A DNA stretch of 64,000 nt, from positions 1 through 64,000 of IMG/VR virus record IMGVR_UViG_3300020446_001812; one strand, written 5' to 3'. The notes below the pieces were generated by a model that was given only the letters and a program-made list of their open reading frames with translations, had not been told where the DNA came from and ran no database searches. Below are positions 1-64,000 of the stretch, piece after piece. This DNA is from a virus. Positions within the stretch are counted from its first letter, which is position 1. Each line of letters opens with the position of its first letter. A program made the position numbers and the translations under genes.

Positions 1-67
1 TCAACGTGTACGAGTGCTCCTATACGGATGCTCTTTCTCAGCGGTATTACAAACTGGCCCGCTAACC
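1..67. other. Left edge, no supported gene
   Basis: These bases precede the stop codon of the leftward nuclease gene. One minus-strand frame stays open to the window edge and the stretch looks less AT-rich than its surroundings, but no ATG, GTG or TTG start with a ribosome binding site is visible, and no tRNA cloverleaf could be drawn. I see nothing that can be called. Confidence 0.3.
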
Positions 68-505
68 TTATGTGTTGCTTAATTTGCCTAAGTGTTCTTT
101 TAGAACTTTGGAACCGCCGACCCTTACATTAATAATTCCGTTATAATACTCATCTGTCTCTAGTACTCTACGGTCAAACTGTTCCTTTGCCTCTAGATAA
201 CTCATAATGCCTCTGCTTGGACACATATATAATATTTCTCTAGTGAAGTTTTCTGGGCCTAATTCTTTTACATCTTCAAGTAAATGATCTGAAGATCCCC
301 AATAGTCTCTCCAATCACTTTCTTTGCTTCCACGTCTTTTGTTTTTCTTGCCTTTAAGTGGTGGCTTTGTGGTTTTAAACTTAGCTAATTTTTTGCCTAC
401 GTACTTTTTGTTATTTGTCAAATTAGTAATAAGATAAACAAATCCTTCTATGTCATTAGGAATTTCTTCAACTTTGTTACCTTTGTACGTCCATTGCATG
501 AACAT
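68..505 (-). CDS. GIY-YIG nuclease, SegE-like
   Basis: A 145-residue protein resembling the GIY-YIG endonucleases of T4-like phages (SegE type), which cut DNA as free-standing homing or host-DNA nucleases. Near residues 22-38 the segment GFVYLITN...KKYVGKK has the GIY-YIG layout, with a Tyr on each strand and a following Gly-Lys. Further on, a W-R-D-Y-W-G-S-S block, a G-P-E-N-F segment and a late Glu in a YLEAKEQF helix match the order of conserved elements in the SegE family. The start is one of two nearby ATGs (503-505 or 497-499). It lies 12 bases beyond the end of the next gene upstream and is probably in the same leftward transcript. A homing role is possible but no intron or inserted target is visible. 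Fold assignment is fairly sure; biological role is inferred. Confidence 0.65.
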   Translation of the reverse strand: MFMQWTYKGNKVEEIPNDIEGFVYLITNLTNNKKYVGKKLAKFKTTKPPLKGKKNKRRGSKESDWRDYWGSSDHLLEDVKELGPENFTREILYMCPSRGIMSYLEAKEQFDRRVLETDEYYNGIINVRVGGSKVLKEHLGKLSNT

Positions 506-517
506 ACTTACCGTTGC

Positions 518-721
518 CTATTCTTTATTTGCCTCAATTTTGGTTTGGAACTTATCATGTATTTCGTTAGCTCGTAATTTGCACAATCTACGTATTTCCC
601 GTAGCCATTTTCTACTAGCACGATGTGTTCTATAACTTACACGCTGTTCAAAATTCTCGTTTGCCTTAAAATATTCTAAGTAAGCCTTTACAAGTTGGTC
701 ATGCACATCATCTTCAATCAT
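518..721 (-). CDS. Small conserved phage protein, unknown function
   Basis: A 67-residue, highly charged, probably all-helical protein rich in Arg, Lys and Glu, with a central RTHRASRKWLREIRRL stretch. Similar small basic proteins occur in marine T4-like phages, but I know no assigned function. Its ATG lies inside the last codons of hemC (8-base overlap), so it is probably translated by coupling. The basic helix could contact nucleic acid, but nothing in the sequence proves it. That it is a real gene is supported by its packing between two genes on the same strand. Confidence 0.6.
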   Translation of the reverse strand: MIEDDVHDQLVKAYLEYFKANENFEQRVSYRTHRASRKWLREIRRLCKLRANEIHDKFQTKIEANKE

Positions 722-1457
722 AATACATCGCCTTTAGTGTAATAGGATTAGTTCCTGTTGCATGCCCTGCAATTTTTGTATGACAATCTCCACCTATTCC
801 TTTTAAGAATGCTCGTTCTACTTGTCCTTGTGCATATGTTTTTTTATGATTTGCCTTTTTTACTATATCTATTGTATCTTTATCATTTGCTCTTGTCTGT
901 AAAGCAATAATACCTTGTCCTACAGCTGGAATAATTGGTACTTTGATTGTAGTCCTCGTAATACCTAGTGCTTTTAATCCAGCTTCAGCAAGTACTATAG
1001 CATCATATTCGCCGTTGTCAAGTTTTTTTAGACGAGTATCTATATTTCCTCTGATAGGTTTTATGTTTATGTCTAAATTTTTATACAAATCTTTAAGTTG
1101 TGCAGTTCGGCGTGGACTACTAGTGCCTATAGTGCAACCGTACCCAACACTGCCTACAAGAACATCATGTGGACTGTTACGTTTTAGCATTGCTGAAATA
1201 ACTAAGTCAGGATTTTCTTCACCAGGCATATCTTTTAGGCTATGCACAGCCACATCTATTAATCCTTCAGAGAGTGCATATTCTAAGGCACTACAAAAGA
1301 CTCCTTTGCCTCCTATTTCATATATAGGAGTATCTGGATTTAGATCACCATCAGTTTGTATTATTTCAATTTCAGTTTCACAAGAAAGCTGTTTACATGC
1401 TTCGTTTGCATATGCTAAAGCTAGTTTACTTCCTCGTGTTCCAATTTTTAAGTTCAT
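714..1457 (-). CDS. hemC: Hydroxymethylbilane synthase (porphobilinogen deaminase)
   Basis: Predicted to join four porphobilinogen molecules into hydroxymethylbilane, the third common step of haem and chlorophyll synthesis. The family signature is clear: N-terminal KIGTRGSKLA, AVHSLKDMP carrying the catalytic Asp, GTSSPRR with the paired substrate-binding arginines, IRGNIDTRL, and PAVGQG. The dipyrromethane-cofactor Cys is probably C225, in GGDCHTK, where the family usually has GGCxxP. At 247 residues it is shorter than typical bacterial enzymes (about 310), so domain 3 is cut down after the cofactor-attachment loop. Its ATG overlaps the gp46 stop as ATGA, placing it inside the recombination operon. 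This makes it an auxiliary metabolic gene in an otherwise replicative block. Family assignment is secure; activity of the shortened form is not. Confidence 0.92.
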   Translation of the reverse strand: MNLKIGTRGSKLALAYANEACKQLSCETEIEIIQTDGDLNPDTPIYEIGGKGVFCSALEYALSEGLIDVAVHSLKDMPGEENPDLVISAMLKRNSPHDVLVGSVGYGCTIGTSSPRRTAQLKDLYKNLDINIKPIRGNIDTRLKKLDNGEYDAIVLAEAGLKALGITRTTIKVPIIPAVGQGIIALQTRANDKDTIDIVKKANHKKTYAQGQVERAFLKGIGGDCHTKIAGHATGTNPITLKAMYYD

Positions 1458-3226
1458 TCTATGTAATCAATATCATTTTCGTATGATGTAAAGCCATTTT
1501 CTTTTACGACTCTCATCACATAATTGACCCTTCCTACTAGTTCGTCTTTATGAGATATAAGATAAACATTTTTATCGCCTTCTCTACCCATTTTCTTAAG
1601 TACAGCCAACGAGCCTTCGACACCAGCAGTATCCATTCCACTATCAATAAGCTCGTCTATGAACAATAAGTTAATTTTTTGATAAAGACTTTCCCAAACA
1701 TCACGGAATGCAAAGCTCATACCAAGTATAAGTCTGTTTCTTTCACCTCTACTCAAGTTATCAAAGTCCAAATCTTGTCCTAGCTGTGTTATTTCAACTG
1801 ATAAGTCGTTTTGAAACACAACACTATGCGGTAATCCAAGTTTATCCAAATAATATGTTAGCCTATTGTTCAAATACATTAGATTCTGATCAATTATCTT
1901 CTTACGTATAAAAGAATCTTTGTTTGTAAGTAGTTTGAATAAGAAATCTTGATGTTCTTTGAATGTTGTAAGTTCATTTACAGGAGTCCAATCAATTTCT
2001 TGTACTGCTGTTGCATTTAGATCATCAATTTGTTTCTGATACGGATCTATTTCTTCTTGTTTTGCATTTAAAGATTGCTTAAGACTGTCTACATTTTGTC
2101 TATGCTCATATGCTTCTTTAGCAGTTTCATAGAATGTAGTAGGTTTTCCATTTATATCACCTATTTCTTGTAAGTCATAGAATATTCCTTGCAACTTATC
2201 ACTTATTTCATCTAAGTATGACTGTGCATCTTCTAATTCTTTTTGTTTTGTTAATTTAAGTTCTTCTAATTTATTGTCGTGTAATGCTTGTCCACAGGTA
2301 TAACACACTGCATCATCTAATCCTGCGATGTCTTTTGTAACTTTTAATAAAGACTTATTGGCACGTTGTAGTGCAGGCTCAAGAGTGCTTTGTTCTTTTT
2401 TAAGAGCCATAATAGCATTGTTATGTTCATTCCAATTTTGTAGTTTTTCGTGTGAATCTAGCTCAGCATCAATGTCTAAATGCTCTAATTCGTCAATAGC
2501 TTTTATTAATTTCTCACTATCTTGTTGTTTTTTAGCTAGCCAAGCACGTTGCGTACTACGTAATCCTTCAATTGTTGTTTCTATCTTACTATTTGCTGTT
2601 TGTATTGCGTTAATTTTAGCAGTTTCTTCAGTAATTGCTTCTCTTGTTATTCTTGTTTGTTCTTTTAGTGCTTCTGCCTTTTCAGATAGTATTGTTATAC
2701 CTAGCAACTGTTCTATTATCGCACGTTGATCATTTTGTCTCATGCTTAAAAACGGGTCTGTATAGGTATTTAGAGCAACAATGTGCTTAAACATATCGTG
2801 ACTCATATCTAATAAGTCATTTATTGCTTCTTGAGTCTTTCTGCTGTCTCCTTGAGACTCATCTGTCATTTCTTGTTCATGTTCATTTATAAAAAACTTT
2901 AAAACATTAGGTGATCTACCACGTTCAATTCGGTAATCAACACCATTTTTTTCAAAATGTAGTGTAACCAACATGCCTTTACTGTTGGTTTTGTTTATTA
3001 GATTATTTCTTTTAATATTTGTAAGTGCTTGTCCATATAAAGCGTAAGAAAGGGCATTAATAATTGTTGTTTTACCAGTGCCATTACGTGATCCGCTATC
3101 ATCTCCGCCTTGATCTAAGTTTTCGCCAAGCACAAGCGTCAGTTGTTCGCGATTAAAATTTACAGCCTGAGTTTGATTACCCACACTCATAAAGTTCTTT
3201 ACTGTTAAGTCTTTAATTTGTATCAT
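1454..3226 (-). CDS. gp46: Recombination endonuclease subunit gp46 (SbcC/Rad50-like ATPase)
   Basis: The ATPase half of the phage Mre11/Rad50-type complex, which with gp47 resects DNA ends during recombination-dependent replication. The protein has 590 residues. Walker A is near residues 47-54 (GSRNGTGKT), followed by ALYGQ. A long coiled-coil region carries a zinc-hook CYTC near residue 305. Towards the C-terminus come the ABC signature LSRGERNR and Walker B LLFIDEL with a following D-S-G loop. The length fits the T4 gp46 family. It overlaps gp47 upstream and hemC downstream, each by ATGA, so the three are likely translated together from the leftward promoters. Confidence 0.95.
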   Translation of the reverse strand: MIQIKDLTVKNFMSVGNQTQAVNFNREQLTLVLGENLDQGGDDSGSRNGTGKTTIINALSYALYGQALTNIKRNNLINKTNSKGMLVTLHFEKNGVDYRIERGRSPNVLKFFINEHEQEMTDESQGDSRKTQEAINDLLDMSHDMFKHIVALNTYTDPFLSMRQNDQRAIIEQLLGITILSEKAEALKEQTRITREAITEETAKINAIQTANSKIETTIEGLRSTQRAWLAKKQQDSEKLIKAIDELEHLDIDAELDSHEKLQNWNEHNNAIMALKKEQSTLEPALQRANKSLLKVTKDIAGLDDAVCYTCGQALHDNKLEELKLTKQKELEDAQSYLDEISDKLQGIFYDLQEIGDINGKPTTFYETAKEAYEHRQNVDSLKQSLNAKQEEIDPYQKQIDDLNATAVQEIDWTPVNELTTFKEHQDFLFKLLTNKDSFIRKKIIDQNLMYLNNRLTYYLDKLGLPHSVVFQNDLSVEITQLGQDLDFDNLSRGERNRLILGMSFAFRDVWESLYQKINLLFIDELIDSGMDTAGVEGSLAVLKKMGREGDKNVYLISHKDELVGRVNYVMRVVKENGFTSYENDIDYIE

Positions 3227-4233
3227 AGTTCGTTATAAATGTCCAATAGCATCTTCTTATTGAAGTTGTCTGAGTCTATTGCAGATATTTCACCTGCTAC
3301 TATTTGATCAACACTTTCAAATTGTTGTATATCAAGTTCTGTGTTGATCTCTTCTAATTGTTTTTGTGGTATAAGACTTATTTCTCTACAACCATAATTG
3401 TTTATAAATGTTTCTTTTACAAAACTTGCTTCTTCGTAACTTATAGGCAAGTCTAAATTTACACGCAAATACATATTTGGCTTAATTAATGTAGATTGTT
3501 CATCTATTAGTTGTGATAATTTTACAGTTCTGTATTTAGGACAGTCAGGCCAATTAATATATGATGGTTCTTCGTTGTTTTCTCTGTCAAGTATCATCAT
3601 ACCACGTGCATCATCCCACGCATCTGCATAGTTGTGTGGAAATGCATTACCAATATAGTGTATTTTGCCTTGCTTTTGACGTTTGTGAAAGTGTCCTGAG
3701 AACACATATTCCTGATTCTTGAAGTGTTCAGCTTTAAGTTCACCGTGATCAGGCATCTGTACCATAGCATTCATATAGAAGCTAGGCAATTCGAAGTGTC
3801 CAAATAGATATTTTGCTTTAATTTTGCTAATTTTTTTCCATTCATCACCTACTAACCAAGGAACAAGTGCTACGTCTTCTTCTTCATATATTGAATCAAT
3901 AAAAGTTATGCCCGGAATATGTTTTGCAAACGCAGTAGAATTAACATCTCTCTTATCTTTGTAGTAAAGATCATGATTCCCATCAAAAAAGTAAAATTTT
4001 TCAAATGATTGACCTAATTTTTCCATGCAACGGATAGTACTATCCATTGTTGTAAGGTTTAGACTGTTTCTGTTATGATGCCAGTCGCCACAAAATATGC
4101 CAGTTTCGCAATTATTTTGTTTTGCTTGATCGATATACCAATCGATAAAGTTTTCGCAGTCTTGATTGTGTATTTTACTATTGCCTTTAAGGCCAAAGTG
4201 TATGTCTGTAAATACAGCGGCTTTCTTAAACAA
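3223..4233 (-). CDS. gp47: Recombination endonuclease subunit gp47 (SbcD/Mre11-like)
   Basis: The nuclease partner of gp46. Metallophosphoesterase motifs appear in order: FTDIHFG near residues 8-14, CGDWHHNRN, FDGNHD, GHFELP and SGHFHKR, supplying the Asp, His and Asn ligands for two metal ions. At 336 residues it matches the family. The start codon is a TTG at 4231-4233: it leaves only seven residues before the first metal motif, has a GGAG about nine bases upstream, and sits 25 bases downstream of the predicted transcription start of the promoter at 4265-4293. No in-frame ATG fits better. Confidence 0.94.
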   Translation of the reverse strand: MFKKAAVFTDIHFGLKGNSKIHNQDCENFIDWYIDQAKQNNCETGIFCGDWHHNRNSLNLTTMDSTIRCMEKLGQSFEKFYFFDGNHDLYYKDKRDVNSTAFAKHIPGITFIDSIYEEEDVALVPWLVGDEWKKISKIKAKYLFGHFELPSFYMNAMVQMPDHGELKAEHFKNQEYVFSGHFHKRQKQGKIHYIGNAFPHNYADAWDDARGMMILDRENNEEPSYINWPDCPKYRTVKLSQLIDEQSTLIKPNMYLRVNLDLPISYEEASFVKETFINNYGCREISLIPQKQLEEINTELDIQQFESVDQIVAGEISAIDSDNFNKKMLLDIYNEL

Positions 4234-4264
4234 ATTTTATCTCTCCATATACCTATTCTCGTTA

Positions 4265-4293
4265 ACTATAAAGTCAAATCAATGCTTTGTCAA
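4265..4293 (-). promoter_or_regulatory. Sigma-70-type promoter for gp47-gp46-hemC
   Basis: Read on the minus strand: TTGACA (4293-4288), a 17-base spacer, then TATAGT (4270-4265), in the 63-base gap between gp55 and gp47. The predicted start near 4258 gives a leader of about 25 bases before the TTG start. It differs from full consensus at one base of the -10 box. Confidence 0.75.
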
Positions 4294-4296
4294 CGA

Positions 4297-5130
4297 TTAA
4301 TTTTGGGTTTTTTGACTATCTAGCTCTCTTTTCATGGCATTATCCCATTCACCAGCCGCTTGTCTTGTATAACTAGGATTCATATCGTTCATTTCTAAAA
4401 TATCGTCTCTTATATTTTGATTTCTTTTTTCTATGTTAATTACACGTACAAAACTGTTTGTAACTGCCGCTGTATAGTATGCAAATGGGTTTTGCGACTT
4501 AGATTCGTCAAATTGTAAGCCAATTTGTGCTAATTGGAGTATTGCTTGCCCACGCATTTCGTCATTATAAGTATATCCGCGAACATTACCTCGTGTAGCG
4601 TACCTATCACATAGCTTCATCCACATCATTGCCAATTTATTTGTAGCTTTTCCATGATCTAAATTAAAAAACCCGTTGTCCATACCACCTTCCCAGTGAC
4701 TTTTACCAACACAAATTAATTCGTCGTTATCGTTGAACTTGTAATGTTGAAATGGTGGAAAGTTTAGTTTTACTTTTCTATCAGCTTCTGTTTTTGGTGT
4801 CTTTTTTCGCCCAGGCTCATCAGGAATGTGTTCAAATGACATAATTCTGAAAATTAACTCCGTTTTTTCGATCTTTCTGTAATCAATTTCGCACTGAGCA
4901 AGTTTTATTTTTTCGCCCCTTGCTTTTCTTGCATCGAAATCCGCATGTTGCAATCTTTTTGCTTTATTTCGTTTTGCTTCTGCTATTGTTCTAACATTTA
5001 TTTTTTCTAAACTAGGTAAAATTATGTCAAATTGATGATATTCAGGATCTACGTAGCTACAAAATGTACTTTTCGACTTATGTATTTCCTTTAAAATATC
5101 TTTGTTGTTAAGATAATTTATTCTTTTCAT
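4297..5130 (-). CDS. gp55: Late-transcription sigma factor gp55
   Basis: Probable small sigma factor that directs host RNA polymerase to late promoters. The C-terminal half has the features of marine T4-like gp55: a YTYNDEMRGQ segment, FDESKSQNPFAYYT, and a VINIEKRNQNIRDD helix, corresponding to the sigma region 2 core that binds polymerase and opens the -10 element. At 277 residues it is longer than T4 gp55 (185), because of a lysine-rich N-terminal extension of roughly 100 residues. GGAG lies five bases before the ATG. It is the first gene of the leftward unit and has its own promoter at 5153-5181. The late-type motifs before the virion genes in this window are the expected targets. Confidence 0.8.
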   Translation of the reverse strand: MKRINYLNNKDILKEIHKSKSTFCSYVDPEYHQFDIILPSLEKINVRTIAEAKRNKAKRLQHADFDARKARGEKIKLAQCEIDYRKIEKTELIFRIMSFEHIPDEPGRKKTPKTEADRKVKLNFPPFQHYKFNDNDELICVGKSHWEGGMDNGFFNLDHGKATNKLAMMWMKLCDRYATRGNVRGYTYNDEMRGQAILQLAQIGLQFDESKSQNPFAYYTAAVTNSFVRVINIEKRNQNIRDDILEMNDMNPSYTRQAAGEWDNAMKRELDSQKTQN

Positions 5131-5152
5131 TTTTTCTCCAAATTGTTATTAC

Positions 5153-5181
5153 ATTATAATATACGCACATTAAAAAGTCAA
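5153..5181 (-). promoter_or_regulatory. Sigma-70-type promoter for gp55
   Basis: On the minus strand: TTGACT (5181-5176), a 17-base spacer, TATAAT (5158-5153). Transcription would start near 5146 and give a leader of about 16 bases before gp55. Its -35 box lies one base from a late-type motif that faces the other way. Confidence 0.82.
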
Positions 5182-5182
5182 C

Positions 5183-5190
5183 TAAATAAT
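5183..5190 (+). promoter_or_regulatory. Possible late promoter before the baseplate genes
   Basis: TAAATAAT, a looser relative of the T4 late box TATAAATA, ends 20 bases before the ATG at 5211. The spacing matches the four better late boxes in this window. AGGAG at 5197-5201 follows. It is the weakest of the set. Confidence 0.5.
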
Positions 5191-5210
5191 ACATATAGGA
5201 GACAAATATT

Positions 5211-6092
5211 ATGCCAGAACCAGATTTAGATGCCTTTGGTGGACCAGGTCCAGCTATTACAACAAATTCTGCAAAATCACAATCTAGAAATTCTAAATCT
5301 CCAGTACAATCTTTACAAGATTTAGGAGGTAGTTCTATTAGCTTTGGAAAAAGCGTAATACAAAATGGATTTAAAAACACAGTAGAAGATGTATTTGCAA
5401 ACGGAGCATCTGGACTAATGAGTTTGTTGCGTGGCAAGGGTATTCCTATCGACGGTTTAGCTGGAGGTTTGTTTTCTAGTAATACAGCAAGCTGGGCAAG
5501 AAACGATGACGAAGACTGGAGAGTAAAACTCAGTATTCCTAATGGTTTATCATTAGAAGGAAATTTACAGTCTAAGTTAGTCGAAACAAACGGAATGATT
5601 TTTCCATATACTCCAACAGTTATATTTTCCCATAGTGCTGCTTATTCGCAGATCAAACCTACACATAGTAATTATCCTTTTCCTATCTATCAGAGCAGTC
5701 AACCTGACAATTTACAAATTACTGGAGAATTTTACATAGAAGGTGCAGATGAAGGATTATACTGGGTTGCATGTGTACACTATTTACGAACTATTACAAA
5801 AATGGCATACGGAAAAACTTCTAATGCCGGAACTCCACCACCTATTGTTTTGTTAAATGGGTACGGAGATTATGTATTTAAGAATGTTCCTGTTGTTATT
5901 ATTAATTTCTCTGTAGATTTACCAACTGATGTAGACTATATCCATGTGCCTGAAGCTAATACGTATGCTCCTACAAGAAGCACTATTACAATACAAGCAA
6001 TCCCAACATACAGCAGAAGAGAAGTACACAATTTTAGCCTTGATACATTTGTTAAAGGGGGTTATGCTAAAGGTAGAGGAGGCTTTATTTAA
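5211..6092 (+). CDS. Baseplate tail-tube cap protein, gp48-like
   Basis: A 293-residue virion protein first in the baseplate gene run. The segment FPYTPTVIFSHSAAYSQI, followed by a long stretch ending in DEGLYWVACVHYLRTITKMAYG, resembles the tail-tube-associated baseplate proteins (gp48, related to gp54) of T4-like phages, which sit between the central hub and the tail tube. The first 90 or so residues are low-complexity, with Ser, Gly and Asn. AGGAG at 5197-5201 supports the ATG. The stop overlaps the next start by one base (TAATG). gp54 is the alternative identity; a baseplate role is likely from the order gp48-gp53-hub-gp5-gp25-gp6. Confidence 0.62.
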   Translation: MPEPDLDAFGGPGPAITTNSAKSQSRNSKSPVQSLQDLGGSSISFGKSVIQNGFKNTVEDVFANGASGLMSLLRGKGIPIDGLAGGLFSSNTASWARNDDEDWRVKLSIPNGLSLEGNLQSKLVETNGMIFPYTPTVIFSHSAAYSQIKPTHSNYPFPIYQSSQPDNLQITGEFYIEGADEGLYWVACVHYLRTITKMAYGKTSNAGTPPPIVLLNGYGDYVFKNVPVVIINFSVDLPTDVDYIHVPEANTYAPTRSTITIQAIPTYSRREVHNFSLDTFVKGGYAKGRGGFI

Positions 6093-6388
6093 TGTATTCT
6101 GAAAGTAGTCCTTACTTTAAGACACAAATAGTATCTGGTGAATATTTGGATATTTTACAAATACGTCCTGTACCAGCAGAACCAGATGATGTATTATACA
6201 CAGTAGAAGTACAATACACACATCGTCCAGATTTGTTAGCATTTGATATGTATGGAGACAAAGATTTATGGTGGGTTTTTGCACAAAGAAATCTAGAAAA
6301 ATTAAAAGATCCTATTTTTGATTTTGAAGCAGGTACAGAAATATTTGTCCCTAAAGGACCAACACTTAAAAGATTACTAGGATTGTAG
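6092..6388 (+). CDS. gp53: Baseplate wedge protein gp53-like
   Basis: A 98-residue protein with the gp53 pattern: YTHRPDLLAFDMYGDKDLWWVFA, then N, then DPIFDFEAGTEIFVPKG. The paired Trp and closing I-x-V-P resemble a LysM-like fold also used in other tailed-phage baseplates. T4 gp53 is 196 residues, so this is a short form that keeps the core. It starts at the last base of the previous gene and ends one base before the next ATG. It should belong to the wedge and help lock wedges around the hub. Confidence 0.75.
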   Translation: MYSESSPYFKTQIVSGEYLDILQIRPVPAEPDDVLYTVEVQYTHRPDLLAFDMYGDKDLWWVFAQRNLEKLKDPIFDFEAGTEIFVPKGPTLKRLLGL

Positions 6389-6389
6389 T

Positions 6390-9065
6390 ATGGATCCACA
6401 AAATTTAATTTCAAGACTGAAAGCAAAAGGTCAAGACTTAGCAGATAAAGCAGAAAATGCCGCAAGTACTGTTGCTAATAATTTTAATCAATCTGGCAAT
6501 ATTTCAGTAGGCGGAGTTGCTAGTGCAGTAGAAGGTGCGTTATCTGACATTACTGGTTCTACAGTTGATATGACAAAAACTGTTAACGGAATCACAGGTC
6601 CTGCTCTAGGACAACTTGATCTTGCATATGGTGGACTTTCAAATGTTTTACAACAAAATATGATGAGTAATCCTATTATGCAAGGAATATCTGGATTTTC
6701 TTCTGGGTTAGCAGGATTGACTGGCATGTTTGGTTTAGGAAAGCAACCAAATATACTTGAAGGTTTTGCAAGTTACAATTATGTTTTTACTTTAGGATGC
6801 TTGACTGACTTTGAATTAAATTTTCCTGATCTAACATATAGATATAGAGATCCATTAATTACTATATTAAAAAGTGGCGGAGGCGACTTAAAAGGTAGTA
6901 GAACTGTTTATGAAAGAAATGGAAAAACGGAGTATTTCATAGATGACGTAGAAATTGAAACTATAGTAGCAGGAAATCCGGGGACTAGATCAACTAATGC
7001 AACAAGTATAAAGTTCCAAATTACAGAACCATATAGTATGGGACTATTTTTACAAGCCTTACAAATTGCCGCATTAAGTGCTGGACATAAAAATTACATA
7101 GAAGCTCCGTATGTTTTATCAGTTGAATTCAAGGGATACGATCAAGCAGGTAGGAGGTACACTGCAAGGCAAGGTAGAAGAATATTTCCATTAAAATTTG
7201 TTAACGTTGAATTTGAAGTTACTGAAGGAGGAAGTATGTATGCTGTACAAGCAATTCCTTTTCATGAAGAAGCACTTAAAGATCAAATGCAAACAACAAG
7301 AACAGATATTACATTTCATGGCAGGACAGTATCTGAAATGTTGCAATGGGGATTTCAAAGTTTAACAAATAATATGAATGAAAAATTGCTTGAGGGAGAA
7401 AAAGTAGGAAATGCAACTAAAGCAGATCAGTATATTATTTTGTTCCCGACAGAAAATAGTAGTGCAAAAGAATCTGCCGCTTTTAGTAAAGTACAATCGT
7501 CAGGAGGAGATAGTGCCACTACTGCTGGTAATAATGGATCACAAGAAGGGCAAGAACAAAGAGAACTAACTGAGGAACAATTACAAAGATTATATGAATC
7601 TGCAACTGGTGTGCTAAACGGCAAAATGACAATGAAGGAATTTGAAAGTAAATTAGCAGAAGAAAAAGGTATAATTTTAAAACGTTCAAGTTTAGGAGAA
7701 ACAATTAGAGAATACGCCGATAAAGAAGAAAATATAAATTCAATTGGTATGAGCAAAATTGTTAAAAGCAGATTAGATACTGGCAAAAAACCATTTGGTA
7801 AGAAGAAAGATTGCGAAGATGAAAATGTAAAAGGTAAAATTGATAGATGTAAAGTTGTACCGTCTGATGATGCTAGAATTATGTCAGTAAGCTCTGGTAA
7901 AAAATTACAAGATATAATTGAAGAAGTAATATTATTAAGTGAATACGGAAGAGGAATAACAGAGCGTAAACCAGATACTAACGGAATGTTAGATTGGTTT
8001 AGAATAGAAACAAATGTTTATCAAGTTACAAGTCATGAAAATGTTGACCAGACAGGTAAACCTCCTAGAATTTTTGTTTTTAGAGTTGTGCCATATAAAG
8101 TACATCATAGTAAATTTAGAAGTCCTACTGAAAAGAGTAAAGGTATACAAAATATAAAAAATATTGCGGCCAAAGAATACAATTACATTTATACAGGACA
8201 AAACAAAGATATTATAAATTTTGACATTAATTTTAACCATGCATTTTTTACAAGTATTGCAGGAGATTTTGGACAAAAAACTGCGGATAGTTTAACATCA
8301 GAAAGTGGTGCAAAAGCGGCAGGAAATAAGGTAGCTTCTCCAGGTGCAACTACAGGTGATACTAACAGTACAGAAAATTCAAAAACAAATGCATCAATTA
8401 ACACAGGCAATCCTACTGACGGTGGCGGCCCTATGGTACATCCAGAAAGTATTGTTGCAAGAAATTTTAATGAAGCATTAATGAACAGTCCTGTAGATTT
8501 AGTTATGCTAGATTTAGAAATTTGGGGAGATCCATATTATATTGGAGATAGCGGTATGGGCAATTATAGTGCCGCACCTGGTCCAAGTTTTAACATTACT
8601 AGTGACGGGTCTATGGATTATCAAAATGGTGAAGTAGATATAGAAATAAATTTTAGAACACCGATCGATTATGCTGGGAATTATATGGAATTTCCAGGAG
8701 GAGGGTATGGCCCTGTTGGAGCATTCAGCGGATTATATCAAGTTTTATTCTGTAATAATAAATTTAGTAAAGGACAATTTACACAAACACTTCAAACAAT
8801 ACGTAGACCAAAACAAGAAAGTGATACTAAACAAGTAGCCGCAGATGCAACAGGAGCTGTAACTACAAAAGAGGAAAACAAACAGATTTCAACTACTGAA
8901 TCTAAAACAGAAGGTGGTAAAGATAGCCAGAATGGTCCGCCACCTGGACATCCTGAATACAATCAAGGAGCTAATACATCTCCTTCTAAACAACCAAGTT
9001 CAGGATTTATAAAAGGAACTAATGCACGTAGAATGCCCGATGGTAGAATAGTTGGTGGATTGTAA
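6390..9065 (+). CDS. Large baseplate/hub structural protein
   Basis: An 891-residue virion protein between gp53 and gp5, the usual place of a central hub component such as gp27, although I cannot align it to T4 gp27 by eye. The first 120 residues are Ala/Gly/Ser-rich and probably helical. A globular region follows (SYNYVFTLGCLTDFELNFPD near residue 130, then ITEPYSMGLFLQALQIAAL). The middle, about 360-480, is charged and may be a coiled or flexible insert. A second globular part runs to about 800, with VDLVMLDLEIWGDPYYIG. The last 80 residues are polar and disordered. Homologues are known in marine myoviruses as structural proteins. The hub role rests on position. Confidence 0.6.
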   Translation: MDPQNLISRLKAKGQDLADKAENAASTVANNFNQSGNISVGGVASAVEGALSDITGSTVDMTKTVNGITGPALGQLDLAYGGLSNVLQQNMMSNPIMQGISGFSSGLAGLTGMFGLGKQPNILEGFASYNYVFTLGCLTDFELNFPDLTYRYRDPLITILKSGGGDLKGSRTVYERNGKTEYFIDDVEIETIVAGNPGTRSTNATSIKFQITEPYSMGLFLQALQIAALSAGHKNYIEAPYVLSVEFKGYDQAGRRYTARQGRRIFPLKFVNVEFEVTEGGSMYAVQAIPFHEEALKDQMQTTRTDITFHGRTVSEMLQWGFQSLTNNMNEKLLEGEKVGNATKADQYIILFPTENSSAKESAAFSKVQSSGGDSATTAGNNGSQEGQEQRELTEEQLQRLYESATGVLNGKMTMKEFESKLAEEKGIILKRSSLGETIREYADKEENINSIGMSKIVKSRLDTGKKPFGKKKDCEDENVKGKIDRCKVVPSDDARIMSVSSGKKLQDIIEEVILLSEYGRGITERKPDTNGMLDWFRIETNVYQVTSHENVDQTGKPPRIFVFRVVPYKVHHSKFRSPTEKSKGIQNIKNIAAKEYNYIYTGQNKDIINFDINFNHAFFTSIAGDFGQKTADSLTSESGAKAAGNKVASPGATTGDTNSTENSKTNASINTGNPTDGGGPMVHPESIVARNFNEALMNSPVDLVMLDLEIWGDPYYIGDSGMGNYSAAPGPSFNITSDGSMDYQNGEVDIEINFRTPIDYAGNYMEFPGGGYGPVGAFSGLYQVLFCNNKFSKGQFTQTLQTIRRPKQESDTKQVAADATGAVTTKEENKQISTTESKTEGGKDSQNGPPPGHPEYNQGANTSPSKQPSSGFIKGTNARRMPDGRIVGGL

Positions 9066-11056
9066 TGTCAGAAGAAATACGTAGTCCCGCCCCCAAAAAT
9101 GAAGTTGTAAAAAAATTAGAAGGACCAGGTCCTTTTTTAGCTGTTGTACGCAATCATTTAGATCCTGAGTATATGGGAACATTAGAAGTAGAACTACTTC
9201 GCCATGCATCAGAAGGTGGAACACCAGATGCTACTGGACAGGTTGTTGTTGTAAGTTATCTCAGCCCTTTTTACGGAATTACACCTTATAGAGGTGTAAG
9301 TGAAAATGAAGGATTTGATTATACACAAAAAAGTTATGGATTTTGGGCTGTACCTCCTGATGTAGGTACAAAAGTCCTAGTAATTTTTGCAGAAGGTAAC
9401 AGAGGTAAAGGTTATTGGATAGGATGTGTTCAAGACGAGAACATGAATTTTATGGTTCCTGGTATAGCAAGTACAACTTATAATGACGAAGACACTACTA
9501 AAGCAAAACCTGTTGGTGAATATAATAAAAAAACTGAAGAAGCAAAAAGTAGAGATAGCACACAATTTATAAAACCTTGTGCAATGGATTTATGTAAAGT
9601 GCTAGAAAATGCAGGATTAGATAATGATCCTACAAGAGGAACTACAACTAGTAGTGCAAGGCGAGATTTGCCTAGTATGGTTTTTGGTTGGAGTTCCCCT
9701 GGTCCATTAGATAGACGAGACGGCAAACCTACAGTTAAATCTGGAGAAAAGTTAAGTCAAATAGATACACCAGTAAGTAGGCTTACAGGATCAAGCATTG
9801 TTATGGATGATGGAGACCCTACATTATTTAGGAAAGGACCTGCTAGAGGAGAAAATTCTGTACCTAGCGAATATACTACTTTAGATAAAGGCGGAGATCC
9901 TACTATTCCGCACAATGAACTTTTAAGAATAAGGACTAGAACAGGACATCAAATCTTATTACATAATTCTGAAGATTTAGTATACATAGCACACGGTAGC
10001 GGAGATAGTTGGATTGAAATGACAGCTAACGGAAAAATTGATATCTATTCAAAAGATAGTGTTAGTATCCATAGTGAAAACGATTTTAATTTTAAAGCTG
10101 ATAGAGATATTAATATAGAAGCTGGAAACAATGTTAACATAAAAGCTGGAAACCAAATGGTTACAGAAACAGTTGCAAATTATGAAGTAAAAGTTGGAGC
10201 AGATGGAAAAATTACATGTGCAGGAACAAGTAATATTAAATCTAAACATCATTACGAGACAGCTGACCGAATTGATATGAATGGTCCACCAGCTTCAGAG
10301 GCTTCTTCGGCTGCTATACCTACTAGAGTTCCAAAAAAAGGATCCTGGACAGGACAAGAAAATAAAAATCCTTTAGAACACACACCTGAAAAGACTGATA
10401 GTGACCCAGAAAAGATCAAAGCTGGAACAGCTAATAATACTAGTGATGATAAAAATAAAGAAAAAAATCCTGAAGATACTTTTAAAAAGTGTGCAACAGA
10501 ACCAGAGCCTGAAGAAGAAAGCACTGTAGATGATGATCCTGTATCGGACAGCACAGAAGTAACAAAATCGGAAAATGCAACTTTAGTCAATCAGAACGGA
10601 GTGCCTCAAACAACTACAACAAATACTGAAACTACTGAAGGCGGTACTACAACACAAACAAGTTCTACATCTACAACAACTGAAACAATTACATCAGGAG
10701 GAAAAGCTGTGCTAGTAGGGGAAGATGGACAAGTTATTCCTGAAGCAACACCTCCTAAACAGATAGCTGTAGCAAGAAATGCCGATGGAAAAATTATATC
10801 AAGAACAGTAGAAATAGAAGGCGTAGATGAAGATGGATTTGCATATACTGAGACAAAACGTATTGCTGTCGATCCTAGCACAGGTAAAGATATTGATGGA
10901 CCAGTCAAGGTATCACAATATGCTTCAAGTAACGCAAACAAAAATAAAGTAGAATACGAAGGCGGCGCAAAGCCAAGCAATACTGTTGAGTCATCTTCTT
11001 TTGAAGATGACGAAGATCCTTACGCTGATCTTACAGATGAGTACCTAAATAGCTAA
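9065..11056 (+). CDS. gp5: Baseplate hub spike, gp5/VgrG-like, without lysozyme domain
   Basis: A 663-residue central spike protein. Residues about 15-130 form an OB-fold like those of gp5 and VgrG (GPFLAVVRNHLDPEYMGTLE to GKGYWIGCVQD). Residues about 280-400 contain the needle-like repeat part: LLRIRTRTGHQILL, then regular alternating hydrophobic strands (DIYSKDSVSIHSE, DINIEAGNNVNIKAG), typical of a trimeric beta-helix. T4 gp5 carries a lysozyme domain between these parts; here the space (about 165-280) shows no lysozyme catalytic pattern. From about 400 to the end the protein is rich in Thr, Glu and Pro and looks disordered. The start overlaps the preceding stop (TAATG). Confidence 0.8.
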   Translation: MSEEIRSPAPKNEVVKKLEGPGPFLAVVRNHLDPEYMGTLEVELLRHASEGGTPDATGQVVVVSYLSPFYGITPYRGVSENEGFDYTQKSYGFWAVPPDVGTKVLVIFAEGNRGKGYWIGCVQDENMNFMVPGIASTTYNDEDTTKAKPVGEYNKKTEEAKSRDSTQFIKPCAMDLCKVLENAGLDNDPTRGTTTSSARRDLPSMVFGWSSPGPLDRRDGKPTVKSGEKLSQIDTPVSRLTGSSIVMDDGDPTLFRKGPARGENSVPSEYTTLDKGGDPTIPHNELLRIRTRTGHQILLHNSEDLVYIAHGSGDSWIEMTANGKIDIYSKDSVSIHSENDFNFKADRDINIEAGNNVNIKAGNQMVTETVANYEVKVGADGKITCAGTSNIKSKHHYETADRIDMNGPPASEASSAAIPTRVPKKGSWTGQENKNPLEHTPEKTDSDPEKIKAGTANNTSDDKNKEKNPEDTFKKCATEPEPEEESTVDDDPVSDSTEVTKSENATLVNQNGVPQTTTTNTETTEGGTTTQTSSTSTTTETITSGGKAVLVGEDGQVIPEATPPKQIAVARNADGKIISRTVEIEGVDEDGFAYTETKRIAVDPSTGKDIDGPVKVSQYASSNANKNKVEYEGGAKPSNTVESSSFEDDEDPYADLTDEYLNS

Positions 11057-11068
11057 GGTAAATACGTT

Positions 11069-11518
11069 ATGAGCACAGAAGAGAAAAAACTTTATCAAGA
11101 AATTACAGTAAAAGGAAATTCTAGACCTGATTATGGTATAGGATCTAAAACTTACAAAGGTTTTTCAACAGTCAATCCAGATCAAAACGGTTTTAATCTA
11201 TATGATTTCGAAATTATCAAGCAGGATATAATTAATCATTTTCATATTAGACAAGGAGAAAATTTAAGTAATCCTAATTTTGGTACAATTATATGGGATG
11301 TCCTATATGAACCTCTTACAGAAAGAATGAAACAAATAATTGTAGAAAATGTAACTGAAATTGTAAATTATGATCCAAGAGTAAATGCTGTTAATGTTAC
11401 TGTAGATCAATACGAGAGTGGCTTACAAATAGAAGCAGAACTTGTTTTTCTTCCTTATAATATTGTAGAACAAATGCGTTTTACATTTGACCAAAATAAC
11501 GGATTTTTGACAACATAA
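11069..11518 (+). CDS. gp25: Baseplate wedge protein gp25
   Basis: A 149-residue protein of the gp25/GPW family. Landmarks are QDIINHFHIRQGENLSNPNFG, then LYEPLTERMK, then YDPRVNAVNVTVDQ, close to the family's usual order and length (T4 gp25 has 132). In the contractile baseplate, gp25 joins the gp6-gp7 wedge core and is thought to template sheath assembly. Its ATG follows gp5 by 12 bases with an AAGGT upstream. gp6 follows after a 57-base gap that carries a late-type box. Confidence 0.88.
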   Translation: MSTEEKKLYQEITVKGNSRPDYGIGSKTYKGFSTVNPDQNGFNLYDFEIIKQDIINHFHIRQGENLSNPNFGTIIWDVLYEPLTERMKQIIVENVTEIVNYDPRVNAVNVTVDQYESGLQIEAELVFLPYNIVEQMRFTFDQNNGFLTT

Positions 11519-11543
11519 ATTATATACGCAGTTTACTAAAACT

Positions 11544-11552
11544 AATAAATAC
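11544..11552 (+). promoter_or_regulatory. Late promoter before gp6
   Basis: AATAAATAC ends 23 bases before the gp6 ATG at 11576, within the 57-base gap after gp25. AAGGAA at 11564-11569 is the ribosome binding site. It fits the late box ATAAATA set. Confidence 0.65.
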
Positions 11553-11575
11553 TGCTAATAAACAAGGAAAGCAAG

Positions 11576-14500
11576 ATGTCCTCAACAGATAGACAAAATA
11601 GACTACTAGTAGCAGAAGATTGGAAACGCATCTATCAAAGTTATAGAAACGCTGATTTCAAATCTTACGATTTTGATAACTTGCGTAGGACAATGATTAA
11701 TTACCTACGACAAAATTATCCGGAAGATTTCAACGATTACATTGAATCATCAGAATATCTTGCTCTAATAGATCTTATTGCATTTTTAGGTCAAAATTTT
11801 GCTTTCCGTTCAGACTTAAATGCAAGAGAAAATTTTCTTGAACTAGCTGAACGCAGAGAATCTGTATTACGTTTAGCTCGAACATTATCATATAATCCTA
11901 AAAGAAATCAAGCAGCCAATGGATTATTAAAAATTGAAAGTGTACAAACATCAGAATCTGTCAGAGATAGCAATAATATCAATTTAGAAAATCAAACAAT
12001 AGTTTGGAATGATCCTAGTAATTCAAACTGGCAAGAACAATTTACAAAAGTGTTAAATGCCGCATTGCCTATCAACGGAACTGTAGGACGCCCAGTTAAA
12101 AAAGAAACAGTCAATTCTATCCCAACAGAACAATATAGATTAAACAGTACTAATAGTACAGTCCCTGTGTTTGGATTTAATAAAACAATTAGTGGAGTTA
12201 CTTCTAGATTTGAAATAGTCAGTACAGATATATTGAATGGTACAATAATAGAAGAATCTCCTTACCCTGGAAATAATTTTGCGTTTCTTTATAGAGATGA
12301 CGGTAAAGGACCAAGCAGTAGCAACACAGGATATTTTTGCCATTTCAGACAAGGTACATTAGACAATGGTGCATTTAATGTAGGTGCCCCTAGCACTAAT
12401 CAAGTTGTAGCAATAGATGCTCCAAATGTAAATAATTCAGATGTATGGTTGTATAGCGTTGATGAATTTGGATTAGAACAAGAACTTTGGACAAAAGTTG
12501 ATGCTGTTGAAGGAAATAATGTTGTCTACAATAGTTTAAGTAAAAGTATTAGAAATATTTATAGCGTACTTACTAGAGCAAATGATAGAATTAGTTTAAT
12601 TTTTGCTGACGGAACTTTTGGTAATTTACCTCAAGGTAATTTTAAAATTTATTATCGCACAAGCAAAAACGAAAGATTAATTATAGACCCAAGTGACATG
12701 CGTGGAGTAAGTATCAATATTCCATATATAAGCAAATCAGGAAAAAATGAACAATTATCTTTAGTGTTCCAATTAAAATACACAGTAGATAATGCAAGTA
12801 TTAGTGAAACAAGTGCAAGTATAAAAAGAAATGCACCTGCAAATTATTATACACAAAATAGAATGATTACAGCAGAAGACTATCAGATAGCACCTCTTAC
12901 AAGTAGTCAGGAGATTATTAAAGTCAAAAGTGTAAACAGAGTTTCAAGCGGTATTAGTAGATATTTAGACTTAGTAGACGCTACAGGTAGATATAGTAAG
13001 ACAAACTTATTTGCAACAGACGGTATTTTAACAAGAGAATATTTAGATACAAAAGAAGGTTTTGATTTTGTTACAAAAACCGATATAGAAGGTGTTATTG
13101 CAAATATAATTGAACCAATATTAAACAATAGAAAAGTAAAAAATTATTATCTTACTAAATTTCCTAAAACTTTAGTAGGAGATTTAAATTTAATCTGGAG
13201 AAGTGTTACAAAAGATACTAATTTAAATACAGGATATTTTACAAACACAGTTGGTATAAGACAGCAACTAGGATCATTTACTGCAAGTGTGCTTAAATTA
13301 ATTAAGCCGGGAACATTATTAAAGTTCCAACCACCTGCCGGTAAACATTTTATGAAAAATAATGAGCATGGATTAATGCCTGGTCCTGCTGATCATCCTA
13401 ATGCTGTTGAATACAAATGGGTAAAAGTAAACAGTGTTTTAGGAGACGGGACAACAAATTCAGCAGATGGACAAGGTGCTGTATCTATAAATGACATTAT
13501 TCCTGAGGGTGCTGAATTAGTTCAAATTATTCCAAGAATTGCAAGCAAAATACAAACACCTGTACAAACGCAATTAGTAAATCAAATATTTGCATACAAA
13601 ACATTTGGCTTGAGATTTGATACAAATGCAGGAGAATGGCGCCTAATAACAAGCACCAATTTAGATAGTGCAAGTGAATTTAGTATTGGTAAAACAGGTG
13701 ATAATACTAATCAACAATTAGATGCAAGTTGGTTATTGTTATTTGAAACAAATGGTGAAACATACACTGTAACTTATAGAGGTGGAAGATATCTCTTTGA
13801 AAGTGATGAAGAAATAAGATTCTACTTTGATAACAGTGATAAAGTTTACAATAATAGAACAGGTAAAATAATTAAGGATAAGATTTCTGTATTGAATATA
13901 AATCAAAAAGATCCATCTGCTGATCCTTTACCTTTTACTGTTGATTACGATTGGGAAATAGTAGAAGATTATAGAGATACTGAAGGATATGTCAATAGTA
14001 AAAAAGTTCAAGTTAGTTTCTTTGATGAAGATGATGACGGTGTTGTAGATGACCCAGATTTATTTGATGTCATAGTAAAAGAAAATGTAAATCCTTTGAA
14101 AAAATATATATTTACTGAGAAGATTACTAGCATTGACGGTGTTGAAGAATATTTCTATAAATCAAATTCAATATTAAATATAATTGTATTAGAAGATAAA
14201 GGATCATTAGGATCTACATCTAGCTACGATGATGGACAAGTATTTTATTATGTAAAAGAAGATTTATTTGAAACATTAGATAAAACTACAGGAAACTTAA
14301 TTGTAACACAAAATTATAGAGCACAAATTGGCAGAGATAATTTAAAATTTCATTATGTACATGCGGCAGATGAAAGTACAAGAATTGATCCTAGTGTTAG
14401 TAATATTGTAGATACTTATTTGTTAACAAGATCTTATGATAATAATTTTAGACAATACTTAGATGAAACAATAAATCAAAAACCATTACCACCAAGTAGT

Positions 14501-15211
14501 GATGAATTATTTTTAAGCTATAGTTCTAACCTAAATAATATTAAGTCATTAAGTGACGAAATAATTTATCATCCAGTTAAGTACAAAATATTATTTGGTA
14601 CAAAAGCGGATGCAGAATTGCAAGCAGATTTTAAAATAGTAAAAAATCCTGACATAGTAATTAACGACAATGAAGTAAAATCAAGAGTCATTAGTGCAAT
14701 TAATGAATTTTTTGCTTTAGATAATTGGGATTTTGGCGAGTCATTTTATTTTACCGAATTAAGTGCTTATGTCATGCAACAACTTTCGCCTACTATAGTA
14801 ACATTTGTAATTGTTCCAAAACAGGAAAATCAAAGTTTTGGTAGCTTGTTTGAAATTAAATCAGAATCAGATGAGATATTTATTTCTGGTGCTACTGTAA
14901 GTGATGTAACAATTATAGATAACATTACTGCATCTAGACTAAAAGCATCTGGTGCAATTACTACAAATGCAACAACAATTAATACTGGAATACAAAGTTC
15001 AACAGTTAGTACTTCGGGTACCTCATCTGTAGGAACAACTGTAAACACCTATAGCACTACTAGCAGTTCAAGTTCTAGCAGTTCAAGTTCTAGCAGTTCA
15101 GGAAGCAGTGGTTCAGGTGGCAGTGGATCATCAGGCGGTGGCGGATCATCAGGTGGTGGCGGATCATCAGGCGGTGGCGGATCATCAGGCGGTGGAGGAT
15201 ATGGCTACTAA
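11576..15211 (+). CDS. gp6: Baseplate wedge protein gp6, long form
   Basis: A 1,211-residue wedge protein. The first 130 residues have the gp6 signature: MINYLRQNYPEDFNDYIESS, LIAFLGQNFAFRSDLNARE, ERRESVLRLARTLSYNPKRN. T4 gp6 has 660 residues, so this form is nearly twice as long, with extra beta-rich domains after about residue 600 and a C-terminal domain at about 1020-1110. The final 50 residues are almost only Ser and Gly, encoded by two tandem DNA repeats. gp6 forms the dimeric ring that holds the six wedges together. The start has AAGGAA eight bases upstream. The stop TAA shares one base with the next ATG. Confidence 0.85.
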   Translation: MSSTDRQNRLLVAEDWKRIYQSYRNADFKSYDFDNLRRTMINYLRQNYPEDFNDYIESSEYLALIDLIAFLGQNFAFRSDLNARENFLELAERRESVLRLARTLSYNPKRNQAANGLLKIESVQTSESVRDSNNINLENQTIVWNDPSNSNWQEQFTKVLNAALPINGTVGRPVKKETVNSIPTEQYRLNSTNSTVPVFGFNKTISGVTSRFEIVSTDILNGTIIEESPYPGNNFAFLYRDDGKGPSSSNTGYFCHFRQGTLDNGAFNVGAPSTNQVVAIDAPNVNNSDVWLYSVDEFGLEQELWTKVDAVEGNNVVYNSLSKSIRNIYSVLTRANDRISLIFADGTFGNLPQGNFKIYYRTSKNERLIIDPSDMRGVSINIPYISKSGKNEQLSLVFQLKYTVDNASISETSASIKRNAPANYYTQNRMITAEDYQIAPLTSSQEIIKVKSVNRVSSGISRYLDLVDATGRYSKTNLFATDGILTREYLDTKEGFDFVTKTDIEGVIANIIEPILNNRKVKNYYLTKFPKTLVGDLNLIWRSVTKDTNLNTGYFTNTVGIRQQLGSFTASVLKLIKPGTLLKFQPPAGKHFMKNNEHGLMPGPADHPNAVEYKWVKVNSVLGDGTTNSADGQGAVSINDIIPEGAELVQIIPRIASKIQTPVQTQLVNQIFAYKTFGLRFDTNAGEWRLITSTNLDSASEFSIGKTGDNTNQQLDASWLLLFETNGETYTVTYRGGRYLFESDEEIRFYFDNSDKVYNNRTGKIIKDKISVLNINQKDPSADPLPFTVDYDWEIVEDYRDTEGYVNSKKVQVSFFDEDDDGVVDDPDLFDVIVKENVNPLKKYIFTEKITSIDGVEEYFYKSNSILNIIVLEDKGSLGSTSSYDDGQVFYYVKEDLFETLDKTTGNLIVTQNYRAQIGRDNLKFHYVHAADESTRIDPSVSNIVDTYLLTRSYDNNFRQYLDETINQKPLPPSSDELFLSYSSNLNNIKSLSDEIIYHPVKYKILFGTKADAELQADFKIVKNPDIVINDNEVKSRVISAINEFFALDNWDFGESFYFTELSAYVMQQLSPTIVTFVIVPKQENQSFGSLFEIKSESDEIFISGATVSDVTIIDNITASRLKASGAITTNATTINTGIQSSTVSTSGTSSVGTTVNTYSTTSSSSSSSSSSSSSGSSGSGGSGSSGGGGSSGGGGSSGGGGSSGGGGYGY
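15062..15100 (+). repeat. 15-base tandem repeat (Ser codons) in gp6
   Basis: Unit AGCAGTTCAAGTTCT at 15062-15076 and 15077-15091, with a partial third copy to 15100. It is codon-aligned from residue 1163 and encodes only Ser. It likely arose by slippage and adds a flexible polyserine segment. Confidence 0.9.
15125..15196 (+). repeat. 18-base tandem repeat (GSSGGG) in gp6
   Basis: Four adjacent copies of GGATCATCAGGCGGTGGC, with single-base changes in copies two and four, at 15125, 15143, 15161 and 15179. Codon-aligned, each copy encodes Gly-Ser-Ser-Gly-Gly-Gly. A flexible linker-like tail results, which looks far richer in GC than the surrounding gene. Confidence 0.95.
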
Positions 15212-18200
15212 TGGCTTATAATAATGATCAAAGTGAACAACCATTACCGGGCGGCACAAATGGCAGAAAACGTGAAAGTGCAAATCATTTACCTAGGTAT
15301 TTTAGAACACAATCAAATAAAAAGTTCTTACAAAGTACTTTAGACCAATTAATTCAGCCAGGTGTAGTAGAAAAACTTAATGGGTATATTGGTAGAGAAT
15401 CAGCCAAGGCGTTTTCTGTAACAGATAATTATGTATCAGACGTATCAGACGATAGAAAAAATTATCAATTAGAACCTGCATCTGTAGTAAAGGATAATTT
15501 AGGAAACGTAACTTTTTATAAAGATTATAATGATTATATAAACCAAATTAAAACTTTAAATTCTAACAACAACGATCATAGTATTTTAAATCAACAAGAA
15601 TTTTATGCATGGGATCCTCATGTAGATTGGGATAAATTAACTAACTTTAGAGAATACTACTGGTTGCCTAATGGACCACAAAGTTTTGGTGTTCCAGGTA
15701 ATACAATTGATGTTGAAAGTACTTATACTGTTCGTGTTGCTGACAACGTAGATAATAATGCATATCTTTTCACACCAGACGGATTGACACAAAACCCAAC
15801 TATAACATTATATAGGGGAATAACTTATAAGTTTGATATTGATACACCAAATTTGCCATTTACAATTAAAACTAAAAAAACATTAGCTGAAGGATTTGAC
15901 TTAGACAGTTCAAGTATACTTGTGTTACAAGGAGTTAGTGTACAAGGTTTAGAAAAAGGGGTTAGTACATTACAACTAGGTACAGATACTCCTGATGTTT
16001 TGTATTATATGGCATCTAATGATTTACAAGCAAGTGGTACTATAATTGTAAAGGATATTACAGAAGCAACTTTTATAGATGTAGAAAAAGAAATTATTGG
16101 AAAAAGAACTTATAAAGCTAGTAGCGGCGTTGATCTATCAAATGGAATGAAAGTATATTTTACTGGACAAGTAGTGCCAGAAAAATATGCTGAAGGTTCT
16201 TTTTACATAGAGGGTGTAGGTGAAGCTATAAAATTAATTCCAGAAAATAATTTAAATATTCCTACAGAATTTACAGACGACATAGAAATTCCATTCGACC
16301 AAAATGGATTTGATAGATTGCCTTATGGTAAAGCAATTGGTTTTCCTAAAGAAAAAGATTATATTGTAATTAATAGATCATCTCAAGATGGTAACTTATG
16401 GACAAGATATAATAGATGGTTTCATAAAAGTATAATTGAAATAAGTGCAAAACAAAATGATGAACCTGTTGAAATTGATCAAGCACAAAGGGCAAAACGT
16501 CCAATTATTGAATTTGAATCTAACTTAAAATTAAACAATTTTGGAACATTGAACAAACAAGATGTAGACTTGATAGATGATTTTACCACTGATGTTTTTA
16601 GCACAATTGAGGGAAGCATTGGCTACAATATTGACGGGGTAGATATTGTAAAAGGCATGCGTATATTATTTACAGCTGATCCAGATATGCTTGTAAGTGG
16701 TAGAATATTTGAAGTAGATATTATTAAGTTTGCAAATAATCAATCTACAAACAATCAGATTACATTAAAGGAAGTGTCCGACGGTATTCCGCAAGAAAAC
16801 GAAACAGTTTTAGCATTAGGCGGTACAAAATACAAAGGCAAAATTTTATATTATGCAAATAAAAAATGGAATGTATCGCAAGAAAAAACTAATCGTAACC
16901 AACCGCCAGTATTTGATATTTTTGATGACACTGGTAATAGTTACGCAGATACAACAGTGTATGATGCATCTACATTTACAGGTACAAAAATCTTCAGTTA
17001 TAAACAAGGAATGGGTAAAAACGACACAGAGCTTGGTATACCTATAAGTTATAGAAGTATCAGTAATGTTGGTGACATAGTATTTAATTTTGATTTACTA
17101 CAAGATAGTTTTACATATAGTGTTGATAATGATATTTTTACAAAAAATACTGATATAGGTTTTTTAAGAAAATATAATGGCTTAACAGATTTTACTTCTG
17201 TTAGCGGTTGGAAAAAAGTTGACACATTAAGCGAACAGGTTGTAATTAGGCAGTATATATTTGACAACTCTATAACTTCATTTGCAATTGACGTATATGA
17301 GCAAAGTGGTTTGTTAGATGATCTTTGGATTAGAGTTTATTTGAATAACAAATTGCAATTTATTAATAAAGATTATACTATAGAAAATGACGTGAATAAC
17401 AATGCTACTGTTGTTTTTAACAATGACCTAAATATAAATGATGTAGTTTTAATAAAAACAAAATCATCTGCTATAAAAAATCAAAATGGATATTATGAAT
17501 TTCCAGCGTCACTAGAAAGAAATCCAAAAAATGATGACTTACAAACATTTACACTTGGCGAAGTAAATGATCATGTAAGTTCTATTGTAGAAAATTTAGA
17601 TGATTTTGAAGGAGTTTATCCAGGAGTTGGAAACTTAAGAGATATATGTAATCTTGCAAGTAAAGGCAGAAGATTTTTACAACATAGTGCTCCAATGAAT
17701 CTTACTTTATATCATATTACAGATAAAGATTCTAATATTATTAGAAGTATTGATTTTGCAAAGAATGAATATAGTAAATTCAAAAGGTTATTTTTACAAA
17801 CAGCTGAAGAATCAAACTTCCAAGGCACTGTAAAAGATCATGTAGATAAAATCATGACGGATTTAAATCTTGCAAAAAATAAAAATAATCCTTTTTATTT
17901 TAGTGATATGGTTCCATTAGGAGCAGCTAAAAAACTTGAGTATACTATTTTAGATCCTGATGAACAGTTCTTTGCTTTATCAGAAATATTTGACTTATAT
18001 ATTCCTTCGAAAAAAAGTGTGCAAATTTATTTAAACGGAGTGCAACTTTGTCATGGAAGAGATTATACATTTAATGAAGAAGGTTTTGCTGTAATTACAT
18101 GTAATAAACAGCAAGATGATATTATAGAAATATACGAATATGAAACTACAAACGGTAGCTATATTCCACCAACTCCTACTAAATTAGGATTGTATCCTGG

Positions 18201-21200
18201 TTATGTTCCTGAAATATACATAGACAACACATATCAATCTCCAAAAAATGTTATACAAGGACATGATGGAAGTAGAATTATTGCATTTAATGACTATAGA
18301 GATAATTTACTTTTAGAACTAGAAAAAAGAATATACAATAATTTAAAAGTAAAATATGATGCAAATTTATTTGATATTCATGATTTAATACCTGGAGAGT
18401 ATAGAGCCACAGGAATAAGTCATGAACAGATAAACAAATCAATGTTAAGCAGTTTTATTAGTTGGAGTAAATTTATAGACCAAGATTATACTCTACATAA
18501 TTTTTTCGAAAGAACAAATAGATTTACATTTAATTACAGAAACGCTGATTCTCCATCTGGCAAAAATTTACCAGGATTTTGGAGACAAATTTATATAAGA
18601 GCATTTGACACAGATAGACCTCATACCCATCCTTGGGAAATGCTAGGCCTAACTGTAAAACCATCTTGGTGGGACACACAGTATGGACCTGCACCATATA
18701 CAAAAGATAATTTGTTAATGTGGACTGATATACAAGATGGAGTTATTAGAGATCCAAATAAAAAATATAAAATTGTTGTCAAATATAAAAGACCAGATTT
18801 GTTAAATCACATTCCGGTTGATAGCGAAGGAAATTTACTTCCTCCTTTAGATATAGGTTGGGTATCTAATTATCAACCAGATACTATTGATTTTAGTTTT
18901 GTTTTTGGAGACGGTGCACCAGCAGAAACTGCTTGGAGAAATAGTAGCGATTACAGATTTAGTATAATTAAAGCATTTGTTTTGAATAAACCTAGTGTTG
19001 CATTTTCAACTGGATTTGATAGAATTAATCAAGTAAGAAATAGTGCAGGTGAAATTGTTTATAAATCGACAAGCAAAAGAATTAATTTAAAGGATATTAT
19101 TTTTCCAAACACACCTGGCGAGGACACTCAAAATTATACAAGTGGTTTAATAAATTATGTTTCTAATTACATGGCAAACGATGTTTTAAAATCCTACAGT
19201 GATTATAAAAACAATTTAAAAAATATTAATAATCAACTTGGTTTTAAACTAGCAGGGTTTACGGATAAAGCAAAATTTAGATTAATATTGGATAGTAGAA
19301 CGCCAACAAATGAAGGAAATGTATTTGTACCTGACGAAAACTACAAAATATTTTTAAATACTAGCTCTCCTGTAAAAAAGGTTGATTATAGCGGAGTTAT
19401 AATAGAAAGACGTTCAGATGGTTATGTAGTCAAAGGATACAGTCCTGATAGCACTACTTTTAAATATTTTCAACCAGTTCAAAAACAGAACGATCCTAGT
19501 ATCAACATAGGCGGAATAAGTGAAAGTTATGTTACATGGGCCGATGATAAAACATATGTTCCTGGACAGAATGTCGAATACCAAGGTTCGTTTTACAGAA
19601 CAAAAACACAACACATAAGCACTGAAACTTTCGACGTAGAAAAATTTGCAAAATTACCGTCTTTACCTTTGATAGGCGGCAGGCAAGCGTTTGTTAGAAA
19701 GTCCTTCGATGTTATTACAGAAAAAGAAATAAATTACGGACATCTATTTACTGATATACAGGCAGTAGTAGACTTTTTGTTAGGCTATGGCGAATACTTA
19801 AAAAGTCAAGGTTTTGTTTTTGAATTTTTTGAAGGAGCCGAAAAAACTGTTTTAGATTGGCGGCACAGTGTAAATGAATTCTTATTTTGGACAACACAAA
19901 AATGGGCTGAAGGAAGTGTTATAACATTAAGTCCTGCGGCGGCAGAAATAAAATTAACTACTAATTATTCTATGGTAGATAACATTTTCGATGGATTTTA
20001 TGGATATAATCTATTTAAGTCTGATGGAACAAAGTTAGTTGAAGAGTTTGCAAATTTAGGCAGATCGCCTAATGAATTTATTTTACGTCCAAAAAATACT
20101 GCTGATGGTATATTTTATGTAAGTTTACCACTTGTACAAAAAGAACATGTTGTTCTAATAGATAACACAAGTGTATTTAATGACGTTGTCTTTGATCAAC
20201 AGCCCGGATATAGACAAGAAAGAATCAAAGTATTAGGATATAGAACAACTAACTGGGATGGTAGTTTAAATATTCCTGGGTTTGTATATGATGATGCAGA
20301 AATCTTTGATTGGGAATCTTGGACAGATTACGATATAGGGACAGTTGTAAAGCATAAAGAATTTTATTATAGTGCTCCTGCTAAAATTTCAGGACAAGAA
20401 AATTTTGATTCTAAACAATGGAATATTTTAAGCAACAAGCCTAAAGGCGGGTTGTATGCTAATTTTGAATATAGAACAAATCAGTTTGCAGATTTTTATG
20501 ATCTTGACTCTGATAACTTTGATGTAGAACAACAAAAGTCAGCACAGCATTTAATTGGATATCAAAAACGACAATACTTGGAAAATATTGTAAATGACGA
20601 TGTTTCTCAATATAAATTTTATCAAGGATTTATACAGGATAAAGGATCCAAAAATGCGTTAACCAAATTGTTTGATGCATTGGCTAGTGATGACAAAGAT
20701 AGTTTAGATTTTTACGAAGAGTGGGCAATCAAAGATGGGCAGTATGGTGCATCAGAAGGCTTTGATGATGTAATTTTTAGATTAGATGAATCTAAATTTA
20801 GATTAGTGCCGCAACCAATTGAATTAGTTAATACAATTACAGGCGATGAAACAGATCTAATATATAGAATACGTCCTTATGAAGTATATCAAAAATCTAA
20901 GAATTATGATCATAAACCTTTCCCCTCAAAATATGTTTTTGACACATATACAAGAAATGCAGGTTATGTAAATCAGCAAGATGTAAGAGGCATTGTTACA
21001 AATTATTCTAATATTGTAGATTTCAATTTTGCAAGTATTAAACAAAATGATTACATATGGGTAGGCAATGAAGACCGTAACTGGAATGTTTACCAGCACG
21101 TAGATACTAAATTTGTTGTAGAGAAAATAAACAAAGGCACTGATACTGTAAAAATTGTTTTAACAAAAAATGCAGATGGATTTGAAGTAGGTCAAATAAT

Positions 21201-24200
21201 AGGCGTACACGATGTTTATCATATAGATAGTTCTAAAGAAGATTTTGAAGGATTTTTTGAAATAACAGAAGTGACTAACAATGAAGTTACTGTCAAGGTT
21301 ACTACACCGTTAGTAGATGATATTGAAAATGTAATTGGAAATATTACAAAATTTAAAAAGGTGAGAGCAACAAACATTGCAGAAGCAAACTTAATTGCAC
21401 AAACTGGCATAAATGAAAATGACTTACTTTGGATAGATACAATTACAACAGAAAATGAGTGGAGTGTTTATAAAAATACAAATCGTTTTTCAGAACAAAG
21501 TAGGATTCAAAATAATCAAAGCGGAAATAATCATGATTACGGAAGAAATCTTGCAGTTGATGATAGAAACACAACATTACTTGTAGGCGCACCAAATTAT
21601 GAAGATGGAAAAGTTTATGTATATCACAGACCTACCAATGGACTGACCTATACTCTCACCCAAATATTAGAGCCTAACAAATTTGGTGATGATTTTGAAA
21701 AATTTGGCGAAAGTGTTGCAATAACTCCTGATGCAAAATTTATTGCAGTAGGTTCACCAAATGCAAGTAATGTAAAAACAAAATATGCAGGAGCATTTGT
21801 TGCATCACAAGATTATTCAAAAAATAGTGTTGTGCTTAAAGATGAAGGATTATGGAAAGCACTAGTTGATATAGAAGGCGAAGAAGCTAATATACAATTT
21901 AACAGTTTTTATAGTGTAGCTCAAGCCATAAATGCTTTAGGTTTACAAAATGATCCAAATAACAACATTACTGTTTTATTAACAGGAAATTATTCTGTAG
22001 ATCCTACCACAAATAATTATGCCTTTACAAGTTCAGTAGATCATATGTTAGTAAGGGCGCCTAAAAATTTATATGACGGTAGCGGAATCCATGATACATT
22101 TAAATTGACATGGAACAGTATAACATATGCAAATCAAGATACTACACCTTTGACATCAAAAGCACCGTTCAACGGGTCGCATGGTGTAATTACTGATGCA
22201 TTTCTTAGTAGTGAACACACAATACAAAAGAAGATTGATACTATTTTGTTTGTGGATACTGCAACAAATTTAGTAGAACTTGGAGACTTAGTTCAAACTG
22301 CTGTAGCTTCTGGATATGTAGATTATGTATACCAAGAATCGGGTGACTTAGTAATATACTTACGAGATGTAAACGGATCATTCAATAGTGAAGATAGTTT
22401 GTTTAGAGATGACGGTGATTTCATAGGACAATATGTAAAACAAGGACCAGTAGATCCAGTAGATACAAGTGATGTCTGGGGTGGTTATTGGTACATTGAT
22501 ACACCTACTTACCAACCTACAGCAAGTACAACTAATATAGATAAAGCCGCAGGCTTAATATATTATGATGTAATTACAGATAGTACAGATACTGGTAGAT
22601 ATTATTATAATAGTTTAGATTATGCAACAAATGCAATTAGTAGTCAAAATGTCTATAACGCATATATGCGTACTTTGACGTATAGGGGATTGCCAGGAGC
22701 AGGTGGAAGCAATAATATATTTCCAAGCGATCTTTACATAATGAGAGCTCCAAAGGATTTAACAGATGTAGTTAGTCCGGGTGATCCTGTAACTGTTTAT
22801 GTAAATCAATTACCTCAATATAATTCAGGCGACTTTAAAGATTTAACAACGATAGGATTATCAACTGCTGTAACAAATACCACAAGAAGCATTTATGATA
22901 TATGGGACGGATATATTAATTTTGATTTTACAAAATTTGATGTAAACGGAAATCCTTTCGAACCTAGAGTAGGTGATGTTGTAGAAGACCTTAGCACAGG
23001 CGCAACTGCAACAGTAGCTTTCTATCAGAGAGATAGTTTAAATGTTACTATATTTGTAAAAAATGTTTCAGGAACATTTTCAGTTGGTGACGACTATGGA
23101 CAAAATGCAGAAATAAAATTTATTGGTACACCTTCTGATCCGGATGTTACATACCAAGTTGATCGTACTATGGGCGAAATACAATTTGTTGGTTTAGGTT
23201 TCACAGCCGCAGGAATAGGAAAAATGCTTGTATTCCAAGCACCTCAAAATATTCCGTTATCAAGTGAAGATACATTAAATGATATAGAATATTGGATGTA
23301 TAGTACAGGTACAGTGTCTGGTATACCAAGACCTGCAAATCCACCTTCATCTATTAATAATGAATGGCAACAAGTATACAAGATTCCTGCAGAATCTACA
23401 GGTACAGGAAGCGGATTTACAAATGAAGGTGTATATACAATTTATAGTCAAGCCGCTCCAGGTAGGTACGATCCTATTGAAACTTATACAGTGCCAGAAA
23501 AACAAAATAATTGGAAATTAGGAAGTCAGTTACATTTTACTTTACATAATAATTTGTATAGATTAATGGTTCATGCAGAAGGAGAACAAACACAAGCTAA
23601 ACCAGGAAGAATATATTTTATTAAAAACGGAGTAGAAAATAATAATACATACACTTGGGAATATGCAAAAAACAAAAAATTTAAAGGTACATTCAATGAA
23701 TCAATAAATTACTTTGTAAATGATATTGTATACAGAGAAAATCCTGCCGCACTAGGCACAGGTATACTGTATAAAGCAAAAACTAACCTTGCACCCGGAG
23801 TTTTTGATCCTATTGATTGGACAAGCACGGATGATTTAATTGATTATGTAGGTTACATTCCAAACAGTACAGGTAATAGCGTAGTAAATGACAGCACAGA
23901 TGGTAGCACAGTATTAGACCAAACACTGTTATCAAAATTTGGAGAAAACTTTGATGTAAGCAAAAATGGAGAAGTAATAGTTGTATCTGCAATTTATGAT
24001 AATTCTAAACCTAATCAAATTGTTGTGTATAGAAACAAACAAGGATTCTATTATAGAGATCAAGAAATACAAGCTCCCGACAAAACAAGTGCTTACGGAC
24101 ATAGTTTAGCTATATCAAATGACGGAATGTTTATTGCTGTATCAGCACCTTACAACGATGATTATCGTTTAGACCAAGGCAAAGTATATGTATACAAACA

Positions 24201-27200
24201 AGTAAGCGGAAACTTTGTTTTAAATCAAGAATTACAAAGTCCAAATAATGAAAGGGCTGAAAGATTTGGTTGGAGATTACAATTTGACGGTAATAAATTA
24301 CATGTCACATCTCGCAATGCTGATTCTACAGAAAATACAACCTATGATGAAAAATCTACTGTGTTTGATGGAGCATTTACACGCTTTGTCGAAACAAGAA
24401 CAGATACAGGCGTAATTTTTGTATATGAAAAAACACCGCAAGGAATGTTGTATGCACAAGATATACAAATTACAGATCAAGATGTCAATACATTTGGACG
24501 AAACATTTTAGCAAAAAATAATCATTTATATGTAGGACTTCCAAACAAAACTGTAGCAGGAAAAGAAGGCCAAGTTATAGATTTTAGAATAGAAGAAGGT
24601 GTACAAATGTACACTACATATAGAAGTTCGCAACCAACTGTTGATGTAGACAAAATTAAAAAAATCTTTTTATATAATATTGAAGATGGAGAACTGTTAA
24701 CCTATTTAGATTATATTGATCCTATACAAGGAAAAGTTGCAGGACCTGCTGAACAAGAACTTACATATAAAACGTACTATGACCCTGCTGTATATTCTGC
24801 AAGTAAAGATAGTAGAGCAATTAGAGATGCCACAGCATCATGGGGAGCTGAAAGAGTTGGTGAAGTTTGGTGGAATCTAACAAACGCAAAATTTTTAAAT
24901 CCTTATCAAGGATCTATAGAGTATTCAACACAAAACTGGAATAAATTGTTCGAAGGAAACAGTGTAAATGTATATGAATGGGTAGAATCAGATGTAGTGC
25001 CTAGCCAATGGGATTCACAAGCAGATACAGAAAAAGGTTTCGAAAAAGGATATAGTGGAACTAGCTTGTATGGAGATAATGCGTTTTCTACAAAAAGAGT
25101 TTACGACAACGTTGCAAAAGCGTTTAAAACAAAATACTATTTTTGGGTAACAAATAAAACTATAGTACCCGATGTGGAATTTAGGCATATTAGTTTGAAA
25201 GATATTACTGAATTCATTACAGATCCTACTGCTAAAGGACACAAATATGTGGCATTGATAAGTCCAACAAAATTTGTATTACATAATTGTGATACACTTA
25301 TCAAAGGGACCGAAATAGGATTAAATGTACAATTTTGGACAATACAAAACCAAACTCAAAATATACATAATCAATATCAGATTGTCAGTGAAGGTTTAGA
25401 AACAAGCCAACCTAATCCAGATATTGTTAAAAAATGGTATGACAGCTTAATAGGATACGATAAGCAAGGTAGAATTGTTCCTGATCCTACATTAAGCGAC
25501 AAAGAAAAATATGGAACATTATATAGGCCAAGACAAGGATGGTTCAAAAATAAAAGTGAAGCATTAAAGCAATTTATTGAAAGGACAAACAGAGTCTTAA
25601 AAGATAATATTATAGTAGGAGATAAAAATCTTACAAATATATCTCAAGCAGAACCTAGACTTACCACTGCAAGCAATTTATATGATGTAGAAATAGATAC
25701 CTTCAGCGATATTTTTAGTGTAGGTGTTAATAATGTTGTTTCAGCAAAATTAAGTGTTGTAGTACGAAACGGAAGTATAATACAAGTCAATATAGATGAA
25801 GCAGGCAAAGGCTACAGATATCCTCCTACTGTTACAGTAAGTGGTGCAGGAATAAATGCAGAGTTAGAAACATCAATAGATGGATTAGGAAGAATAAACG
25901 ATGTTACAATTTTAAATCCTGGAAAAAACTACAATGATAACACCACTGTAAATGTAAGAAACTTCAGTGTTTTTGTAAAAGCAGATGAAACACTTGCAGG
26001 CAAATGGAGTTTATATGAAAGAATAACAGAATCAAGTTCTTGGAATAGATTAAGAAGCCAATCATATAACACAAATTTATATTGGGAATATATAGACTGG
26101 TATGCAAGTGGGTATAATGAAAGCACAGAAATAGATTATCTAATTGATTATAGCTATCAATTAACAAGCCTTGATAACCCTATTGGCACTATTGTAAAAA
26201 TTGCAAATATAGGCACAGGCGGTTGGCTGTTGTTAGAAAAAGAGTTTGATTTTGATACAGATGATTATACAAGAAATTATAAAACTATTGGCAGACAAAA
26301 CGGGACAATAAAATTTAAAAACACATTGTATGATGTCATTGCCGCAAATACAGGTTTTGATACTATCAGCTTTGATACAAAAATATTTGATAGTGAACCA
26401 ACAACTGAAACTAGAATTATTTTAGAATCAATAAGAGATGACTTATTAATTGATGAGCTTTTAGTTGAATTTAACAAACTTTTCTTTGCAGGTTTAAGAT
26501 ATGTTTTTGCAGAACAAACATATGTTGATTGGGCTTTTAAAACAAGTTTTATGAAAGCAAAACATAATGTTGGCAGTTTAAGAGAAGATGTAACATTCAA
26601 TAATGACAATTTACCTAGTTATGAATCATATGTAAAAGAAGTAAAACCATTTACCACAAAAATTAGAGAATATCTAAGTGCTTATGAAAAACTTGAAAAT
26701 ACACAAACTGTAACAACTGACTTTGACTTAGCTCCTAGTTACAATGTACAAGAAGGAAGGATTTTACCTTCAGATGTAAAAGTTGTAAACGATGTATTAG
26801 TTGGAACTGATACAAGTTTAGAAACATATCCAAATAAAAACTGGTTAGATAATAGTAGTTACGGTATCTTATCTGTAGAACCTGTAGAACAAGGACAAGG
26901 TTACACTAATCCGCCTGTGTTAGAATTAGTAGGAGGCGGAGGATCTGGTGCAATTCTAAAATCATATTTAGGCTCAAAAGGTAACGTTACTAAAGTAGAC
27001 GTAATTGTTCCAGGTTCTAATTATTATTCTGCACCAACTGTTACAATTAAAGGCAATTTGGTTGAAGGTGGGAAAGATGCAACATTCAGTGTGAGATTAG
27101 CACCTAATCCTGTCAGAGGAATAACAACAAAGGTTAAGTTTGATAGAACAGCTGGCATTTATGTTTATACAAAAACTGACCAAACTCAAACATTTACAGC

Positions 27201-30093
27201 ATCAGGTTCACAATTTGCATTTCAATTAAATTGGCCTATGGACTTAAAAGTAGAAGATGTAAGTATTACAAAAAATAACACAGAACTTTTAAGTAATGAA
27301 TATACCTATACGAATATAAAAGATGAAAACGCAAGTTATGAAAGATATTTTGGACAAATAAATTTACTTACTAAGCCGTCTGCAGGAGATATAATTGTTG
27401 TAAATTACAAATTGTCACCTAATTTATATCATGCTTCAGATAGAATTAATAAATTATACAATCCGCAAGAAGGCCAATTAGGAAAAGAATTAGGTCAATT
27501 AATGACAGGTATAGACTACGGAGGCGTAGAAGTAAAAAGTTTTGGATTTGCCCAAGGACAAGGATGGGATTCAGATGCTTGGTTTGAATCAACATGGGAT
27601 ACGTATGATAATACATTTGAAGATGAGATTTTTGAATTTGACGGAAGTACCACTGTAATTACTTTAAACAATCCATTAGAAGACGGAGTTGAATATCACG
27701 TATATAAAAACAATGTTAGGCTTGATGATCCTAATTTTGATGGCAGTACATTAATTACAAATACAAACGCTATTATGAAAAGTTTGATAGGTGACGGCGT
27801 TACGCAGACAATGTATTTGGATGATTTCAAAACACAAGAATATCAAGAAGAAGGAAATAACACAGGAGCCGTTATTAATGTTGTTGATGGCGATACATTA
27901 ATTATAAGAAAATCAACAAGTGACGGCACATTTTTACCCAACGAGCAGACATACGATAGTATCATCCAAGGTGGCAATTTAAATTATTCAACAGCAACAG
28001 GACTTAACAGTGCTGACATAACTATAGACGGAGACGGATTCGTTACACCAACTACAAGCACTGGACCAGAAGAACAAGTTCCAGGACAATTATTAGATAC
28101 AGTTGATATAAAAGTTTTTGAAAGGCCAACAGGCGGATCAAGTCCTACAACATCTATGAATTATGTTGGTGACGGCACTACTGTAACATATGATATTGGA
28201 GCAGCACCAATATCTGAAGATTCGTTATTTGTAAAAATTGGTCCGAATATTGTAAAGAATTTTACTGTTGATTACAAAACAAACACAATAAAATTTGCCA
28301 CAGCACCAACTTTAGGACAAAGAATAAACATTCTTACTTTAGGAGTCAGCGGAACAAAAGTGATAGATATTGATACTATCACAACAGACGGTAGCACTGC
28401 TAGTTTTATTACAAACGTCAGGTACAAAAATGATTTACAGTACATTATTACGTTAAATGGAAAGGCAATTGATAATGTTGTAAATGAAAGTGTTGAATCT
28501 GACGGAATTGCAGGAAACGCATTAATTAAATTTGCTGAACCTCCAGAAGCAGGACAAGAAATAAGATATGTATTTTTTGAAGGAGATGCAAATACAAAAA
28601 ATTACAGCGAAGTAATTATACAAAATATCACAGCTGATGGTAGCAGTGTTGCTTATGACTTAACAACTGTGCCGTCTGTGCAAGAGCCAGCAAGTTATAA
28701 AACTATTGTAAAAGTAGGTAATAGTATATTAGAAGCAGGTTATACAAAAAGGTATATCACAACAAAAACAACCTTAGAATATAAATTAGAAGATTTTCAG
28801 TTTCCTCCAGGATCAATAAACAAAAAAGAAGTCAAACTATTCCTTAATAATATAGAATTGCCTGAAGAAAAATGGAATTTAGTCATAGGAAACGGTTCTG
28901 TAATTAGATTACGTACTGATGTACAACAACAAGACGGGGATAAATTAGATGTATTTGTGTTAACAAGTGGTGAATATAGATTTGGTTATATTGATAATGT
29001 TTCTAAGTTATGGGTATCTACTCCAGGTATAATACATTTTGATACAACATATGCTGAAGATACAAAAATTACAGTATATCAATTTACAAACCATGATTCT
29101 CAGGATATACAAAGAATAGAATATGATGTAGTTGACAGAATAAATCTTACACCTGGCACAGAAGTATATCAAAAATACTTGCATTTGCAGGGTGGATTAA
29201 TTCAACTCAATCAAGAAGCTATAGATGCCCAATATATTTGGGTTTCAATAAACAATGAATTGTTAATACCAAGTGTGCATTACTTTGTAACAGACAATAA
29301 AATGTATGTAAAAATTATTAAGAAAATAGAAGAAAATGATACAGTGCAAGTTGTGCATTTCGCAGCACCTAAGACACAAAATAAATTTGGTTGGTCACAA
29401 TTTAAAGATATGTTGAATAGAACACACTATAAAAGATTAACAGATAAAGAAAATATTAGTCTAGCAGTAGATCTTTATGAATACGATCAAAGCATAACAG
29501 TAGTAAACGGAGAAAATCTACCAGCTCCTATTGCTGGATCCCGAATACCGGCAGTATTGTTCATTGATAGTGAAAGAATAGAATATTTTGTGAGAAATGG
29601 CAACGTAATATCTCAATTTAGAAGAGGAACCTTAGGAACAGGTGTAAAACATATGTATTCTGAAGGAACAAAAGTTTTAAATTCAGGTGCAGAAAATACG
29701 ATGCCGTATAAAGACGAAACAATTACAACAATTTTTACAGCTGATGGTACAAGTCAAACATATACGTTAGATTTTACACCGTCGAATGTAAATGAGTTCG
29801 AAGTATTTGTGGCAGGAAAACGCTTACGTAAAAATAATATAGATAGTTACAAGTTTGACGACACAAATGGACCTATTTCTCAGGATAGTCCTGAGGGAGA
29901 TGAAACATTATCAGCTGAATTCAGTATAAACGGCAATCAATTAACACTTTTGAATGTGCCATTACAGAATACAAAGATAATTGTTATACGAAAACAAGGT
30001 AAAATATGGAAGGAAACAGGAACTGCCATGGCAGATAGTGATTCTGATATTGCTAAATTCTTACGTGCCGCAACAGTTGACTTACCGCGATAA
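15211..30093 (+). CDS. Giant baseplate/tail structural protein (4,960 residues)
   Basis: The N-terminal 160 residues (HLPRYFRTQSNKKFL, QPGVVEKLNGYIGR, LNQQEFYAWDPHVDWDK) match a large structural protein seen in marine T4-like phages at the gp7 position. T4 gp7 has about 1,030 residues. Beta-rich domains dominate. At about 2105-2190 and again 2767-3120 there are FG-GAP/integrin-like repeats (YGRNLAV, FGESVAITPDAKFIAVGSPN, YGHSLAISNDGMFIAVSAPY, GKVYVY), suggesting one beta-propeller split by about 575 residues. Two G-x-G-Y-x-x-P-P-type repeat pairs lie at about 3517-3582 and 3892-3949. The C-terminus has IEYFVRNGN and FRRGTLGTG. No signal peptide or membrane segment is evident. It starts inside the gp6 stop. 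It probably combines wedge and adhesin-like functions; that is inference. Confidence 0.75.
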   Translation: MAYNNDQSEQPLPGGTNGRKRESANHLPRYFRTQSNKKFLQSTLDQLIQPGVVEKLNGYIGRESAKAFSVTDNYVSDVSDDRKNYQLEPASVVKDNLGNVTFYKDYNDYINQIKTLNSNNNDHSILNQQEFYAWDPHVDWDKLTNFREYYWLPNGPQSFGVPGNTIDVESTYTVRVADNVDNNAYLFTPDGLTQNPTITLYRGITYKFDIDTPNLPFTIKTKKTLAEGFDLDSSSILVLQGVSVQGLEKGVSTLQLGTDTPDVLYYMASNDLQASGTIIVKDITEATFIDVEKEIIGKRTYKASSGVDLSNGMKVYFTGQVVPEKYAEGSFYIEGVGEAIKLIPENNLNIPTEFTDDIEIPFDQNGFDRLPYGKAIGFPKEKDYIVINRSSQDGNLWTRYNRWFHKSIIEISAKQNDEPVEIDQAQRAKRPIIEFESNLKLNNFGTLNKQDVDLIDDFTTDVFSTIEGSIGYNIDGVDIVKGMRILFTADPDMLVSGRIFEVDIIKFANNQSTNNQITLKEVSDGIPQENETVLALGGTKYKGKILYYANKKWNVSQEKTNRNQPPVFDIFDDTGNSYADTTVYDASTFTGTKIFSYKQGMGKNDTELGIPISYRSISNVGDIVFNFDLLQDSFTYSVDNDIFTKNTDIGFLRKYNGLTDFTSVSGWKKVDTLSEQVVIRQYIFDNSITSFAIDVYEQSGLLDDLWIRVYLNNKLQFINKDYTIENDVNNNATVVFNNDLNINDVVLIKTKSSAIKNQNGYYEFPASLERNPKNDDLQTFTLGEVNDHVSSIVENLDDFEGVYPGVGNLRDICNLASKGRRFLQHSAPMNLTLYHITDKDSNIIRSIDFAKNEYSKFKRLFLQTAEESNFQGTVKDHVDKIMTDLNLAKNKNNPFYFSDMVPLGAAKKLEYTILDPDEQFFALSEIFDLYIPSKKSVQIYLNGVQLCHGRDYTFNEEGFAVITCNKQQDDIIEIYEYETTNGSYIPPTPTKLGLYPGYVPEIYIDNTYQSPKNVIQGHDGSRIIAFNDYRDNLLLELEKRIYNNLKVKYDANLFDIHDLIPGEYRATGISHEQINKSMLSSFISWSKFIDQDYTLHNFFERTNRFTFNYRNADSPSGKNLPGFWRQIYIRAFDTDRPHTHPWEMLGLTVKPSWWDTQYGPAPYTKDNLLMWTDIQDGVIRDPNKKYKIVVKYKRPDLLNHIPVDSEGNLLPPLDIGWVSNYQPDTIDFSFVFGDGAPAETAWRNSSDYRFSIIKAFVLNKPSVAFSTGFDRINQVRNSAGEIVYKSTSKRINLKDIIFPNTPGEDTQNYTSGLINYVSNYMANDVLKSYSDYKNNLKNINNQLGFKLAGFTDKAKFRLILDSRTPTNEGNVFVPDENYKIFLNTSSPVKKVDYSGVIIERRSDGYVVKGYSPDSTTFKYFQPVQKQNDPSINIGGISESYVTWADDKTYVPGQNVEYQGSFYRTKTQHISTETFDVEKFAKLPSLPLIGGRQAFVRKSFDVITEKEINYGHLFTDIQAVVDFLLGYGEYLKSQGFVFEFFEGAEKTVLDWRHSVNEFLFWTTQKWAEGSVITLSPAAAEIKLTTNYSMVDNIFDGFYGYNLFKSDGTKLVEEFANLGRSPNEFILRPKNTADGIFYVSLPLVQKEHVVLIDNTSVFNDVVFDQQPGYRQERIKVLGYRTTNWDGSLNIPGFVYDDAEIFDWESWTDYDIGTVVKHKEFYYSAPAKISGQENFDSKQWNILSNKPKGGLYANFEYRTNQFADFYDLDSDNFDVEQQKSAQHLIGYQKRQYLENIVNDDVSQYKFYQGFIQDKGSKNALTKLFDALASDDKDSLDFYEEWAIKDGQYGASEGFDDVIFRLDESKFRLVPQPIELVNTITGDETDLIYRIRPYEVYQKSKNYDHKPFPSKYVFDTYTRNAGYVNQQDVRGIVTNYSNIVDFNFASIKQNDYIWVGNEDRNWNVYQHVDTKFVVEKINKGTDTVKIVLTKNADGFEVGQIIGVHDVYHIDSSKEDFEGFFEITEVTNNEVTVKVTTPLVDDIENVIGNITKFKKVRATNIAEANLIAQTGINENDLLWIDTITTENEWSVYKNTNRFSEQSRIQNNQSGNNHDYGRNLAVDDRNTTLLVGAPNYEDGKVYVYHRPTNGLTYTLTQILEPNKFGDDFEKFGESVAITPDAKFIAVGSPNASNVKTKYAGAFVASQDYSKNSVVLKDEGLWKALVDIEGEEANIQFNSFYSVAQAINALGLQNDPNNNITVLLTGNYSVDPTTNNYAFTSSVDHMLVRAPKNLYDGSGIHDTFKLTWNSITYANQDTTPLTSKAPFNGSHGVITDAFLSSEHTIQKKIDTILFVDTATNLVELGDLVQTAVASGYVDYVYQESGDLVIYLRDVNGSFNSEDSLFRDDGDFIGQYVKQGPVDPVDTSDVWGGYWYIDTPTYQPTASTTNIDKAAGLIYYDVITDSTDTGRYYYNSLDYATNAISSQNVYNAYMRTLTYRGLPGAGGSNNIFPSDLYIMRAPKDLTDVVSPGDPVTVYVNQLPQYNSGDFKDLTTIGLSTAVTNTTRSIYDIWDGYINFDFTKFDVNGNPFEPRVGDVVEDLSTGATATVAFYQRDSLNVTIFVKNVSGTFSVGDDYGQNAEIKFIGTPSDPDVTYQVDRTMGEIQFVGLGFTAAGIGKMLVFQAPQNIPLSSEDTLNDIEYWMYSTGTVSGIPRPANPPSSINNEWQQVYKIPAESTGTGSGFTNEGVYTIYSQAAPGRYDPIETYTVPEKQNNWKLGSQLHFTLHNNLYRLMVHAEGEQTQAKPGRIYFIKNGVENNNTYTWEYAKNKKFKGTFNESINYFVNDIVYRENPAALGTGILYKAKTNLAPGVFDPIDWTSTDDLIDYVGYIPNSTGNSVVNDSTDGSTVLDQTLLSKFGENFDVSKNGEVIVVSAIYDNSKPNQIVVYRNKQGFYYRDQEIQAPDKTSAYGHSLAISNDGMFIAVSAPYNDDYRLDQGKVYVYKQVSGNFVLNQELQSPNNERAERFGWRLQFDGNKLHVTSRNADSTENTTYDEKSTVFDGAFTRFVETRTDTGVIFVYEKTPQGMLYAQDIQITDQDVNTFGRNILAKNNHLYVGLPNKTVAGKEGQVIDFRIEEGVQMYTTYRSSQPTVDVDKIKKIFLYNIEDGELLTYLDYIDPIQGKVAGPAEQELTYKTYYDPAVYSASKDSRAIRDATASWGAERVGEVWWNLTNAKFLNPYQGSIEYSTQNWNKLFEGNSVNVYEWVESDVVPSQWDSQADTEKGFEKGYSGTSLYGDNAFSTKRVYDNVAKAFKTKYYFWVTNKTIVPDVEFRHISLKDITEFITDPTAKGHKYVALISPTKFVLHNCDTLIKGTEIGLNVQFWTIQNQTQNIHNQYQIVSEGLETSQPNPDIVKKWYDSLIGYDKQGRIVPDPTLSDKEKYGTLYRPRQGWFKNKSEALKQFIERTNRVLKDNIIVGDKNLTNISQAEPRLTTASNLYDVEIDTFSDIFSVGVNNVVSAKLSVVVRNGSIIQVNIDEAGKGYRYPPTVTVSGAGINAELETSIDGLGRINDVTILNPGKNYNDNTTVNVRNFSVFVKADETLAGKWSLYERITESSSWNRLRSQSYNTNLYWEYIDWYASGYNESTEIDYLIDYSYQLTSLDNPIGTIVKIANIGTGGWLLLEKEFDFDTDDYTRNYKTIGRQNGTIKFKNTLYDVIAANTGFDTISFDTKIFDSEPTTETRIILESIRDDLLIDELLVEFNKLFFAGLRYVFAEQTYVDWAFKTSFMKAKHNVGSLREDVTFNNDNLPSYESYVKEVKPFTTKIREYLSAYEKLENTQTVTTDFDLAPSYNVQEGRILPSDVKVVNDVLVGTDTSLETYPNKNWLDNSSYGILSVEPVEQGQGYTNPPVLELVGGGGSGAILKSYLGSKGNVTKVDVIVPGSNYYSAPTVTIKGNLVEGGKDATFSVRLAPNPVRGITTKVKFDRTAGIYVYTKTDQTQTFTASGSQFAFQLNWPMDLKVEDVSITKNNTELLSNEYTYTNIKDENASYERYFGQINLLTKPSAGDIIVVNYKLSPNLYHASDRINKLYNPQEGQLGKELGQLMTGIDYGGVEVKSFGFAQGQGWDSDAWFESTWDTYDNTFEDEIFEFDGSTTVITLNNPLEDGVEYHVYKNNVRLDDPNFDGSTLITNTNAIMKSLIGDGVTQTMYLDDFKTQEYQEEGNNTGAVINVVDGDTLIIRKSTSDGTFLPNEQTYDSIIQGGNLNYSTATGLNSADITIDGDGFVTPTTSTGPEEQVPGQLLDTVDIKVFERPTGGSSPTTSMNYVGDGTTVTYDIGAAPISEDSLFVKIGPNIVKNFTVDYKTNTIKFATAPTLGQRINILTLGVSGTKVIDIDTITTDGSTASFITNVRYKNDLQYIITLNGKAIDNVVNESVESDGIAGNALIKFAEPPEAGQEIRYVFFEGDANTKNYSEVIIQNITADGSSVAYDLTTVPSVQEPASYKTIVKVGNSILEAGYTKRYITTKTTLEYKLEDFQFPPGSINKKEVKLFLNNIELPEEKWNLVIGNGSVIRLRTDVQQQDGDKLDVFVLTSGEYRFGYIDNVSKLWVSTPGIIHFDTTYAEDTKITVYQFTNHDSQDIQRIEYDVVDRINLTPGTEVYQKYLHLQGGLIQLNQEAIDAQYIWVSINNELLIPSVHYFVTDNKMYVKIIKKIEENDTVQVVHFAAPKTQNKFGWSQFKDMLNRTHYKRLTDKENISLAVDLYEYDQSITVVNGENLPAPIAGSRIPAVLFIDSERIEYFVRNGNVISQFRRGTLGTGVKHMYSEGTKVLNSGAENTMPYKDETITTIFTADGTSQTYTLDFTPSNVNEFEVFVAGKRLRKNNIDSYKFDDTNGPISQDSPEGDETLSAEFSINGNQLTLLNVPLQNTKIIVIRKQGKIWKETGTAMADSDSDIAKFLRAATVDLPR

Positions 30094-30097
30094 ATAC
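30089..30097 (+). promoter_or_regulatory. Late promoter before the fibre genes
   Basis: GATAAATAC spans the stop codon of the giant gene and ends 21 bases before the ATG at 30119. Sequence and spacing match the box at 35036-35044 exactly. Confidence 0.65.
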
Positions 30098-30118
30098 AAC
30101 AGCAGGATGGTATAAACT

Positions 30119-30733
30119 ATGACAGATAAAATAAACGAACAAAGCGGTGTACTCTTACAAGGACACATTAAGATTCATAATCCAGAATCTGGCGAAGTTT
30201 TAGTTGACAAACGCAATGCTATTCATTACGAAAATATGAGTATAAGCCTTGCAGAAAGTCTTGGAAACGGTGGAACAGGATGGATATACGAAATGGGATT
30301 TGGCAACGGAGGAACAAGCGTTGATCCAACAGGAATCATTACATATCTTACTCCTAACTCTACTGGAACAAACGCTAGTTTGTATAACGAAACATTCACA
30401 AAAATTGTAGATGATAGAAGTGTTAACAATTTAGATCCTGCTAGAAATAAAATTGAAACAAGACACGTAAGCGGCACTAATTATACTGACGTATTGGTTA
30501 CTTGTCTTTTAGATTATGGTGAACCTACTGGACAAGATGCATTTGATACTGCGGCTGATACAAATAGTTTATATGTTTTTGATGAATTAGGCCTAAAAGC
30601 ATATAGCTCTTCAGGCACAGGAAGATTACTTACACATGTTATATTCCATCCAGTGCAAAAATCTTTGAATAGATTAATTCAAATAGATTATACGGTACGA
30701 GTTCAAAGTTTAACAGGATTTAATGAAGGATAA
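30119..30733 (+). CDS. Virion structural protein, fibre-associated
   Basis: A 204-residue, probably beta-rich protein between the giant baseplate protein and the fibre genes. The opening GVLLQGHIKIHNPESGEVLVDKRNAIHYENMS is a pattern I associate with marine T4-like virion proteins. A Gly-rich middle (GNGGTGWIYEMGFGNGGTS) is followed by a C-terminal strand-rich part. I cannot assign it to gp8 or gp9, which would be the T4 genes expected here. A fibre-connector or baseplate-periphery role is plausible from position only. A late box lies 21 bases upstream. Confidence 0.55.
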   Translation: MTDKINEQSGVLLQGHIKIHNPESGEVLVDKRNAIHYENMSISLAESLGNGGTGWIYEMGFGNGGTSVDPTGIITYLTPNSTGTNASLYNETFTKIVDDRSVNNLDPARNKIETRHVSGTNYTDVLVTCLLDYGEPTGQDAFDTAADTNSLYVFDELGLKAYSSSGTGRLLTHVIFHPVQKSLNRLIQIDYTVRVQSLTGFNEG

Positions 30734-30737
30734 TTAA

Positions 30738-33110
30738 ATGGCATATTCAATAAATTTTACAAATAATGCTGAAAATGATCCTATAGTAATCGAAGACGGC
30801 ACAATAAATCAAACAACAAGTTTAAAATTTCCTGGAAGAGGCGCAACCGGATACGGTGCTGTTATTGCTGAAGACTTATTACACTTATTAGAAAATTTTG
30901 CTAAAAACACTGAACCAAGTAATGCTATTACTGGTCAACTTTGGTTTGATAGTTTAAACAAACAATTACAAATTTATGATGGTACAACTTGGATACCAGC
31001 GGGGGGATTAAAAAGAAGCGATGCTCAACCAGATCCAACTATTGCAAATAGAGGAGACCTTTGGGTTGATATTGAATCTCAGCAATTATATTTGTTTTCC
31101 GGATCAACTTGGGTATTAGTCGGTCCACAATTTAGTCAAGGTCTTACTACTGGAGCTCAACCAGCTACTATAATAGGACAAGATAATATAGAGTATACAG
31201 TAATTGAAATACAAGTTGCCGCAAAAGTAGTAGGTATTATTGCATTTGATACTTTTACTCCAAAAGCAACTGTAATTGGATTTACTACAATTAAACCTGG
31301 TATTAATCTTGCAAACAGAGATACTGACGGAGACGGTATAAATGACGTAAAATTTTATGGTATTGCAGAGAGAGCAGAAAATTTAATTGTAAGCGACTTG
31401 CCTATTCCTGCTGCAAATTTTTTACGCGGAGATACAGAATCAACAACAACTTTTCCGTTGAATATTCAAAATAACACAGGATTAGCATATGGCATAAACG
31501 GTGAAATGAATATAGGTATTGAAGGTAGTGCAGGAGTGATACAGCACAACATTGAAGGATCTAATATTGATATGCGTGTTAGGAACAGTGGTGCAAGCAA
31601 CACTGTTTTAAGGGTTGATAGTAGTTTAAGAGTTGGAGTCAATAACGAAGCACCTAACGAAGCATTAGATGTAACTGGAAATGTCCTAATAAGCGGAACA
31701 TTGAAGACAAACGATGTAACAGAAAGTACTTCTATTAGTAACGGAAGTATTGTAGCCAAAGGCGGTATTGGTGTTGCAAAAACAATAAATGTTGGTGAAA
31801 ATATAAGAGTACAAAAAGGCATTACTTTAGGAAACAACGACCTTACAGTTGATACTACTGAAAGTGATTTAATTATGCCTGACTTGAATAATACAAGGAA
31901 TATAGGTAGTAGTACAAACAAATGGCGTGAAATACATGCAACTACTTTTATTGGAGCAGTTGAAGGTCCAGTAAACGGAAGTGTATCAGGAAATGCTGGT
32001 AGTGCAGATAAAATTTCAACTCCTACAACATTTAGAATATCAGGTGATGTAGAAACTGTAGAACAAGTTTTTGATGGACAAGAAGGCGGTAATTTAAAAA
32101 ACTTTGATGTAAGAATTAAAAATACAATTATATCTGGAAAAACGCAAGTTACTGATAGCTTGTCAAATGATGAATTTATTATTGACAGAATAAGCGGAAA
32201 TAATACAGGATTAAGAAGAGTATCTCGACAAACATTATTTTCTAATATAGCTGGACTTTCACCTATAGGGAGTATAATGCCTTATGCAGGCGTAGCCGAA
32301 CCTACTGGTTGGAAATTTTGTAATGGACAAGAATTAAGCACAGGTGTTTTTAGTAGTTTGTTTGAACTAATTGGATATAATTACAAAGCAAAAGATTTAG
32401 TAACAGCAGGCACATTTGCAACTCCTGATTTACGCGGTAGATTTCCTTTAGGTATGCTTACAATGGGCGGCACGGAACCTCCAGTAAAAGAACCAGATCT
32501 TGCAATAGTTGCAGGTAATCAAGTATCACCAGTTACAACAGTTTCAGATCAATTCAGCATTAATGGTGTAACAGTTACTTTGACAGGCACAAATTTAGCA
32601 AGTGCAATTTTAGATATTACAAATGCGGCAATACCAGGAGTTAGTGCGGCAAACAATGGTAACAATCAATTACAAATTACAGGTACAGATGTAGACATTG
32701 TTTTAGCAAACGTCACTAATACACCATTGGCAGATTTAGGTTTTATAGCGGCAACCACATTAAAAATTAAAAGTCCTGATCCTAGGGTTCGAAGTGCTAA
32801 TTCAACAGTGTTAGGAGCAGTTGATGGATCAGACGATGTTACAATTAATATTGACAACCTGCCTGAACACCAACATGATTTACGAGCAGAAGCTGGACGA
32901 CAGTATTTGGCTATTAGTGCTGTTGATGGTAGAGCAGGAGATAAACCAGGAGACGCATCATTAAGTAAGATTCAAACTGGTCCAGATGAGTTGACACAAA
33001 CAATTAGTAATAGTGGAGGTGTATTGAATAACACAACAGGTGAAGAAATGAATGTTATGAATCCTTATCAAACAATTAATTATATTATATATACAGGAGT
33101 TGTAGCATGA
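30738..33110 (+). CDS. Tail fibre protein with collar domain
   Basis: A 790-residue fibre protein. Its first 130 residues are a module shared with the next two fibre genes: DGTINQTTSLKF, LLHLLENFAKN, ITGQLWFDS, GDLWVD, YLFSGSTWVLVGP. The middle contains fibre-type repeats (EALDVTGNVLISGTL, NIGSSTNKWREI). Residues about 508-575 are a phage tail collar domain (PIGSIMPYAGVAEPTGWKFCNG to PDLRGRFPLGM), and a terminal LPEHQHD block follows near 707, as in many receptor-binding fibres. The stop overlaps the next start (ATGA). It probably contacts the host surface. Confidence 0.78.
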   Translation: MAYSINFTNNAENDPIVIEDGTINQTTSLKFPGRGATGYGAVIAEDLLHLLENFAKNTEPSNAITGQLWFDSLNKQLQIYDGTTWIPAGGLKRSDAQPDPTIANRGDLWVDIESQQLYLFSGSTWVLVGPQFSQGLTTGAQPATIIGQDNIEYTVIEIQVAAKVVGIIAFDTFTPKATVIGFTTIKPGINLANRDTDGDGINDVKFYGIAERAENLIVSDLPIPAANFLRGDTESTTTFPLNIQNNTGLAYGINGEMNIGIEGSAGVIQHNIEGSNIDMRVRNSGASNTVLRVDSSLRVGVNNEAPNEALDVTGNVLISGTLKTNDVTESTSISNGSIVAKGGIGVAKTINVGENIRVQKGITLGNNDLTVDTTESDLIMPDLNNTRNIGSSTNKWREIHATTFIGAVEGPVNGSVSGNAGSADKISTPTTFRISGDVETVEQVFDGQEGGNLKNFDVRIKNTIISGKTQVTDSLSNDEFIIDRISGNNTGLRRVSRQTLFSNIAGLSPIGSIMPYAGVAEPTGWKFCNGQELSTGVFSSLFELIGYNYKAKDLVTAGTFATPDLRGRFPLGMLTMGGTEPPVKEPDLAIVAGNQVSPVTTVSDQFSINGVTVTLTGTNLASAILDITNAAIPGVSAANNGNNQLQITGTDVDIVLANVTNTPLADLGFIAATTLKIKSPDPRVRSANSTVLGAVDGSDDVTINIDNLPEHQHDLRAEAGRQYLAISAVDGRAGDKPGDASLSKIQTGPDELTQTISNSGGVLNNTTGEEMNVMNPYQTINYIIYTGVVA

Positions 33111-35029
33111 GTTATAAACTAAACAAAACTGACGGATCTTTACTTGTAGAACTTCAAGACGGTGCAATAGATACAACAAGCTCTGATTTAACTTTAGTTG
33201 GTAGAAATTATAAAGGTTTTGGGGAATTCCTTAACGAAAATTACATAAAATTATTAGAAAATTTTGCATCTACAAGTGCTCCTAATAATCCTATATCAGG
33301 ACAACTTTGGTTTGATACATCAGACGCTCGTCTAAAAATTTATGACGGTACTACTTTTAGGGTAGCAGGCGGTCCTACTATAAGTGCTACACAACCTAAT
33401 ATGATTGCAGGCGACTTATGGATTAATAATGAAGAAAATAAATTATACTTTTTTGATGGCACTGAGATTGTAGCTGTAGGACCTAATTACAGTGCATCGC
33501 AAGGCAAAACATTATTAGAAGCTATTACAATGATTGATACTAGTGGACAAACCAGAGCTATTTTAGCTCAATATGTCCAAGGTAATTTAGTAGGAATACA
33601 TAGTAAAGCTGAATTTACACCGAGAACAGAAGATGTTCTTTTACCTTATCCAGCTGGTAGAGTTATTAAGGTTGGATTTAATCCGTTATACAAAGTAGAT
33701 GATGGTGATAATATTGCATATAGATGGCATGGCATTGCAGAGACAGCAGAAAATTTAGTTGACGGATCAGGCCAGAGTTTTGGTTCTATAGATTTTGTAA
33801 GAACAAATGAAAGAGATAGCCAAAACGTTATTGTAGACCAAACAATGGACGGAGGTTTATTTGTAAAAGGTGAAACTGGATTAAAAGTTGGTTTTGGTGA
33901 TACACAATATGGCGTATTAAAGGTTTTAGAAACAGATACCAAAACTGTTTTGGATATAGTAGAACAAAACAAAGATTTTGCTATTAGAAGAAAAGTAGGA
34001 AATGACTTTATAGATGCATTAACATTAGATACAAGCACAGGAAGATTTGGTTTATTTAACAACGCACCGACAGTAGAACTTGATGTAACAGGAAACGGAA
34101 AAATTTCAGGTGATTTAACTGTTACAGGAAACTTAAATATTACTGGAACTACATTTGCTGTTGATACTGTAAACATGCGTATCAAAGATCCACAAATAAA
34201 TTTAGGTGTGTCAGAAGATTCTACTGAACTAACAGATCCTCAAGTTGATGGCGGAGGATTTGTAATTAATAGTTTAAATGGTAGTAAAGATTTTGTGTGG
34301 CGTAACGCAACAGGAAACTTTACAAGTAATCAAAATATAGATCTTGAATTAGGAAAATCTTTTAGAATTAACAATAATAATGTATTAACTGCTAATACGT
34401 TAGGTAGCGGTGTTATCAATAGTTCTTTAACAAGTGTTGGTACTTTAACTTCATTAAATGTAAACGGAAATGCAGAAGTTGGCAGTTTAAGTTCTTACGG
34501 TCCTTTAAGTATTAGTTCCACTAGTGATATAACAATTAACAATCAAAAAATTACTGGAGTTTCCACACCTACAGGCAGTACAGATGTTGCTACTAAAGGT
34601 TATGTAGATAGTCAAATTGAACAGGATACATTGCCAATAGGTTTAGATATAACTGGTTTTACAAATCCAAACCCTCCAGGAACAGTAGCAGGACCAACGA
34701 CAGACGTAAGAAGTGTTTTGCAAAGCATTTATCCTGCGTCAAGTTCAAGTAATGGTAAAGTTGCAAAAATACACTGCACATCTTATGCAAATTCAGTAGT
34801 ATCAGGTATACAAGTTACAGTTGGTACTTCACCTGACGCAACAAAAGTTTTACAAAAATCAAGTATTGCAGTAGATGCAGCTGGTACACAAAACCAGACT
34901 GTAATACAAGATTTAGCGGCAACAAACACTGCATCAGGTACAGTGGCTTTATCACCTGATAGATACACAATGACATTTACAATTACAGGGGGCGTGTGGA
35001 CACACAACAGCACAGTAGCATATCCGTAA
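33107..35029 (+). CDS. Tail fibre protein, second paralogue
   Basis: A 640-residue fibre protein with the same N-terminal module as its neighbours (DGAIDTTSSDLTLVGRNYKG, ENYIKLLENFAS, ISGQLWFDT). The shaft has trimeric-fibre repeats (VELDVTGNGKISGDLTVTG, MRIKDPQINLGV) and a TDVATKGYVDSQI segment near residue 495, a common fibre hinge motif. The C-terminal 130 residues are unlike those of the other two and form a separate Thr/Ser-rich beta domain. Shared N-terminus with different tips suggests that all three attach to the same baseplate site or to one another. Confidence 0.75.
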   Translation: MSYKLNKTDGSLLVELQDGAIDTTSSDLTLVGRNYKGFGEFLNENYIKLLENFASTSAPNNPISGQLWFDTSDARLKIYDGTTFRVAGGPTISATQPNMIAGDLWINNEENKLYFFDGTEIVAVGPNYSASQGKTLLEAITMIDTSGQTRAILAQYVQGNLVGIHSKAEFTPRTEDVLLPYPAGRVIKVGFNPLYKVDDGDNIAYRWHGIAETAENLVDGSGQSFGSIDFVRTNERDSQNVIVDQTMDGGLFVKGETGLKVGFGDTQYGVLKVLETDTKTVLDIVEQNKDFAIRRKVGNDFIDALTLDTSTGRFGLFNNAPTVELDVTGNGKISGDLTVTGNLNITGTTFAVDTVNMRIKDPQINLGVSEDSTELTDPQVDGGGFVINSLNGSKDFVWRNATGNFTSNQNIDLELGKSFRINNNNVLTANTLGSGVINSSLTSVGTLTSLNVNGNAEVGSLSSYGPLSISSTSDITINNQKITGVSTPTGSTDVATKGYVDSQIEQDTLPIGLDITGFTNPNPPGTVAGPTTDVRSVLQSIYPASSSSNGKVAKIHCTSYANSVVSGIQVTVGTSPDATKVLQKSSIAVDAAGTQNQTVIQDLAATNTASGTVALSPDRYTMTFTITGGVWTHNSTVAYP

Positions 35030-35035
35030 GGATAA

Positions 35036-35044
35036 GATAAATAC
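35036..35044 (+). promoter_or_regulatory. Late promoter before the third fibre gene
   Basis: GATAAATAC ends 20 bases before the ATG at 35065, in the 35-base gap after the preceding fibre gene. Same sequence and nearly the same spacing as at 30089-30097. Confidence 0.65.
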
Positions 35045-35064
35045 TTGCAACAAGGGGTTATATA

Positions 35065-36594
35065 ATGGCGTATACAATAAACAAATATGATACTACCCAG
35101 CTTACAGTAGTGCAGGACGGTACTATTGACCAGACTACAGATATAAAATTAGTTGGTAAAAATTATGCAGGGTATGGTGAAATACAAAATGAAAATTTTG
35201 TTTTCCTTTTAGAAAATTTTGCAGGAGCAAATCAACCACCCAGGGCTATTAAGGGTCAAATTTGGTTTGATAGTGCAAACAGTAAATTAAAATTTTATGA
35301 TGGAGCAAAGTGGCGTACTACAGGTGGTGCAGAAATAAGTGCAACAGCACCTGCAGGTTTGTCGCAAGGTGATTTTTGGTGGGATACAACTAACCAACAA
35401 TTATACGCTTACAACGGCACAGATTTTGTATTAGTAGGACCCCAAGATGCAGGATCTGGTATCACTCAAATGCAAAGTAGAACAGTACGTGATACTGGAG
35501 ATATTAGCAGAAGTATAATTGCAGCCACTGTAAATGATGAAGTTATTTTTATTATTAGCCCAATTGAGTTTACAATAAACAGCACAGATGCAGAAAACGC
35601 CATATCTGGATTTGATGTTGTTAGACAGGGTGTAACATTAAAAAATACACAGAATGCTACCGCAGGAGTAACAAGCACTGATCATCAATTCCACGGAACA
35701 GCATCTAACTCTTTAAAATTAAATGGAATAGATGCAAGTAATTATGTTACAGCAAGCACTGGAGTGCCAACAGTATTTACGGAAATTACAAATTTCCAAA
35801 CAGATGCAGGTATTGCTATAGGTGCAGGACTTGATTTAAAAATATTCATTGAAAATGATAATGAAGGTGTTATACAAAATTCACAAGGTGACGAAATTAA
35901 ATTTCGTGTTAAAGAAAGCGGCGGCGCTAGTGTAAACGTTGTTGACATACGTCCAGGAGCAGTGTTACCAGGAATACAAAGCACTGGACCTACAGTATAT
36001 AAGCAAGTAGATTTAGGATCTACAACAGCAAAATTCCAAAACATATATGTAAACGATACTCCAGGATCAGCTGGAAAAATTTATGGGATATCAGAAAAAG
36101 CAGAATCTTTAATTGTAGGCGGAACAGCTAGAGTAGGAACAGTTGACAGTGACGGTGTTGGAACAGGAAATAGTATTGCTGTGAGAGATGCCGCAGGTAA
36201 TCTTAATGCTGAATTATTTCAAGGAATAGCAACAAGTGCAAGATATGCTGACTTAGCTGAAAAATATACTACAGATAAAGAATATCCAATTGGAACTGCA
36301 ATGTGTGTAGGAGGCGAAGCTGAAGCAACTGCTTGTAAATCAAGCGGAATGTGTATCGGTGTTATATCTGAAAAACCTGCATATTTAATGAATTCAGATT
36401 CAGAAGGACAGGCTATCGGACTAAAAGGTCGTGTTCCTGTGAGAGTCAAAGGAATAATTAAAAAGGGTGATGCTGTGTATGCGTGGGAAGATGGTATATG
36501 TTCTACTGTAGCTACCTCGGCACTAGTTGGTATTGCACTTGAATCAAATGATACAGAAGACGAAAATTTAATAGAGTGTGTATTGAAAGTATAA
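35065..36594 (+). CDS. Tail fibre protein, third paralogue, with autocleavage/chaperone-like tail
   Basis: A 509-residue fibre protein sharing the N-terminal module (DGTIDQTTDIKLVGKNYAGY, ENFVFLLENFAG, IKGQIWFDSANSK). Residues about 395-509 form the C-terminal domain ARYADLAEKYTTDKEYPIG ... GVISEKPAYLMNS ... LKGRVPVRVKG, widespread at the ends of marine phage fibres and resembling peptidase-G2-type intramolecular chaperone domains. Whether it cleaves itself off is not visible. It is transcribed from its own late box and separated from the next gene by 25 bases that carry another. Confidence 0.75.
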   Translation: MAYTINKYDTTQLTVVQDGTIDQTTDIKLVGKNYAGYGEIQNENFVFLLENFAGANQPPRAIKGQIWFDSANSKLKFYDGAKWRTTGGAEISATAPAGLSQGDFWWDTTNQQLYAYNGTDFVLVGPQDAGSGITQMQSRTVRDTGDISRSIIAATVNDEVIFIISPIEFTINSTDAENAISGFDVVRQGVTLKNTQNATAGVTSTDHQFHGTASNSLKLNGIDASNYVTASTGVPTVFTEITNFQTDAGIAIGAGLDLKIFIENDNEGVIQNSQGDEIKFRVKESGGASVNVVDIRPGAVLPGIQSTGPTVYKQVDLGSTTAKFQNIYVNDTPGSAGKIYGISEKAESLIVGGTARVGTVDSDGVGTGNSIAVRDAAGNLNAELFQGIATSARYADLAEKYTTDKEYPIGTAMCVGGEAEATACKSSGMCIGVISEKPAYLMNSDSEGQAIGLKGRVPVRVKGIIKKGDAVYAWEDGICSTVATSALVGIALESNDTEDENLIECVLKV

Positions 36595-36597
36595 ATA
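36590..36597 (+). promoter_or_regulatory. Late promoter, exact T4-type box
   Basis: TATAAATA, identical to the T4 late-promoter consensus, overlaps the stop codon of the third fibre gene and ends 22 bases before the ATG at 36620. AAAGGAA supplies the ribosome binding site. Confidence 0.75.
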
Positions 36598-36619
36598 TAC
36601 GTAGTTTAAAGGAATTATT

Positions 36620-37534
36620 ATGGCAGTAACAGTAGGACAAACCATAGGTGAAACAGAATACACAACTTTAAGAAGTGGTATTCAAACAATTATGGGAACT
36701 CCAGCAGGAACTGGAGATGCGTCAACAGGGTACAACCAAACAATTGATGCTCCTAGTGTTAGTGTTGGTACAACAATCACTGCAACACAGTGGAATAACT
36801 TAAGAAGCGATATTAGAAAAGCATCTGCACACCAAGCAGGTGGTTCTAACGCTGTAGCATTACCAACAGTTGATGTTGATACAGGTATTACTGCAAGTAT
36901 ACACAATGACTTTGAAAATGCATTAACAACAGTAACAGCAAATAGATTTGTTTTAGCAACTGACCAGAGTACATTGAATACTGCGGCAAATCCTACTATT
37001 AGTAATTGGAACGGAATACAAACGCATGATTTAGAATTAACATGGGCAAGTCAAAATGATATGAAAGCATTTTGGAACGCAGGTGGTTCAGTAAAAGTTG
37101 CAAGTACTTTGTCCTATACAGGTAGCGAAGCAAAAACACTAGATTGGAAATCAATGTTAAACGATTCGCCACATGTAACTATCAACTACACACAGGCATT
37201 TGCAGACGGTGGAGGATCGACTGGTACAATTACTGACATAGGTTTTTATGATTTAAATACTAACGGAAACGAAGTACAAATATTTCAAAGACCGGGTATT
37301 ACACCATACAGTGAAAATGATTATCAAATATTCATTAGATATATAACTAACGGCGTTAGAGTACGTGTTGTATTTAGAGATGATGATGTAGGAGATCAAA
37401 CTGGATCAGGCGCACCGCAAGATGAGAATGTAAAGGGTACTCTAACTAGTGCTATCTATTACAGAAGAGCTACAGGGTCTAATGTTGAAGTAACTGCGCC
37501 TAGTGTAGCTAACGGTTCTGGCAATACATTCTAA
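36620..37534 (+). CDS. Virion structural protein with internal repeats
   Basis: A 304-residue protein, last of the virion block. The first 100 residues contain three approximate repeats built on V-G-x-x-I-x-x-x-x-(Y/W)-x-x-L-R (VGQTIGETEYTTLRSGI, VGTTITATQWNNLRSDI, DTGITASIHNDFENAL). The rest is beta-rich with a Gly/Ser-rich turn (ADGGGSTG) and a VRVVFRDDDVGDQTGSG segment. Proteins of this style occur near fibre genes in marine myoviruses; I know no assigned function. It may be a fibre tip, a head decoration or a minor tail protein. It is followed by a switch from late-type to sigma-70-type control. Confidence 0.6.
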   Translation: MAVTVGQTIGETEYTTLRSGIQTIMGTPAGTGDASTGYNQTIDAPSVSVGTTITATQWNNLRSDIRKASAHQAGGSNAVALPTVDVDTGITASIHNDFENALTTVTANRFVLATDQSTLNTAANPTISNWNGIQTHDLELTWASQNDMKAFWNAGGSVKVASTLSYTGSEAKTLDWKSMLNDSPHVTINYTQAFADGGGSTGTITDIGFYDLNTNGNEVQIFQRPGITPYSENDYQIFIRYITNGVRVRVVFRDDDVGDQTGSGAPQDENVKGTLTSAIYYRRATGSNVEVTAPSVANGSGNTF

Positions 37535-37541
37535 ATTTCAC

Positions 37542-37570
37542 TTGACTATGAGGGCATTTTAGTGTATACT
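37542..37570 (+). promoter_or_regulatory. Sigma-70-type promoter of the accessory island
   Basis: TTGACT (37542-37547), a 17-base spacer and TATACT (37565-37570) in the 61-base gap after the last virion gene. The predicted start near 37577 leaves a 19-base leader containing AAGGAG (37585-37590) before the ATG at 37596. It marks the change from late to host-type control and probably reads through the island. Confidence 0.82.
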
Positions 37571-37595
37571 TTTGGTATATGCAAAAGGAGCTTTT

Positions 37596-37943
37596 ATGGA
37601 CGAGAGATTAGAAAAAGCAATAAATTTTTCAAACTTTTTAGATACACAAAACAATCAAAAAAATATTTTTTACAAACAGTATCAAGAAAATTTAATACAT
37701 TATGCATTTGGACATAAATTTGTTGCAACTCCGCAACTTATAAATTTTCTATACACATTTGTAAAAGAACAAGAAAAAACTTGTATACTGATTGATGAAA
37801 ACAATACCCCTGTAGAAATACCTGATGTAAAAAGTTTTGCAAAAGAATTGTTAGGTGTTTACATCTTTGCCTCAAGAAAGTATGCAAAAGATTATAATGA
37901 TATAAAAACACACAGATCAGTTGAAGGATTAACTGACTTATGA
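37596..37943 (+). CDS. Conserved marine-phage protein, unknown function
   Basis: A 115-residue protein starting MDERLEKAINFSNFLDTQNNQK and ending HRSVEGLTDL, a pattern I recognise from T4-like marine phages without a known function. It looks mixed helical with a short strand (KTCILIDENNTPVEI). AAGGAG at 37585-37590 sets the ATG at 37596; an upstream in-frame TTG at 37572 would place the start next to the -10 box and is unlikely. Its stop overlaps the next start as ATGA. As the promoter-proximal gene it may be expressed most strongly. Confidence 0.7.
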   Translation: MDERLEKAINFSNFLDTQNNQKNIFYKQYQENLIHYAFGHKFVATPQLINFLYTFVKEQEKTCILIDENNTPVEIPDVKSFAKELLGVYIFASRKYAKDYNDIKTHRSVEGLTDL

Positions 37944-38788
37944 CACATGGTGTTTTACTTTTTGCATTTAACAACAGTAATATAGATTATGTAAAGCAAG
38001 CAATATATTGTGCAAAACGTGTTAAAAAGCATTTAGGCTTGCAAGTACAATTAGTTACAGATGCTATTGATTATATAGAACAAACATATCCTTTTTATCA
38101 AAAATATATCGATCACATTACATACCAAGAGACGCCAAAATCTGCAAGGAAAAAATTTTATGACGGCATTTACTCAAACAAAACTTTAGAATGGAAAAAT
38201 AGTGCAAGGGACACAGCATACCATTTAAGTATATTTGATAAAACTTTAGTGATTGATACAGATTTAATTATATGTAACAACAAACTCTTAGAATGCTTTA
38301 CAAGCAATCAACAATTTATGATTGCAAAAAAATATAATCTTGTTAACACAAATAAAGTAGAACCTAGTTTTGATAAAATAAGCGATAAAAGTATTCCTAT
38401 GTTTTGGGCTACAATTTTATATTTTGAAAAATCAAAACAATCAAAATTAATTTTTGATTTAGTTTGTCATATAAAAGAAAATTACAACTATTACAGATTA
38501 GTTTATGATATTGTTGAAAAAAAATTTAGAAATGATTTTGCTTTTAGCATAGCAATACATATTATCAATAATTTTCAAAATAATAAAAGCTGGCCCTTAG
38601 CAATTCCAACAGATATGTGGGTATCGACTGACAAAGATATATTGGTAGATATTCAAAATGATAAAATTAAATTACTAGCACATAAAGAGTATGATTATAT
38701 CGTAGTCAAATTACAAGATGCAACTACACATATTATGAATAAATTTAGTCTTAACAAATATATTGATGAGGAATTTAAAAATGAGTAA
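37940..38788 (+). CDS. GT-A-fold glycosyltransferase-like protein
   Basis: A 282-residue protein that reads like a nucleotide-sugar glycosyltransferase of the GT8-like GT-A type. It opens with a Rossmann-like strand (GVLLFAFNNSNIDYVKQA), has VQLVTDAID as a second strand, and carries D106-T-D108 in KTLVIDTDLII, the usual DxD metal and sugar-nucleotide site. Later, FWATILYFEKSK fits the acceptor-side strand. The next gene is a related but diverged copy. No membrane segment or signal is seen, so a cytoplasmic site is likely. Donor and acceptor are unknown. Confidence 0.6.
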   Translation: MTHGVLLFAFNNSNIDYVKQAIYCAKRVKKHLGLQVQLVTDAIDYIEQTYPFYQKYIDHITYQETPKSARKKFYDGIYSNKTLEWKNSARDTAYHLSIFDKTLVIDTDLIICNNKLLECFTSNQQFMIAKKYNLVNTNKVEPSFDKISDKSIPMFWATILYFEKSKQSKLIFDLVCHIKENYNYYRLVYDIVEKKFRNDFAFSIAIHIINNFQNNKSWPLAIPTDMWVSTDKDILVDIQNDKIKLLAHKEYDYIVVKLQDATTHIMNKFSLNKYIDEEFKNE

Positions 38789-39590
38789 CGGAATATGTAT
38801 TGTTGCTCAGAACAATAAGCAAACAGACTATGTGAGACAAACATATGGATTAGCACTAAGCATTTTAGCTAGTAACCCTAACACCAATATAAGCATTATT
38901 ACAAACGACATTGTTCAGCAAAAATACAAAAAAGTATTTGACCATATTATAGAAATACCATGGGATGACTTAGCAAAACAGCAATGGAAAATAGAGAATA
39001 GATGGAAAGTTTATCATTGTACTCCTTATAGAAACACTATGGTTTTTGATGCAGACATGTTAGTACTAGATAAAATCAATTGGGATTATCACGATCATAA
39101 TAATTTAGCATTTACAACAAACGTAAGCACGTATAGACAAGAAACAAGTAACAACAGGTATTATAGAAAAACGTTTGATGCAAATCTGTTACCTAACATT
39201 TATACTGCAATGTATTATTTTAAAAAACATCCAGAGGTAAAAGAATATTTTATACTTTTAGAACTTATTGTAAAAAATTGGCAGTATTTTTACAAAAAAT
39301 ACACTAACGTTAAAATGCAAAATTGGTGTAGCATGGATGTAAGTGCCGCCATTGCACTTAAAATATTAGGTATACAATCCTATTGTACTAATGAACAACT
39401 TACATTTACACATTTAAAACCTCACATGCAAAACTTTACACAAGTGCCTAGTAAAATATTTGACGCATGTAAAATTGATATAGATGATGGCATTTATATA
39501 AATGGATATAAACAAAAAGGTGTGTTACATTATGTAGAAGATGATTTTTTAACAGAAGATGTTTTATCTTGGTTAGAGGAGCAAGTCTAA
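38781..39590 (+). CDS. GT-A-fold glycosyltransferase-like protein, paralogue
   Basis: A 269-residue protein with the same architecture as its upstream neighbour: GICIVAQNNKQTDYVRQTYG at the N-terminus, ISIITND, then D90-A-D92 in NTMVFDADMLVL, and MYYFKKHPEV in place of the acceptor strand. The ATG at 38781 overlaps the previous stop (ATGAGTAA) and has GAGGA 8-10 bases upstream; a TTG at 38763 is less likely. The tandem pair may add two sugars in sequence or act as a heterodimer. Substrate unknown. Confidence 0.6.
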   Translation: MSNGICIVAQNNKQTDYVRQTYGLALSILASNPNTNISIITNDIVQQKYKKVFDHIIEIPWDDLAKQQWKIENRWKVYHCTPYRNTMVFDADMLVLDKINWDYHDHNNLAFTTNVSTYRQETSNNRYYRKTFDANLLPNIYTAMYYFKKHPEVKEYFILLELIVKNWQYFYKKYTNVKMQNWCSMDVSAAIALKILGIQSYCTNEQLTFTHLKPHMQNFTQVPSKIFDACKIDIDDGIYINGYKQKGVLHYVEDDFLTEDVLSWLEEQV

Positions 39591-40117
39591 TGTTTTATAT
39601 GCATTACGGAGAAGATGGAAATATTTTGTCAGTTGGTAATTCTATTGATAGTAATTTAAAATATATAGAAATAGACGAACAAATGTTTTTAGACTTCAAC
39701 GAAGGACGAAAACAAACTTTTGAATATAAGGTAATTGAAGATGTAAAACTAAACGGAAAAATGCATGTAGTGCCTGTAAACATAGACTTTATAGATCAGT
39801 TACAACATAAAAAAGGAGTGATTAAAGTAAGTAATAATGAAGATAATTGTATAAAAATTATGCAACATAAAGATAAATGGGAAATTATTAATTGCTTAAA
39901 TAATGAAACATCCTCTATTTTATCAGAAAATGATTACTATAGGGAATATTATATTACAAAAAATACAAACAAATACATCTTACTTGATAAGTTTGAAATA
40001 AATTTAAGAGATTTAGTATTTGAAAACATTTTTATAGAAGGGCACAGTGCGGAAAAGGAAGTTAGTATTATATGTTTTGAAAGTTATTTTAAACATATCC
40101 ATACCATATCAGTATAA
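39590..40117 (+). CDS. Unrecognised protein, 175 residues
   Basis: I do not recognise this protein. It begins MFYMHYGEDGNILSVGNS and looks beta-rich, with many Asn, Ile and Lys and no Cys-rich site, transmembrane segment or signal peptide. AGAGGA at 39574-39579 supports the ATG at 39590, which shares a base with the previous stop; the same one-base overlap joins it to the next gene. Its place between glycosyltransferase-like and SGNH-like genes suggests a share in the same pathway, or a role in fibre attachment, but nothing in the sequence decides. Confidence 0.5.
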   Translation: MFYMHYGEDGNILSVGNSIDSNLKYIEIDEQMFLDFNEGRKQTFEYKVIEDVKLNGKMHVVPVNIDFIDQLQHKKGVIKVSNNEDNCIKIMQHKDKWEIINCLNNETSSILSENDYYREYYITKNTNKYILLDKFEINLRDLVFENIFIEGHSAEKEVSIICFESYFKHIHTISV

Positions 40118-40818
40118 TGGATTTTACAAATTTTAAAAATTTAATTACATTTGGTTGTAGTCACACTTGGGGTGCGTGTATGCCTGATATATTTGACCCT
40201 AAGGATAAGCACGGTCAGCAAAGACACGACGGAAAAATATATCCAAGCAAATACGCTTGGGGCAATATCGTTGCTTCATTATTTGGTTTAACGCACAATA
40301 ACCAAGCGATGGCAGGAGCATCAAATAGATACATTTTATACAAAATTTTGAACCATGATTATGATAAAGATGTAGTATGTATACTTTGGTCGCATACACA
40401 CAGGCATACTGTTTTTAAAAGTGAAAAAAGATATGAAAATTGGGGGCCTTTTTCTGTAGACACTAGCAAAGCGGCAAAGATGTGGTATCAGCATTGTTAT
40501 CAAAGTTATGATAGTATTTTAGATACTGCACAGTGTATTAATCATGCAATGCTGTATTTGAATTCAAAGAATATTCCTAATTATCATATTTTGCAAACTA
40601 AACAAGGAAAAGATCTTTTTAAAGGATTTCCCAAAGAACCAATAAGATATATTTTAGATTCAAAAATACAAAATGTATTTTTTGATGAGTTTAGAAGGAT
40701 ACCACCTCTTGCACTTGATAATAAACATGCCGGTGAAAAAGCACATAGGAAATTTGGAAAAGCAGTTGCAAGATCTATCTTAAATAATAAACAAATTACA
40801 ATAGGAGAACTACTATGA
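40117..40818 (+). CDS. SGNH/GDSL hydrolase-like protein
   Basis: A 233-residue protein with SGNH-type motifs: LITFGCSHTWG near residues 9-19, where the Ser replaces the GDS nucleophile motif; an NNQAMAGASNRY block with Gly and Asn for the oxyanion hole; a VCILWSHTHRH strand; and a C-terminal DNKHAGEKAHRKFG that can supply the D-x-x-H pair. SGNH enzymes remove or transfer acyl groups on sugars, lipids or peptidoglycan. No signal peptide is seen, so it acts inside the cell or on virions. It sits between an unknown gene and a GT-A gene with 1- and 4-base overlaps. A second SGNH gene lies at 51306. Confidence 0.62.
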   Translation: MDFTNFKNLITFGCSHTWGACMPDIFDPKDKHGQQRHDGKIYPSKYAWGNIVASLFGLTHNNQAMAGASNRYILYKILNHDYDKDVVCILWSHTHRHTVFKSEKRYENWGPFSVDTSKAAKMWYQHCYQSYDSILDTAQCINHAMLYLNSKNIPNYHILQTKQGKDLFKGFPKEPIRYILDSKIQNVFFDEFRRIPPLALDNKHAGEKAHRKFGKAVARSILNNKQITIGELL

Positions 40819-41732
40819 AGGTTATAGATTATGATATAATATATCTATCATATGATGAACCCAATGCAGAAAAAAATTATGCTGACCTGTTAACGAAAGC
40901 ACCTTGGGCAAAACGTGTGCATGGAATCGAAGGATCAGATGCGGCACACAAGGCCTGTGCAGAATTATCTGAAACTGATAGGTTTATAACTGTTGACGGT
41001 GATAATATTATTAGAGCAGATTTCTTACAACAAGAATTAAATATTTCTAATGATGTTAAATTATCAGAAAGTGTAATTAGTTGGTGCGGAAAAAATTCTA
41101 TAAATGGATTAATGTATGGTAATGGTGGGTTAAAGTGTTGGCCTAAAGAATATGTATTAAATATGCGTACACATGAAAACGCAGATCCAAATAATGAAGC
41201 AGCTCAGGTTGATTTTTGTTGGGATTTGAAATACATTCAACAAAACAGTTGTTATTCAGATGTATATAACAATGCAACACCTCAACAGGCTTGGAGAGCT
41301 GGATTTAGAGAAGGTGTCAAGATGGCTCTTGATAGAGGAGTAAAACCTAGTGTTGAGGACTTTTTAAAAGGACATTGGAAAAACTTACATAGACTATGGA
41401 TATGGTTAATGGTAGGGTCTGATGTTGATAACGGATTATGGGCAATATATGGTGCCCGAGAAGGATTGGTTAAAACTATGTTAACGGATTGGGACTTTGT
41501 TAACGTTAGAGATTTTAAATATTTAAATAATTTATGGAAAGAAAAAGAAAAAGTAGATTCGCAAACTATGTTATTAGAAGCAATAGAAATATTAGGAGCA
41601 TCATTAATTGATAGTTTAGATATACCTATAGGACAAATGCCATTTGATGAACAGCAAAGTAAGTTTTTCAAGACTGTTTATCAAAATCCTAGTAGGAATC
41701 CAAAACAACAATTTGTAATAGACCCGGAATGA
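40815..41732 (+). CDS. Glycosyltransferase-like protein (marine phage type)
   Basis: A 305-residue protein of a family common in marine T4-like phages. It has DIIYLSYDEPNAEKNYADLL at the N-terminus, then APWAKRVHGIEGSDAAHKA, then D61-G-D63 in FITVDGDNII as the likely metal and sugar-nucleotide site, and a YGNGGLKCWPKE segment. A C-terminal extension carries AWRAGFREGVKMAL. The arrangement fits a GT-A glycosyltransferase of GT2 type. A shorter paralogue is encoded at 43056, with a radical SAM gene between them. Both ends overlap neighbours (ATGA). The target could be host surface glycan or phage protein. Confidence 0.62.
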   Translation: MKVIDYDIIYLSYDEPNAEKNYADLLTKAPWAKRVHGIEGSDAAHKACAELSETDRFITVDGDNIIRADFLQQELNISNDVKLSESVISWCGKNSINGLMYGNGGLKCWPKEYVLNMRTHENADPNNEAAQVDFCWDLKYIQQNSCYSDVYNNATPQQAWRAGFREGVKMALDRGVKPSVEDFLKGHWKNLHRLWIWLMVGSDVDNGLWAIYGAREGLVKTMLTDWDFVNVRDFKYLNNLWKEKEKVDSQTMLLEAIEILGASLIDSLDIPIGQMPFDEQQSKFFKTVYQNPSRNPKQQFVIDPE

Positions 41733-43063
41733 TCGATAATTTTCAACAGGTTAAAACAGAACTAGATAATGTAGGTTGCGGATTTTGCCTTGCTAAATGG
41801 ACGCAAGTTACAATTCATTTATCTTCCGGCATCACTCATAGTTGTCATCACGTAGGTGCTCATAAAATACCCCTTGATGAACTTAAACTAAATCCTAATG
41901 CATTACATAATACAAAAGAAAAGAAATTGCGTAGGAAAGAAATGCTTAACGGCGAACGTCCTAAAGAATGTGATTACTGTTGGAGAATTGAAGACAACAC
42001 TACAGAATATAGTGACAGAGTTCTAAAAAGTTCAAGGTCTTGGAGTCAAATAGATAAAGATAAAATATTACAAAATAATTGGGATGAAGATATATATCCT
42101 AGATATGTAGAAATAAGTTTTTCAAATGTTTGCAATTTTAAATGTGCATACTGTGGACCTCCTTTCAGTAGTAAATGGACAGAAGAAGTAAAATCATTAG
42201 GACCTTATAAATTAAAACAAAAACATTATAATGGAATTAAAAGCACAGAAGTTCCTTATACTAATAAAGAAGAGAATCCGTATATTGATGCATTTTGGAA
42301 ATGGTTTCCAGAATCAGTAAAACACATGAAAGTGTTTAGAATTACAGGAGGAGAGCCACTTTTATCTAAACATACATTACCTGTAATACAATATTTAATA
42401 GATAACCCACATCCAGATTTAGAATTTGCAATTAACACAAATGCATGTCCTCCGGATATTCTATGGAATATTTTTGTAGATAAAATTGTTGAATTAGAGA
42501 ATAATAAATCTGTTAAAAATTTTACTTTATATACAAGTGCTGAAAGTTACGGCAGTCAAGCAGAATATGTTAGAGATGGAATGGATTTTGATTTGTTTGA
42601 AAAAAATTTAACACATTTTATACAAAAAACAAAAAGGTCGAGAGTAACAATAATGAGTGCATTTAATATATTAAGTTTGCCTACATTGAAACCTTTTATA
42701 AGATGGTCAAATAAATTAAAAAGACTTTCGAGAGGCAGAGTGTTTTTAGATTTTGCATATGTAAGGCATCCAGAATTCTTAGATGTTAAAATTGCAGATA
42801 AAGATTTAATAGATCAGTATATTAAACCTGCTGTAGATTATATGATTGAAAAGGATGTATATACGGATTATGAAATATTTAAACTAGAAAGAATATATAA
42901 AGATTGTATTTCTAAATTAGAAAAAGAGTTTGATTTCAAATTAGAAAAATATCAATTTTACCAATTTGTAAATGAATACGACAAGAGACGTAATAAAAGT
43001 TTTTTGTTAACATTTCCAGAACTAAAAAACTTTTATAAAAAATGCGAGGCCTATTATGTATGA
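41729..43063 (+). CDS. Radical SAM protein with N-terminal twitch-like domain (1)
   Basis: A 444-residue radical SAM enzyme. C135, C139 and C142 (CNFKCAYC) should bind the [4Fe-4S] cluster that splits AdoMet; FRITGGEPLL is the AdoMet-contacting GGE motif. Before the core, an N-terminal Cys set (CGFC, SCHHVG, CDYCWRIED) matches the auxiliary twitch domain seen in several genes downstream. The C-terminus (FLLTFPELKNFY) resembles those of the proteins at 49032 and 54279. Enzymes of this group are known from phages and polysaccharide clusters, mostly without known substrates. It is flanked by two related glycosyltransferase-like genes, so sugar tailoring is a reasonable guess. Confidence 0.85.
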   Translation: MIDNFQQVKTELDNVGCGFCLAKWTQVTIHLSSGITHSCHHVGAHKIPLDELKLNPNALHNTKEKKLRRKEMLNGERPKECDYCWRIEDNTTEYSDRVLKSSRSWSQIDKDKILQNNWDEDIYPRYVEISFSNVCNFKCAYCGPPFSSKWTEEVKSLGPYKLKQKHYNGIKSTEVPYTNKEENPYIDAFWKWFPESVKHMKVFRITGGEPLLSKHTLPVIQYLIDNPHPDLEFAINTNACPPDILWNIFVDKIVELENNKSVKNFTLYTSAESYGSQAEYVRDGMDFDLFEKNLTHFIQKTKRSRVTIMSAFNILSLPTLKPFIRWSNKLKRLSRGRVFLDFAYVRHPEFLDVKIADKDLIDQYIKPAVDYMIEKDVYTDYEIFKLERIYKDCISKLEKEFDFKLEKYQFYQFVNEYDKRRNKSFLLTFPELKNFYKKCEAYYV

Positions 43064-43739
43064 TATAGCATTTATAAGTTATAATGAAAAGCAAGCTGAT
43101 AAAAATTGGGAAATATTATCTAGTAAATTCAAATATGCCAAAAGAACGCACGGAGTAAAAGGTATACATCAAGCACATATAGAAGCGGCTAAAAAAGCAT
43201 TTACTCCAATGGTTTGGTTTGTAGATGCAGATGCTGAAATAAAAGAAGATTTTGATTTCAGCTATATTCCGCCAAGAAAAGATAGAGATGCTGTGCATGT
43301 ATGGAGAAGTCAAAATCCTATAAATGATTTAGAATATGGATACGGAGGCGTAAAACTTTTTCCAAGAATAGCTACTATAAATGTAGACGTTAATAAACCA
43401 GACATGACAACAAGTATTAGTAAAAAGTTTATACCTATGCATACTATAAGTAATACAACGATGTTTAATGTAGATGAATTTAGTACATGGAGAAGTGCAT
43501 TTCGAGAATGTGCAAAATTAGCAAGTAAAACAATTGATAGACAAAACGAGGAGGAAACAAATGCAAGACTTAAAACTTGGACAACCGTGGGACACACTAG
43601 AAAGTTTGGTGAATATGCGATTCGAGGTGCTTACGATGGTATGGAGTTTGGCCTTTCTAGGGGGGCTGATCTTCGGTTAATAAACAATTACGAATGGTTA
43701 AAGGAGCAGTTTGATGCAAACACAAGAATTATTAGATAA
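43056..43739 (+). CDS. Glycosyltransferase-like protein, short paralogue
   Basis: A 227-residue relative of the protein at 40815: DIAFISYNEKQADKNWE, then AKRTHGVKGIHQAHIEA, D57-A-D59 in MVWFVDADAEI, and YGYGGVKLFPR correspond in order. It lacks part of the C-terminal extension, and the Arg-rich end (TWRSAFRECAKLASKTI) matches AWRAGFREG of the longer copy. Duplication with a radical SAM gene between the copies suggests that the three work on one substrate. The last 26 bases overlap the next gene. Confidence 0.6.
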   Translation: MYDIAFISYNEKQADKNWEILSSKFKYAKRTHGVKGIHQAHIEAAKKAFTPMVWFVDADAEIKEDFDFSYIPPRKDRDAVHVWRSQNPINDLEYGYGGVKLFPRIATINVDVNKPDMTTSISKKFIPMHTISNTTMFNVDEFSTWRSAFRECAKLASKTIDRQNEEETNARLKTWTTVGHTRKFGEYAIRGAYDGMEFGLSRGADLRLINNYEWLKEQFDANTRIIR

Positions 43740-44670
43740 ATTTGAAATACTTTATCCAAATGTTGCTGATTTGCGTAGGGCTTACACTGATAAAGATTTA
43801 AGTAGTATTTTTAGATTACTAGATGCAAACGATGATTTACGCAAAGCAGTAATGGAAGAAAACTTACATAGTATATTTAGAATCATAAAAAATTATGATG
43901 TAGAAGAATTACGAAAAGCAGTCACAGAAAAAAATTTACACAGTATTTTCAGACTTGTAGATGACGAAGATTTACGTAAGTTTTTACTAGAGGATAATAT
44001 ATACAAATTATGGCCTTTACTACGTAGATTTACAAATACACAATTTGTAGATGCATTTAAAAGTTTTTTTATTAATAATATTGAAATTGACAATGATTGT
44101 TTTAGCAGAGGACAATTATTAAGTAAACAATGGTTAATTAAGGAATTGTTAAAAATTAATAAAAATTTAGGAACAGTGTATCTTTGTGCAGGATGGTATG
44201 CTACACTTGCAACAATGTTATTTGAAAGTAATATAAAGTTAGATAAAATTAGATCTTTTGATATAGATGAAACTTGTGTGCCTATAGCAAAAATATTTAA
44301 CAAGCCTTGGTTAAAAGAAAACTGGAAATTCCAAGCATCAACTATAGATATAAATGATATAGATTATAGAGAACACACGTATCAAGTAACAAGAGCAGAT
44401 GGTACTTCCTGCTCTGTTACTGATCAATGCGATACTGTTATAAACACAAGTTGTGAACATATTGGAAATTTTTCTAAATGGTATAACAATATTCCTGCAA
44501 ATACAATACTTGTGCTTCAAAGCAATAATTTTAATGAAGTGGAGGAACATACAAATTGTGTCAATAATATAGAAGAATTTGACAACATGACACCTATGCA
44601 AGAAACTTACTATAAAGGTGCACTTGAACTAGACAAATATACGAGGTACATGAAAATTGGATATAAATAA
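43714..44670 (+). CDS. SAM-dependent methyltransferase-like protein with N-terminal repeats
   Basis: A 318-residue protein in two parts. Residues 20-103 carry four copies of a 21-24-residue helical repeat, L-R-(R/K)-x-x-x-x-x-(D/N)-L-x-S-I-F-R-L, starting at residues 20, 42, 66 and 87. Residues about 150-318 look like a class I methyltransferase: a GTVYLCAGWYATLATMLF strand and turn, and IRSFDIDETCVPIA for the acidic ribose-binding strand. The AdoMet loop is G-W-Y rather than the common GxGxG. The ATG at 43714 has AAGGAG (43701-43706) upstream. The repeats may form a small solenoid that binds a partner. Substrate unknown. Confidence 0.55.
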   Translation: MQTQELLDKFEILYPNVADLRRAYTDKDLSSIFRLLDANDDLRKAVMEENLHSIFRIIKNYDVEELRKAVTEKNLHSIFRLVDDEDLRKFLLEDNIYKLWPLLRRFTNTQFVDAFKSFFINNIEIDNDCFSRGQLLSKQWLIKELLKINKNLGTVYLCAGWYATLATMLFESNIKLDKIRSFDIDETCVPIAKIFNKPWLKENWKFQASTIDINDIDYREHTYQVTRADGTSCSVTDQCDTVINTSCEHIGNFSKWYNNIPANTILVLQSNNFNEVEEHTNCVNNIEEFDNMTPMQETYYKGALELDKYTRYMKIGYK

Positions 44671-44893
44671 TTTTAGTCTAAGAAAATTGCAGACAGAAAG
44701 TTCCCGTGCTTTAAGTGCTATGCAAGCTACTAATAATAATATTCATCAATTCAATAAACAAGCTCATCATAATAGCCAAAATTGGTACAAAGCAGTAATT
44801 GAATGGTATATAAAAGAATATGGCGACATACCAAGTAAAGTAGGTCCGGGTAAAGATGTAAAATTAGTCTTAGGAGAAAACGTTGATACATGA
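44657..44893 (+). CDS. Small unrecognised protein, 78 residues
   Basis: A short polar protein with no match I recognise. It starts at a TTG (44657-44659), with GAGG (44643-44646) ten bases upstream, and overlaps the methyltransferase-like gene by 14 bases and the next gene by 11. The N-terminal half looks helical (LRKLQTESSRALSAMQ), followed by an Asn/His/Gln-rich section and SKVGPGKDVKLVLGE. It lies one gene ahead of a SPASM-type radical SAM gene, so a modified-peptide substrate is one possibility; a small helper subunit is another. Confidence 0.45.
   Translation: MDINNFSLRKLQTESSRALSAMQATNNNIHQFNKQAHHNSQNWYKAVIEWYIKEYGDIPSKVGPGKDVKLVLGENVDT
44872..44876 (+). promoter_or_regulatory. Ribosome binding site deciding a TTG start
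   Basis: AGGAG six bases before the TTG at 44883. The nearby ATG at 44890 reads only two codons before a stop, so the TTG is the credible start of the following 315-residue gene. Confidence 0.7.
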
Positions 44894-45830
44894 TATAAAT
44901 TTACTAATTCAAGAAAAAACCAATATTATAGAATCTTGTGTCAAATATCAAAAGAGGAAATATCCTAATAGAACAAGAGATTATGACAAGTGTAGAAGAG
45001 ATTTAAATTACATACTAGATGCAATGCTTTTTGATGTAGAGAATAACACAACACACAATACAATTTATATAGGAAACAAGTTTTGGATTAGAAACGAACG
45101 GCAGATATCAGTATACCAGGTAGAACTGGACGTTTACAATAAAATGTTTTCAATTATAGAAAATAATGAAAATTTTTCTGATGAAACAGTAAAACGTATG
45201 AAAGATTTGACAGCAATACTTTCAAATATAATTAAACAAGGACCTATGGAAGAACCAAATAGTTGGCATCATAGTGCATCGTTAAGGCTTAACACATATA
45301 ATTGGCAACTTAAAGTTCCTAAGGTCGAAGAAATTAATGGCATTTTAGATGACCTTCATAACTATTCACCTAGTAAACAAAAAATGGTAAGATACCATAT
45401 AGATGTATACAGGAATGATAATGATGAAAATAAGAAAAAAATTTATCGAGCTCATGCCGCGACTACAGAAAAAAAAGCTAGACACAATCCGCAAGTATTA
45501 GCTCCTTGGTTGTTGTTTTTTCGACCAAGAGATGAAGCAACTTTAAAGGACGATTTTAGACTTGCAGATTTTTATATGGATTTAGGTATAGCCACTAGTA
45601 ATATTATTTACAGTGCCGCAAGTAGAGGGTTGGATACAGGAATATCTAAATGTATAAATTATGATGATTTGATTAAAGAGGTAATTGGATATGTTCCAGA
45701 ATTAGTCATTGGTATTGGATATAGAAACAATGATAGACGATATATGTGTTTACATTATAATAAAATAATTGAGATCCCAGATTATGATGTTCCTAAACCA
45801 GAAATGGATGAATATATAACATATGTATAA
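44883..45830 (+). CDS. Possible two-domain protein: virion-type helical domain plus nitroreductase-like domain
   Basis: A 315-residue protein. Residues about 25-95 (RDYDKCRRDLNYILDAMLFDV ... YIGNKFW) resemble a helical module found in large marine-phage structural proteins. Residues about 200-315 resemble a nitroreductase-type flavoprotein: VLAPWLLFFRPRDE, LGIATSNIIYSAASRGLDTG, and VIGYVPELVIGIGYRN correspond to the FMN-binding strands and the Gly-rich helix. It starts at a TTG backed by a strong ribosome binding site. Such reductases handle quinones, flavins or dehalogenation. The first half of the flavin site is not obvious, so activity is uncertain. It lies directly upstream of a SPASM-like radical SAM gene. 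Confidence 0.5.
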   Translation: MIHDINLLIQEKTNIIESCVKYQKRKYPNRTRDYDKCRRDLNYILDAMLFDVENNTTHNTIYIGNKFWIRNERQISVYQVELDVYNKMFSIIENNENFSDETVKRMKDLTAILSNIIKQGPMEEPNSWHHSASLRLNTYNWQLKVPKVEEINGILDDLHNYSPSKQKMVRYHIDVYRNDNDENKKKIYRAHAATTEKKARHNPQVLAPWLLFFRPRDEATLKDDFRLADFYMDLGIATSNIIYSAASRGLDTGISKCINYDDLIKEVIGYVPELVIGIGYRNNDRRYMCLHYNKIIEIPDYDVPKPEMDEYITYV

Positions 45831-46890
45831 TTACGAAGATATTAAAACAATTCATCTAGAGGTTACACAAAATTGCCAAGCCGCATGTCCTATGTGTGAT
45901 AGAAATATGAATGGTAAAGGAATAAATCCTCATATTAATCTTGATGAGCTTTCTTATCAAGATTGTACAAATATATTTCCTGCATCTTTCATCAAACAAT
46001 TACATACTATGTACATGTGTGGCAATTTAGGTGATCCTATTGTTGCTAGAGACACATTAGAAATATTTGAATATTTCCGTTGGGCTAATCCTAACATGTG
46101 GTTAAGTATGAATACAAATGGCGGAGCAAAAAATGAAATCTGGTGGCGTAAACTTGCAAAAGTTTTTAACAATAAAGGTGCAGTAATCTTTAGTGTAGAC
46201 GGATTAGAAGATACTAATCACATATATAGACAAAATGTAGTTTGGAAAAATGTAGAACGTAATATGCGGGCATTCATCGATGCAGGTGGCAGAGCAAGAT
46301 GGGATTTTTTAATTTTTGAACATAACCAACATCAAGTAGAAGAAGCAGAAGCTCTTGCAAATGAGTGGGGTTGTGAAAAATTTATGAAAAAGAAAACTGG
46401 TAGGTTCATAACACAAGATTCAAAAAAGAAAGAGTCACACCAAGCAGTAAGTAAAAAAGGAAAAACAACTAAAGAACTTAAAAAGCCTGATAGCAAATAT
46501 CAAAATAAAGCATTAAAACAGCAAGATGCTGTAATTCAAAAATATAATACAATGGATACCTATTATGATAATGCCTTTATTGATTGTAAAGTAAAAAAAG
46601 ATAATAGTATTTTTATTACAGCAGAAGGTTTAGCACTACCTTGTTGCTGGACAGCAGGACGAATGTACAAATGGTGGCATAAAGATCCTAAAGTAGAACA
46701 AATATGGGACTTTATACCAGATAAATCTGCTTTAGATGCACGTAAAGGTTTAGACAAAGTTTTTGATACGGGCATATTTACAAATATACAGAATAGTTGG
46801 TCCAAACCAAGTTGCAAAGAAGGAAAATTAAAAGTGTGTGCAATGAAGTGTGGCACTGAATTTGATCCGTTTGGAGAGCAATTTAAATGA
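45823..46890 (+). CDS. Radical SAM protein with C-terminal SPASM-like domain (2)
   Basis: A 355-residue enzyme with the cluster motif C18-x3-C22-x2-C25 (CQAACPMC) close to its N-terminus, and TMYMCGNLGDP in the GGE position. After the core comes a lysine-rich insert (about 185-235). A C-terminal Cys set follows (DCKV, ALPCCW, SCKEGKLKVCAMKCG), which should hold an auxiliary Fe-S cluster, as in SPASM enzymes that modify peptides or sugars. Unlike most radical SAM genes in this island, it has no N-terminal twitch domain and is a separate lineage. Its neighbours are a nitroreductase-like gene and a SIS-type isomerase gene. Confidence 0.85.
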   Translation: MYNYEDIKTIHLEVTQNCQAACPMCDRNMNGKGINPHINLDELSYQDCTNIFPASFIKQLHTMYMCGNLGDPIVARDTLEIFEYFRWANPNMWLSMNTNGGAKNEIWWRKLAKVFNNKGAVIFSVDGLEDTNHIYRQNVVWKNVERNMRAFIDAGGRARWDFLIFEHNQHQVEEAEALANEWGCEKFMKKKTGRFITQDSKKKESHQAVSKKGKTTKELKKPDSKYQNKALKQQDAVIQKYNTMDTYYDNAFIDCKVKKDNSIFITAEGLALPCCWTAGRMYKWWHKDPKVEQIWDFIPDKSALDARKGLDKVFDTGIFTNIQNSWSKPSCKEGKLKVCAMKCGTEFDPFGEQFK

Positions 46891-47390
46891 TATTTAATTT
46901 CGCTACAATTGATGCTAATTTTGATGTGATAAAACAGAGTAGTCAATGGTATAACCTTGTCAATGAATTTAAAAAAGCAAAAAAGATTGGCTATATAGGA
47001 CATGGCGGTAATCTTGCAATCGCTGATCATGCATCAATAGACGCCGCAAGATTGACTGATAAACAAACCTTTAGTTTAGGTTCAGCAATATGGTGTACAT
47101 CTTTAATTAATGATCATAAAGAAAAATGGATTAGCAAATGGATAGGCATGACAGACGCAGATTTAGTTATACTTTTCACTGCAAGTGCGACAGATAAAGC
47201 ATTTGACATAGCTGTAAACCACTGCATTCAAAAAAACATAAACTATTGTGTGATATCTGGAGTAGACAAATATCCAAAACAAATACATCTAAATTTACTA
47301 ACCTATCATGAATATGAAGTAGCGGCGTTAGCGTTATCATACGAACTTTTAAATGCAGGAGGTTACCATTGTCCGGAAATAAAACAGTAG
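46887..47390 (+). CDS. SIS-domain phosphosugar isomerase-like protein
   Basis: A 167-residue protein with the SIS fold: KKIGYIGHGGNLAIADHAS near residues 32-50 is the phosphate-binding strand and loop, DADLVILFTASATDKAFDIA the second sugar-binding strand and turn, and INYCVISGVD the next strand. It is closest in layout to sedoheptulose-7-phosphate isomerase (GmhA, about 190 residues), but short. GmhA makes the heptose precursor of lipopolysaccharide. The adjacent CMP-sugar synthetase gene supports a nucleotide-sugar route. The start overlaps the radical SAM stop as ATGA. Confidence 0.68.
   Translation: MIFNFATIDANFDVIKQSSQWYNLVNEFKKAKKIGYIGHGGNLAIADHASIDAARLTDKQTFSLGSAIWCTSLINDHKEKWISKWIGMTDADLVILFTASATDKAFDIAVNHCIQKNINYCVISGVDKYPKQIHLNLLTYHEYEVAALALSYELLNAGGYHCPEIKQ
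47357..47362 (+). promoter_or_regulatory. Perfect ribosome binding site deciding a TTG start
   Basis: AGGAGG ends six bases before the TTG at 47369, inside the upstream gene. It supports TTG as the start of the CMP-sugar synthetase-like gene and a frame-shifted overlap of 22 bases. Confidence 0.8.
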
Positions 47391-48091
47391 CATTACAGAC
47401 TGCAAGAGCAGGATCAAAAAGTATTCCAAAAAAGAATTTATTAGAAGTAGACATGCATCCATTGTTTGCCCATTCTATAATGGCAGCTACAGATTGTGAT
47501 TTAATAGACAGTGTTTGGTGTAGTACTGATGACGATACTATAAAAAGTTTAAGCACCTTTTATGAATTCAATATCATAGATAGACCTTTGGAGTTATCTG
47601 GTGATGATGACAGTCATCTAGACGTTATTAGACACGGCGTTACACATATAGAAGATAACATAGGCACTTGCGATATAGTAGTTTTACTTTTAGGTAATGT
47701 TGTTGGAATTGATAGTAAAAGTTTGACTGAAGCAATCAAAATGCTAGATGGATTCGATAGCGTTGTTAGTGTAAGTAAATTTAACATGTTTAATCCGTTT
47801 AGGGCGATGCAAATAAAAAACGGAGAACTTAACACATTTATTTCACAAGATCAAATACAAAGTTCTAAGCAGGCAAATGATAAAAATAGTGCTGGTGATA
47901 TTTACTATTGTAACGGAAATTTTTGGATTATGAAACGTGATATAATATTTAAAGATGACAATAAACTTCCATTTCAATGGTTAGGTAACAAGATTCGTCC
48001 TTATGTACAAGATACATTTTTAGAGTTAGATGCACCTTGGCAAAAGGATTATGTAATACAAAGCATTAGAAATGACAAAGGTTTGAAATGA
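47369..48091 (+). CDS. CMP-sugar synthetase (acylneuraminate cytidylyltransferase-like)
   Basis: A 240-residue nucleotidyltransferase of the NeuA/PseF/KdsB group. The signature ARAGSKSIPKKNL is at residues 12-24. CSTDDDTIK, RPLELSGDDDSHLDV and a late ELDAPWQKDY carry the acidic residues used for CTP and metal. Such enzymes join CTP to a nonulosonic acid or Kdo-like sugar and release pyrophosphate. The product would feed glycosyltransferases like those upstream. No sialic-acid synthase (NeuB) is seen in the window, so the sugar may come from the host. The TTG start is backed by AGGAGG. Confidence 0.8.
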   Translation: MSGNKTVALQTARAGSKSIPKKNLLEVDMHPLFAHSIMAATDCDLIDSVWCSTDDDTIKSLSTFYEFNIIDRPLELSGDDDSHLDVIRHGVTHIEDNIGTCDIVVLLLGNVVGIDSKSLTEAIKMLDGFDSVVSVSKFNMFNPFRAMQIKNGELNTFISQDQIQSSKQANDKNSAGDIYYCNGNFWIMKRDIIFKDDNKLPFQWLGNKIRPYVQDTFLELDAPWQKDYVIQSIRNDKGLK

Positions 48092-49008
48092 ATTTTTGGG
48101 AACAAACAAAAAATATAAGGCCAGAAGAGTTTACAGATAGTAAATTATATGGTAGACGTTTTTGGAAAAACTTTCTAAAGACGCATGATTACTTTTTTGT
48201 AGAATTTCCGTTATCTATGAAAAATTATTTTTTACCTATGGGGTATTTTTTGTATACATCAAAATCAAAGAAAGATTATTTAAAATTTGTATATAAAAAG
48301 AAGACGTATGAAGAATACGTAAATTCTTGTAAATTAATACATGATACATTATGTAATTTTAATTATGAGATATTTAAAATACGCAAAGACGATCTATTTC
48401 GTGTAAAGGAATTCCCTCAATTTTGTATATTAATTAGAGAACTATACCAAAACGGATCTTACAATTATCCTTGCTGGAGATTATCAGACGGACTTGTATG
48501 TTCGCATCCTGGCCAACATTTAAATTTTTGTAAAATATTTTTAGGTATGCCTGTTAAAGGCTGGATATCTTTTCCTAAACAACGCACACAACAAAGTTTG
48601 CAATATTTACATGGCATGAACATAATTAAAAAGATTAATAATAATGATGATATAATAGATATACTAGGAACAAATATTATTTCAGCTTGTATACAAAAAT
48701 ATGATGATCAACAAGTTCCAAGCCTTTATCCTAGTATACCAAGACCAATTTGGTCTGATTATGACGGAAACGGAAACACAGCTTGGCCTTGGAACGATGT
48801 ATGGAATTTCAACGAACACCTGCGTAAATCTAGTTTTTTAAAAATTATAGATAAGATAATACAAAATCCAGACAGTGTTAATAAATTTGTTGAGGTTAAA
48901 GTAGATTTTCCTAGCAATGAAATTTTAATTAATAACTTTTTTGCTTTTTTGCTTACTGAACAACAAGAAGATAATAAATTTAAATTGAAAGTTGCCAGAC
49001 GTACTTAA
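48088..49008 (+). CDS. Unrecognised protein, 306 residues
   Basis: I do not recognise this protein. It is rich in aromatic residues, with a long Phe/Tyr/Trp-containing N-terminal half (THDYFFVEFPLSMKNYF) and a central conserved-looking core, YPCWRLSDGLVCSHPGQHL, followed by GWISFP. A polar, probably helical C-terminus closes it. The HPGQH core could be a binding or active site, as His-Pro-Gly turns often are, but no family comes to mind. No signal peptide or clear membrane segment is visible. It overlaps the CMP-sugar synthetase-like gene by ATGA. Confidence 0.5.
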   Translation: MNFWEQTKNIRPEEFTDSKLYGRRFWKNFLKTHDYFFVEFPLSMKNYFLPMGYFLYTSKSKKDYLKFVYKKKTYEEYVNSCKLIHDTLCNFNYEIFKIRKDDLFRVKEFPQFCILIRELYQNGSYNYPCWRLSDGLVCSHPGQHLNFCKIFLGMPVKGWISFPKQRTQQSLQYLHGMNIIKKINNNDDIIDILGTNIISACIQKYDDQQVPSLYPSIPRPIWSDYDGNGNTAWPWNDVWNFNEHLRKSSFLKIIDKIIQNPDSVNKFVEVKVDFPSNEILINNFFAFLLTEQQEDNKFKLKVARRT

Positions 49009-49031
49009 CATTGGCTTTTTTGCTGATAAGT

Positions 49032-50453
49032 ATGTATATAATGAAAAAAGAATTACCATCAAAAACCTTTTGTTTACTTCCTTGGGTGCATCTTAGCACA
49101 AGACCAGATGGAAGTATGCGTGTATGTTGTACAGCAAATGCAAGTTCTGTAGGGCCGACTAATGACAAAGAACATGGTGGTCAAGTTGGTATTTTAAAGA
49201 CAGAAGACGGAAAGCCTAATAATCTCAATGTTAGCGATTTTGAAACTGCCTGGAACAGTACCTACATGAAAAACGTAAGAATGCAAATGCTTAACGGTGA
49301 ACAACCTCCTAGTTGTATAAAATGTTACAAGGAAGAGGCTGCAGGTCATAATTCGAAACGTATGTGGGAAACTGAATACTGGAGACAAAGAGTTGATCTT
49401 GACCAAATAATTGCAAACACAGCAGAAGATGGCAGTGTGCCTCCTAATCTTGCATACATTGATTTAAGATTCGGTACTAAATGTCAACTAGCGTGTGTAA
49501 TGTGTTCGCCGCATGATAGTTCAGGTTGGATAAAAGATTGGAAAGCTGTATTTCCTGCTGTAGAAAATGCAAGTTTAAAAGAAACTATGCAGTGGAAAGA
49601 CAAAGGTAGTTACAATGGAAGCAGTTACAATTGGCACAAACAAAATCCTACATTTTGGAAACAGTTTTATGAACAAATGCCAAGTATGCAACAAATTTAT
49701 TTTGCAGGTGGTGAAAGTTTAATAATTGAAGAACATTATGAAATATTAGAACATGCTATCAAAATGGGTTATGCAAAAGATCTTGAACTTAGATATAACA
49801 GTAATGGAGTAGAATGGCGTGATGATCTATTTGATCTGTGGAAGCAATTCAAACTAGTACGTTTCCATTATTCTATTGATAGTATAGAAAAAATGAATGA
49901 TTATATAAGATATCCAAGTGATTGGACTAGACAAAGTCAAGTCTTTCATATACTAGATAATTATACATCTAATAATGTAGAAGTAACTGTGGCTTGTGCT
50001 GTACAAGCATTAAACATTTATTACATACCTGATTTAATAAAATGGAAATTAAATCAAGGTTTTAAAAAAATTAACATGTGGCCGTTTGGGGCAGGAGGCG
50101 TAAATTATCACTTTGTGTATCATCCGCCGCATTTAAATGTAAAGGTTTTACCTAAATGGTTTAAAGAAGAATGTCGTAAAAAGTATGAAGAATTTTATCC
50201 TTGGTGGGAGGCTAATTGGGAAAAAGGAGTACCTAGTTGGCACAAAGGAAAAGTTGATTATAATAAATGGCGGAGTGCTAGTTATGGTATAAGTAGGCTG
50301 GAAGGTATGTTAAAATTTATGGAAAGCGAAGATTGGAGCATACGTTTGCCTGAAATGAAAGAGTTTTTAGATTTGTGTGACAAACAAAGGGGCGTCACAT
50401 TTTCTGAAACTTTTCCAGAAATGAAGGATATATTTAATGTTTGCAAAAATTAA
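49032..50453 (+). CDS. Radical SAM protein with N-terminal twitch-like domain (3)
   Basis: A 473-residue enzyme if started at the ATG at 49032; another ATG at 49041 is equally possible, and neither has a strong ribosome binding site. The N-terminal Cys set TFCLLPWVHL ... RVCCTANA ... SCIKCYKEEAAG forms the twitch-like auxiliary domain. The core has C151, C155 and C158 (CQLACVMC) and IYFAGGESLI as the GGE motif. The end (SEDWSIRLPEMKEFL ... FPEMKDIF) closely parallels the protein at 54279, so the two are paralogues. A 2-oxoglutarate oxygenase-like gene overlaps its 3' end by 17 bases. Confidence 0.87.
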   Translation: MYIMKKELPSKTFCLLPWVHLSTRPDGSMRVCCTANASSVGPTNDKEHGGQVGILKTEDGKPNNLNVSDFETAWNSTYMKNVRMQMLNGEQPPSCIKCYKEEAAGHNSKRMWETEYWRQRVDLDQIIANTAEDGSVPPNLAYIDLRFGTKCQLACVMCSPHDSSGWIKDWKAVFPAVENASLKETMQWKDKGSYNGSSYNWHKQNPTFWKQFYEQMPSMQQIYFAGGESLIIEEHYEILEHAIKMGYAKDLELRYNSNGVEWRDDLFDLWKQFKLVRFHYSIDSIEKMNDYIRYPSDWTRQSQVFHILDNYTSNNVEVTVACAVQALNIYYIPDLIKWKLNQGFKKINMWPFGAGGVNYHFVYHPPHLNVKVLPKWFKEECRKKYEEFYPWWEANWEKGVPSWHKGKVDYNKWRSASYGISRLEGMLKFMESEDWSIRLPEMKEFLDLCDKQRGVTFSETFPEMKDIFNVCKN

Positions 50454-51306
50454 TAGAATAAATGATGTTGAACCATATAAAGTGTTAGAGTATGAAAATT
50501 ACATGCCAAATCTTAAAGATCAAAATGTAATTCGAAATATAGCAGAAAATTTTCAAAAAGCAATAGCACATGATATAATGTTTGACGAAGATGATTTACA
50601 ATGGCTATATGGCTTTGCATATAGTAGATGTCATACAGTGAGGCATAATGATAACGGAACAGTTTTCATAAGCGGAAATTTACAAACTATATACAAGAAG
50701 TTCAAAGATAAAATTGACAATATTATACCTGGTGCTGAAAACTCACCAGTCGTAGGTGGAAACTTTTTTATTACTCCTAGTCAATACGGTTTACATAATG
50801 ATAGTACAAGAGAAAAAGATTGGCAAGATACTTTAAAAAATACTCCTTTAGATAGTGATCGGAGACGTTTTGTTCCTTGGAGAAATGTAATTATTCCTAT
50901 ATATACATGTCTGCCAGGAGTTGAAAGCCATGGCGTATTTTTTGATCAGCGTCACATAGATTTTGCCCATGTTTATCATCATGGTAGAAAACCAGATCAA
51001 AAAGTTGCTACTACATATCCATTAGTTGATGATCATAAGGATATTGATTTTCATTTATTAGATGGAACAAAGCAAGATAGAGAAAAAAATTTATTACCAT
51101 ATAATGAAAATCACTTCGATCGTTACTTATATTATACGCCTAAAAGGAGACTTACTGGGCTAACACCAGAACTAACATGCAAATGGGAAGTAGGTAAACC
51201 TATAGTGTTTGATGCTGTTCAACTACATGCAACAAATAAAGGATTAAAGGATAGACAATGGAATACAAAAATGGGACTGTTGTTGACTTTCCTTAGAGAA
51301 ATGTAA
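50437..51306 (+). CDS. 2-oxoglutarate/Fe(II) oxygenase-like protein (1)
   Basis: A 289-residue protein with a double-stranded beta-helix pattern. H120-N-D122 in YGLHNDSTRE and H264 in VQLHATNKG would bind Fe(II); a basic residue in NTKMGLLLTF may hold 2-oxoglutarate. RRFVPWRNVIIPIYT fits the first core strands. A long insert (about 165-235) separates the two halves. Such enzymes hydroxylate proteins, lipids, sugars or small molecules and need oxygen. It overlaps the radical SAM gene before it and the SGNH gene after it. Confidence 0.65.
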   Translation: MFAKINRINDVEPYKVLEYENYMPNLKDQNVIRNIAENFQKAIAHDIMFDEDDLQWLYGFAYSRCHTVRHNDNGTVFISGNLQTIYKKFKDKIDNIIPGAENSPVVGGNFFITPSQYGLHNDSTREKDWQDTLKNTPLDSDRRRFVPWRNVIIPIYTCLPGVESHGVFFDQRHIDFAHVYHHGRKPDQKVATTYPLVDDHKDIDFHLLDGTKQDREKNLLPYNENHFDRYLYYTPKRRLTGLTPELTCKWEVGKPIVFDAVQLHATNKGLKDRQWNTKMGLLLTFLREM

Positions 51307-51974
51307 TGAAAAAACTTGCGGTATTTGGTTGTAGTTGGTCATATGGTGTTCCTGGTGTAGGTGAAAAACGTAATAGATTATATGACTGCTGGCCTATAAG
51401 ATTTGCCTTGCAAAATAAGGATTATGAGGTGTATAACTTTGCTAGAGGTGGTACGTGTGTAAATTGGAGTATTGCAAGATTATTACAATTTTTACAAACA
51501 CCTTTATCAAAAGATTGTAAAATTGTTTTTCAAGTTACACAACCATATAGATTTACTTCTAATGTAGATGTTTGTACACAAGGTAATTACAATTTTTTAC
51601 AATACGAAAATTATTTTGTAGATAGAGGTACAGATCCTATTACGCATATGCCTGGAAATATAGCACTTAGAAAATCCGTAGAAGCAAAACTTTATAGAAG
51701 TATGATAAAACATTATCCTGATACATATAGTTTTATTGAGCATGAAGCACAAATTGCTTACCTAAAAAATATTTGTGATTTTGTTTATAGGCATAATTCT
51801 ATAAATTATAAAATTTTACCAAATTTGCAAAACGAGCATACAAAAATATTTAATGTAAGAGAAAAACTTACTAAGGTAAAATGGAAAGAATATGTTGCTG
51901 ATGCTGGTGATCATTTTGGTCCTGATGGATTAGAATGGATAGCAAACATAGTCAAGGAAAAACTTAATGACTAA
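51306..51974 (+). CDS. SGNH hydrolase-like protein (2)
   Basis: A 222-residue protein with SGNH motifs: KLAVFGCSWSYGVPG near residues 3-17 (Ser nucleophile), YNFARGGTCVNWSIARL (Gly/Asn oxyanion region), IVFQVTQPYR strand and ADAGDHFGPDGLEWIA near the end, giving the D-x-x-H dyad. It parallels the protein at 40117 but is diverged. No secretion signal is visible. It is joined to the oxygenase-like gene by a one-base overlap and to the next radical SAM gene by eight bases. Removal or transfer of an acyl group during glycan assembly is a fair guess. Confidence 0.65.
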   Translation: MKKLAVFGCSWSYGVPGVGEKRNRLYDCWPIRFALQNKDYEVYNFARGGTCVNWSIARLLQFLQTPLSKDCKIVFQVTQPYRFTSNVDVCTQGNYNFLQYENYFVDRGTDPITHMPGNIALRKSVEAKLYRSMIKHYPDTYSFIEHEAQIAYLKNICDFVYRHNSINYKILPNLQNEHTKIFNVREKLTKVKWKEYVADAGDHFGPDGLEWIANIVKEKLND

Positions 51975-53148
51975 TACACTTTGTCCTGCACCGTGGGAAC
52001 ACCATTGTGTTAACACTAATGGTCGTAATAGGCTATGTTGTAATGCTGTGACAAGTGCATCTAAGTTTTTAGATGGGTTCGAAGAATATTGGAATGGAGA
52101 AGAATTACAAAAAGTCAGACAACAAATGATTGCTGGAGAGCGTCCAGACGCTTGTATAAGTTGTTGGAACAAAGAAGATGCAGGCATAAAAAGTTTACGT
52201 CAAGGAATGATAGAAGGTTTAAAAAATAGAGAAGGAGAATGGGAAAAATTTACAAATGATTTAAATTATGTTCATAAATATCCATTATCTTTGGATTTGA
52301 AGTTAGGAAACTATTGTAATTTATCGTGTCGAATGTGTAGTAGTTATAGTAGCAGTACATATGCATTAGAATTTAAAAAAATCCTTAAGGAAACAGGAAT
52401 AGACCTTGGTATAAATGATTATGAAAAGTATAATGTACAATCTAAATGGTATAACGAACCTAAATTTGTAGATACAATTAAAAAAATGATAAATGATGGA
52501 TTACGACATCTAAAATTTACAGGAGGCGAACCATTAATGGTACCATCTGTAAAAAAATTATTAAATTATTGTATTGAACAGAATAAAGCAAAAAATATAG
52601 AACTTGTACTGATAACTAATGGCACACTACTAAATCAAGAGTGGATAGATATTTTTGCACATTTCAAAAATATTTCAATAATTTTTAGTATTGACGGCAC
52701 TGAGGATACATTTGAATTTATAAGACATCCTGCCAAATGGATGGTTATAAAAGAAAAATTAAATTTATTAGATAAGATACAAGATGATAAATTTTTTATA
52801 TGTATTTCCTTCACATATCAAATATATAATATACTTCAAATTAGAAATATGATAGAATTAATTAGAGAGCATAAAATTAGCATAAGTCCTACAATTTTAG
52901 ATACACCTAATTATTTAGATGTAAGTTATGCACCTGATGCTTTGAAGAATGTTGCTATCACAATGATTGATAATATTAATCCATTAAATAATACGGAAAA
53001 GATATTTCTACGGGACTGCAAAAATGCATTAGGTAGAAATATTTTTGATAAAGATAAAAGTAAAAAAATGATAGAGGTTACATTGTTGAAAGACAAGTAC
53101 AAAAATCAAAACTTTAGTGACACAGAGATAAGCAAATATTATGATTAA
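51967..53148 (+). CDS. Radical SAM protein with N-terminal twitch-like domain (4)
   Basis: A 393-residue member of the twitch-type set. N-terminal Cys groups are LCPAPWEHHC, RLCCNAV and ACISCWNKEDAG; the AdoMet cluster is C117-C121-C124 (CNLSCRMC); LKFTGGEPLM is the GGE motif. SIIFSIDGTEDTFEFIRHP corresponds to a core strand also found in its paralogues. The C-terminus is lysine-rich and lacks the LPELK-type ending of copies 1, 3 and 6, so it may have diverged in partner or substrate. The last eight bases overlap the next radical SAM gene. Confidence 0.87.
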   Translation: MTNTLCPAPWEHHCVNTNGRNRLCCNAVTSASKFLDGFEEYWNGEELQKVRQQMIAGERPDACISCWNKEDAGIKSLRQGMIEGLKNREGEWEKFTNDLNYVHKYPLSLDLKLGNYCNLSCRMCSSYSSSTYALEFKKILKETGIDLGINDYEKYNVQSKWYNEPKFVDTIKKMINDGLRHLKFTGGEPLMVPSVKKLLNYCIEQNKAKNIELVLITNGTLLNQEWIDIFAHFKNISIIFSIDGTEDTFEFIRHPAKWMVIKEKLNLLDKIQDDKFFICISFTYQIYNILQIRNMIELIREHKISISPTILDTPNYLDVSYAPDALKNVAITMIDNINPLNNTEKIFLRDCKNALGRNIFDKDKSKKMIEVTLLKDKYKNQNFSDTEISKYYD

Positions 53149-54292
53149 ATGTTGGGCAACAGAAAATAGTGTGCAAATTGATCCACAAGGTTTTGTCAGG
53201 CCTTGCTGTAAGTTTGAAGGAAATTTTGGCAAATTTGAAAACTACGATAGCATAGATGCTATACTGAATGGTAAAGATTATACTTTACTTCGTAAACGGC
53301 ATTCATTAGGAAATATGACAAAAGCATGCTGGAGATGTAAAGAAGCAGAAGATAGGGGTTATAGGAGTAGACGCCAGGCATATGAAACTAGATATAGCGA
53401 AAATGATTTTCAATTAGACATAAGTCCTGGATTATATTGTAACCTGAAATGTAGAATGTGTGGCCCTATTAACAGCACAGGTTGGTTTAGTGATAACGAT
53501 AAGTTATATGATTTAGGCATTCATGGCATGCATAGTAGTAAATATAACGTTTATAACATGCCTCAGTATGATGTAGATAAGATAGTAAAGTTTATTGAAT
53601 CCAACACAAAAAATATTGATATAGAGTTGAAAGGTGGAGAGCCTTTAATGTTGCCAGCAACAAAACATTTACTCCAGACATTATCAAAATGGGGAGATAG
53701 AATCCAAATTAATATGATTACAAATGGAACATATACTCCCGATTGGCTGCCGAACATATTGGAAAAATTTAGAATGGTAACTATAGGTATTAGTGCTGAC
53801 GGTGTAGGCGAAGTTTATAATTATATAAGAGGTGATGAAGTAAAAAATACGTGGAAAGTATTTCAAAAAAATATATCTTGGTATAAAAAATTAAAATGTA
53901 AGATAAGATTTAATTTTACTTTGCAGAATACAAATATCCATCATTTATATAAATTTGCAAATGAAGTAGGAGCAGAGAATGTACATGTTATAAATTTAGT
54001 AAATCCTAAATTTAATTCAATTAAAATTATTCCTAAACAAGCACGTGCCTATATATTAGATCAAGTAGAACCTTGGATAGATATCTTAGGTAAACATCAC
54101 CTTTATTATCAAAAAAAAGATGCACTTATTATTAAAAAAGAATTACTTAGAGACGAAGAAGTAGATTTAAAATTATATAATGAATATATTACTTACAACG
54201 CCCATTTAGATAAATTGAGATCACAAAATTTATTAGAAGTTGTTCCGCATTTAATTACAACAGAAGGTAGAAAATTGTATGAGTCAATCTAA
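53141..54292 (+). CDS. Radical SAM protein with N-terminal twitch-like domain (5)
   Basis: A 383-residue member of the same set. N-terminal Cys groups KCWATEN, RPCCKFEGN and ACWRCKEAEDRG; cluster motif C100-C104-C107 (CNLKCRMC) followed by G-P-I-N-S-T-G-W-F; IELKGGEPLM as GGE motif; VTIGISADGVGEVYNYIRG as the later core strand. It is the second of three consecutive twitch-type genes (51967-55436), each overlapping the next by 8-14 bases, which indicates coordinated synthesis. Substrate unknown. Confidence 0.87.
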   Translation: MIKCWATENSVQIDPQGFVRPCCKFEGNFGKFENYDSIDAILNGKDYTLLRKRHSLGNMTKACWRCKEAEDRGYRSRRQAYETRYSENDFQLDISPGLYCNLKCRMCGPINSTGWFSDNDKLYDLGIHGMHSSKYNVYNMPQYDVDKIVKFIESNTKNIDIELKGGEPLMLPATKHLLQTLSKWGDRIQINMITNGTYTPDWLPNILEKFRMVTIGISADGVGEVYNYIRGDEVKNTWKVFQKNISWYKKLKCKIRFNFTLQNTNIHHLYKFANEVGAENVHVINLVNPKFNSIKIIPKQARAYILDQVEPWIDILGKHHLYYQKKDALIIKKELLRDEEVDLKLYNEYITYNAHLDKLRSQNLLEVVPHLITTEGRKLYESI

Positions 54293-55436
54293 AACTTTTT
54301 GTATATTACCATGGATGCATCTTGCTACAAATGCAAGCGGAAATCTGCGTGTTTGTTGTAATAGCACACCTGGCGAAAATTTTATTATGAACAACGATAA
54401 ACCTTTCAAGATTCAAAAAGATGATTTAGAAGTTGCTTGGAATAGTCCTACATATAAAAAAATTAGATCTGAGTTGTTAAATGATATACGACCTAAAATG
54501 TGTACAAGATGTTTTAGGGAAGAAGATTCAGGTATTAAAAGTGCTAGACAAGGATGGAATGAAAAATGGAAAGAGGATATTGAATATATTATTAATGCAC
54601 CTTTTAATATTAAGTATGTAGACATACGCTTAGGAAATTTGTGTAATTTGAAATGTAGAATGTGTAATCCTTACGCAAGTAATCAATGGGTAAAAGAATG
54701 GAACTTAATAGAAGACGCTTTAAGTCCGTCGGAATATAATAGATTAAAAAGTATGGACTGGCCTGAGAACAAAAAAACATGGCAAAATTTGTTTAGTCTT
54801 GCAAATACAGTAGAAGAAATATATTTGACAGGCGGCGAGCCTACTATAATAAAAGAGCAACATAAATTATTAGATTACTTAATAAAAAATGGACAAAGTA
54901 AAAATATTAAATTAAAATATAACACAAATCTTACTAATGTTCCTAAACACTTGCTAGATAAATGGTTGAAGTTTAAAAGAGTGCAATTAAATTGCAGTAT
55001 AGATGCCACAGGTGAACTAGATAGATATATTAGATATCCTAGTAATTGGAATAAAATTGTTGAAAATTTTGAAACAGTAAGGAAGTTACCTAATGTTGGA
55101 ATAGAAATACATTGTACAGTACAGATGTACAACATACTTAGACTGCAAAATTTAATTGAATGGGCAACTCCATATAATCATAAAATTTATTTCAACATAT
55201 TAAATCATCCTGAGTATTTGAATATTAGATGCTTACCTCAGGATTTAAAGGCACAAGTTCAAAGTACATTAAATAATTATATAGAATTACCTAAAGTAAA
55301 AGGAATAATAAATTATATGTTTGCAGAAGATTGGAGCAATAAATTACCAAAATTTAAGCAATATACTGAGGAGTTAGATAAAAGCAGGAACGAAGATGTA
55401 TATAAATTACTTCCAGAATTAAAGGAGATATTATGA
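54279..55436 (+). CDS. Radical SAM protein with N-terminal twitch-like domain (6)
   Basis: A 385-residue twitch-type enzyme. N-terminal groups TFCILPWMHLA, RVCCNST and MCTRCFREEDSG; cluster motif C122-C126-C129 (CNLKCRMC); IYLTGGEPTI as GGE motif; IRYPSNWNKIV and a closing EDWSNKLPKFKQY ... LLPELKEIL. It matches copy 3 (49032) over its whole length apart from an insert in copy 3, so these two are the most recent duplicates. The 3' end overlaps a 2-oxoglutarate oxygenase-like gene by four bases. Confidence 0.88.
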   Translation: MSQSKTFCILPWMHLATNASGNLRVCCNSTPGENFIMNNDKPFKIQKDDLEVAWNSPTYKKIRSELLNDIRPKMCTRCFREEDSGIKSARQGWNEKWKEDIEYIINAPFNIKYVDIRLGNLCNLKCRMCNPYASNQWVKEWNLIEDALSPSEYNRLKSMDWPENKKTWQNLFSLANTVEEIYLTGGEPTIIKEQHKLLDYLIKNGQSKNIKLKYNTNLTNVPKHLLDKWLKFKRVQLNCSIDATGELDRYIRYPSNWNKIVENFETVRKLPNVGIEIHCTVQMYNILRLQNLIEWATPYNHKIYFNILNHPEYLNIRCLPQDLKAQVQSTLNNYIELPKVKGIINYMFAEDWSNKLPKFKQYTEELDKSRNEDVYKLLPELKEIL

Positions 55437-56164
55437 CAGATAAAAAAGTACCATTAGCCCAAAGACATGCACAAGCAAATTATTGGTTTAATTTCAAAAG
55501 AGATCCTTCATCTGTTGAACCTAGTGCAGAAGATATTAAATGTGAATTACAACTACAAGCATTAAGTGATTTTGAGAGATTAAAATTTGATATAGATTAT
55601 GACCAGTTTAGAAAACAAATGAAACCCTATGAGGATTCGTGGGTACCTTATTTACAGCGTGAAGGTTTGAGTAATCCAAGACAAGGATTATGCTTATTTG
55701 GATTACCTGGTGATTCTTGTAGTGATAGTTTAAGTTTGCCTGAGGCTAGAATAAGAACAGGAAATAAACAATTACATGAATTAGACTTTAATACACCCAC
55801 GCAACTATATAAAGATTTGACTTGCTTACACGAGTTAGTAGGATATTGGAATCCAATAGGTCGAAGTATGCTTGTAAAAACTAACGAAGGTGGATATTTC
55901 CCTCCACATAAAGATCATCCTTTACTTAACAGAACATGTTTTAGAGTAATTGCATTTATTGGACATCACGTTGATCACGAAGCATATGAATGGGAAATGA
56001 ATGGCAGGGTTTGGAGAATCAAACAGAATGCATCTTATTATGTAGATACAAGGAAAACACACAGGACACATAGTTGGCAAAATGATAGTATACATTTAAT
56101 TATGAATGTGCCTAAAACATGGGAAAACGTAATGAAATTAATGGCAGTGACCAAAAATTTCTAG
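55433..56164 (+). CDS. 2-oxoglutarate/Fe(II) oxygenase-like protein (2), Asp/Asn hydroxylase type
   Basis: A 243-residue protein resembling the aspartyl/asparaginyl beta-hydroxylase branch. H159-K-D161 in GYFPPHKDHPLL and H213 in RTHSWQND form the iron triad; FRVIAFIGHH and SIHLIMNV are core strands. An N-terminal helical part of about 100 residues precedes the core. AAGGAG (55422-55427) lies five bases before the ATG, a strong ribosome binding site for this island. It ends two bases before the internal promoter at 56167, so it closes the first sub-operon. The target could be a protein side chain. Confidence 0.68.
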   Translation: MTDKKVPLAQRHAQANYWFNFKRDPSSVEPSAEDIKCELQLQALSDFERLKFDIDYDQFRKQMKPYEDSWVPYLQREGLSNPRQGLCLFGLPGDSCSDSLSLPEARIRTGNKQLHELDFNTPTQLYKDLTCLHELVGYWNPIGRSMLVKTNEGGYFPPHKDHPLLNRTCFRVIAFIGHHVDHEAYEWEMNGRVWRIKQNASYYVDTRKTHRTHSWQNDSIHLIMNVPKTWENVMKLMAVTKNF

Positions 56165-56166
56165 CG

Positions 56167-56195
56167 TTGACAAAAAAAGTGTTGTGTGTTATAAT
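56167..56195 (+). promoter_or_regulatory. Full-consensus sigma-70 promoter inside the island
   Basis: TTGACA (56167-56172), exactly 17 bases, TATAAT (56190-56195), in a 36-base gap. All twelve hexamer bases match consensus. The predicted start near 56202 falls at the ATG of the next gene (56201), so that message would be leaderless or nearly so. Confidence 0.85.
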
Positions 56196-56200
56196 TATAT

Positions 56201-57328
56201 ATGAATGAAGATTTAAAATGGAGTAACTATGACTTTACCAAAATCCCGTTTGAGGACATTGTTAGTGTCGGCCAGCGGACACTCTTATATAGAGACCTGT
56301 TTACTGTTAGCTGGCTCCTCGGAAGATTCTGTAACTACAGATGTAGCTACTGCTGGCCCTACGCAAGAAGCGACAGAAAAGATCATAGACCAACAGAACT
56401 CTGTCTTAAAACAATAGATAGTATAAAGGAGCAAGCACGTGGAAATGGCTTTAATAGTTTTCATTTTTCTCTTAGCGGCGGCGAGCCTACCTTTCACCCT
56501 GGATACTTGGACATACTCAACTATCTCGCTGATGATGTTAGCAACACTAATTACACTAGTGTTCATATGACTTCTAATTGTTCAAGACCTATGAAATGGT
56601 TTGAACAATATGTAGAAGTTGCTAAACCTTTTCACAGGGCTAGTATTACAGCAAGTCTGCATACAGAGCATGTAAATACAAAAGATAAGATGCAAGACTT
56701 TGCAGACAAACTTATTTTTTGTCAAGAGCATGATATACAAATTACAATTAATCAAGTTATGGTTCCGGAATGGTTTGAAAGAGATTGGGAAAACGCCCTT
56801 TTCTTTCACGAACAAGGAATCAACGTTACTCTTAAGCCGCAATCAGATCCTACTGCAAGTCGTGTTGTCGATGGTTATAAAAAAGAAGATTTAGAAAAAT
56901 TATGGAATGGCATGCCTCAACGTGCATATACTGAAAGTAAACGTAAATGGGCAGAAAGACCTAAAGCAAAATGGTTAAGTTGGAAAGATTTCAACACTGA
57001 AGAATCTGTACCGCCACATTTTCAAGTTGAATTTGAAGATAGCAAAGGCAAAAAATGGTATATGGATCAGGCAGAAAGATTTAATGCTTTTAATTTTAAC
57101 AAGTTCAAGGGCTGGAGATGTAATGCAGGATTCAGCGGAATAATTATAAGAGAACCTGACGGTAGTATTAAAAGAAGCTATTCTTGTCATGATGATCCTT
57201 TAGGAAACATTGAAACAGGATTTAAACTTTTTAATGCGCCTCAAACCTGCATAACAGATAGTTGTGTTAGTTCGGCTGACAGTAAAATACCAAAAAGGAA
57301 AACTAATGCGTCAACAACAGCAGATTAA
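56201..57328 (+). CDS. Radical SAM protein with C-terminal Cys cluster (7)
   Basis: A 375-residue enzyme with cluster motif C44-C48-C51 (CNYRCSYC) and FSLSGGEPTF as GGE motif. The core continues through SVHMTSNCSRP and ITASLHTEHVN. The C-terminal part has GWRCNAGFSGIII, RSYSCHDDPLGN and TCITDSCVSS, probably an auxiliary cluster domain of SPASM type. It is not close to the twitch set. The first 350 or so bases are visibly less AT-rich and use other codons (CTC, CGG, CGC) than the rest, so the 5' end may be newer to this genome. The ATG touches the predicted transcription start and has no ribosome binding site; no other in-frame start upstream is available. Confidence 0.83.
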   Translation: MNEDLKWSNYDFTKIPFEDIVSVGQRTLLYRDLFTVSWLLGRFCNYRCSYCWPYARSDRKDHRPTELCLKTIDSIKEQARGNGFNSFHFSLSGGEPTFHPGYLDILNYLADDVSNTNYTSVHMTSNCSRPMKWFEQYVEVAKPFHRASITASLHTEHVNTKDKMQDFADKLIFCQEHDIQITINQVMVPEWFERDWENALFFHEQGINVTLKPQSDPTASRVVDGYKKEDLEKLWNGMPQRAYTESKRKWAERPKAKWLSWKDFNTEESVPPHFQVEFEDSKGKKWYMDQAERFNAFNFNKFKGWRCNAGFSGIIIREPDGSIKRSYSCHDDPLGNIETGFKLFNAPQTCITDSCVSSADSKIPKRKTNASTTAD

Positions 57329-58001
57329 CAAAATAAAACAAACTCATAGTGACCCTACACAGTTTGTAAATATTCTTTCTGAAGATAAGATAAATTTTTT
57401 AATTGAACATTATGAACAATCGGATAAAAAAATAGAAAAAAATACAGGACCGATTATGCTTACTGTAAACGAAGGTGATGGCATAATAGATGATATATTA
57501 AAATTACTTAGACAAATGTATGGAAATTTTAATGTGCGTTCTGCCCATTTTTTTGATGTGAAAGATCCGCATATCATACATGTAGATGATGGCAAGGAGT
57601 TACCAGATAGTTTTAAAGCATTTACAATTCCTTTACGAGTAATTGGCAATGATGCAAGTAAGGCTAAATTAATTATGTTTGACCAATATTACTATGGCGG
57701 TGCAGCCAAGTTTATGAAAAATGGTCCTGCAGTCAAAAAAACTTTTTATAATACGCATTTGTACATTTATGACGATGTGCAAGGGTTGAATGACAAAGGT
57801 ATTCCCGAAGAATATAAAGGCATGTTAAGTCATCTCAAAGAATCTTGGTATGATGGCTTGAGTATTAAAAGTTATTTTCCATGGACTATCGGATCTATAA
57901 TTTGTTTTGATAGTTTAAGATTACATTGTGCAAGTAATTTTAAGACAGAAAATATAGAAAGGAAACTAGGCCTAAGTATTTTTACCACTCAGCCTAATTA
58001 A
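57306..58001 (+). CDS. 2-oxoglutarate/Fe(II) oxygenase-like protein (3)
   Basis: A 231-residue protein started at the ATG at 57306, with AAAGGA about seven bases upstream; an earlier TTG is less likely. H92-V-D94 in HIIHVDDGKE and H207 in LRLHCASNF would bind iron; KLGLSIFTT is the closing strand with a basic residue for 2-oxoglutarate. IPLRVIG and SIICFDSL fit the jelly-roll. It overlaps the radical SAM gene by 23 bases and is followed two bases later by a methyltransferase-like gene. It is the third radical SAM/oxygenase pair in the island. Confidence 0.62.
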   Translation: MRQQQQINKIKQTHSDPTQFVNILSEDKINFLIEHYEQSDKKIEKNTGPIMLTVNEGDGIIDDILKLLRQMYGNFNVRSAHFFDVKDPHIIHVDDGKELPDSFKAFTIPLRVIGNDASKAKLIMFDQYYYGGAAKFMKNGPAVKKTFYNTHLYIYDDVQGLNDKGIPEEYKGMLSHLKESWYDGLSIKSYFPWTIGSIICFDSLRLHCASNFKTENIERKLGLSIFTTQPN

Positions 58002-58003
58002 TT

Positions 58004-58471
58004 ATGGAATTAGTAATTAGTGAATTACATTTGAAAAAGCCACCTTGGACTTTGAGAAATAAATTAATTGCAGAACATTTAGAACCAAATAAATCTGTAA
58101 TTGATATAGGAGGTGGAGCCGGAGATATTTTGAAATATTACAAGCCTAGTAAATATTGTAATATTGATGGGATGCCAGTTGATAATGTTGATATTATTTT
58201 AGATTTAGATTCAGATTATCATTTGGAATTAGAGGAAGGTTGGGATTATTCTATCAACAGTGGCATCTTAGAATGGGTAAAAAGGGTAGACTATTTCTTA
58301 GACAAACAAAAAAATTTAGCAAACAATTATATTTTTACATGGCATCACGATCCATTATGGGGAAGGATGAGTTTTAGTCGAATAGAAAGTATAATTAATG
58401 AAAATTATATTATAAATGATACCATACCTTGGGGCGGTAAGCAAAAAATATATAAATGTAAAGCAAAATGA
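58004..58471 (+). CDS. Small SAM-dependent methyltransferase-like protein
   Basis: A 155-residue protein with a class I methyltransferase core: SVIDIGGGAGDILKYY carries the Gly-rich AdoMet loop, YCNIDGMP the acidic second strand, and DYSINSGILEWV the motif IV region. It is shorter than most such enzymes (about 200-250), keeping the AdoMet half and only part of the substrate half. IFTWHHDPLWGRMSF may be a substrate strand. It joins an oxygenase-like gene and the next radical SAM gene (ATGA overlap). Substrate unknown. Confidence 0.68.
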   Translation: MELVISELHLKKPPWTLRNKLIAEHLEPNKSVIDIGGGAGDILKYYKPSKYCNIDGMPVDNVDIILDLDSDYHLELEEGWDYSINSGILEWVKRVDYFLDKQKNLANNYIFTWHHDPLWGRMSFSRIESIINENYIINDTIPWGGKQKIYKCKAK

Positions 58472-59490
58472 AGAAATGTGTCTATCCTAATAATATTTTA
58501 ATTGTAGGTAACGATGGTTACACTGATTCCTGTCCATTAGAAACTGCTAATTTACGTTTAGAAAATATTAATCAAGGAATACAAAAATCCTGGCAAAGTC
58601 CAAAGTATGCTGATTTTAGAAATAATTTAGAAGAGTATCTTAATAATAAAGATAAAATATGTTGGCAGTGCAACATGCTAGAAAAAAATGGTGGTATTAG
58701 TTTAAGAACAGAAACACCATTAATCACAGATTCTCCAGAACTGAAGGCTATCCAGTTTAAGTTAAGTAATCGTTGTCAACTTGTTTGTGCTCATTGCGGA
58801 CCTAATTTAAGTAGTAGTTGGGGTAAATTTGTTGGCCAAAAAAATTATATTAAGCAGTTTGAAATCAAGGATCATGTATTAGATGAACTTAAAACATTAG
58901 TCCCACAAATGAACTTTATAAGATTTACAGGTGGAGAACCATGGATGGATCCAATGCATTGGAAAATACTTAAATCCTTAAAAGGTATAGATAAAAAAGA
59001 CTGTGAATTACATTATATAACCAACGGACTATCAACTATAAGACCTGAACTATGGGAGGGTTGGAAGAAAATACAAATTATGTTAAGCGTTGATGGGTTT
59101 GGTGAAAGCTATGAATGGTTCAGAAGACAGGCATTGTGGAAAGATCTTTTACAAGCATATGAAAATTTATCTAAGCATCCAAATGTTAAATTAAAAATTA
59201 ATTTTTCACTTACACCATGGACAGTAGATAGTCTAGCATCTGCGAAAGAATATTTTCAAAATCCATTTTTAGTTGTTCCGATTATGTCACCTTGGCATTG
59301 TAGTTTAGGAAGTTTGACCGAAGACGAATATAATAATTTGGGCTTGACAAAGTACGTAGAATATAGTAAAATAATAGGAAGTAATCCAAAAGGTGCAAAA
59401 TATTTAAAGACCTGGGCGTTAAGTTGGGACAATAGATGGAATACACCAGGATTAGCAGAAAAGGTACATCCATGGTTGAACAAAATATAA
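58468..59490 (+). CDS. Radical SAM protein with degenerate N-terminal twitch-like domain (8)
   Basis: A 340-residue member of the twitch-type set and the shortest. The N-terminal Cys pattern is reduced: KCVYPN, DSCPLE with one Cys where relatives have CC, and ICWQCNMLEKNG. The AdoMet cluster is C103-C107-C110 (CQLVCAHC), with IRFTGGEPWM as GGE motif and IQIMLSVDGFGESYEWF as a later strand. The auxiliary cluster may therefore have altered ligands. ATGA overlap with the methyltransferase-like gene; 19-base overlap with the GNAT-like gene. Confidence 0.84.
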   Translation: MKKCVYPNNILIVGNDGYTDSCPLETANLRLENINQGIQKSWQSPKYADFRNNLEEYLNNKDKICWQCNMLEKNGGISLRTETPLITDSPELKAIQFKLSNRCQLVCAHCGPNLSSSWGKFVGQKNYIKQFEIKDHVLDELKTLVPQMNFIRFTGGEPWMDPMHWKILKSLKGIDKKDCELHYITNGLSTIRPELWEGWKKIQIMLSVDGFGESYEWFRRQALWKDLLQAYENLSKHPNVKLKINFSLTPWTVDSLASAKEYFQNPFLVVPIMSPWHCSLGSLTEDEYNNLGLTKYVEYSKIIGSNPKGAKYLKTWALSWDNRWNTPGLAEKVHPWLNKI

Positions 59491-60092
59491 CAACAGCTAT
59501 AGTAAACAAAAAAACACAATCTAAAGAAATTCTTGATTTTTGCGGATATGCAAGTACATTTACTAATGATCCTGCACATGTAAATATGTACCATAAAAAT
59601 TGGGCAGACAGACCAGAAACGTTGCCATACTTAATTTATATAAGTGAACGATTTAGAAATAATAACGGCGACTTTTATGTTTTAAAAATTAATAATGTAA
59701 TTAAGGCAATATCGGGCGTACAAATTAGTCCATTTGATACTAATGTAGCAATGGCAGGCATAAGGAGTTGGATAGATCCTAGTCTACGAGCTAAAATGTA
59801 TATAGGACACCACCTTTTACCTTTACATTTATCTTGGGCAAAAGAAAAGGATTTAAAAACTATTTTGTTATCTTTTAATAGTTATAACAAACGGTTGATG
59901 AATTATTTTAAAAGATCAGGTATGGGAGTGCCTAAACAGCGTAATGAAACAAGATTATTTAATAACGGTGTACATGAAGTTCCGTTTAGTGTAGATATAC
60001 AATATACAGAGCAATGGGTGTTGTACCACAAAATAGACGAGTCTTACGAACCTGATTGGAAAAAAATAATGTGGAATAAAAATAGTCGATAA
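59472..60092 (+). CDS. GNAT-type acyltransferase-like protein
   Basis: A 206-residue protein that looks like a GNAT acyltransferase: GDFYVLKINNVIKAISGVQ and VAMAGIRSWID are central strands, MYIGHHLLPLHLSWAKEKDL the cofactor-side helix, and ILLSFNSYNKRLMNYFKRSG the helix common near the end of the fold. The classical Q/R-x-x-G-x-G/A loop is not clear, so the call is moderate. The ATG at 59472 has AAAGG upstream; an ATG at 59436 would add 12 residues. A GNAT could acylate an amino sugar or a protein Lys. It lies between a radical SAM gene and the desaturases. Confidence 0.5.
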   Translation: MVEQNITTAIVNKKTQSKEILDFCGYASTFTNDPAHVNMYHKNWADRPETLPYLIYISERFRNNNGDFYVLKINNVIKAISGVQISPFDTNVAMAGIRSWIDPSLRAKMYIGHHLLPLHLSWAKEKDLKTILLSFNSYNKRLMNYFKRSGMGVPKQRNETRLFNNGVHEVPFSVDIQYTEQWVLYHKIDESYEPDWKKIMWNKNSR

Positions 60093-60100
60093 ATAGCTAT

Positions 60101-60859
60101 ATGCAAGATATTATAAAATCAAACACCAACACTTTATCTTATATACAATACATTGCATTGTTCATTGTTGTTGTAGGGTTTGTCTATGTGGATTTTACCT
60201 GGCAATTCATTGCATTATCGATATTAAGTTTTTATATATTTTCTATACTTGGTTTGAGTTTGACGTTGCATAGATATTATAGTCATAAGAATTTTGAATT
60301 CAAGAACAATATTTTGCGTAAATTATTTACATATATTGCTATATTAGCAGGTAGGGGTAGTCCGTTAGGATGGGTCTACATACATAGAATACATCATAGG
60401 CATGCTGATACAGAATCAGACCCGCATGGACCTAAGACTACTGGTTTAAGATTTTTTGGATTCAAACCTAAAGATACAGAAAATAAAATGAAGGTTTTTT
60501 TAGTAAAAGATTTACTTAATAAAGAACAATTATTTTATCATAATTATTATTTGTTGTTTATTTTAGGATTTATGGCTATTCTTGGTATAATAAATTTTGA
60601 TTTTTTATATTTTGGTTACGCTATTCCGTTACTTGGTATACAATTTAGTCAAAACTTTTTTAACTTTTTTGCACACAAATTAGGGTATAGAAATCATAAT
60701 ACTAAAGATGATAGTACTAATAATATTTTACTATGGCCTCTTATTTGGGGAGATGCATGGCACAATAATCATCACAACAATTTAGCTAAATTTACTACAA
60801 AAGAAAAATGGTGGGAATTAGATCCTGTTGTGAGTATAGCAGGAGTAATTAAAAAATGA
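60101..60859 (+). CDS. Membrane fatty acid desaturase (1)
   Basis: A 252-residue integral-membrane, diiron desaturase of the acyl-CoA/acyl-lipid delta-9 type. The three His boxes are HRYYSH (57-62), HRIHHRH (95-101) and HNNHH (221-225), with W-G-D-A-W before the last. Hydrophobic segments flank them: about 15-55 and 145-195 should be paired membrane helices. It introduces a cis double bond into a fatty chain using oxygen and reduced ferredoxin or similar. The stop overlaps a second desaturase start (ATGA). A 9-base gap separates it from the GNAT-like gene. Confidence 0.88.
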   Translation: MQDIIKSNTNTLSYIQYIALFIVVVGFVYVDFTWQFIALSILSFYIFSILGLSLTLHRYYSHKNFEFKNNILRKLFTYIAILAGRGSPLGWVYIHRIHHRHADTESDPHGPKTTGLRFFGFKPKDTENKMKVFLVKDLLNKEQLFYHNYYLLFILGFMAILGIINFDFLYFGYAIPLLGIQFSQNFFNFFAHKLGYRNHNTKDDSTNNILLWPLIWGDAWHNNHHNNLAKFTTKEKWWELDPVVSIAGVIKK

Positions 60860-61626
60860 ATTATTTAAAAAGTAATACAATAGTTGCACAAATAGTTCTT
60901 GCTATATCATTAGCTGGAACAATTTTTGGTTATTACAGTTACGGCATTACATTAGGAACCGTATTACTGCCTATATTAGGATACTTTTTATATGTAGGTT
61001 TAGGAATAAGTGTTACCTTTCACAGACAACTTACGCATAGATCATACAAAACACATCCTTGGATTATAAAATTAGGAACAATTCTTGGAACATTAAGCAA
61101 CACAGGAAGTAGCATTGTGTGGGTAGCAATACATATGAATCATCATAGACACGCAGATACTGAAAAAGACCCTCATAGTCCAAGACATCAAGGATTAAAA
61201 ACTTTTGCATTAGAGTATGATTTAGACACAAGCCGAGTGAAATGGAAAATGAAACATCTAATAGGAGATCCATTTCATATGTTTCTACACAAATATTATT
61301 TTGCAGTAATTGCTCTATGGAGTTTAATTCTATATATTATTGGCGGATTTTATCTAATGGTATTTCTACATTGGTTTCCAATGATAATAAGCGGAGCAAT
61401 GAGTAATATTGTAAACTATATAGGGCATAAACCTAATTGGTGGGGTGGCTATCGTAGATATAATACACGAGATGATAGTATAAACAACTGGCTATGGGCG
61501 ATTCCAAGCTGGGGAGAAACATTACACAACAATCATCATAAAAGACCTTATTCATACAGCCATGGTGAAAAGTGGTGGGAAATTGATATTGGGGCATATA
61601 TTGTTAAGCTAATAAAGGCTAGATAA
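60856..61626 (+). CDS. Membrane fatty acid desaturase (2)
   Basis: A 256-residue paralogue with His boxes HRQLTH (56-61), NHHRH (95-99) and HNNHH (224-228), and D-P-H-S-P after the second box as in the first copy. Membrane helices are expected at about 10-50 and 140-195. The two copies are diverged, so they may set bonds at different positions or act on different lipids. Together they could alter host membrane fluidity or supply an unsaturated lipid to the island's pathway. The next gene starts four bases after the stop. Confidence 0.88.
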   Translation: MNYLKSNTIVAQIVLAISLAGTIFGYYSYGITLGTVLLPILGYFLYVGLGISVTFHRQLTHRSYKTHPWIIKLGTILGTLSNTGSSIVWVAIHMNHHRHADTEKDPHSPRHQGLKTFALEYDLDTSRVKWKMKHLIGDPFHMFLHKYYFAVIALWSLILYIIGGFYLMVFLHWFPMIISGAMSNIVNYIGHKPNWWGGYRRYNTRDDSINNWLWAIPSWGETLHNNHHKRPYSYSHGEKWWEIDIGAYIVKLIKAR

Positions 61627-61629
61627 TAT

Positions 61630-63252
61630 ATGACGCAAGTTATTATTTTTACTGGGACATCCCGAACTGATCCCAAAAATAAAATTTATTCTCAACAAGA
61701 CATGACAGCAAGTATCTTGATGCGACCATTAGGTGCGTATCAGATTGCTTCTATATTAAGAGCAAATGGATATACAGTACAGGTTATAGATCGCTTCCAT
61801 TGGTTAATTAGAGAAAAAGGTCGTGAATTTTACCGGGAAGTTATCCGGCCTCATATAGGAGCTGATACATTATGGATAGGATGGAGCAATACCTTTTGGG
61901 AAGGTGAACCAAGAGCTGGGCCTGAAGATTTAAAAAACATAGGATATTTGGCAGAGGCAGCACGTTCTGTAGGCATGCGAGAAGAAGGGTTGCAGGCAAT
62001 GCAAAACTATAGGCAGGAGATAAATCCAAATATTAAATTTGTAGTTGGTGGCGCAAAAACTTGGAGATGGAGTCAACAGGATTTTAAGTTTTTTGATTAT
62101 TATGTAGAAGGCTATGCTGATGTAATGGCTTTAGAATTGACCAATTGGTTAGCTGGCAAAGGAGATAAGCCTGCTTGTAGACCTAACGATGACGGTTCTG
62201 AAATACTAGATTACGATAAACGTGGTGATAAATTTGACTTTGTAAATCATGTTCATAGATGGCATCCTACAGATTATTTAAATCAAGGAACTTCTTTACC
62301 TATAGAAATTGCAAGAGGTTGTATATTTAGATGTGCTTATTGTAGCTTTCCGTTAAACAATAAAAAGAAATTAGATTTTATTAGAGAACCAGAGCAACTG
62401 AAAGAAGAATTTGTAAGAAACTACGAAGAGTATGGAGTGACAAAATATTACTATGGAGATGATACTCATAATGATAGTGTAGAAAAACTAGAATTTTTGT
62501 ATGATAAAGTATACTCTCAGCTACCTTTCAAAATAGAATTCGCAACATATCTAAGATTAGATTTGCTTGCCGCACATCCACAAACTATACCATTGCTGTT
62601 AGAAAGTGGATTAGTAGGAACATTTTTTGGTATAGAAAGTTTCAACAAAGATGCTAATAAAACCGTAGGCAAAGGAGCTACAGAGGAAAAAATTTATGAA
62701 AATTTATACAAATGTAAAGATGTTTGGAAAGATAAGGTCCACATTCACGCTGGTCTAATAACAGGTTTGCCTAATGATAGCGAAGATACTATACTAGATT
62801 GGGGAATGAGAGCTACTAGTAAAGAATCACCTATTGACTATGCTATGATTACTGAATTACATTTATTTCCTAAATGGGGTAAAGACACTCATTGGCTTAA
62901 TAAAATGGAATTAAATCCTGCTTTTTATGGTTATGAGTTTGAAGAAGATGGCATTCAATATACAAATAATGTAGGATTAACAAAAAGCAGAGCGGCTCAA
63001 CTAGCAGTTCATTTATTAAAAAATATGGATGAGCAAAAAAAGGGCAAAGATTGGTCTATGAATAAGAGTCAAATGCAAGGATGGTATAGTTTTGCACATG
63101 CCGCAAATTGTGGTATGACCACCCATGAATACTTAAATAAGGGTCGATTAGATATTTTAAACCGTAGAGAAAGTATTTTAAATAATTATTATGCAAAATT
63201 AAAAAACGGTGCTAAAATAGAACAAAACAGAAAGGATAGTTATGATGGCTGA
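61630..63252 (+). CDS. B12-binding-domain radical SAM protein (9)
   Basis: A 540-residue enzyme with a different architecture. Residues about 1-170 look like a B12-binding Rossmann domain (IFTGTSRTD, YQIASILRANGYTVQVID, KFVVGGAKTW), although the D-x-H-x-x-G motif of His-ligated cobalamin is absent. The core has C231-C235-C238 (CIFRCAYC) in PIEIARGCIFRCAYCSFP, then YYYGDDTHN, and LVGTFFGIESFNKDANKTVG. Members of this class catalyse methylations, ring changes or tailoring of unactivated carbons. The C-terminal 120 residues are helical and specific to it. Cobalamin itself would have to come from the host. Confidence 0.85.
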   Translation: MTQVIIFTGTSRTDPKNKIYSQQDMTASILMRPLGAYQIASILRANGYTVQVIDRFHWLIREKGREFYREVIRPHIGADTLWIGWSNTFWEGEPRAGPEDLKNIGYLAEAARSVGMREEGLQAMQNYRQEINPNIKFVVGGAKTWRWSQQDFKFFDYYVEGYADVMALELTNWLAGKGDKPACRPNDDGSEILDYDKRGDKFDFVNHVHRWHPTDYLNQGTSLPIEIARGCIFRCAYCSFPLNNKKKLDFIREPEQLKEEFVRNYEEYGVTKYYYGDDTHNDSVEKLEFLYDKVYSQLPFKIEFATYLRLDLLAAHPQTIPLLLESGLVGTFFGIESFNKDANKTVGKGATEEKIYENLYKCKDVWKDKVHIHAGLITGLPNDSEDTILDWGMRATSKESPIDYAMITELHLFPKWGKDTHWLNKMELNPAFYGYEFEEDGIQYTNNVGLTKSRAAQLAVHLLKNMDEQKKGKDWSMNKSQMQGWYSFAHAANCGMTTHEYLNKGRLDILNRRESILNNYYAKLKNGAKIEQNRKDSYDG

Positions 63253-63610
63253 ACATTGGGGTTACCATGCTTTATTTGATTGTGCTGAATGCAATTTGCC
63301 TAGTGTGACTAGTAAAGATAATGTGCTTAATTTTCTAAAAGAGCTTGTTTTAGAAATAGATATGGTGCCTTTTGGTGATCCATTCATTGAACACTTTGCT
63401 ACACACGATCCGCAAAAAGCAGGTATTAGTTTTTTTCAAATGATTGAAACAAGTAACATAAGCGGACATCTTTGTGATATAAATGGTGATGCATATATAG
63501 ATGTTTTTTCATGCAAAGAATATGATGTAGAGAAAGCACAGGCAGTAGTACAAAAATATTTTTCACCTAAGAAAATTAGATTAAATTATATCACTAGATC
63601 TGCAAGTTAA
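63242..63610 (+). CDS. speD: S-adenosylmethionine decarboxylase homologue (SpeD-like)
   Basis: A 122-residue protein with the SpeD layout: WGYHALFDCAECN at the N-terminus, then a core IETSNISGH (68-76) that aligns to the family's I-S-E-S-H-I-T-I-H, then AYIDVFSCKEYDVEKA and a C-terminal strand. The pyruvoyl-forming Ser (S71), His (H76) and Cys (C91) are kept, but the residue before the Ser is Thr instead of Glu and the one after is Asn instead of His. It may form spermidine precursors or act on another amino acid; SpeD relatives with changed substrates are known. Two adjacent ATGs (63242, 63245) are possible, with AAGGA at 63232-63236. Confidence 0.72.
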   Translation: MMAEHWGYHALFDCAECNLPSVTSKDNVLNFLKELVLEIDMVPFGDPFIEHFATHDPQKAGISFFQMIETSNISGHLCDINGDAYIDVFSCKEYDVEKAQAVVQKYFSPKKIRLNYITRSAS

Positions 63611-63619
63611 GGATATGTG

Positions 63620-64000
63620 ATGATTCTTTTGTTCACAGATGTTAGTCATACTCCTGGTATAGGCAAATATGCTGGAACATATAAAGTTGCGACAGAATTA
63701 CGCAAAAATAAGTTTGATACCCAAGTTATTGATTGTTTTAAATACTTGGGTATTAAAAGGTTGAAAAAGATTCTTGATAAGTTCTTAACAAATAAAATTA
63801 TTTTGATTGGTATTAGTAATACCTTAATGTATAATCAAAAATTTATGTGGGGCATCACTGACAAAGAATTCGAGGAATTTGTAACTTATGCAAAAAAAAT
63901 AAATCCTAACATAAAATTTATGGTAGGAGGAGCAGGCGTTACACAATATTCTAATTGGCCATATATAGATTATTCTATAATAGGTAAAGGCGACTCAGCC
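63620..64000 (+). CDS. B12-binding-type domain, probable radical SAM protein (10), cut by the window end
   Basis: The first 127 residues of a gene running off the right edge. ATG at 63620 with AAGGA (63609-63613) six bases upstream. The translation opens MILLFTDVSHTPGIGKYAG, continues through FDTQVIDCFKYLG, KIILIGISNTLM and INPNIKFMVGGAGVTQ, and ends ...IIGKGDSA. The order of strands, including the F-M-V-G-G-A element, matches the N-terminal domain of the protein at 61630, so a radical SAM core is expected beyond the edge. The cluster Cys residues are not yet in view. Confidence 0.6.
   Translation, partial: MILLFTDVSHTPGIGKYAGTYKVATELRKNKFDTQVIDCFKYLGIKRLKKILDKFLTNKIILIGISNTLMYNQKFMWGITDKEFEEFVTYAKKINPNIKFMVGGAGVTQYSNWPYIDYSIIGKGDSA

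What the first reader, a model, noticed from the sequence alone, without database searches (positions are those of the whole stretch)
37542..64000. A phage island with nine radical SAM genes and a probable tenth
Nine genes show an intact CX3CX2C motif and a GGE-type motif, or a recognisable replacement for it. A tenth looks like another N-terminus of this class. They are interleaved with glycosyltransferase-, SGNH-, 2-oxoglutarate oxygenase-, methyltransferase-, SIS-, CMP-sugar synthetase-, GNAT- and desaturase-like genes, nearly all overlapping by 1-23 bases, behind sigma-70-type promoters. Single radical SAM genes are known in phages; a co-oriented array of this size next to fibre genes is, to my knowledge, unusual. 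I infer one pathway making or remodelling a decorated glycan, glycolipid or peptide, on the host envelope or on the fibres.
Basis: partly seen in the sequence, partly recalled or inferred. Interest (0 to 1): 0.88.

Follow-up and report, generated by a model that had tools for sequence, protein, structure and literature searches.

The report
Phage array of radical SAM enzymes
Beside its tail-fibre genes this T4-like phage carries a block of eleven radical SAM enzyme genes mixed with sugar-transfer genes; related uncultivated phages carry similar blocks, and a core of three of the enzymes also sits in the chromosomes of some predatory-type bacteria (Bdellovibrionota), which points to a shared but still unidentified chemistry, most likely on surface sugars.

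Summary
Nine radical SAM (rSAM) genes lie in the window, the "probable tenth" (63617-65065) is real, and an eleventh follows at 70664-72061; all eleven fall within about 30 kb of a 106-kb T4-like phage record. They are not freak cargo: many uncultivated phage records hold 13-19 rSAM genes, and in a sample anchored on a baseplate gene every record reaching the same place carried them. Four to five of the window's rSAMs are single-copy orthologues across phages; three (45823, 49011, 56201) form a core that recurs, clustered with homologues of the island's glycosyltransferases and methyltransferase, in chromosomes of 22/369 Bdellovibrionota genomes but 0/399 Pseudomonadota. Active-site motifs are intact in 400 of 405 homologues, and the core genes are under purifying selection. 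Best reading: a fixed core plus exchangeable accessories that build or remodel an outward-facing glycoconjugate (GT8-like and GT-A-like transferases, PseF-like synthetase, O-antigen-type neighbours in bacteria). The substrate, and whether host envelope or virion fibre is modified, stay unproven; peptide or protein modification is the main rival. A T4-like viral genome with 12 rSAM genes was reported in 2017; the conserved core, its fixed place and the Bdellovibrionota link I did not find reported.

The parts
36620..37534 (+). fibre-like virion protein (inferred) just upstream of the island; a 26% homologue travels with the island in a Bdellovibrionales contig (L253)
37572..37943 (+). conserved 123-aa protein, first gene of island
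   Evidence: found in 38 related loci
37940..38788 (+). GT8-like (glycogenin-like) glycosyltransferase with DxD, 1 of pair
   Evidence: profile hit to glycogenin E 5e-7; 50 related loci
38763..39590 (+). GT8-like glycosyltransferase, 2 of pair
   Evidence: same profile; 43 related loci
40117..40818 (+). SGNH-like by motif only; no family hit
40815..41732 (+). core GT-A-like protein (invariant D61/D63)
   Evidence: 70 related loci; AF2 model pLDDT 90, best PDB matches are GT-A enzymes, SunS E 1e-4
41729..43063 (+). rSAM 1, N-terminal twitch/SPASM (NF033640), conserved
43056..43739 (+). core GT2-like partner, paralogue of 40815
43711..44670 (+). class I methyltransferase-like (by motif) with N-terminal helical repeats; homologues in Bdellovibrionota clusters
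44657..44893 (+). highly conserved 78-aa protein, often directly before rSAM 45823; phage-like contigs only
44883..45830 (+). nitroreductase-family protein
   Evidence: PF00881
45823..46890 (+). rSAM 2 (GNLGDP variant), core trio member
46887..47390 (+). SIS/GmhA-like by motif only
   Evidence: sequence; no family or PDB hit
47369..48091 (+). CMP-sugar synthetase, PseF-like
   Evidence: PF02348 E 7e-11; TIGR03584 E 7e-25 below cut-off
49011..50453 (+). rSAM 3, NF033640, core trio member
   Evidence: 419 bits vs cut-off 170
50437..51306 (+). 2OG-oxygenase-like by HxD..H motif only
   Evidence: sequence; no family hit
51306..51974 (+). SGNH-like by motif only
   Evidence: weak homologue in L212
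51967..53148 (+). rSAM 4, NF033640, accessory
53141..54292 (+). rSAM 5, NF033640, accessory
54279..55436 (+). rSAM 6, NF033640, conserved orthologue group
55433..56164 (+). Asp/Asn-hydroxylase-like 2OG enzyme by motif only
   Evidence: no family hit
56167..56195 (+). perfect sigma-70 consensus TTGACA-17-TATAAT in a 36-base gap
56201..57328 (+). rSAM 7, core trio member, single copy, most conserved (mean column identity 77%)
57264..58001 (+). 2OG-oxygenase-like by motif only
   Evidence: no hits
58004..58471 (+). methyltransferase-like (weak)
   Evidence: PF13489 E 0.003, below cut-off
58468..59490 (+). rSAM 8, N_Twi-like (160 bits, cut-off 170), accessory
59436..60092 (+).
60101..60859 (+). 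fatty-acid desaturase
   Evidence: PF00487 E 4e-10
60856..61626 (+). fatty-acid desaturase
   Evidence: PF00487 E 3e-18
61630..63252 (+). rSAM 9, B12-binding type, PhpK/HpnJ-like, accessory
63242..63610 (+). S-adenosylmethionine decarboxylase
   Evidence: PF02675 E 7e-17
63617..64000 (+). N-terminus of rSAM 10 (B12-binding; gene runs to 65065 in the record)
   Evidence: PF04055 62 bits, PF02310 34 bits

Best explanation
The island is the variable 'surface-chemistry' block of a T4-like phage lineage, lying just after the tail-fibre genes. A fixed core (GT8-like pair 37940/38763, GT-A-like pair 40815/43056, methyltransferase-like 43711, and the rSAMs 45823, 49011 and 56201, usually with 41729 and 54279) is proposed to build or alter a glycoconjugate by radical chemistry on sugars or sugar carriers (SHOWN: gene content, orthology, intact motifs. 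INFERRED: substrate and reactions). Exchangeable genes (PseF-like CMP-sugar synthetase with a SIS-like partner, oxygenase-like genes, methyltransferase, desaturases, B12-type rSAMs) vary the decoration from phage to phage. The product most likely goes to the outside: the infected cell's envelope (blocking rival phages or altering receptors), or, second, the phage's own fibres. The trio is not phage-specific: orthologues sit clustered in chromosomes of some Bdellovibrionota, often with the same transferase families and in several cases next to O-antigen-type genes.
For: rSAM families and partners. Single-copy orthologue groups in a tree of 190 rSAM cores from 18 records: 49011 in 14 records (support 0.999), 56201 in 14 (1.0), 45823 in 12 (0.995), 54279 in 11 (0.997). 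56201 never more than once per record, found in 23 of 40 records searched whole. 400/405 homologues keep CX3CX2C. Purifying selection: pN 0.08-0.26 against pS 0.49-0.79 for nine gene pairs. Fixed position: of 14 records found through the baseplate wedge gene, the 5 that extend 28 kb or more past it carry rSAMs (7-11 where 36 kb or more), the 9 shorter ones none. Isolates Atu_ph07 and Phosso have 4 rSAMs in the same place after the giant structural gene. Bdellovibrionota 22/369 against Pseudomonadota 0/399 for 56201; 49011+56201 together in 15/15 loci read, with 45823 at 40% identity or more in 12; no baseplate gene in those genomes, with a working positive control. Glycan evidence: GT8-like profile to glycogenin, GT-A-like model, PseF-like synthetase, O-antigen-type neighbours in L285, L288, L291 and GT2 genes in L284, L286, L289, L292, two GT8 genes among the rSAM genes in Vibrio phage K566.
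Against: No substrate or product is known. The nearest solved rSAM structures are peptide maturases (CteB, SkfB, SuiB, anSME) as well as viperin, MoaA and BlsE, so fold does not favour sugars. The GT-A assignment of 40815 is weak by TM-score (about 0.34). Several glycan labels (SIS, SGNH, 2OG) rest on motifs only. Two of fifteen bacterial clusters border large prepilin-like proteins (by eye; no Pfam hit) and one lies near a type IV leader peptidase, which fits protein modification as well. Atu_ph07's cluster has few sequence matches to the window's island.
Confidence: 0.52

Rival explanations
1. Peptide/RiPP-like or protein modification: the twitch/SPASM rSAMs act on a small protein (for example the 78-aa protein 44657 next to rSAM 45823) or on a surface protein, and the transferases then glycosylate it.
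For: Nearest solved relatives are sactipeptide maturases SkfB and CteB; the GT-A-like partner's best structural match is the peptide glycosyltransferase SunS; the 78-aa protein is highly conserved and lies just before rSAM 45823 in several phages; prepilin-like neighbours in L289 and L292.
Against: The 78-aa protein is conserved along its whole length, lacks Cys and a leader/core split, and is absent from the bacterial clusters; no precursor family hit; sugar-activation genes and O-antigen neighbours fit a glycan better.
Confidence: 0.22
2. Decoration of the phage's own fibres: the island modifies the adjacent fibre-like proteins (such as 36620) so that virions bind or evade.
For: Island follows the fibre genes in phages; in a Bdellovibrionales contig a 36620 homologue, 37572, both GT8-like genes and 40815 occur together in phage order.
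Against: Most bacterial clusters have no fibre homologue; position next to fibres is also where pelagimyophages keep genes thought to alter the host envelope (PMC7029224).
Confidence: 0.17
3. DNA hypermodification or a nucleotide-based (viperin-like) function.
For: rSAM, transferases, 2OG-like genes and a weak QueC-like gene occur in some DNA-modifying phages (general knowledge; QueC-like hit E 0.005); viperin is among structural matches.
Against: Trio orthologues lie in bacterial chromosomes beside surface-sugar genes; lipid and CMP-sugar genes in the island; no base-modification family found.
Confidence: 0.04
4. Unrelated cargo genes gathered by chance, without joint function.
For: Accessory rSAMs have no or few close counterparts in relatives.
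Against: Single-copy orthologues, fixed place, intact motifs, purifying selection, independent clustering in another phylum.
Confidence: 0.05

Closest known systems
T4-like environmental viral genome TARA_ERS488813_N000010 (Nishimura et al. 2017, PMC5332604)
   Same: T4-like, 183 kb, 12 radical SAM genes
   Different: Reported as Fe-S-related gene content with an A-type carrier; the passage read describes no clustering, core or cellular counterpart. The window's record has no A-type carrier hit, though it may be a fragment
Host-recognition cluster of pelagimyophages (PMC7029224)
   Same: Variable region at tail-fibre genes with glycosyltransferases and rSAM cassettes
   Different: Those phages are described as infecting SAR11; nearest cultured relatives of the window's baseplate gene are jumbo phages of Salicola, Agrobacterium, Sinorhizobium and Pseudomonas
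Jumbo phages Atu_ph07 and Phosso
   Same: Same order: baseplate wedge, giant structural gene, fibre genes, rSAM cluster of 4
   Different: Only 4 rSAMs; no 56201 orthologue and few sequence matches to the island
NCBIfam NF033640 twitch domain-containing radical SAM protein
   Same: Five window rSAMs pass its cut-off
   Different: Others are not members; the model name implies no function
Phage O-antigen/LPS modification and capsule-synthesis clusters (PMC7824862)
   Same: Transferases and sugar activation on a phage, proposed to bar rival phages
   Different: The review's text contains neither 'radical' nor 'rSAM'; here rSAM enzymes are the main component

Membership tests
Radical SAM superfamily (PF04055) | CX3CX2C cluster motif in an rSAM domain | tested here: met
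   11 of 11 genes
NF033640 N_Twi_rSAM | score over curated cut-off (170 bits) | tested here: met
   met for 41729, 49011, 51967, 53141, 54279; not met for 58468 (160), 45823, 56201; 70664 not scanned against NCBIfam
B12-binding rSAM methyltransferases (PhpK, HpnJ and similar) | B12-binding domain plus rSAM; equivalog cut-offs | tested here: inconclusive
   domain pair present in 63617, B12 domain weak in 61630; no equivalog cut-off reached
GT8 glycosyltransferases (37940, 38763) | DxD motif and homology to GT8 enzymes | tested here: inconclusive
   profile hit to glycogenin E 5e-7 over residues 6-120 and invariant D106/D108; no Pfam hit
GT-A fold (40815, 43056) | GT-A fold with DxD | tested here: inconclusive
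   invariant D61/D63; Foldseek E 1e-4 to SunS but TM about 0.34
Known rSAM peptide maturases (RiPP systems) | cut-off of a maturase model and a linked precursor peptide | tested here: not met
   all RiPP maturase models far below cut-off; no precursor identified
Phage host-surface glycan modification island | changes host or virion glycans during infection | not testable with these tools
   needs glycan mass spectrometry
Pelagimyophage host-recognition cluster | same phage lineage and host (SAR11) | tested here: inconclusive
   closest isolates by baseplate gene are other jumbo phages; host unknown

The most novel reading that the evidence does not exclude
A previously undescribed three-rSAM pathway (45823, 49011, 56201 with dedicated transferases) is shared by a widespread T4-like phage lineage and by members of the predatory-bacteria phylum Bdellovibrionota, and makes a new kind of surface modification that both use in meeting or masking themselves on Gram-negative cells.
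Probability: 0.3. Interest if true: 0.85.

Novelty: new variant of a known kind. Interest (0 to 1): 0.64.

Why it matters
rSAM enzymes perform chemistry few other enzymes can, and phages with a dozen or more are a rich unexplored source. The work turns a list of genes into a defined core of three enzymes plus transferases, conserved in phages and in some Bdellovibrionota chromosomes, and names cultured phages (Atu_ph07, Phosso, Vibrio phages) in which arrays of the same superfamily can be tested. If the product is a surface glycan it would show how large phages repaint host or virion surfaces; if it is a peptide it would be a phage-encoded RiPP-like system.

Tried and rejected
(1) DNA similarity to isolated phages: none by megablast. 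(2) Idea that the array arose by recent tandem duplication: rejected for the core, since copies group with orthologues in other phages and not with each other; the two B12-type genes do group together. (3) Idea that Bdellovibrionota hits are phage contamination: rejected, as 0/369 genomes have the baseplate gene while two MAGs with misbinned phage contigs (Gammaproteobacteria MED685, Rickettsiales MED657) do. (4) Recent phage-host transfer: not seen; phage and bacterial copies form mostly separate clades (support 0.98 for 45823, weak for 56201; 49011 phage copies form two clades), direction unresolved. (5) Fe-S carrier as part of the system: present in 9 of 46 records, not in the window's record. 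(6) 78-aa protein as conserved partner in bacteria: absent there. (7) Diversity-generating retroelement near the Mtd-like gene: no convincing reverse transcriptase motif in a simple motif search. (8) Alignment of seven rSAMs as query for the genome scan failed for lack of conserved stretches. (9) A control search of the baseplate gene in Pseudomonadota failed on the server. (10) Literature: no paper found on the core or on the Bdellovibrionota link in the open library.
Full report
CHECKING THE OBSERVATION. The window is bases 1-64,000 of a 106,431-base virus record. Pfam and NCBIfam confirm nine radical SAM (rSAM) genes in the window, at 41729, 45823, 49011, 51967, 53141, 54279, 56201, 58468 and 61630. 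An eleventh gene, 70664-72061, lies beyond the window. Every one keeps CX3CX2C; 45823 (GNLGDP) and 61630 (YGDD) replace GGE. The genes lie in a run of 35 plus-strand genes of which 27 of 34 neighbours overlap. Promoter-like sites are not in excess overall, but a perfect sigma-70 consensus sits in the single 36-base gap before 56201. SbcC/D, baseplate and tail-fibre families show a T4-like phage.

COMPOSITION. Five rSAMs pass the cut-off of NCBIfam NF033640 (rSAM with N-terminal twitch/SPASM domain), 58468 falls just short, and 61630 and 63617 are B12-type. Partners supported by profiles: a PseF-like CMP-sugar synthetase, two desaturases, a nitroreductase, S-adenosylmethionine decarboxylase, and a GT8-like pair 37940/38763 whose profile finds glycogenin. 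40815 gave a confident model (pLDDT 90) whose best matches are GT-A transferases, SunS first, though with low TM-scores. SIS, SGNH, GNAT and 2OG-oxygenase labels rest on motifs only.

RELATIVES IN PHAGES. Scans of IMG/VR with two of the rSAMs gave 89 loci. Of 45 records searched whole, many carry 13-19 rSAM genes. That sample is biased because it was fetched with rSAM queries. A second sample anchored on the baseplate wedge gene removes the bias: all five records that extend at least 28 kb past that gene carry rSAMs (1, 7, 9, 10 and 11), and the nine shorter ones carry none, as expected if the array lies about 26 kb downstream. Isolated phages: Atu_ph07 and Sinorhizobium phage Phosso have four rSAM genes in the same place, right after the giant structural gene and fibre genes; Vibrio phage K566 has six, five of them within about 17 kb, with GT8 genes among them and an annotated PagP nearby; Salicola phage SCTP-2 and PA5oct have none.

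ORTHOLOGY. A tree of 190 rSAM cores from 18 records gives single-copy groups: 49011 (14 records), 56201 (14), 45823 (12), 54279 (11), and a looser 41729 group. 56201 occurs exactly once in each of 23 of 40 records searched whole; several of those copies are cut by contig ends. The remaining window rSAMs are accessory. Homologues keep the cluster motif in 400 of 405 cases; the five without are short or lie at locus edges. Nonsynonymous differences are far below synonymous ones, which are saturated in several pairs.

A CELLULAR COUNTERPART. A scan of 84,980 species genomes with the twitch-rSAM alignment returned mostly Bdellovibrionota; a single degenerate motif was used, so this is not a census. 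The 56201 orthologue is found in 22 of 369 Bdellovibrionota genomes and in 0 of 399 Pseudomonadota (chance about 1e-7, own arithmetic). In fifteen loci read, 49011 and 56201 orthologues always occur together, in twelve with 45823 at 40% identity or more, in varied order and orientation, and often with homologues of 40815, 43056 and 43711. Several are chromosomal contigs of 0.2 to 1.6 Mb, and those genomes lack the phage baseplate gene although the same search finds it in two MAGs holding misbinned phage contigs. Neighbours in three loci are O-antigen-type genes (GDP-mannose dehydratase-like, dTDP-sugar isomerase, DegT aminotransferase, bacterial sugar transferase, polysaccharide epimerase, acyltransferase-SGNH), GT2 genes occur in four others, and two border large prepilin-like proteins recognised only by eye. 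One Bdellovibrionales contig carries a homologue of the fibre-like 36620 followed by 37572, both GT8-like genes and 40815 in phage order. Phage and bacterial copies form mostly separate clades; the direction of transfer is open. None of this shows that the phage infects Bdellovibrionota.

HOW IT MOST LIKELY WORKS. Shown: a fixed core of rSAMs and transferases, intact and selected, with exchangeable accessories, at a fixed place after the fibre genes. Inferred: the core makes or modifies a glycoconjugate by radical chemistry, the accessories vary it, and the product faces outward, more likely on the infected host's envelope than on the virion. The main rival is modification of a peptide or protein: the closest solved rSAMs include peptide maturases, SunS glycosylates a peptide, and a conserved 78-aa protein precedes rSAM 45823 in several phages, but it is absent from the bacterial clusters.

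WHAT IS KNOWN. Nishimura et al. 2017 (PMC5332604) reported a T4-like viral genome with 12 rSAM genes as part of Fe-S metabolism; the pelagimyophage study (PMC7029224) mentions rSAM cassettes in the host-recognition cluster; an East Australian Current study noted rSAM and glycosyltransferase enrichment in Tasman Sea phages (PMC7150976). Bdellovibrio displays phage-fibre-like adhesins that bind prey glycans (PMC10769870), a suggestive but untested parallel. I found no description of the conserved trio, its fixed position or its Bdellovibrionota counterpart in the open papers searched; subscription papers and preprints were not available.

VERDICT. Observation confirmed; interpretation partly supported; a new variant of a known kind (phage host-recognition or surface-modification region) with an unexplained, testable core.

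Noticed in passing
window 15211-30093: A 4,960-aa giant gene directly after the baseplate wedge gene; corresponds by position to the giant 'virion structural protein' of Atu_ph07, Phosso and PA5oct.
   Followed up: partly
L001 10805-12460 (record 74205-75860, minus): Gene with a Major tropism determinant N-terminal domain just beyond the array; no reverse transcriptase was found nearby in a simple motif search, so no diversity-generating retroelement is shown.
   Followed up: partly
window 43711-44670: N-terminal part holds degenerate repeats of about 30 aa (LRKAVTEKNLHSIFRL) before a methyltransferase-like domain.
   Followed up: no
L253 14281-18692: Bdellovibrionales contig with housekeeping genes (PheT-like, TrmD-like by eye) on one side and phage-order island genes including a fibre-protein homologue on the other.
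   Followed up: partly
L200/L248 (MED685) and the MED657 genome of L240: MAGs labelled Gammaproteobacteria and Rickettsiales contain contigs of this phage group, apparently misbinned.
   Followed up: yes
window 63242-63610: S-adenosylmethionine decarboxylase gene lying between two B12-type rSAM genes.
   Followed up: no
L001 6350-7279 (record 69750-70679): Nitronate monooxygenase/IMP dehydrogenase-like gene directly before the eleventh rSAM.
   Followed up: no
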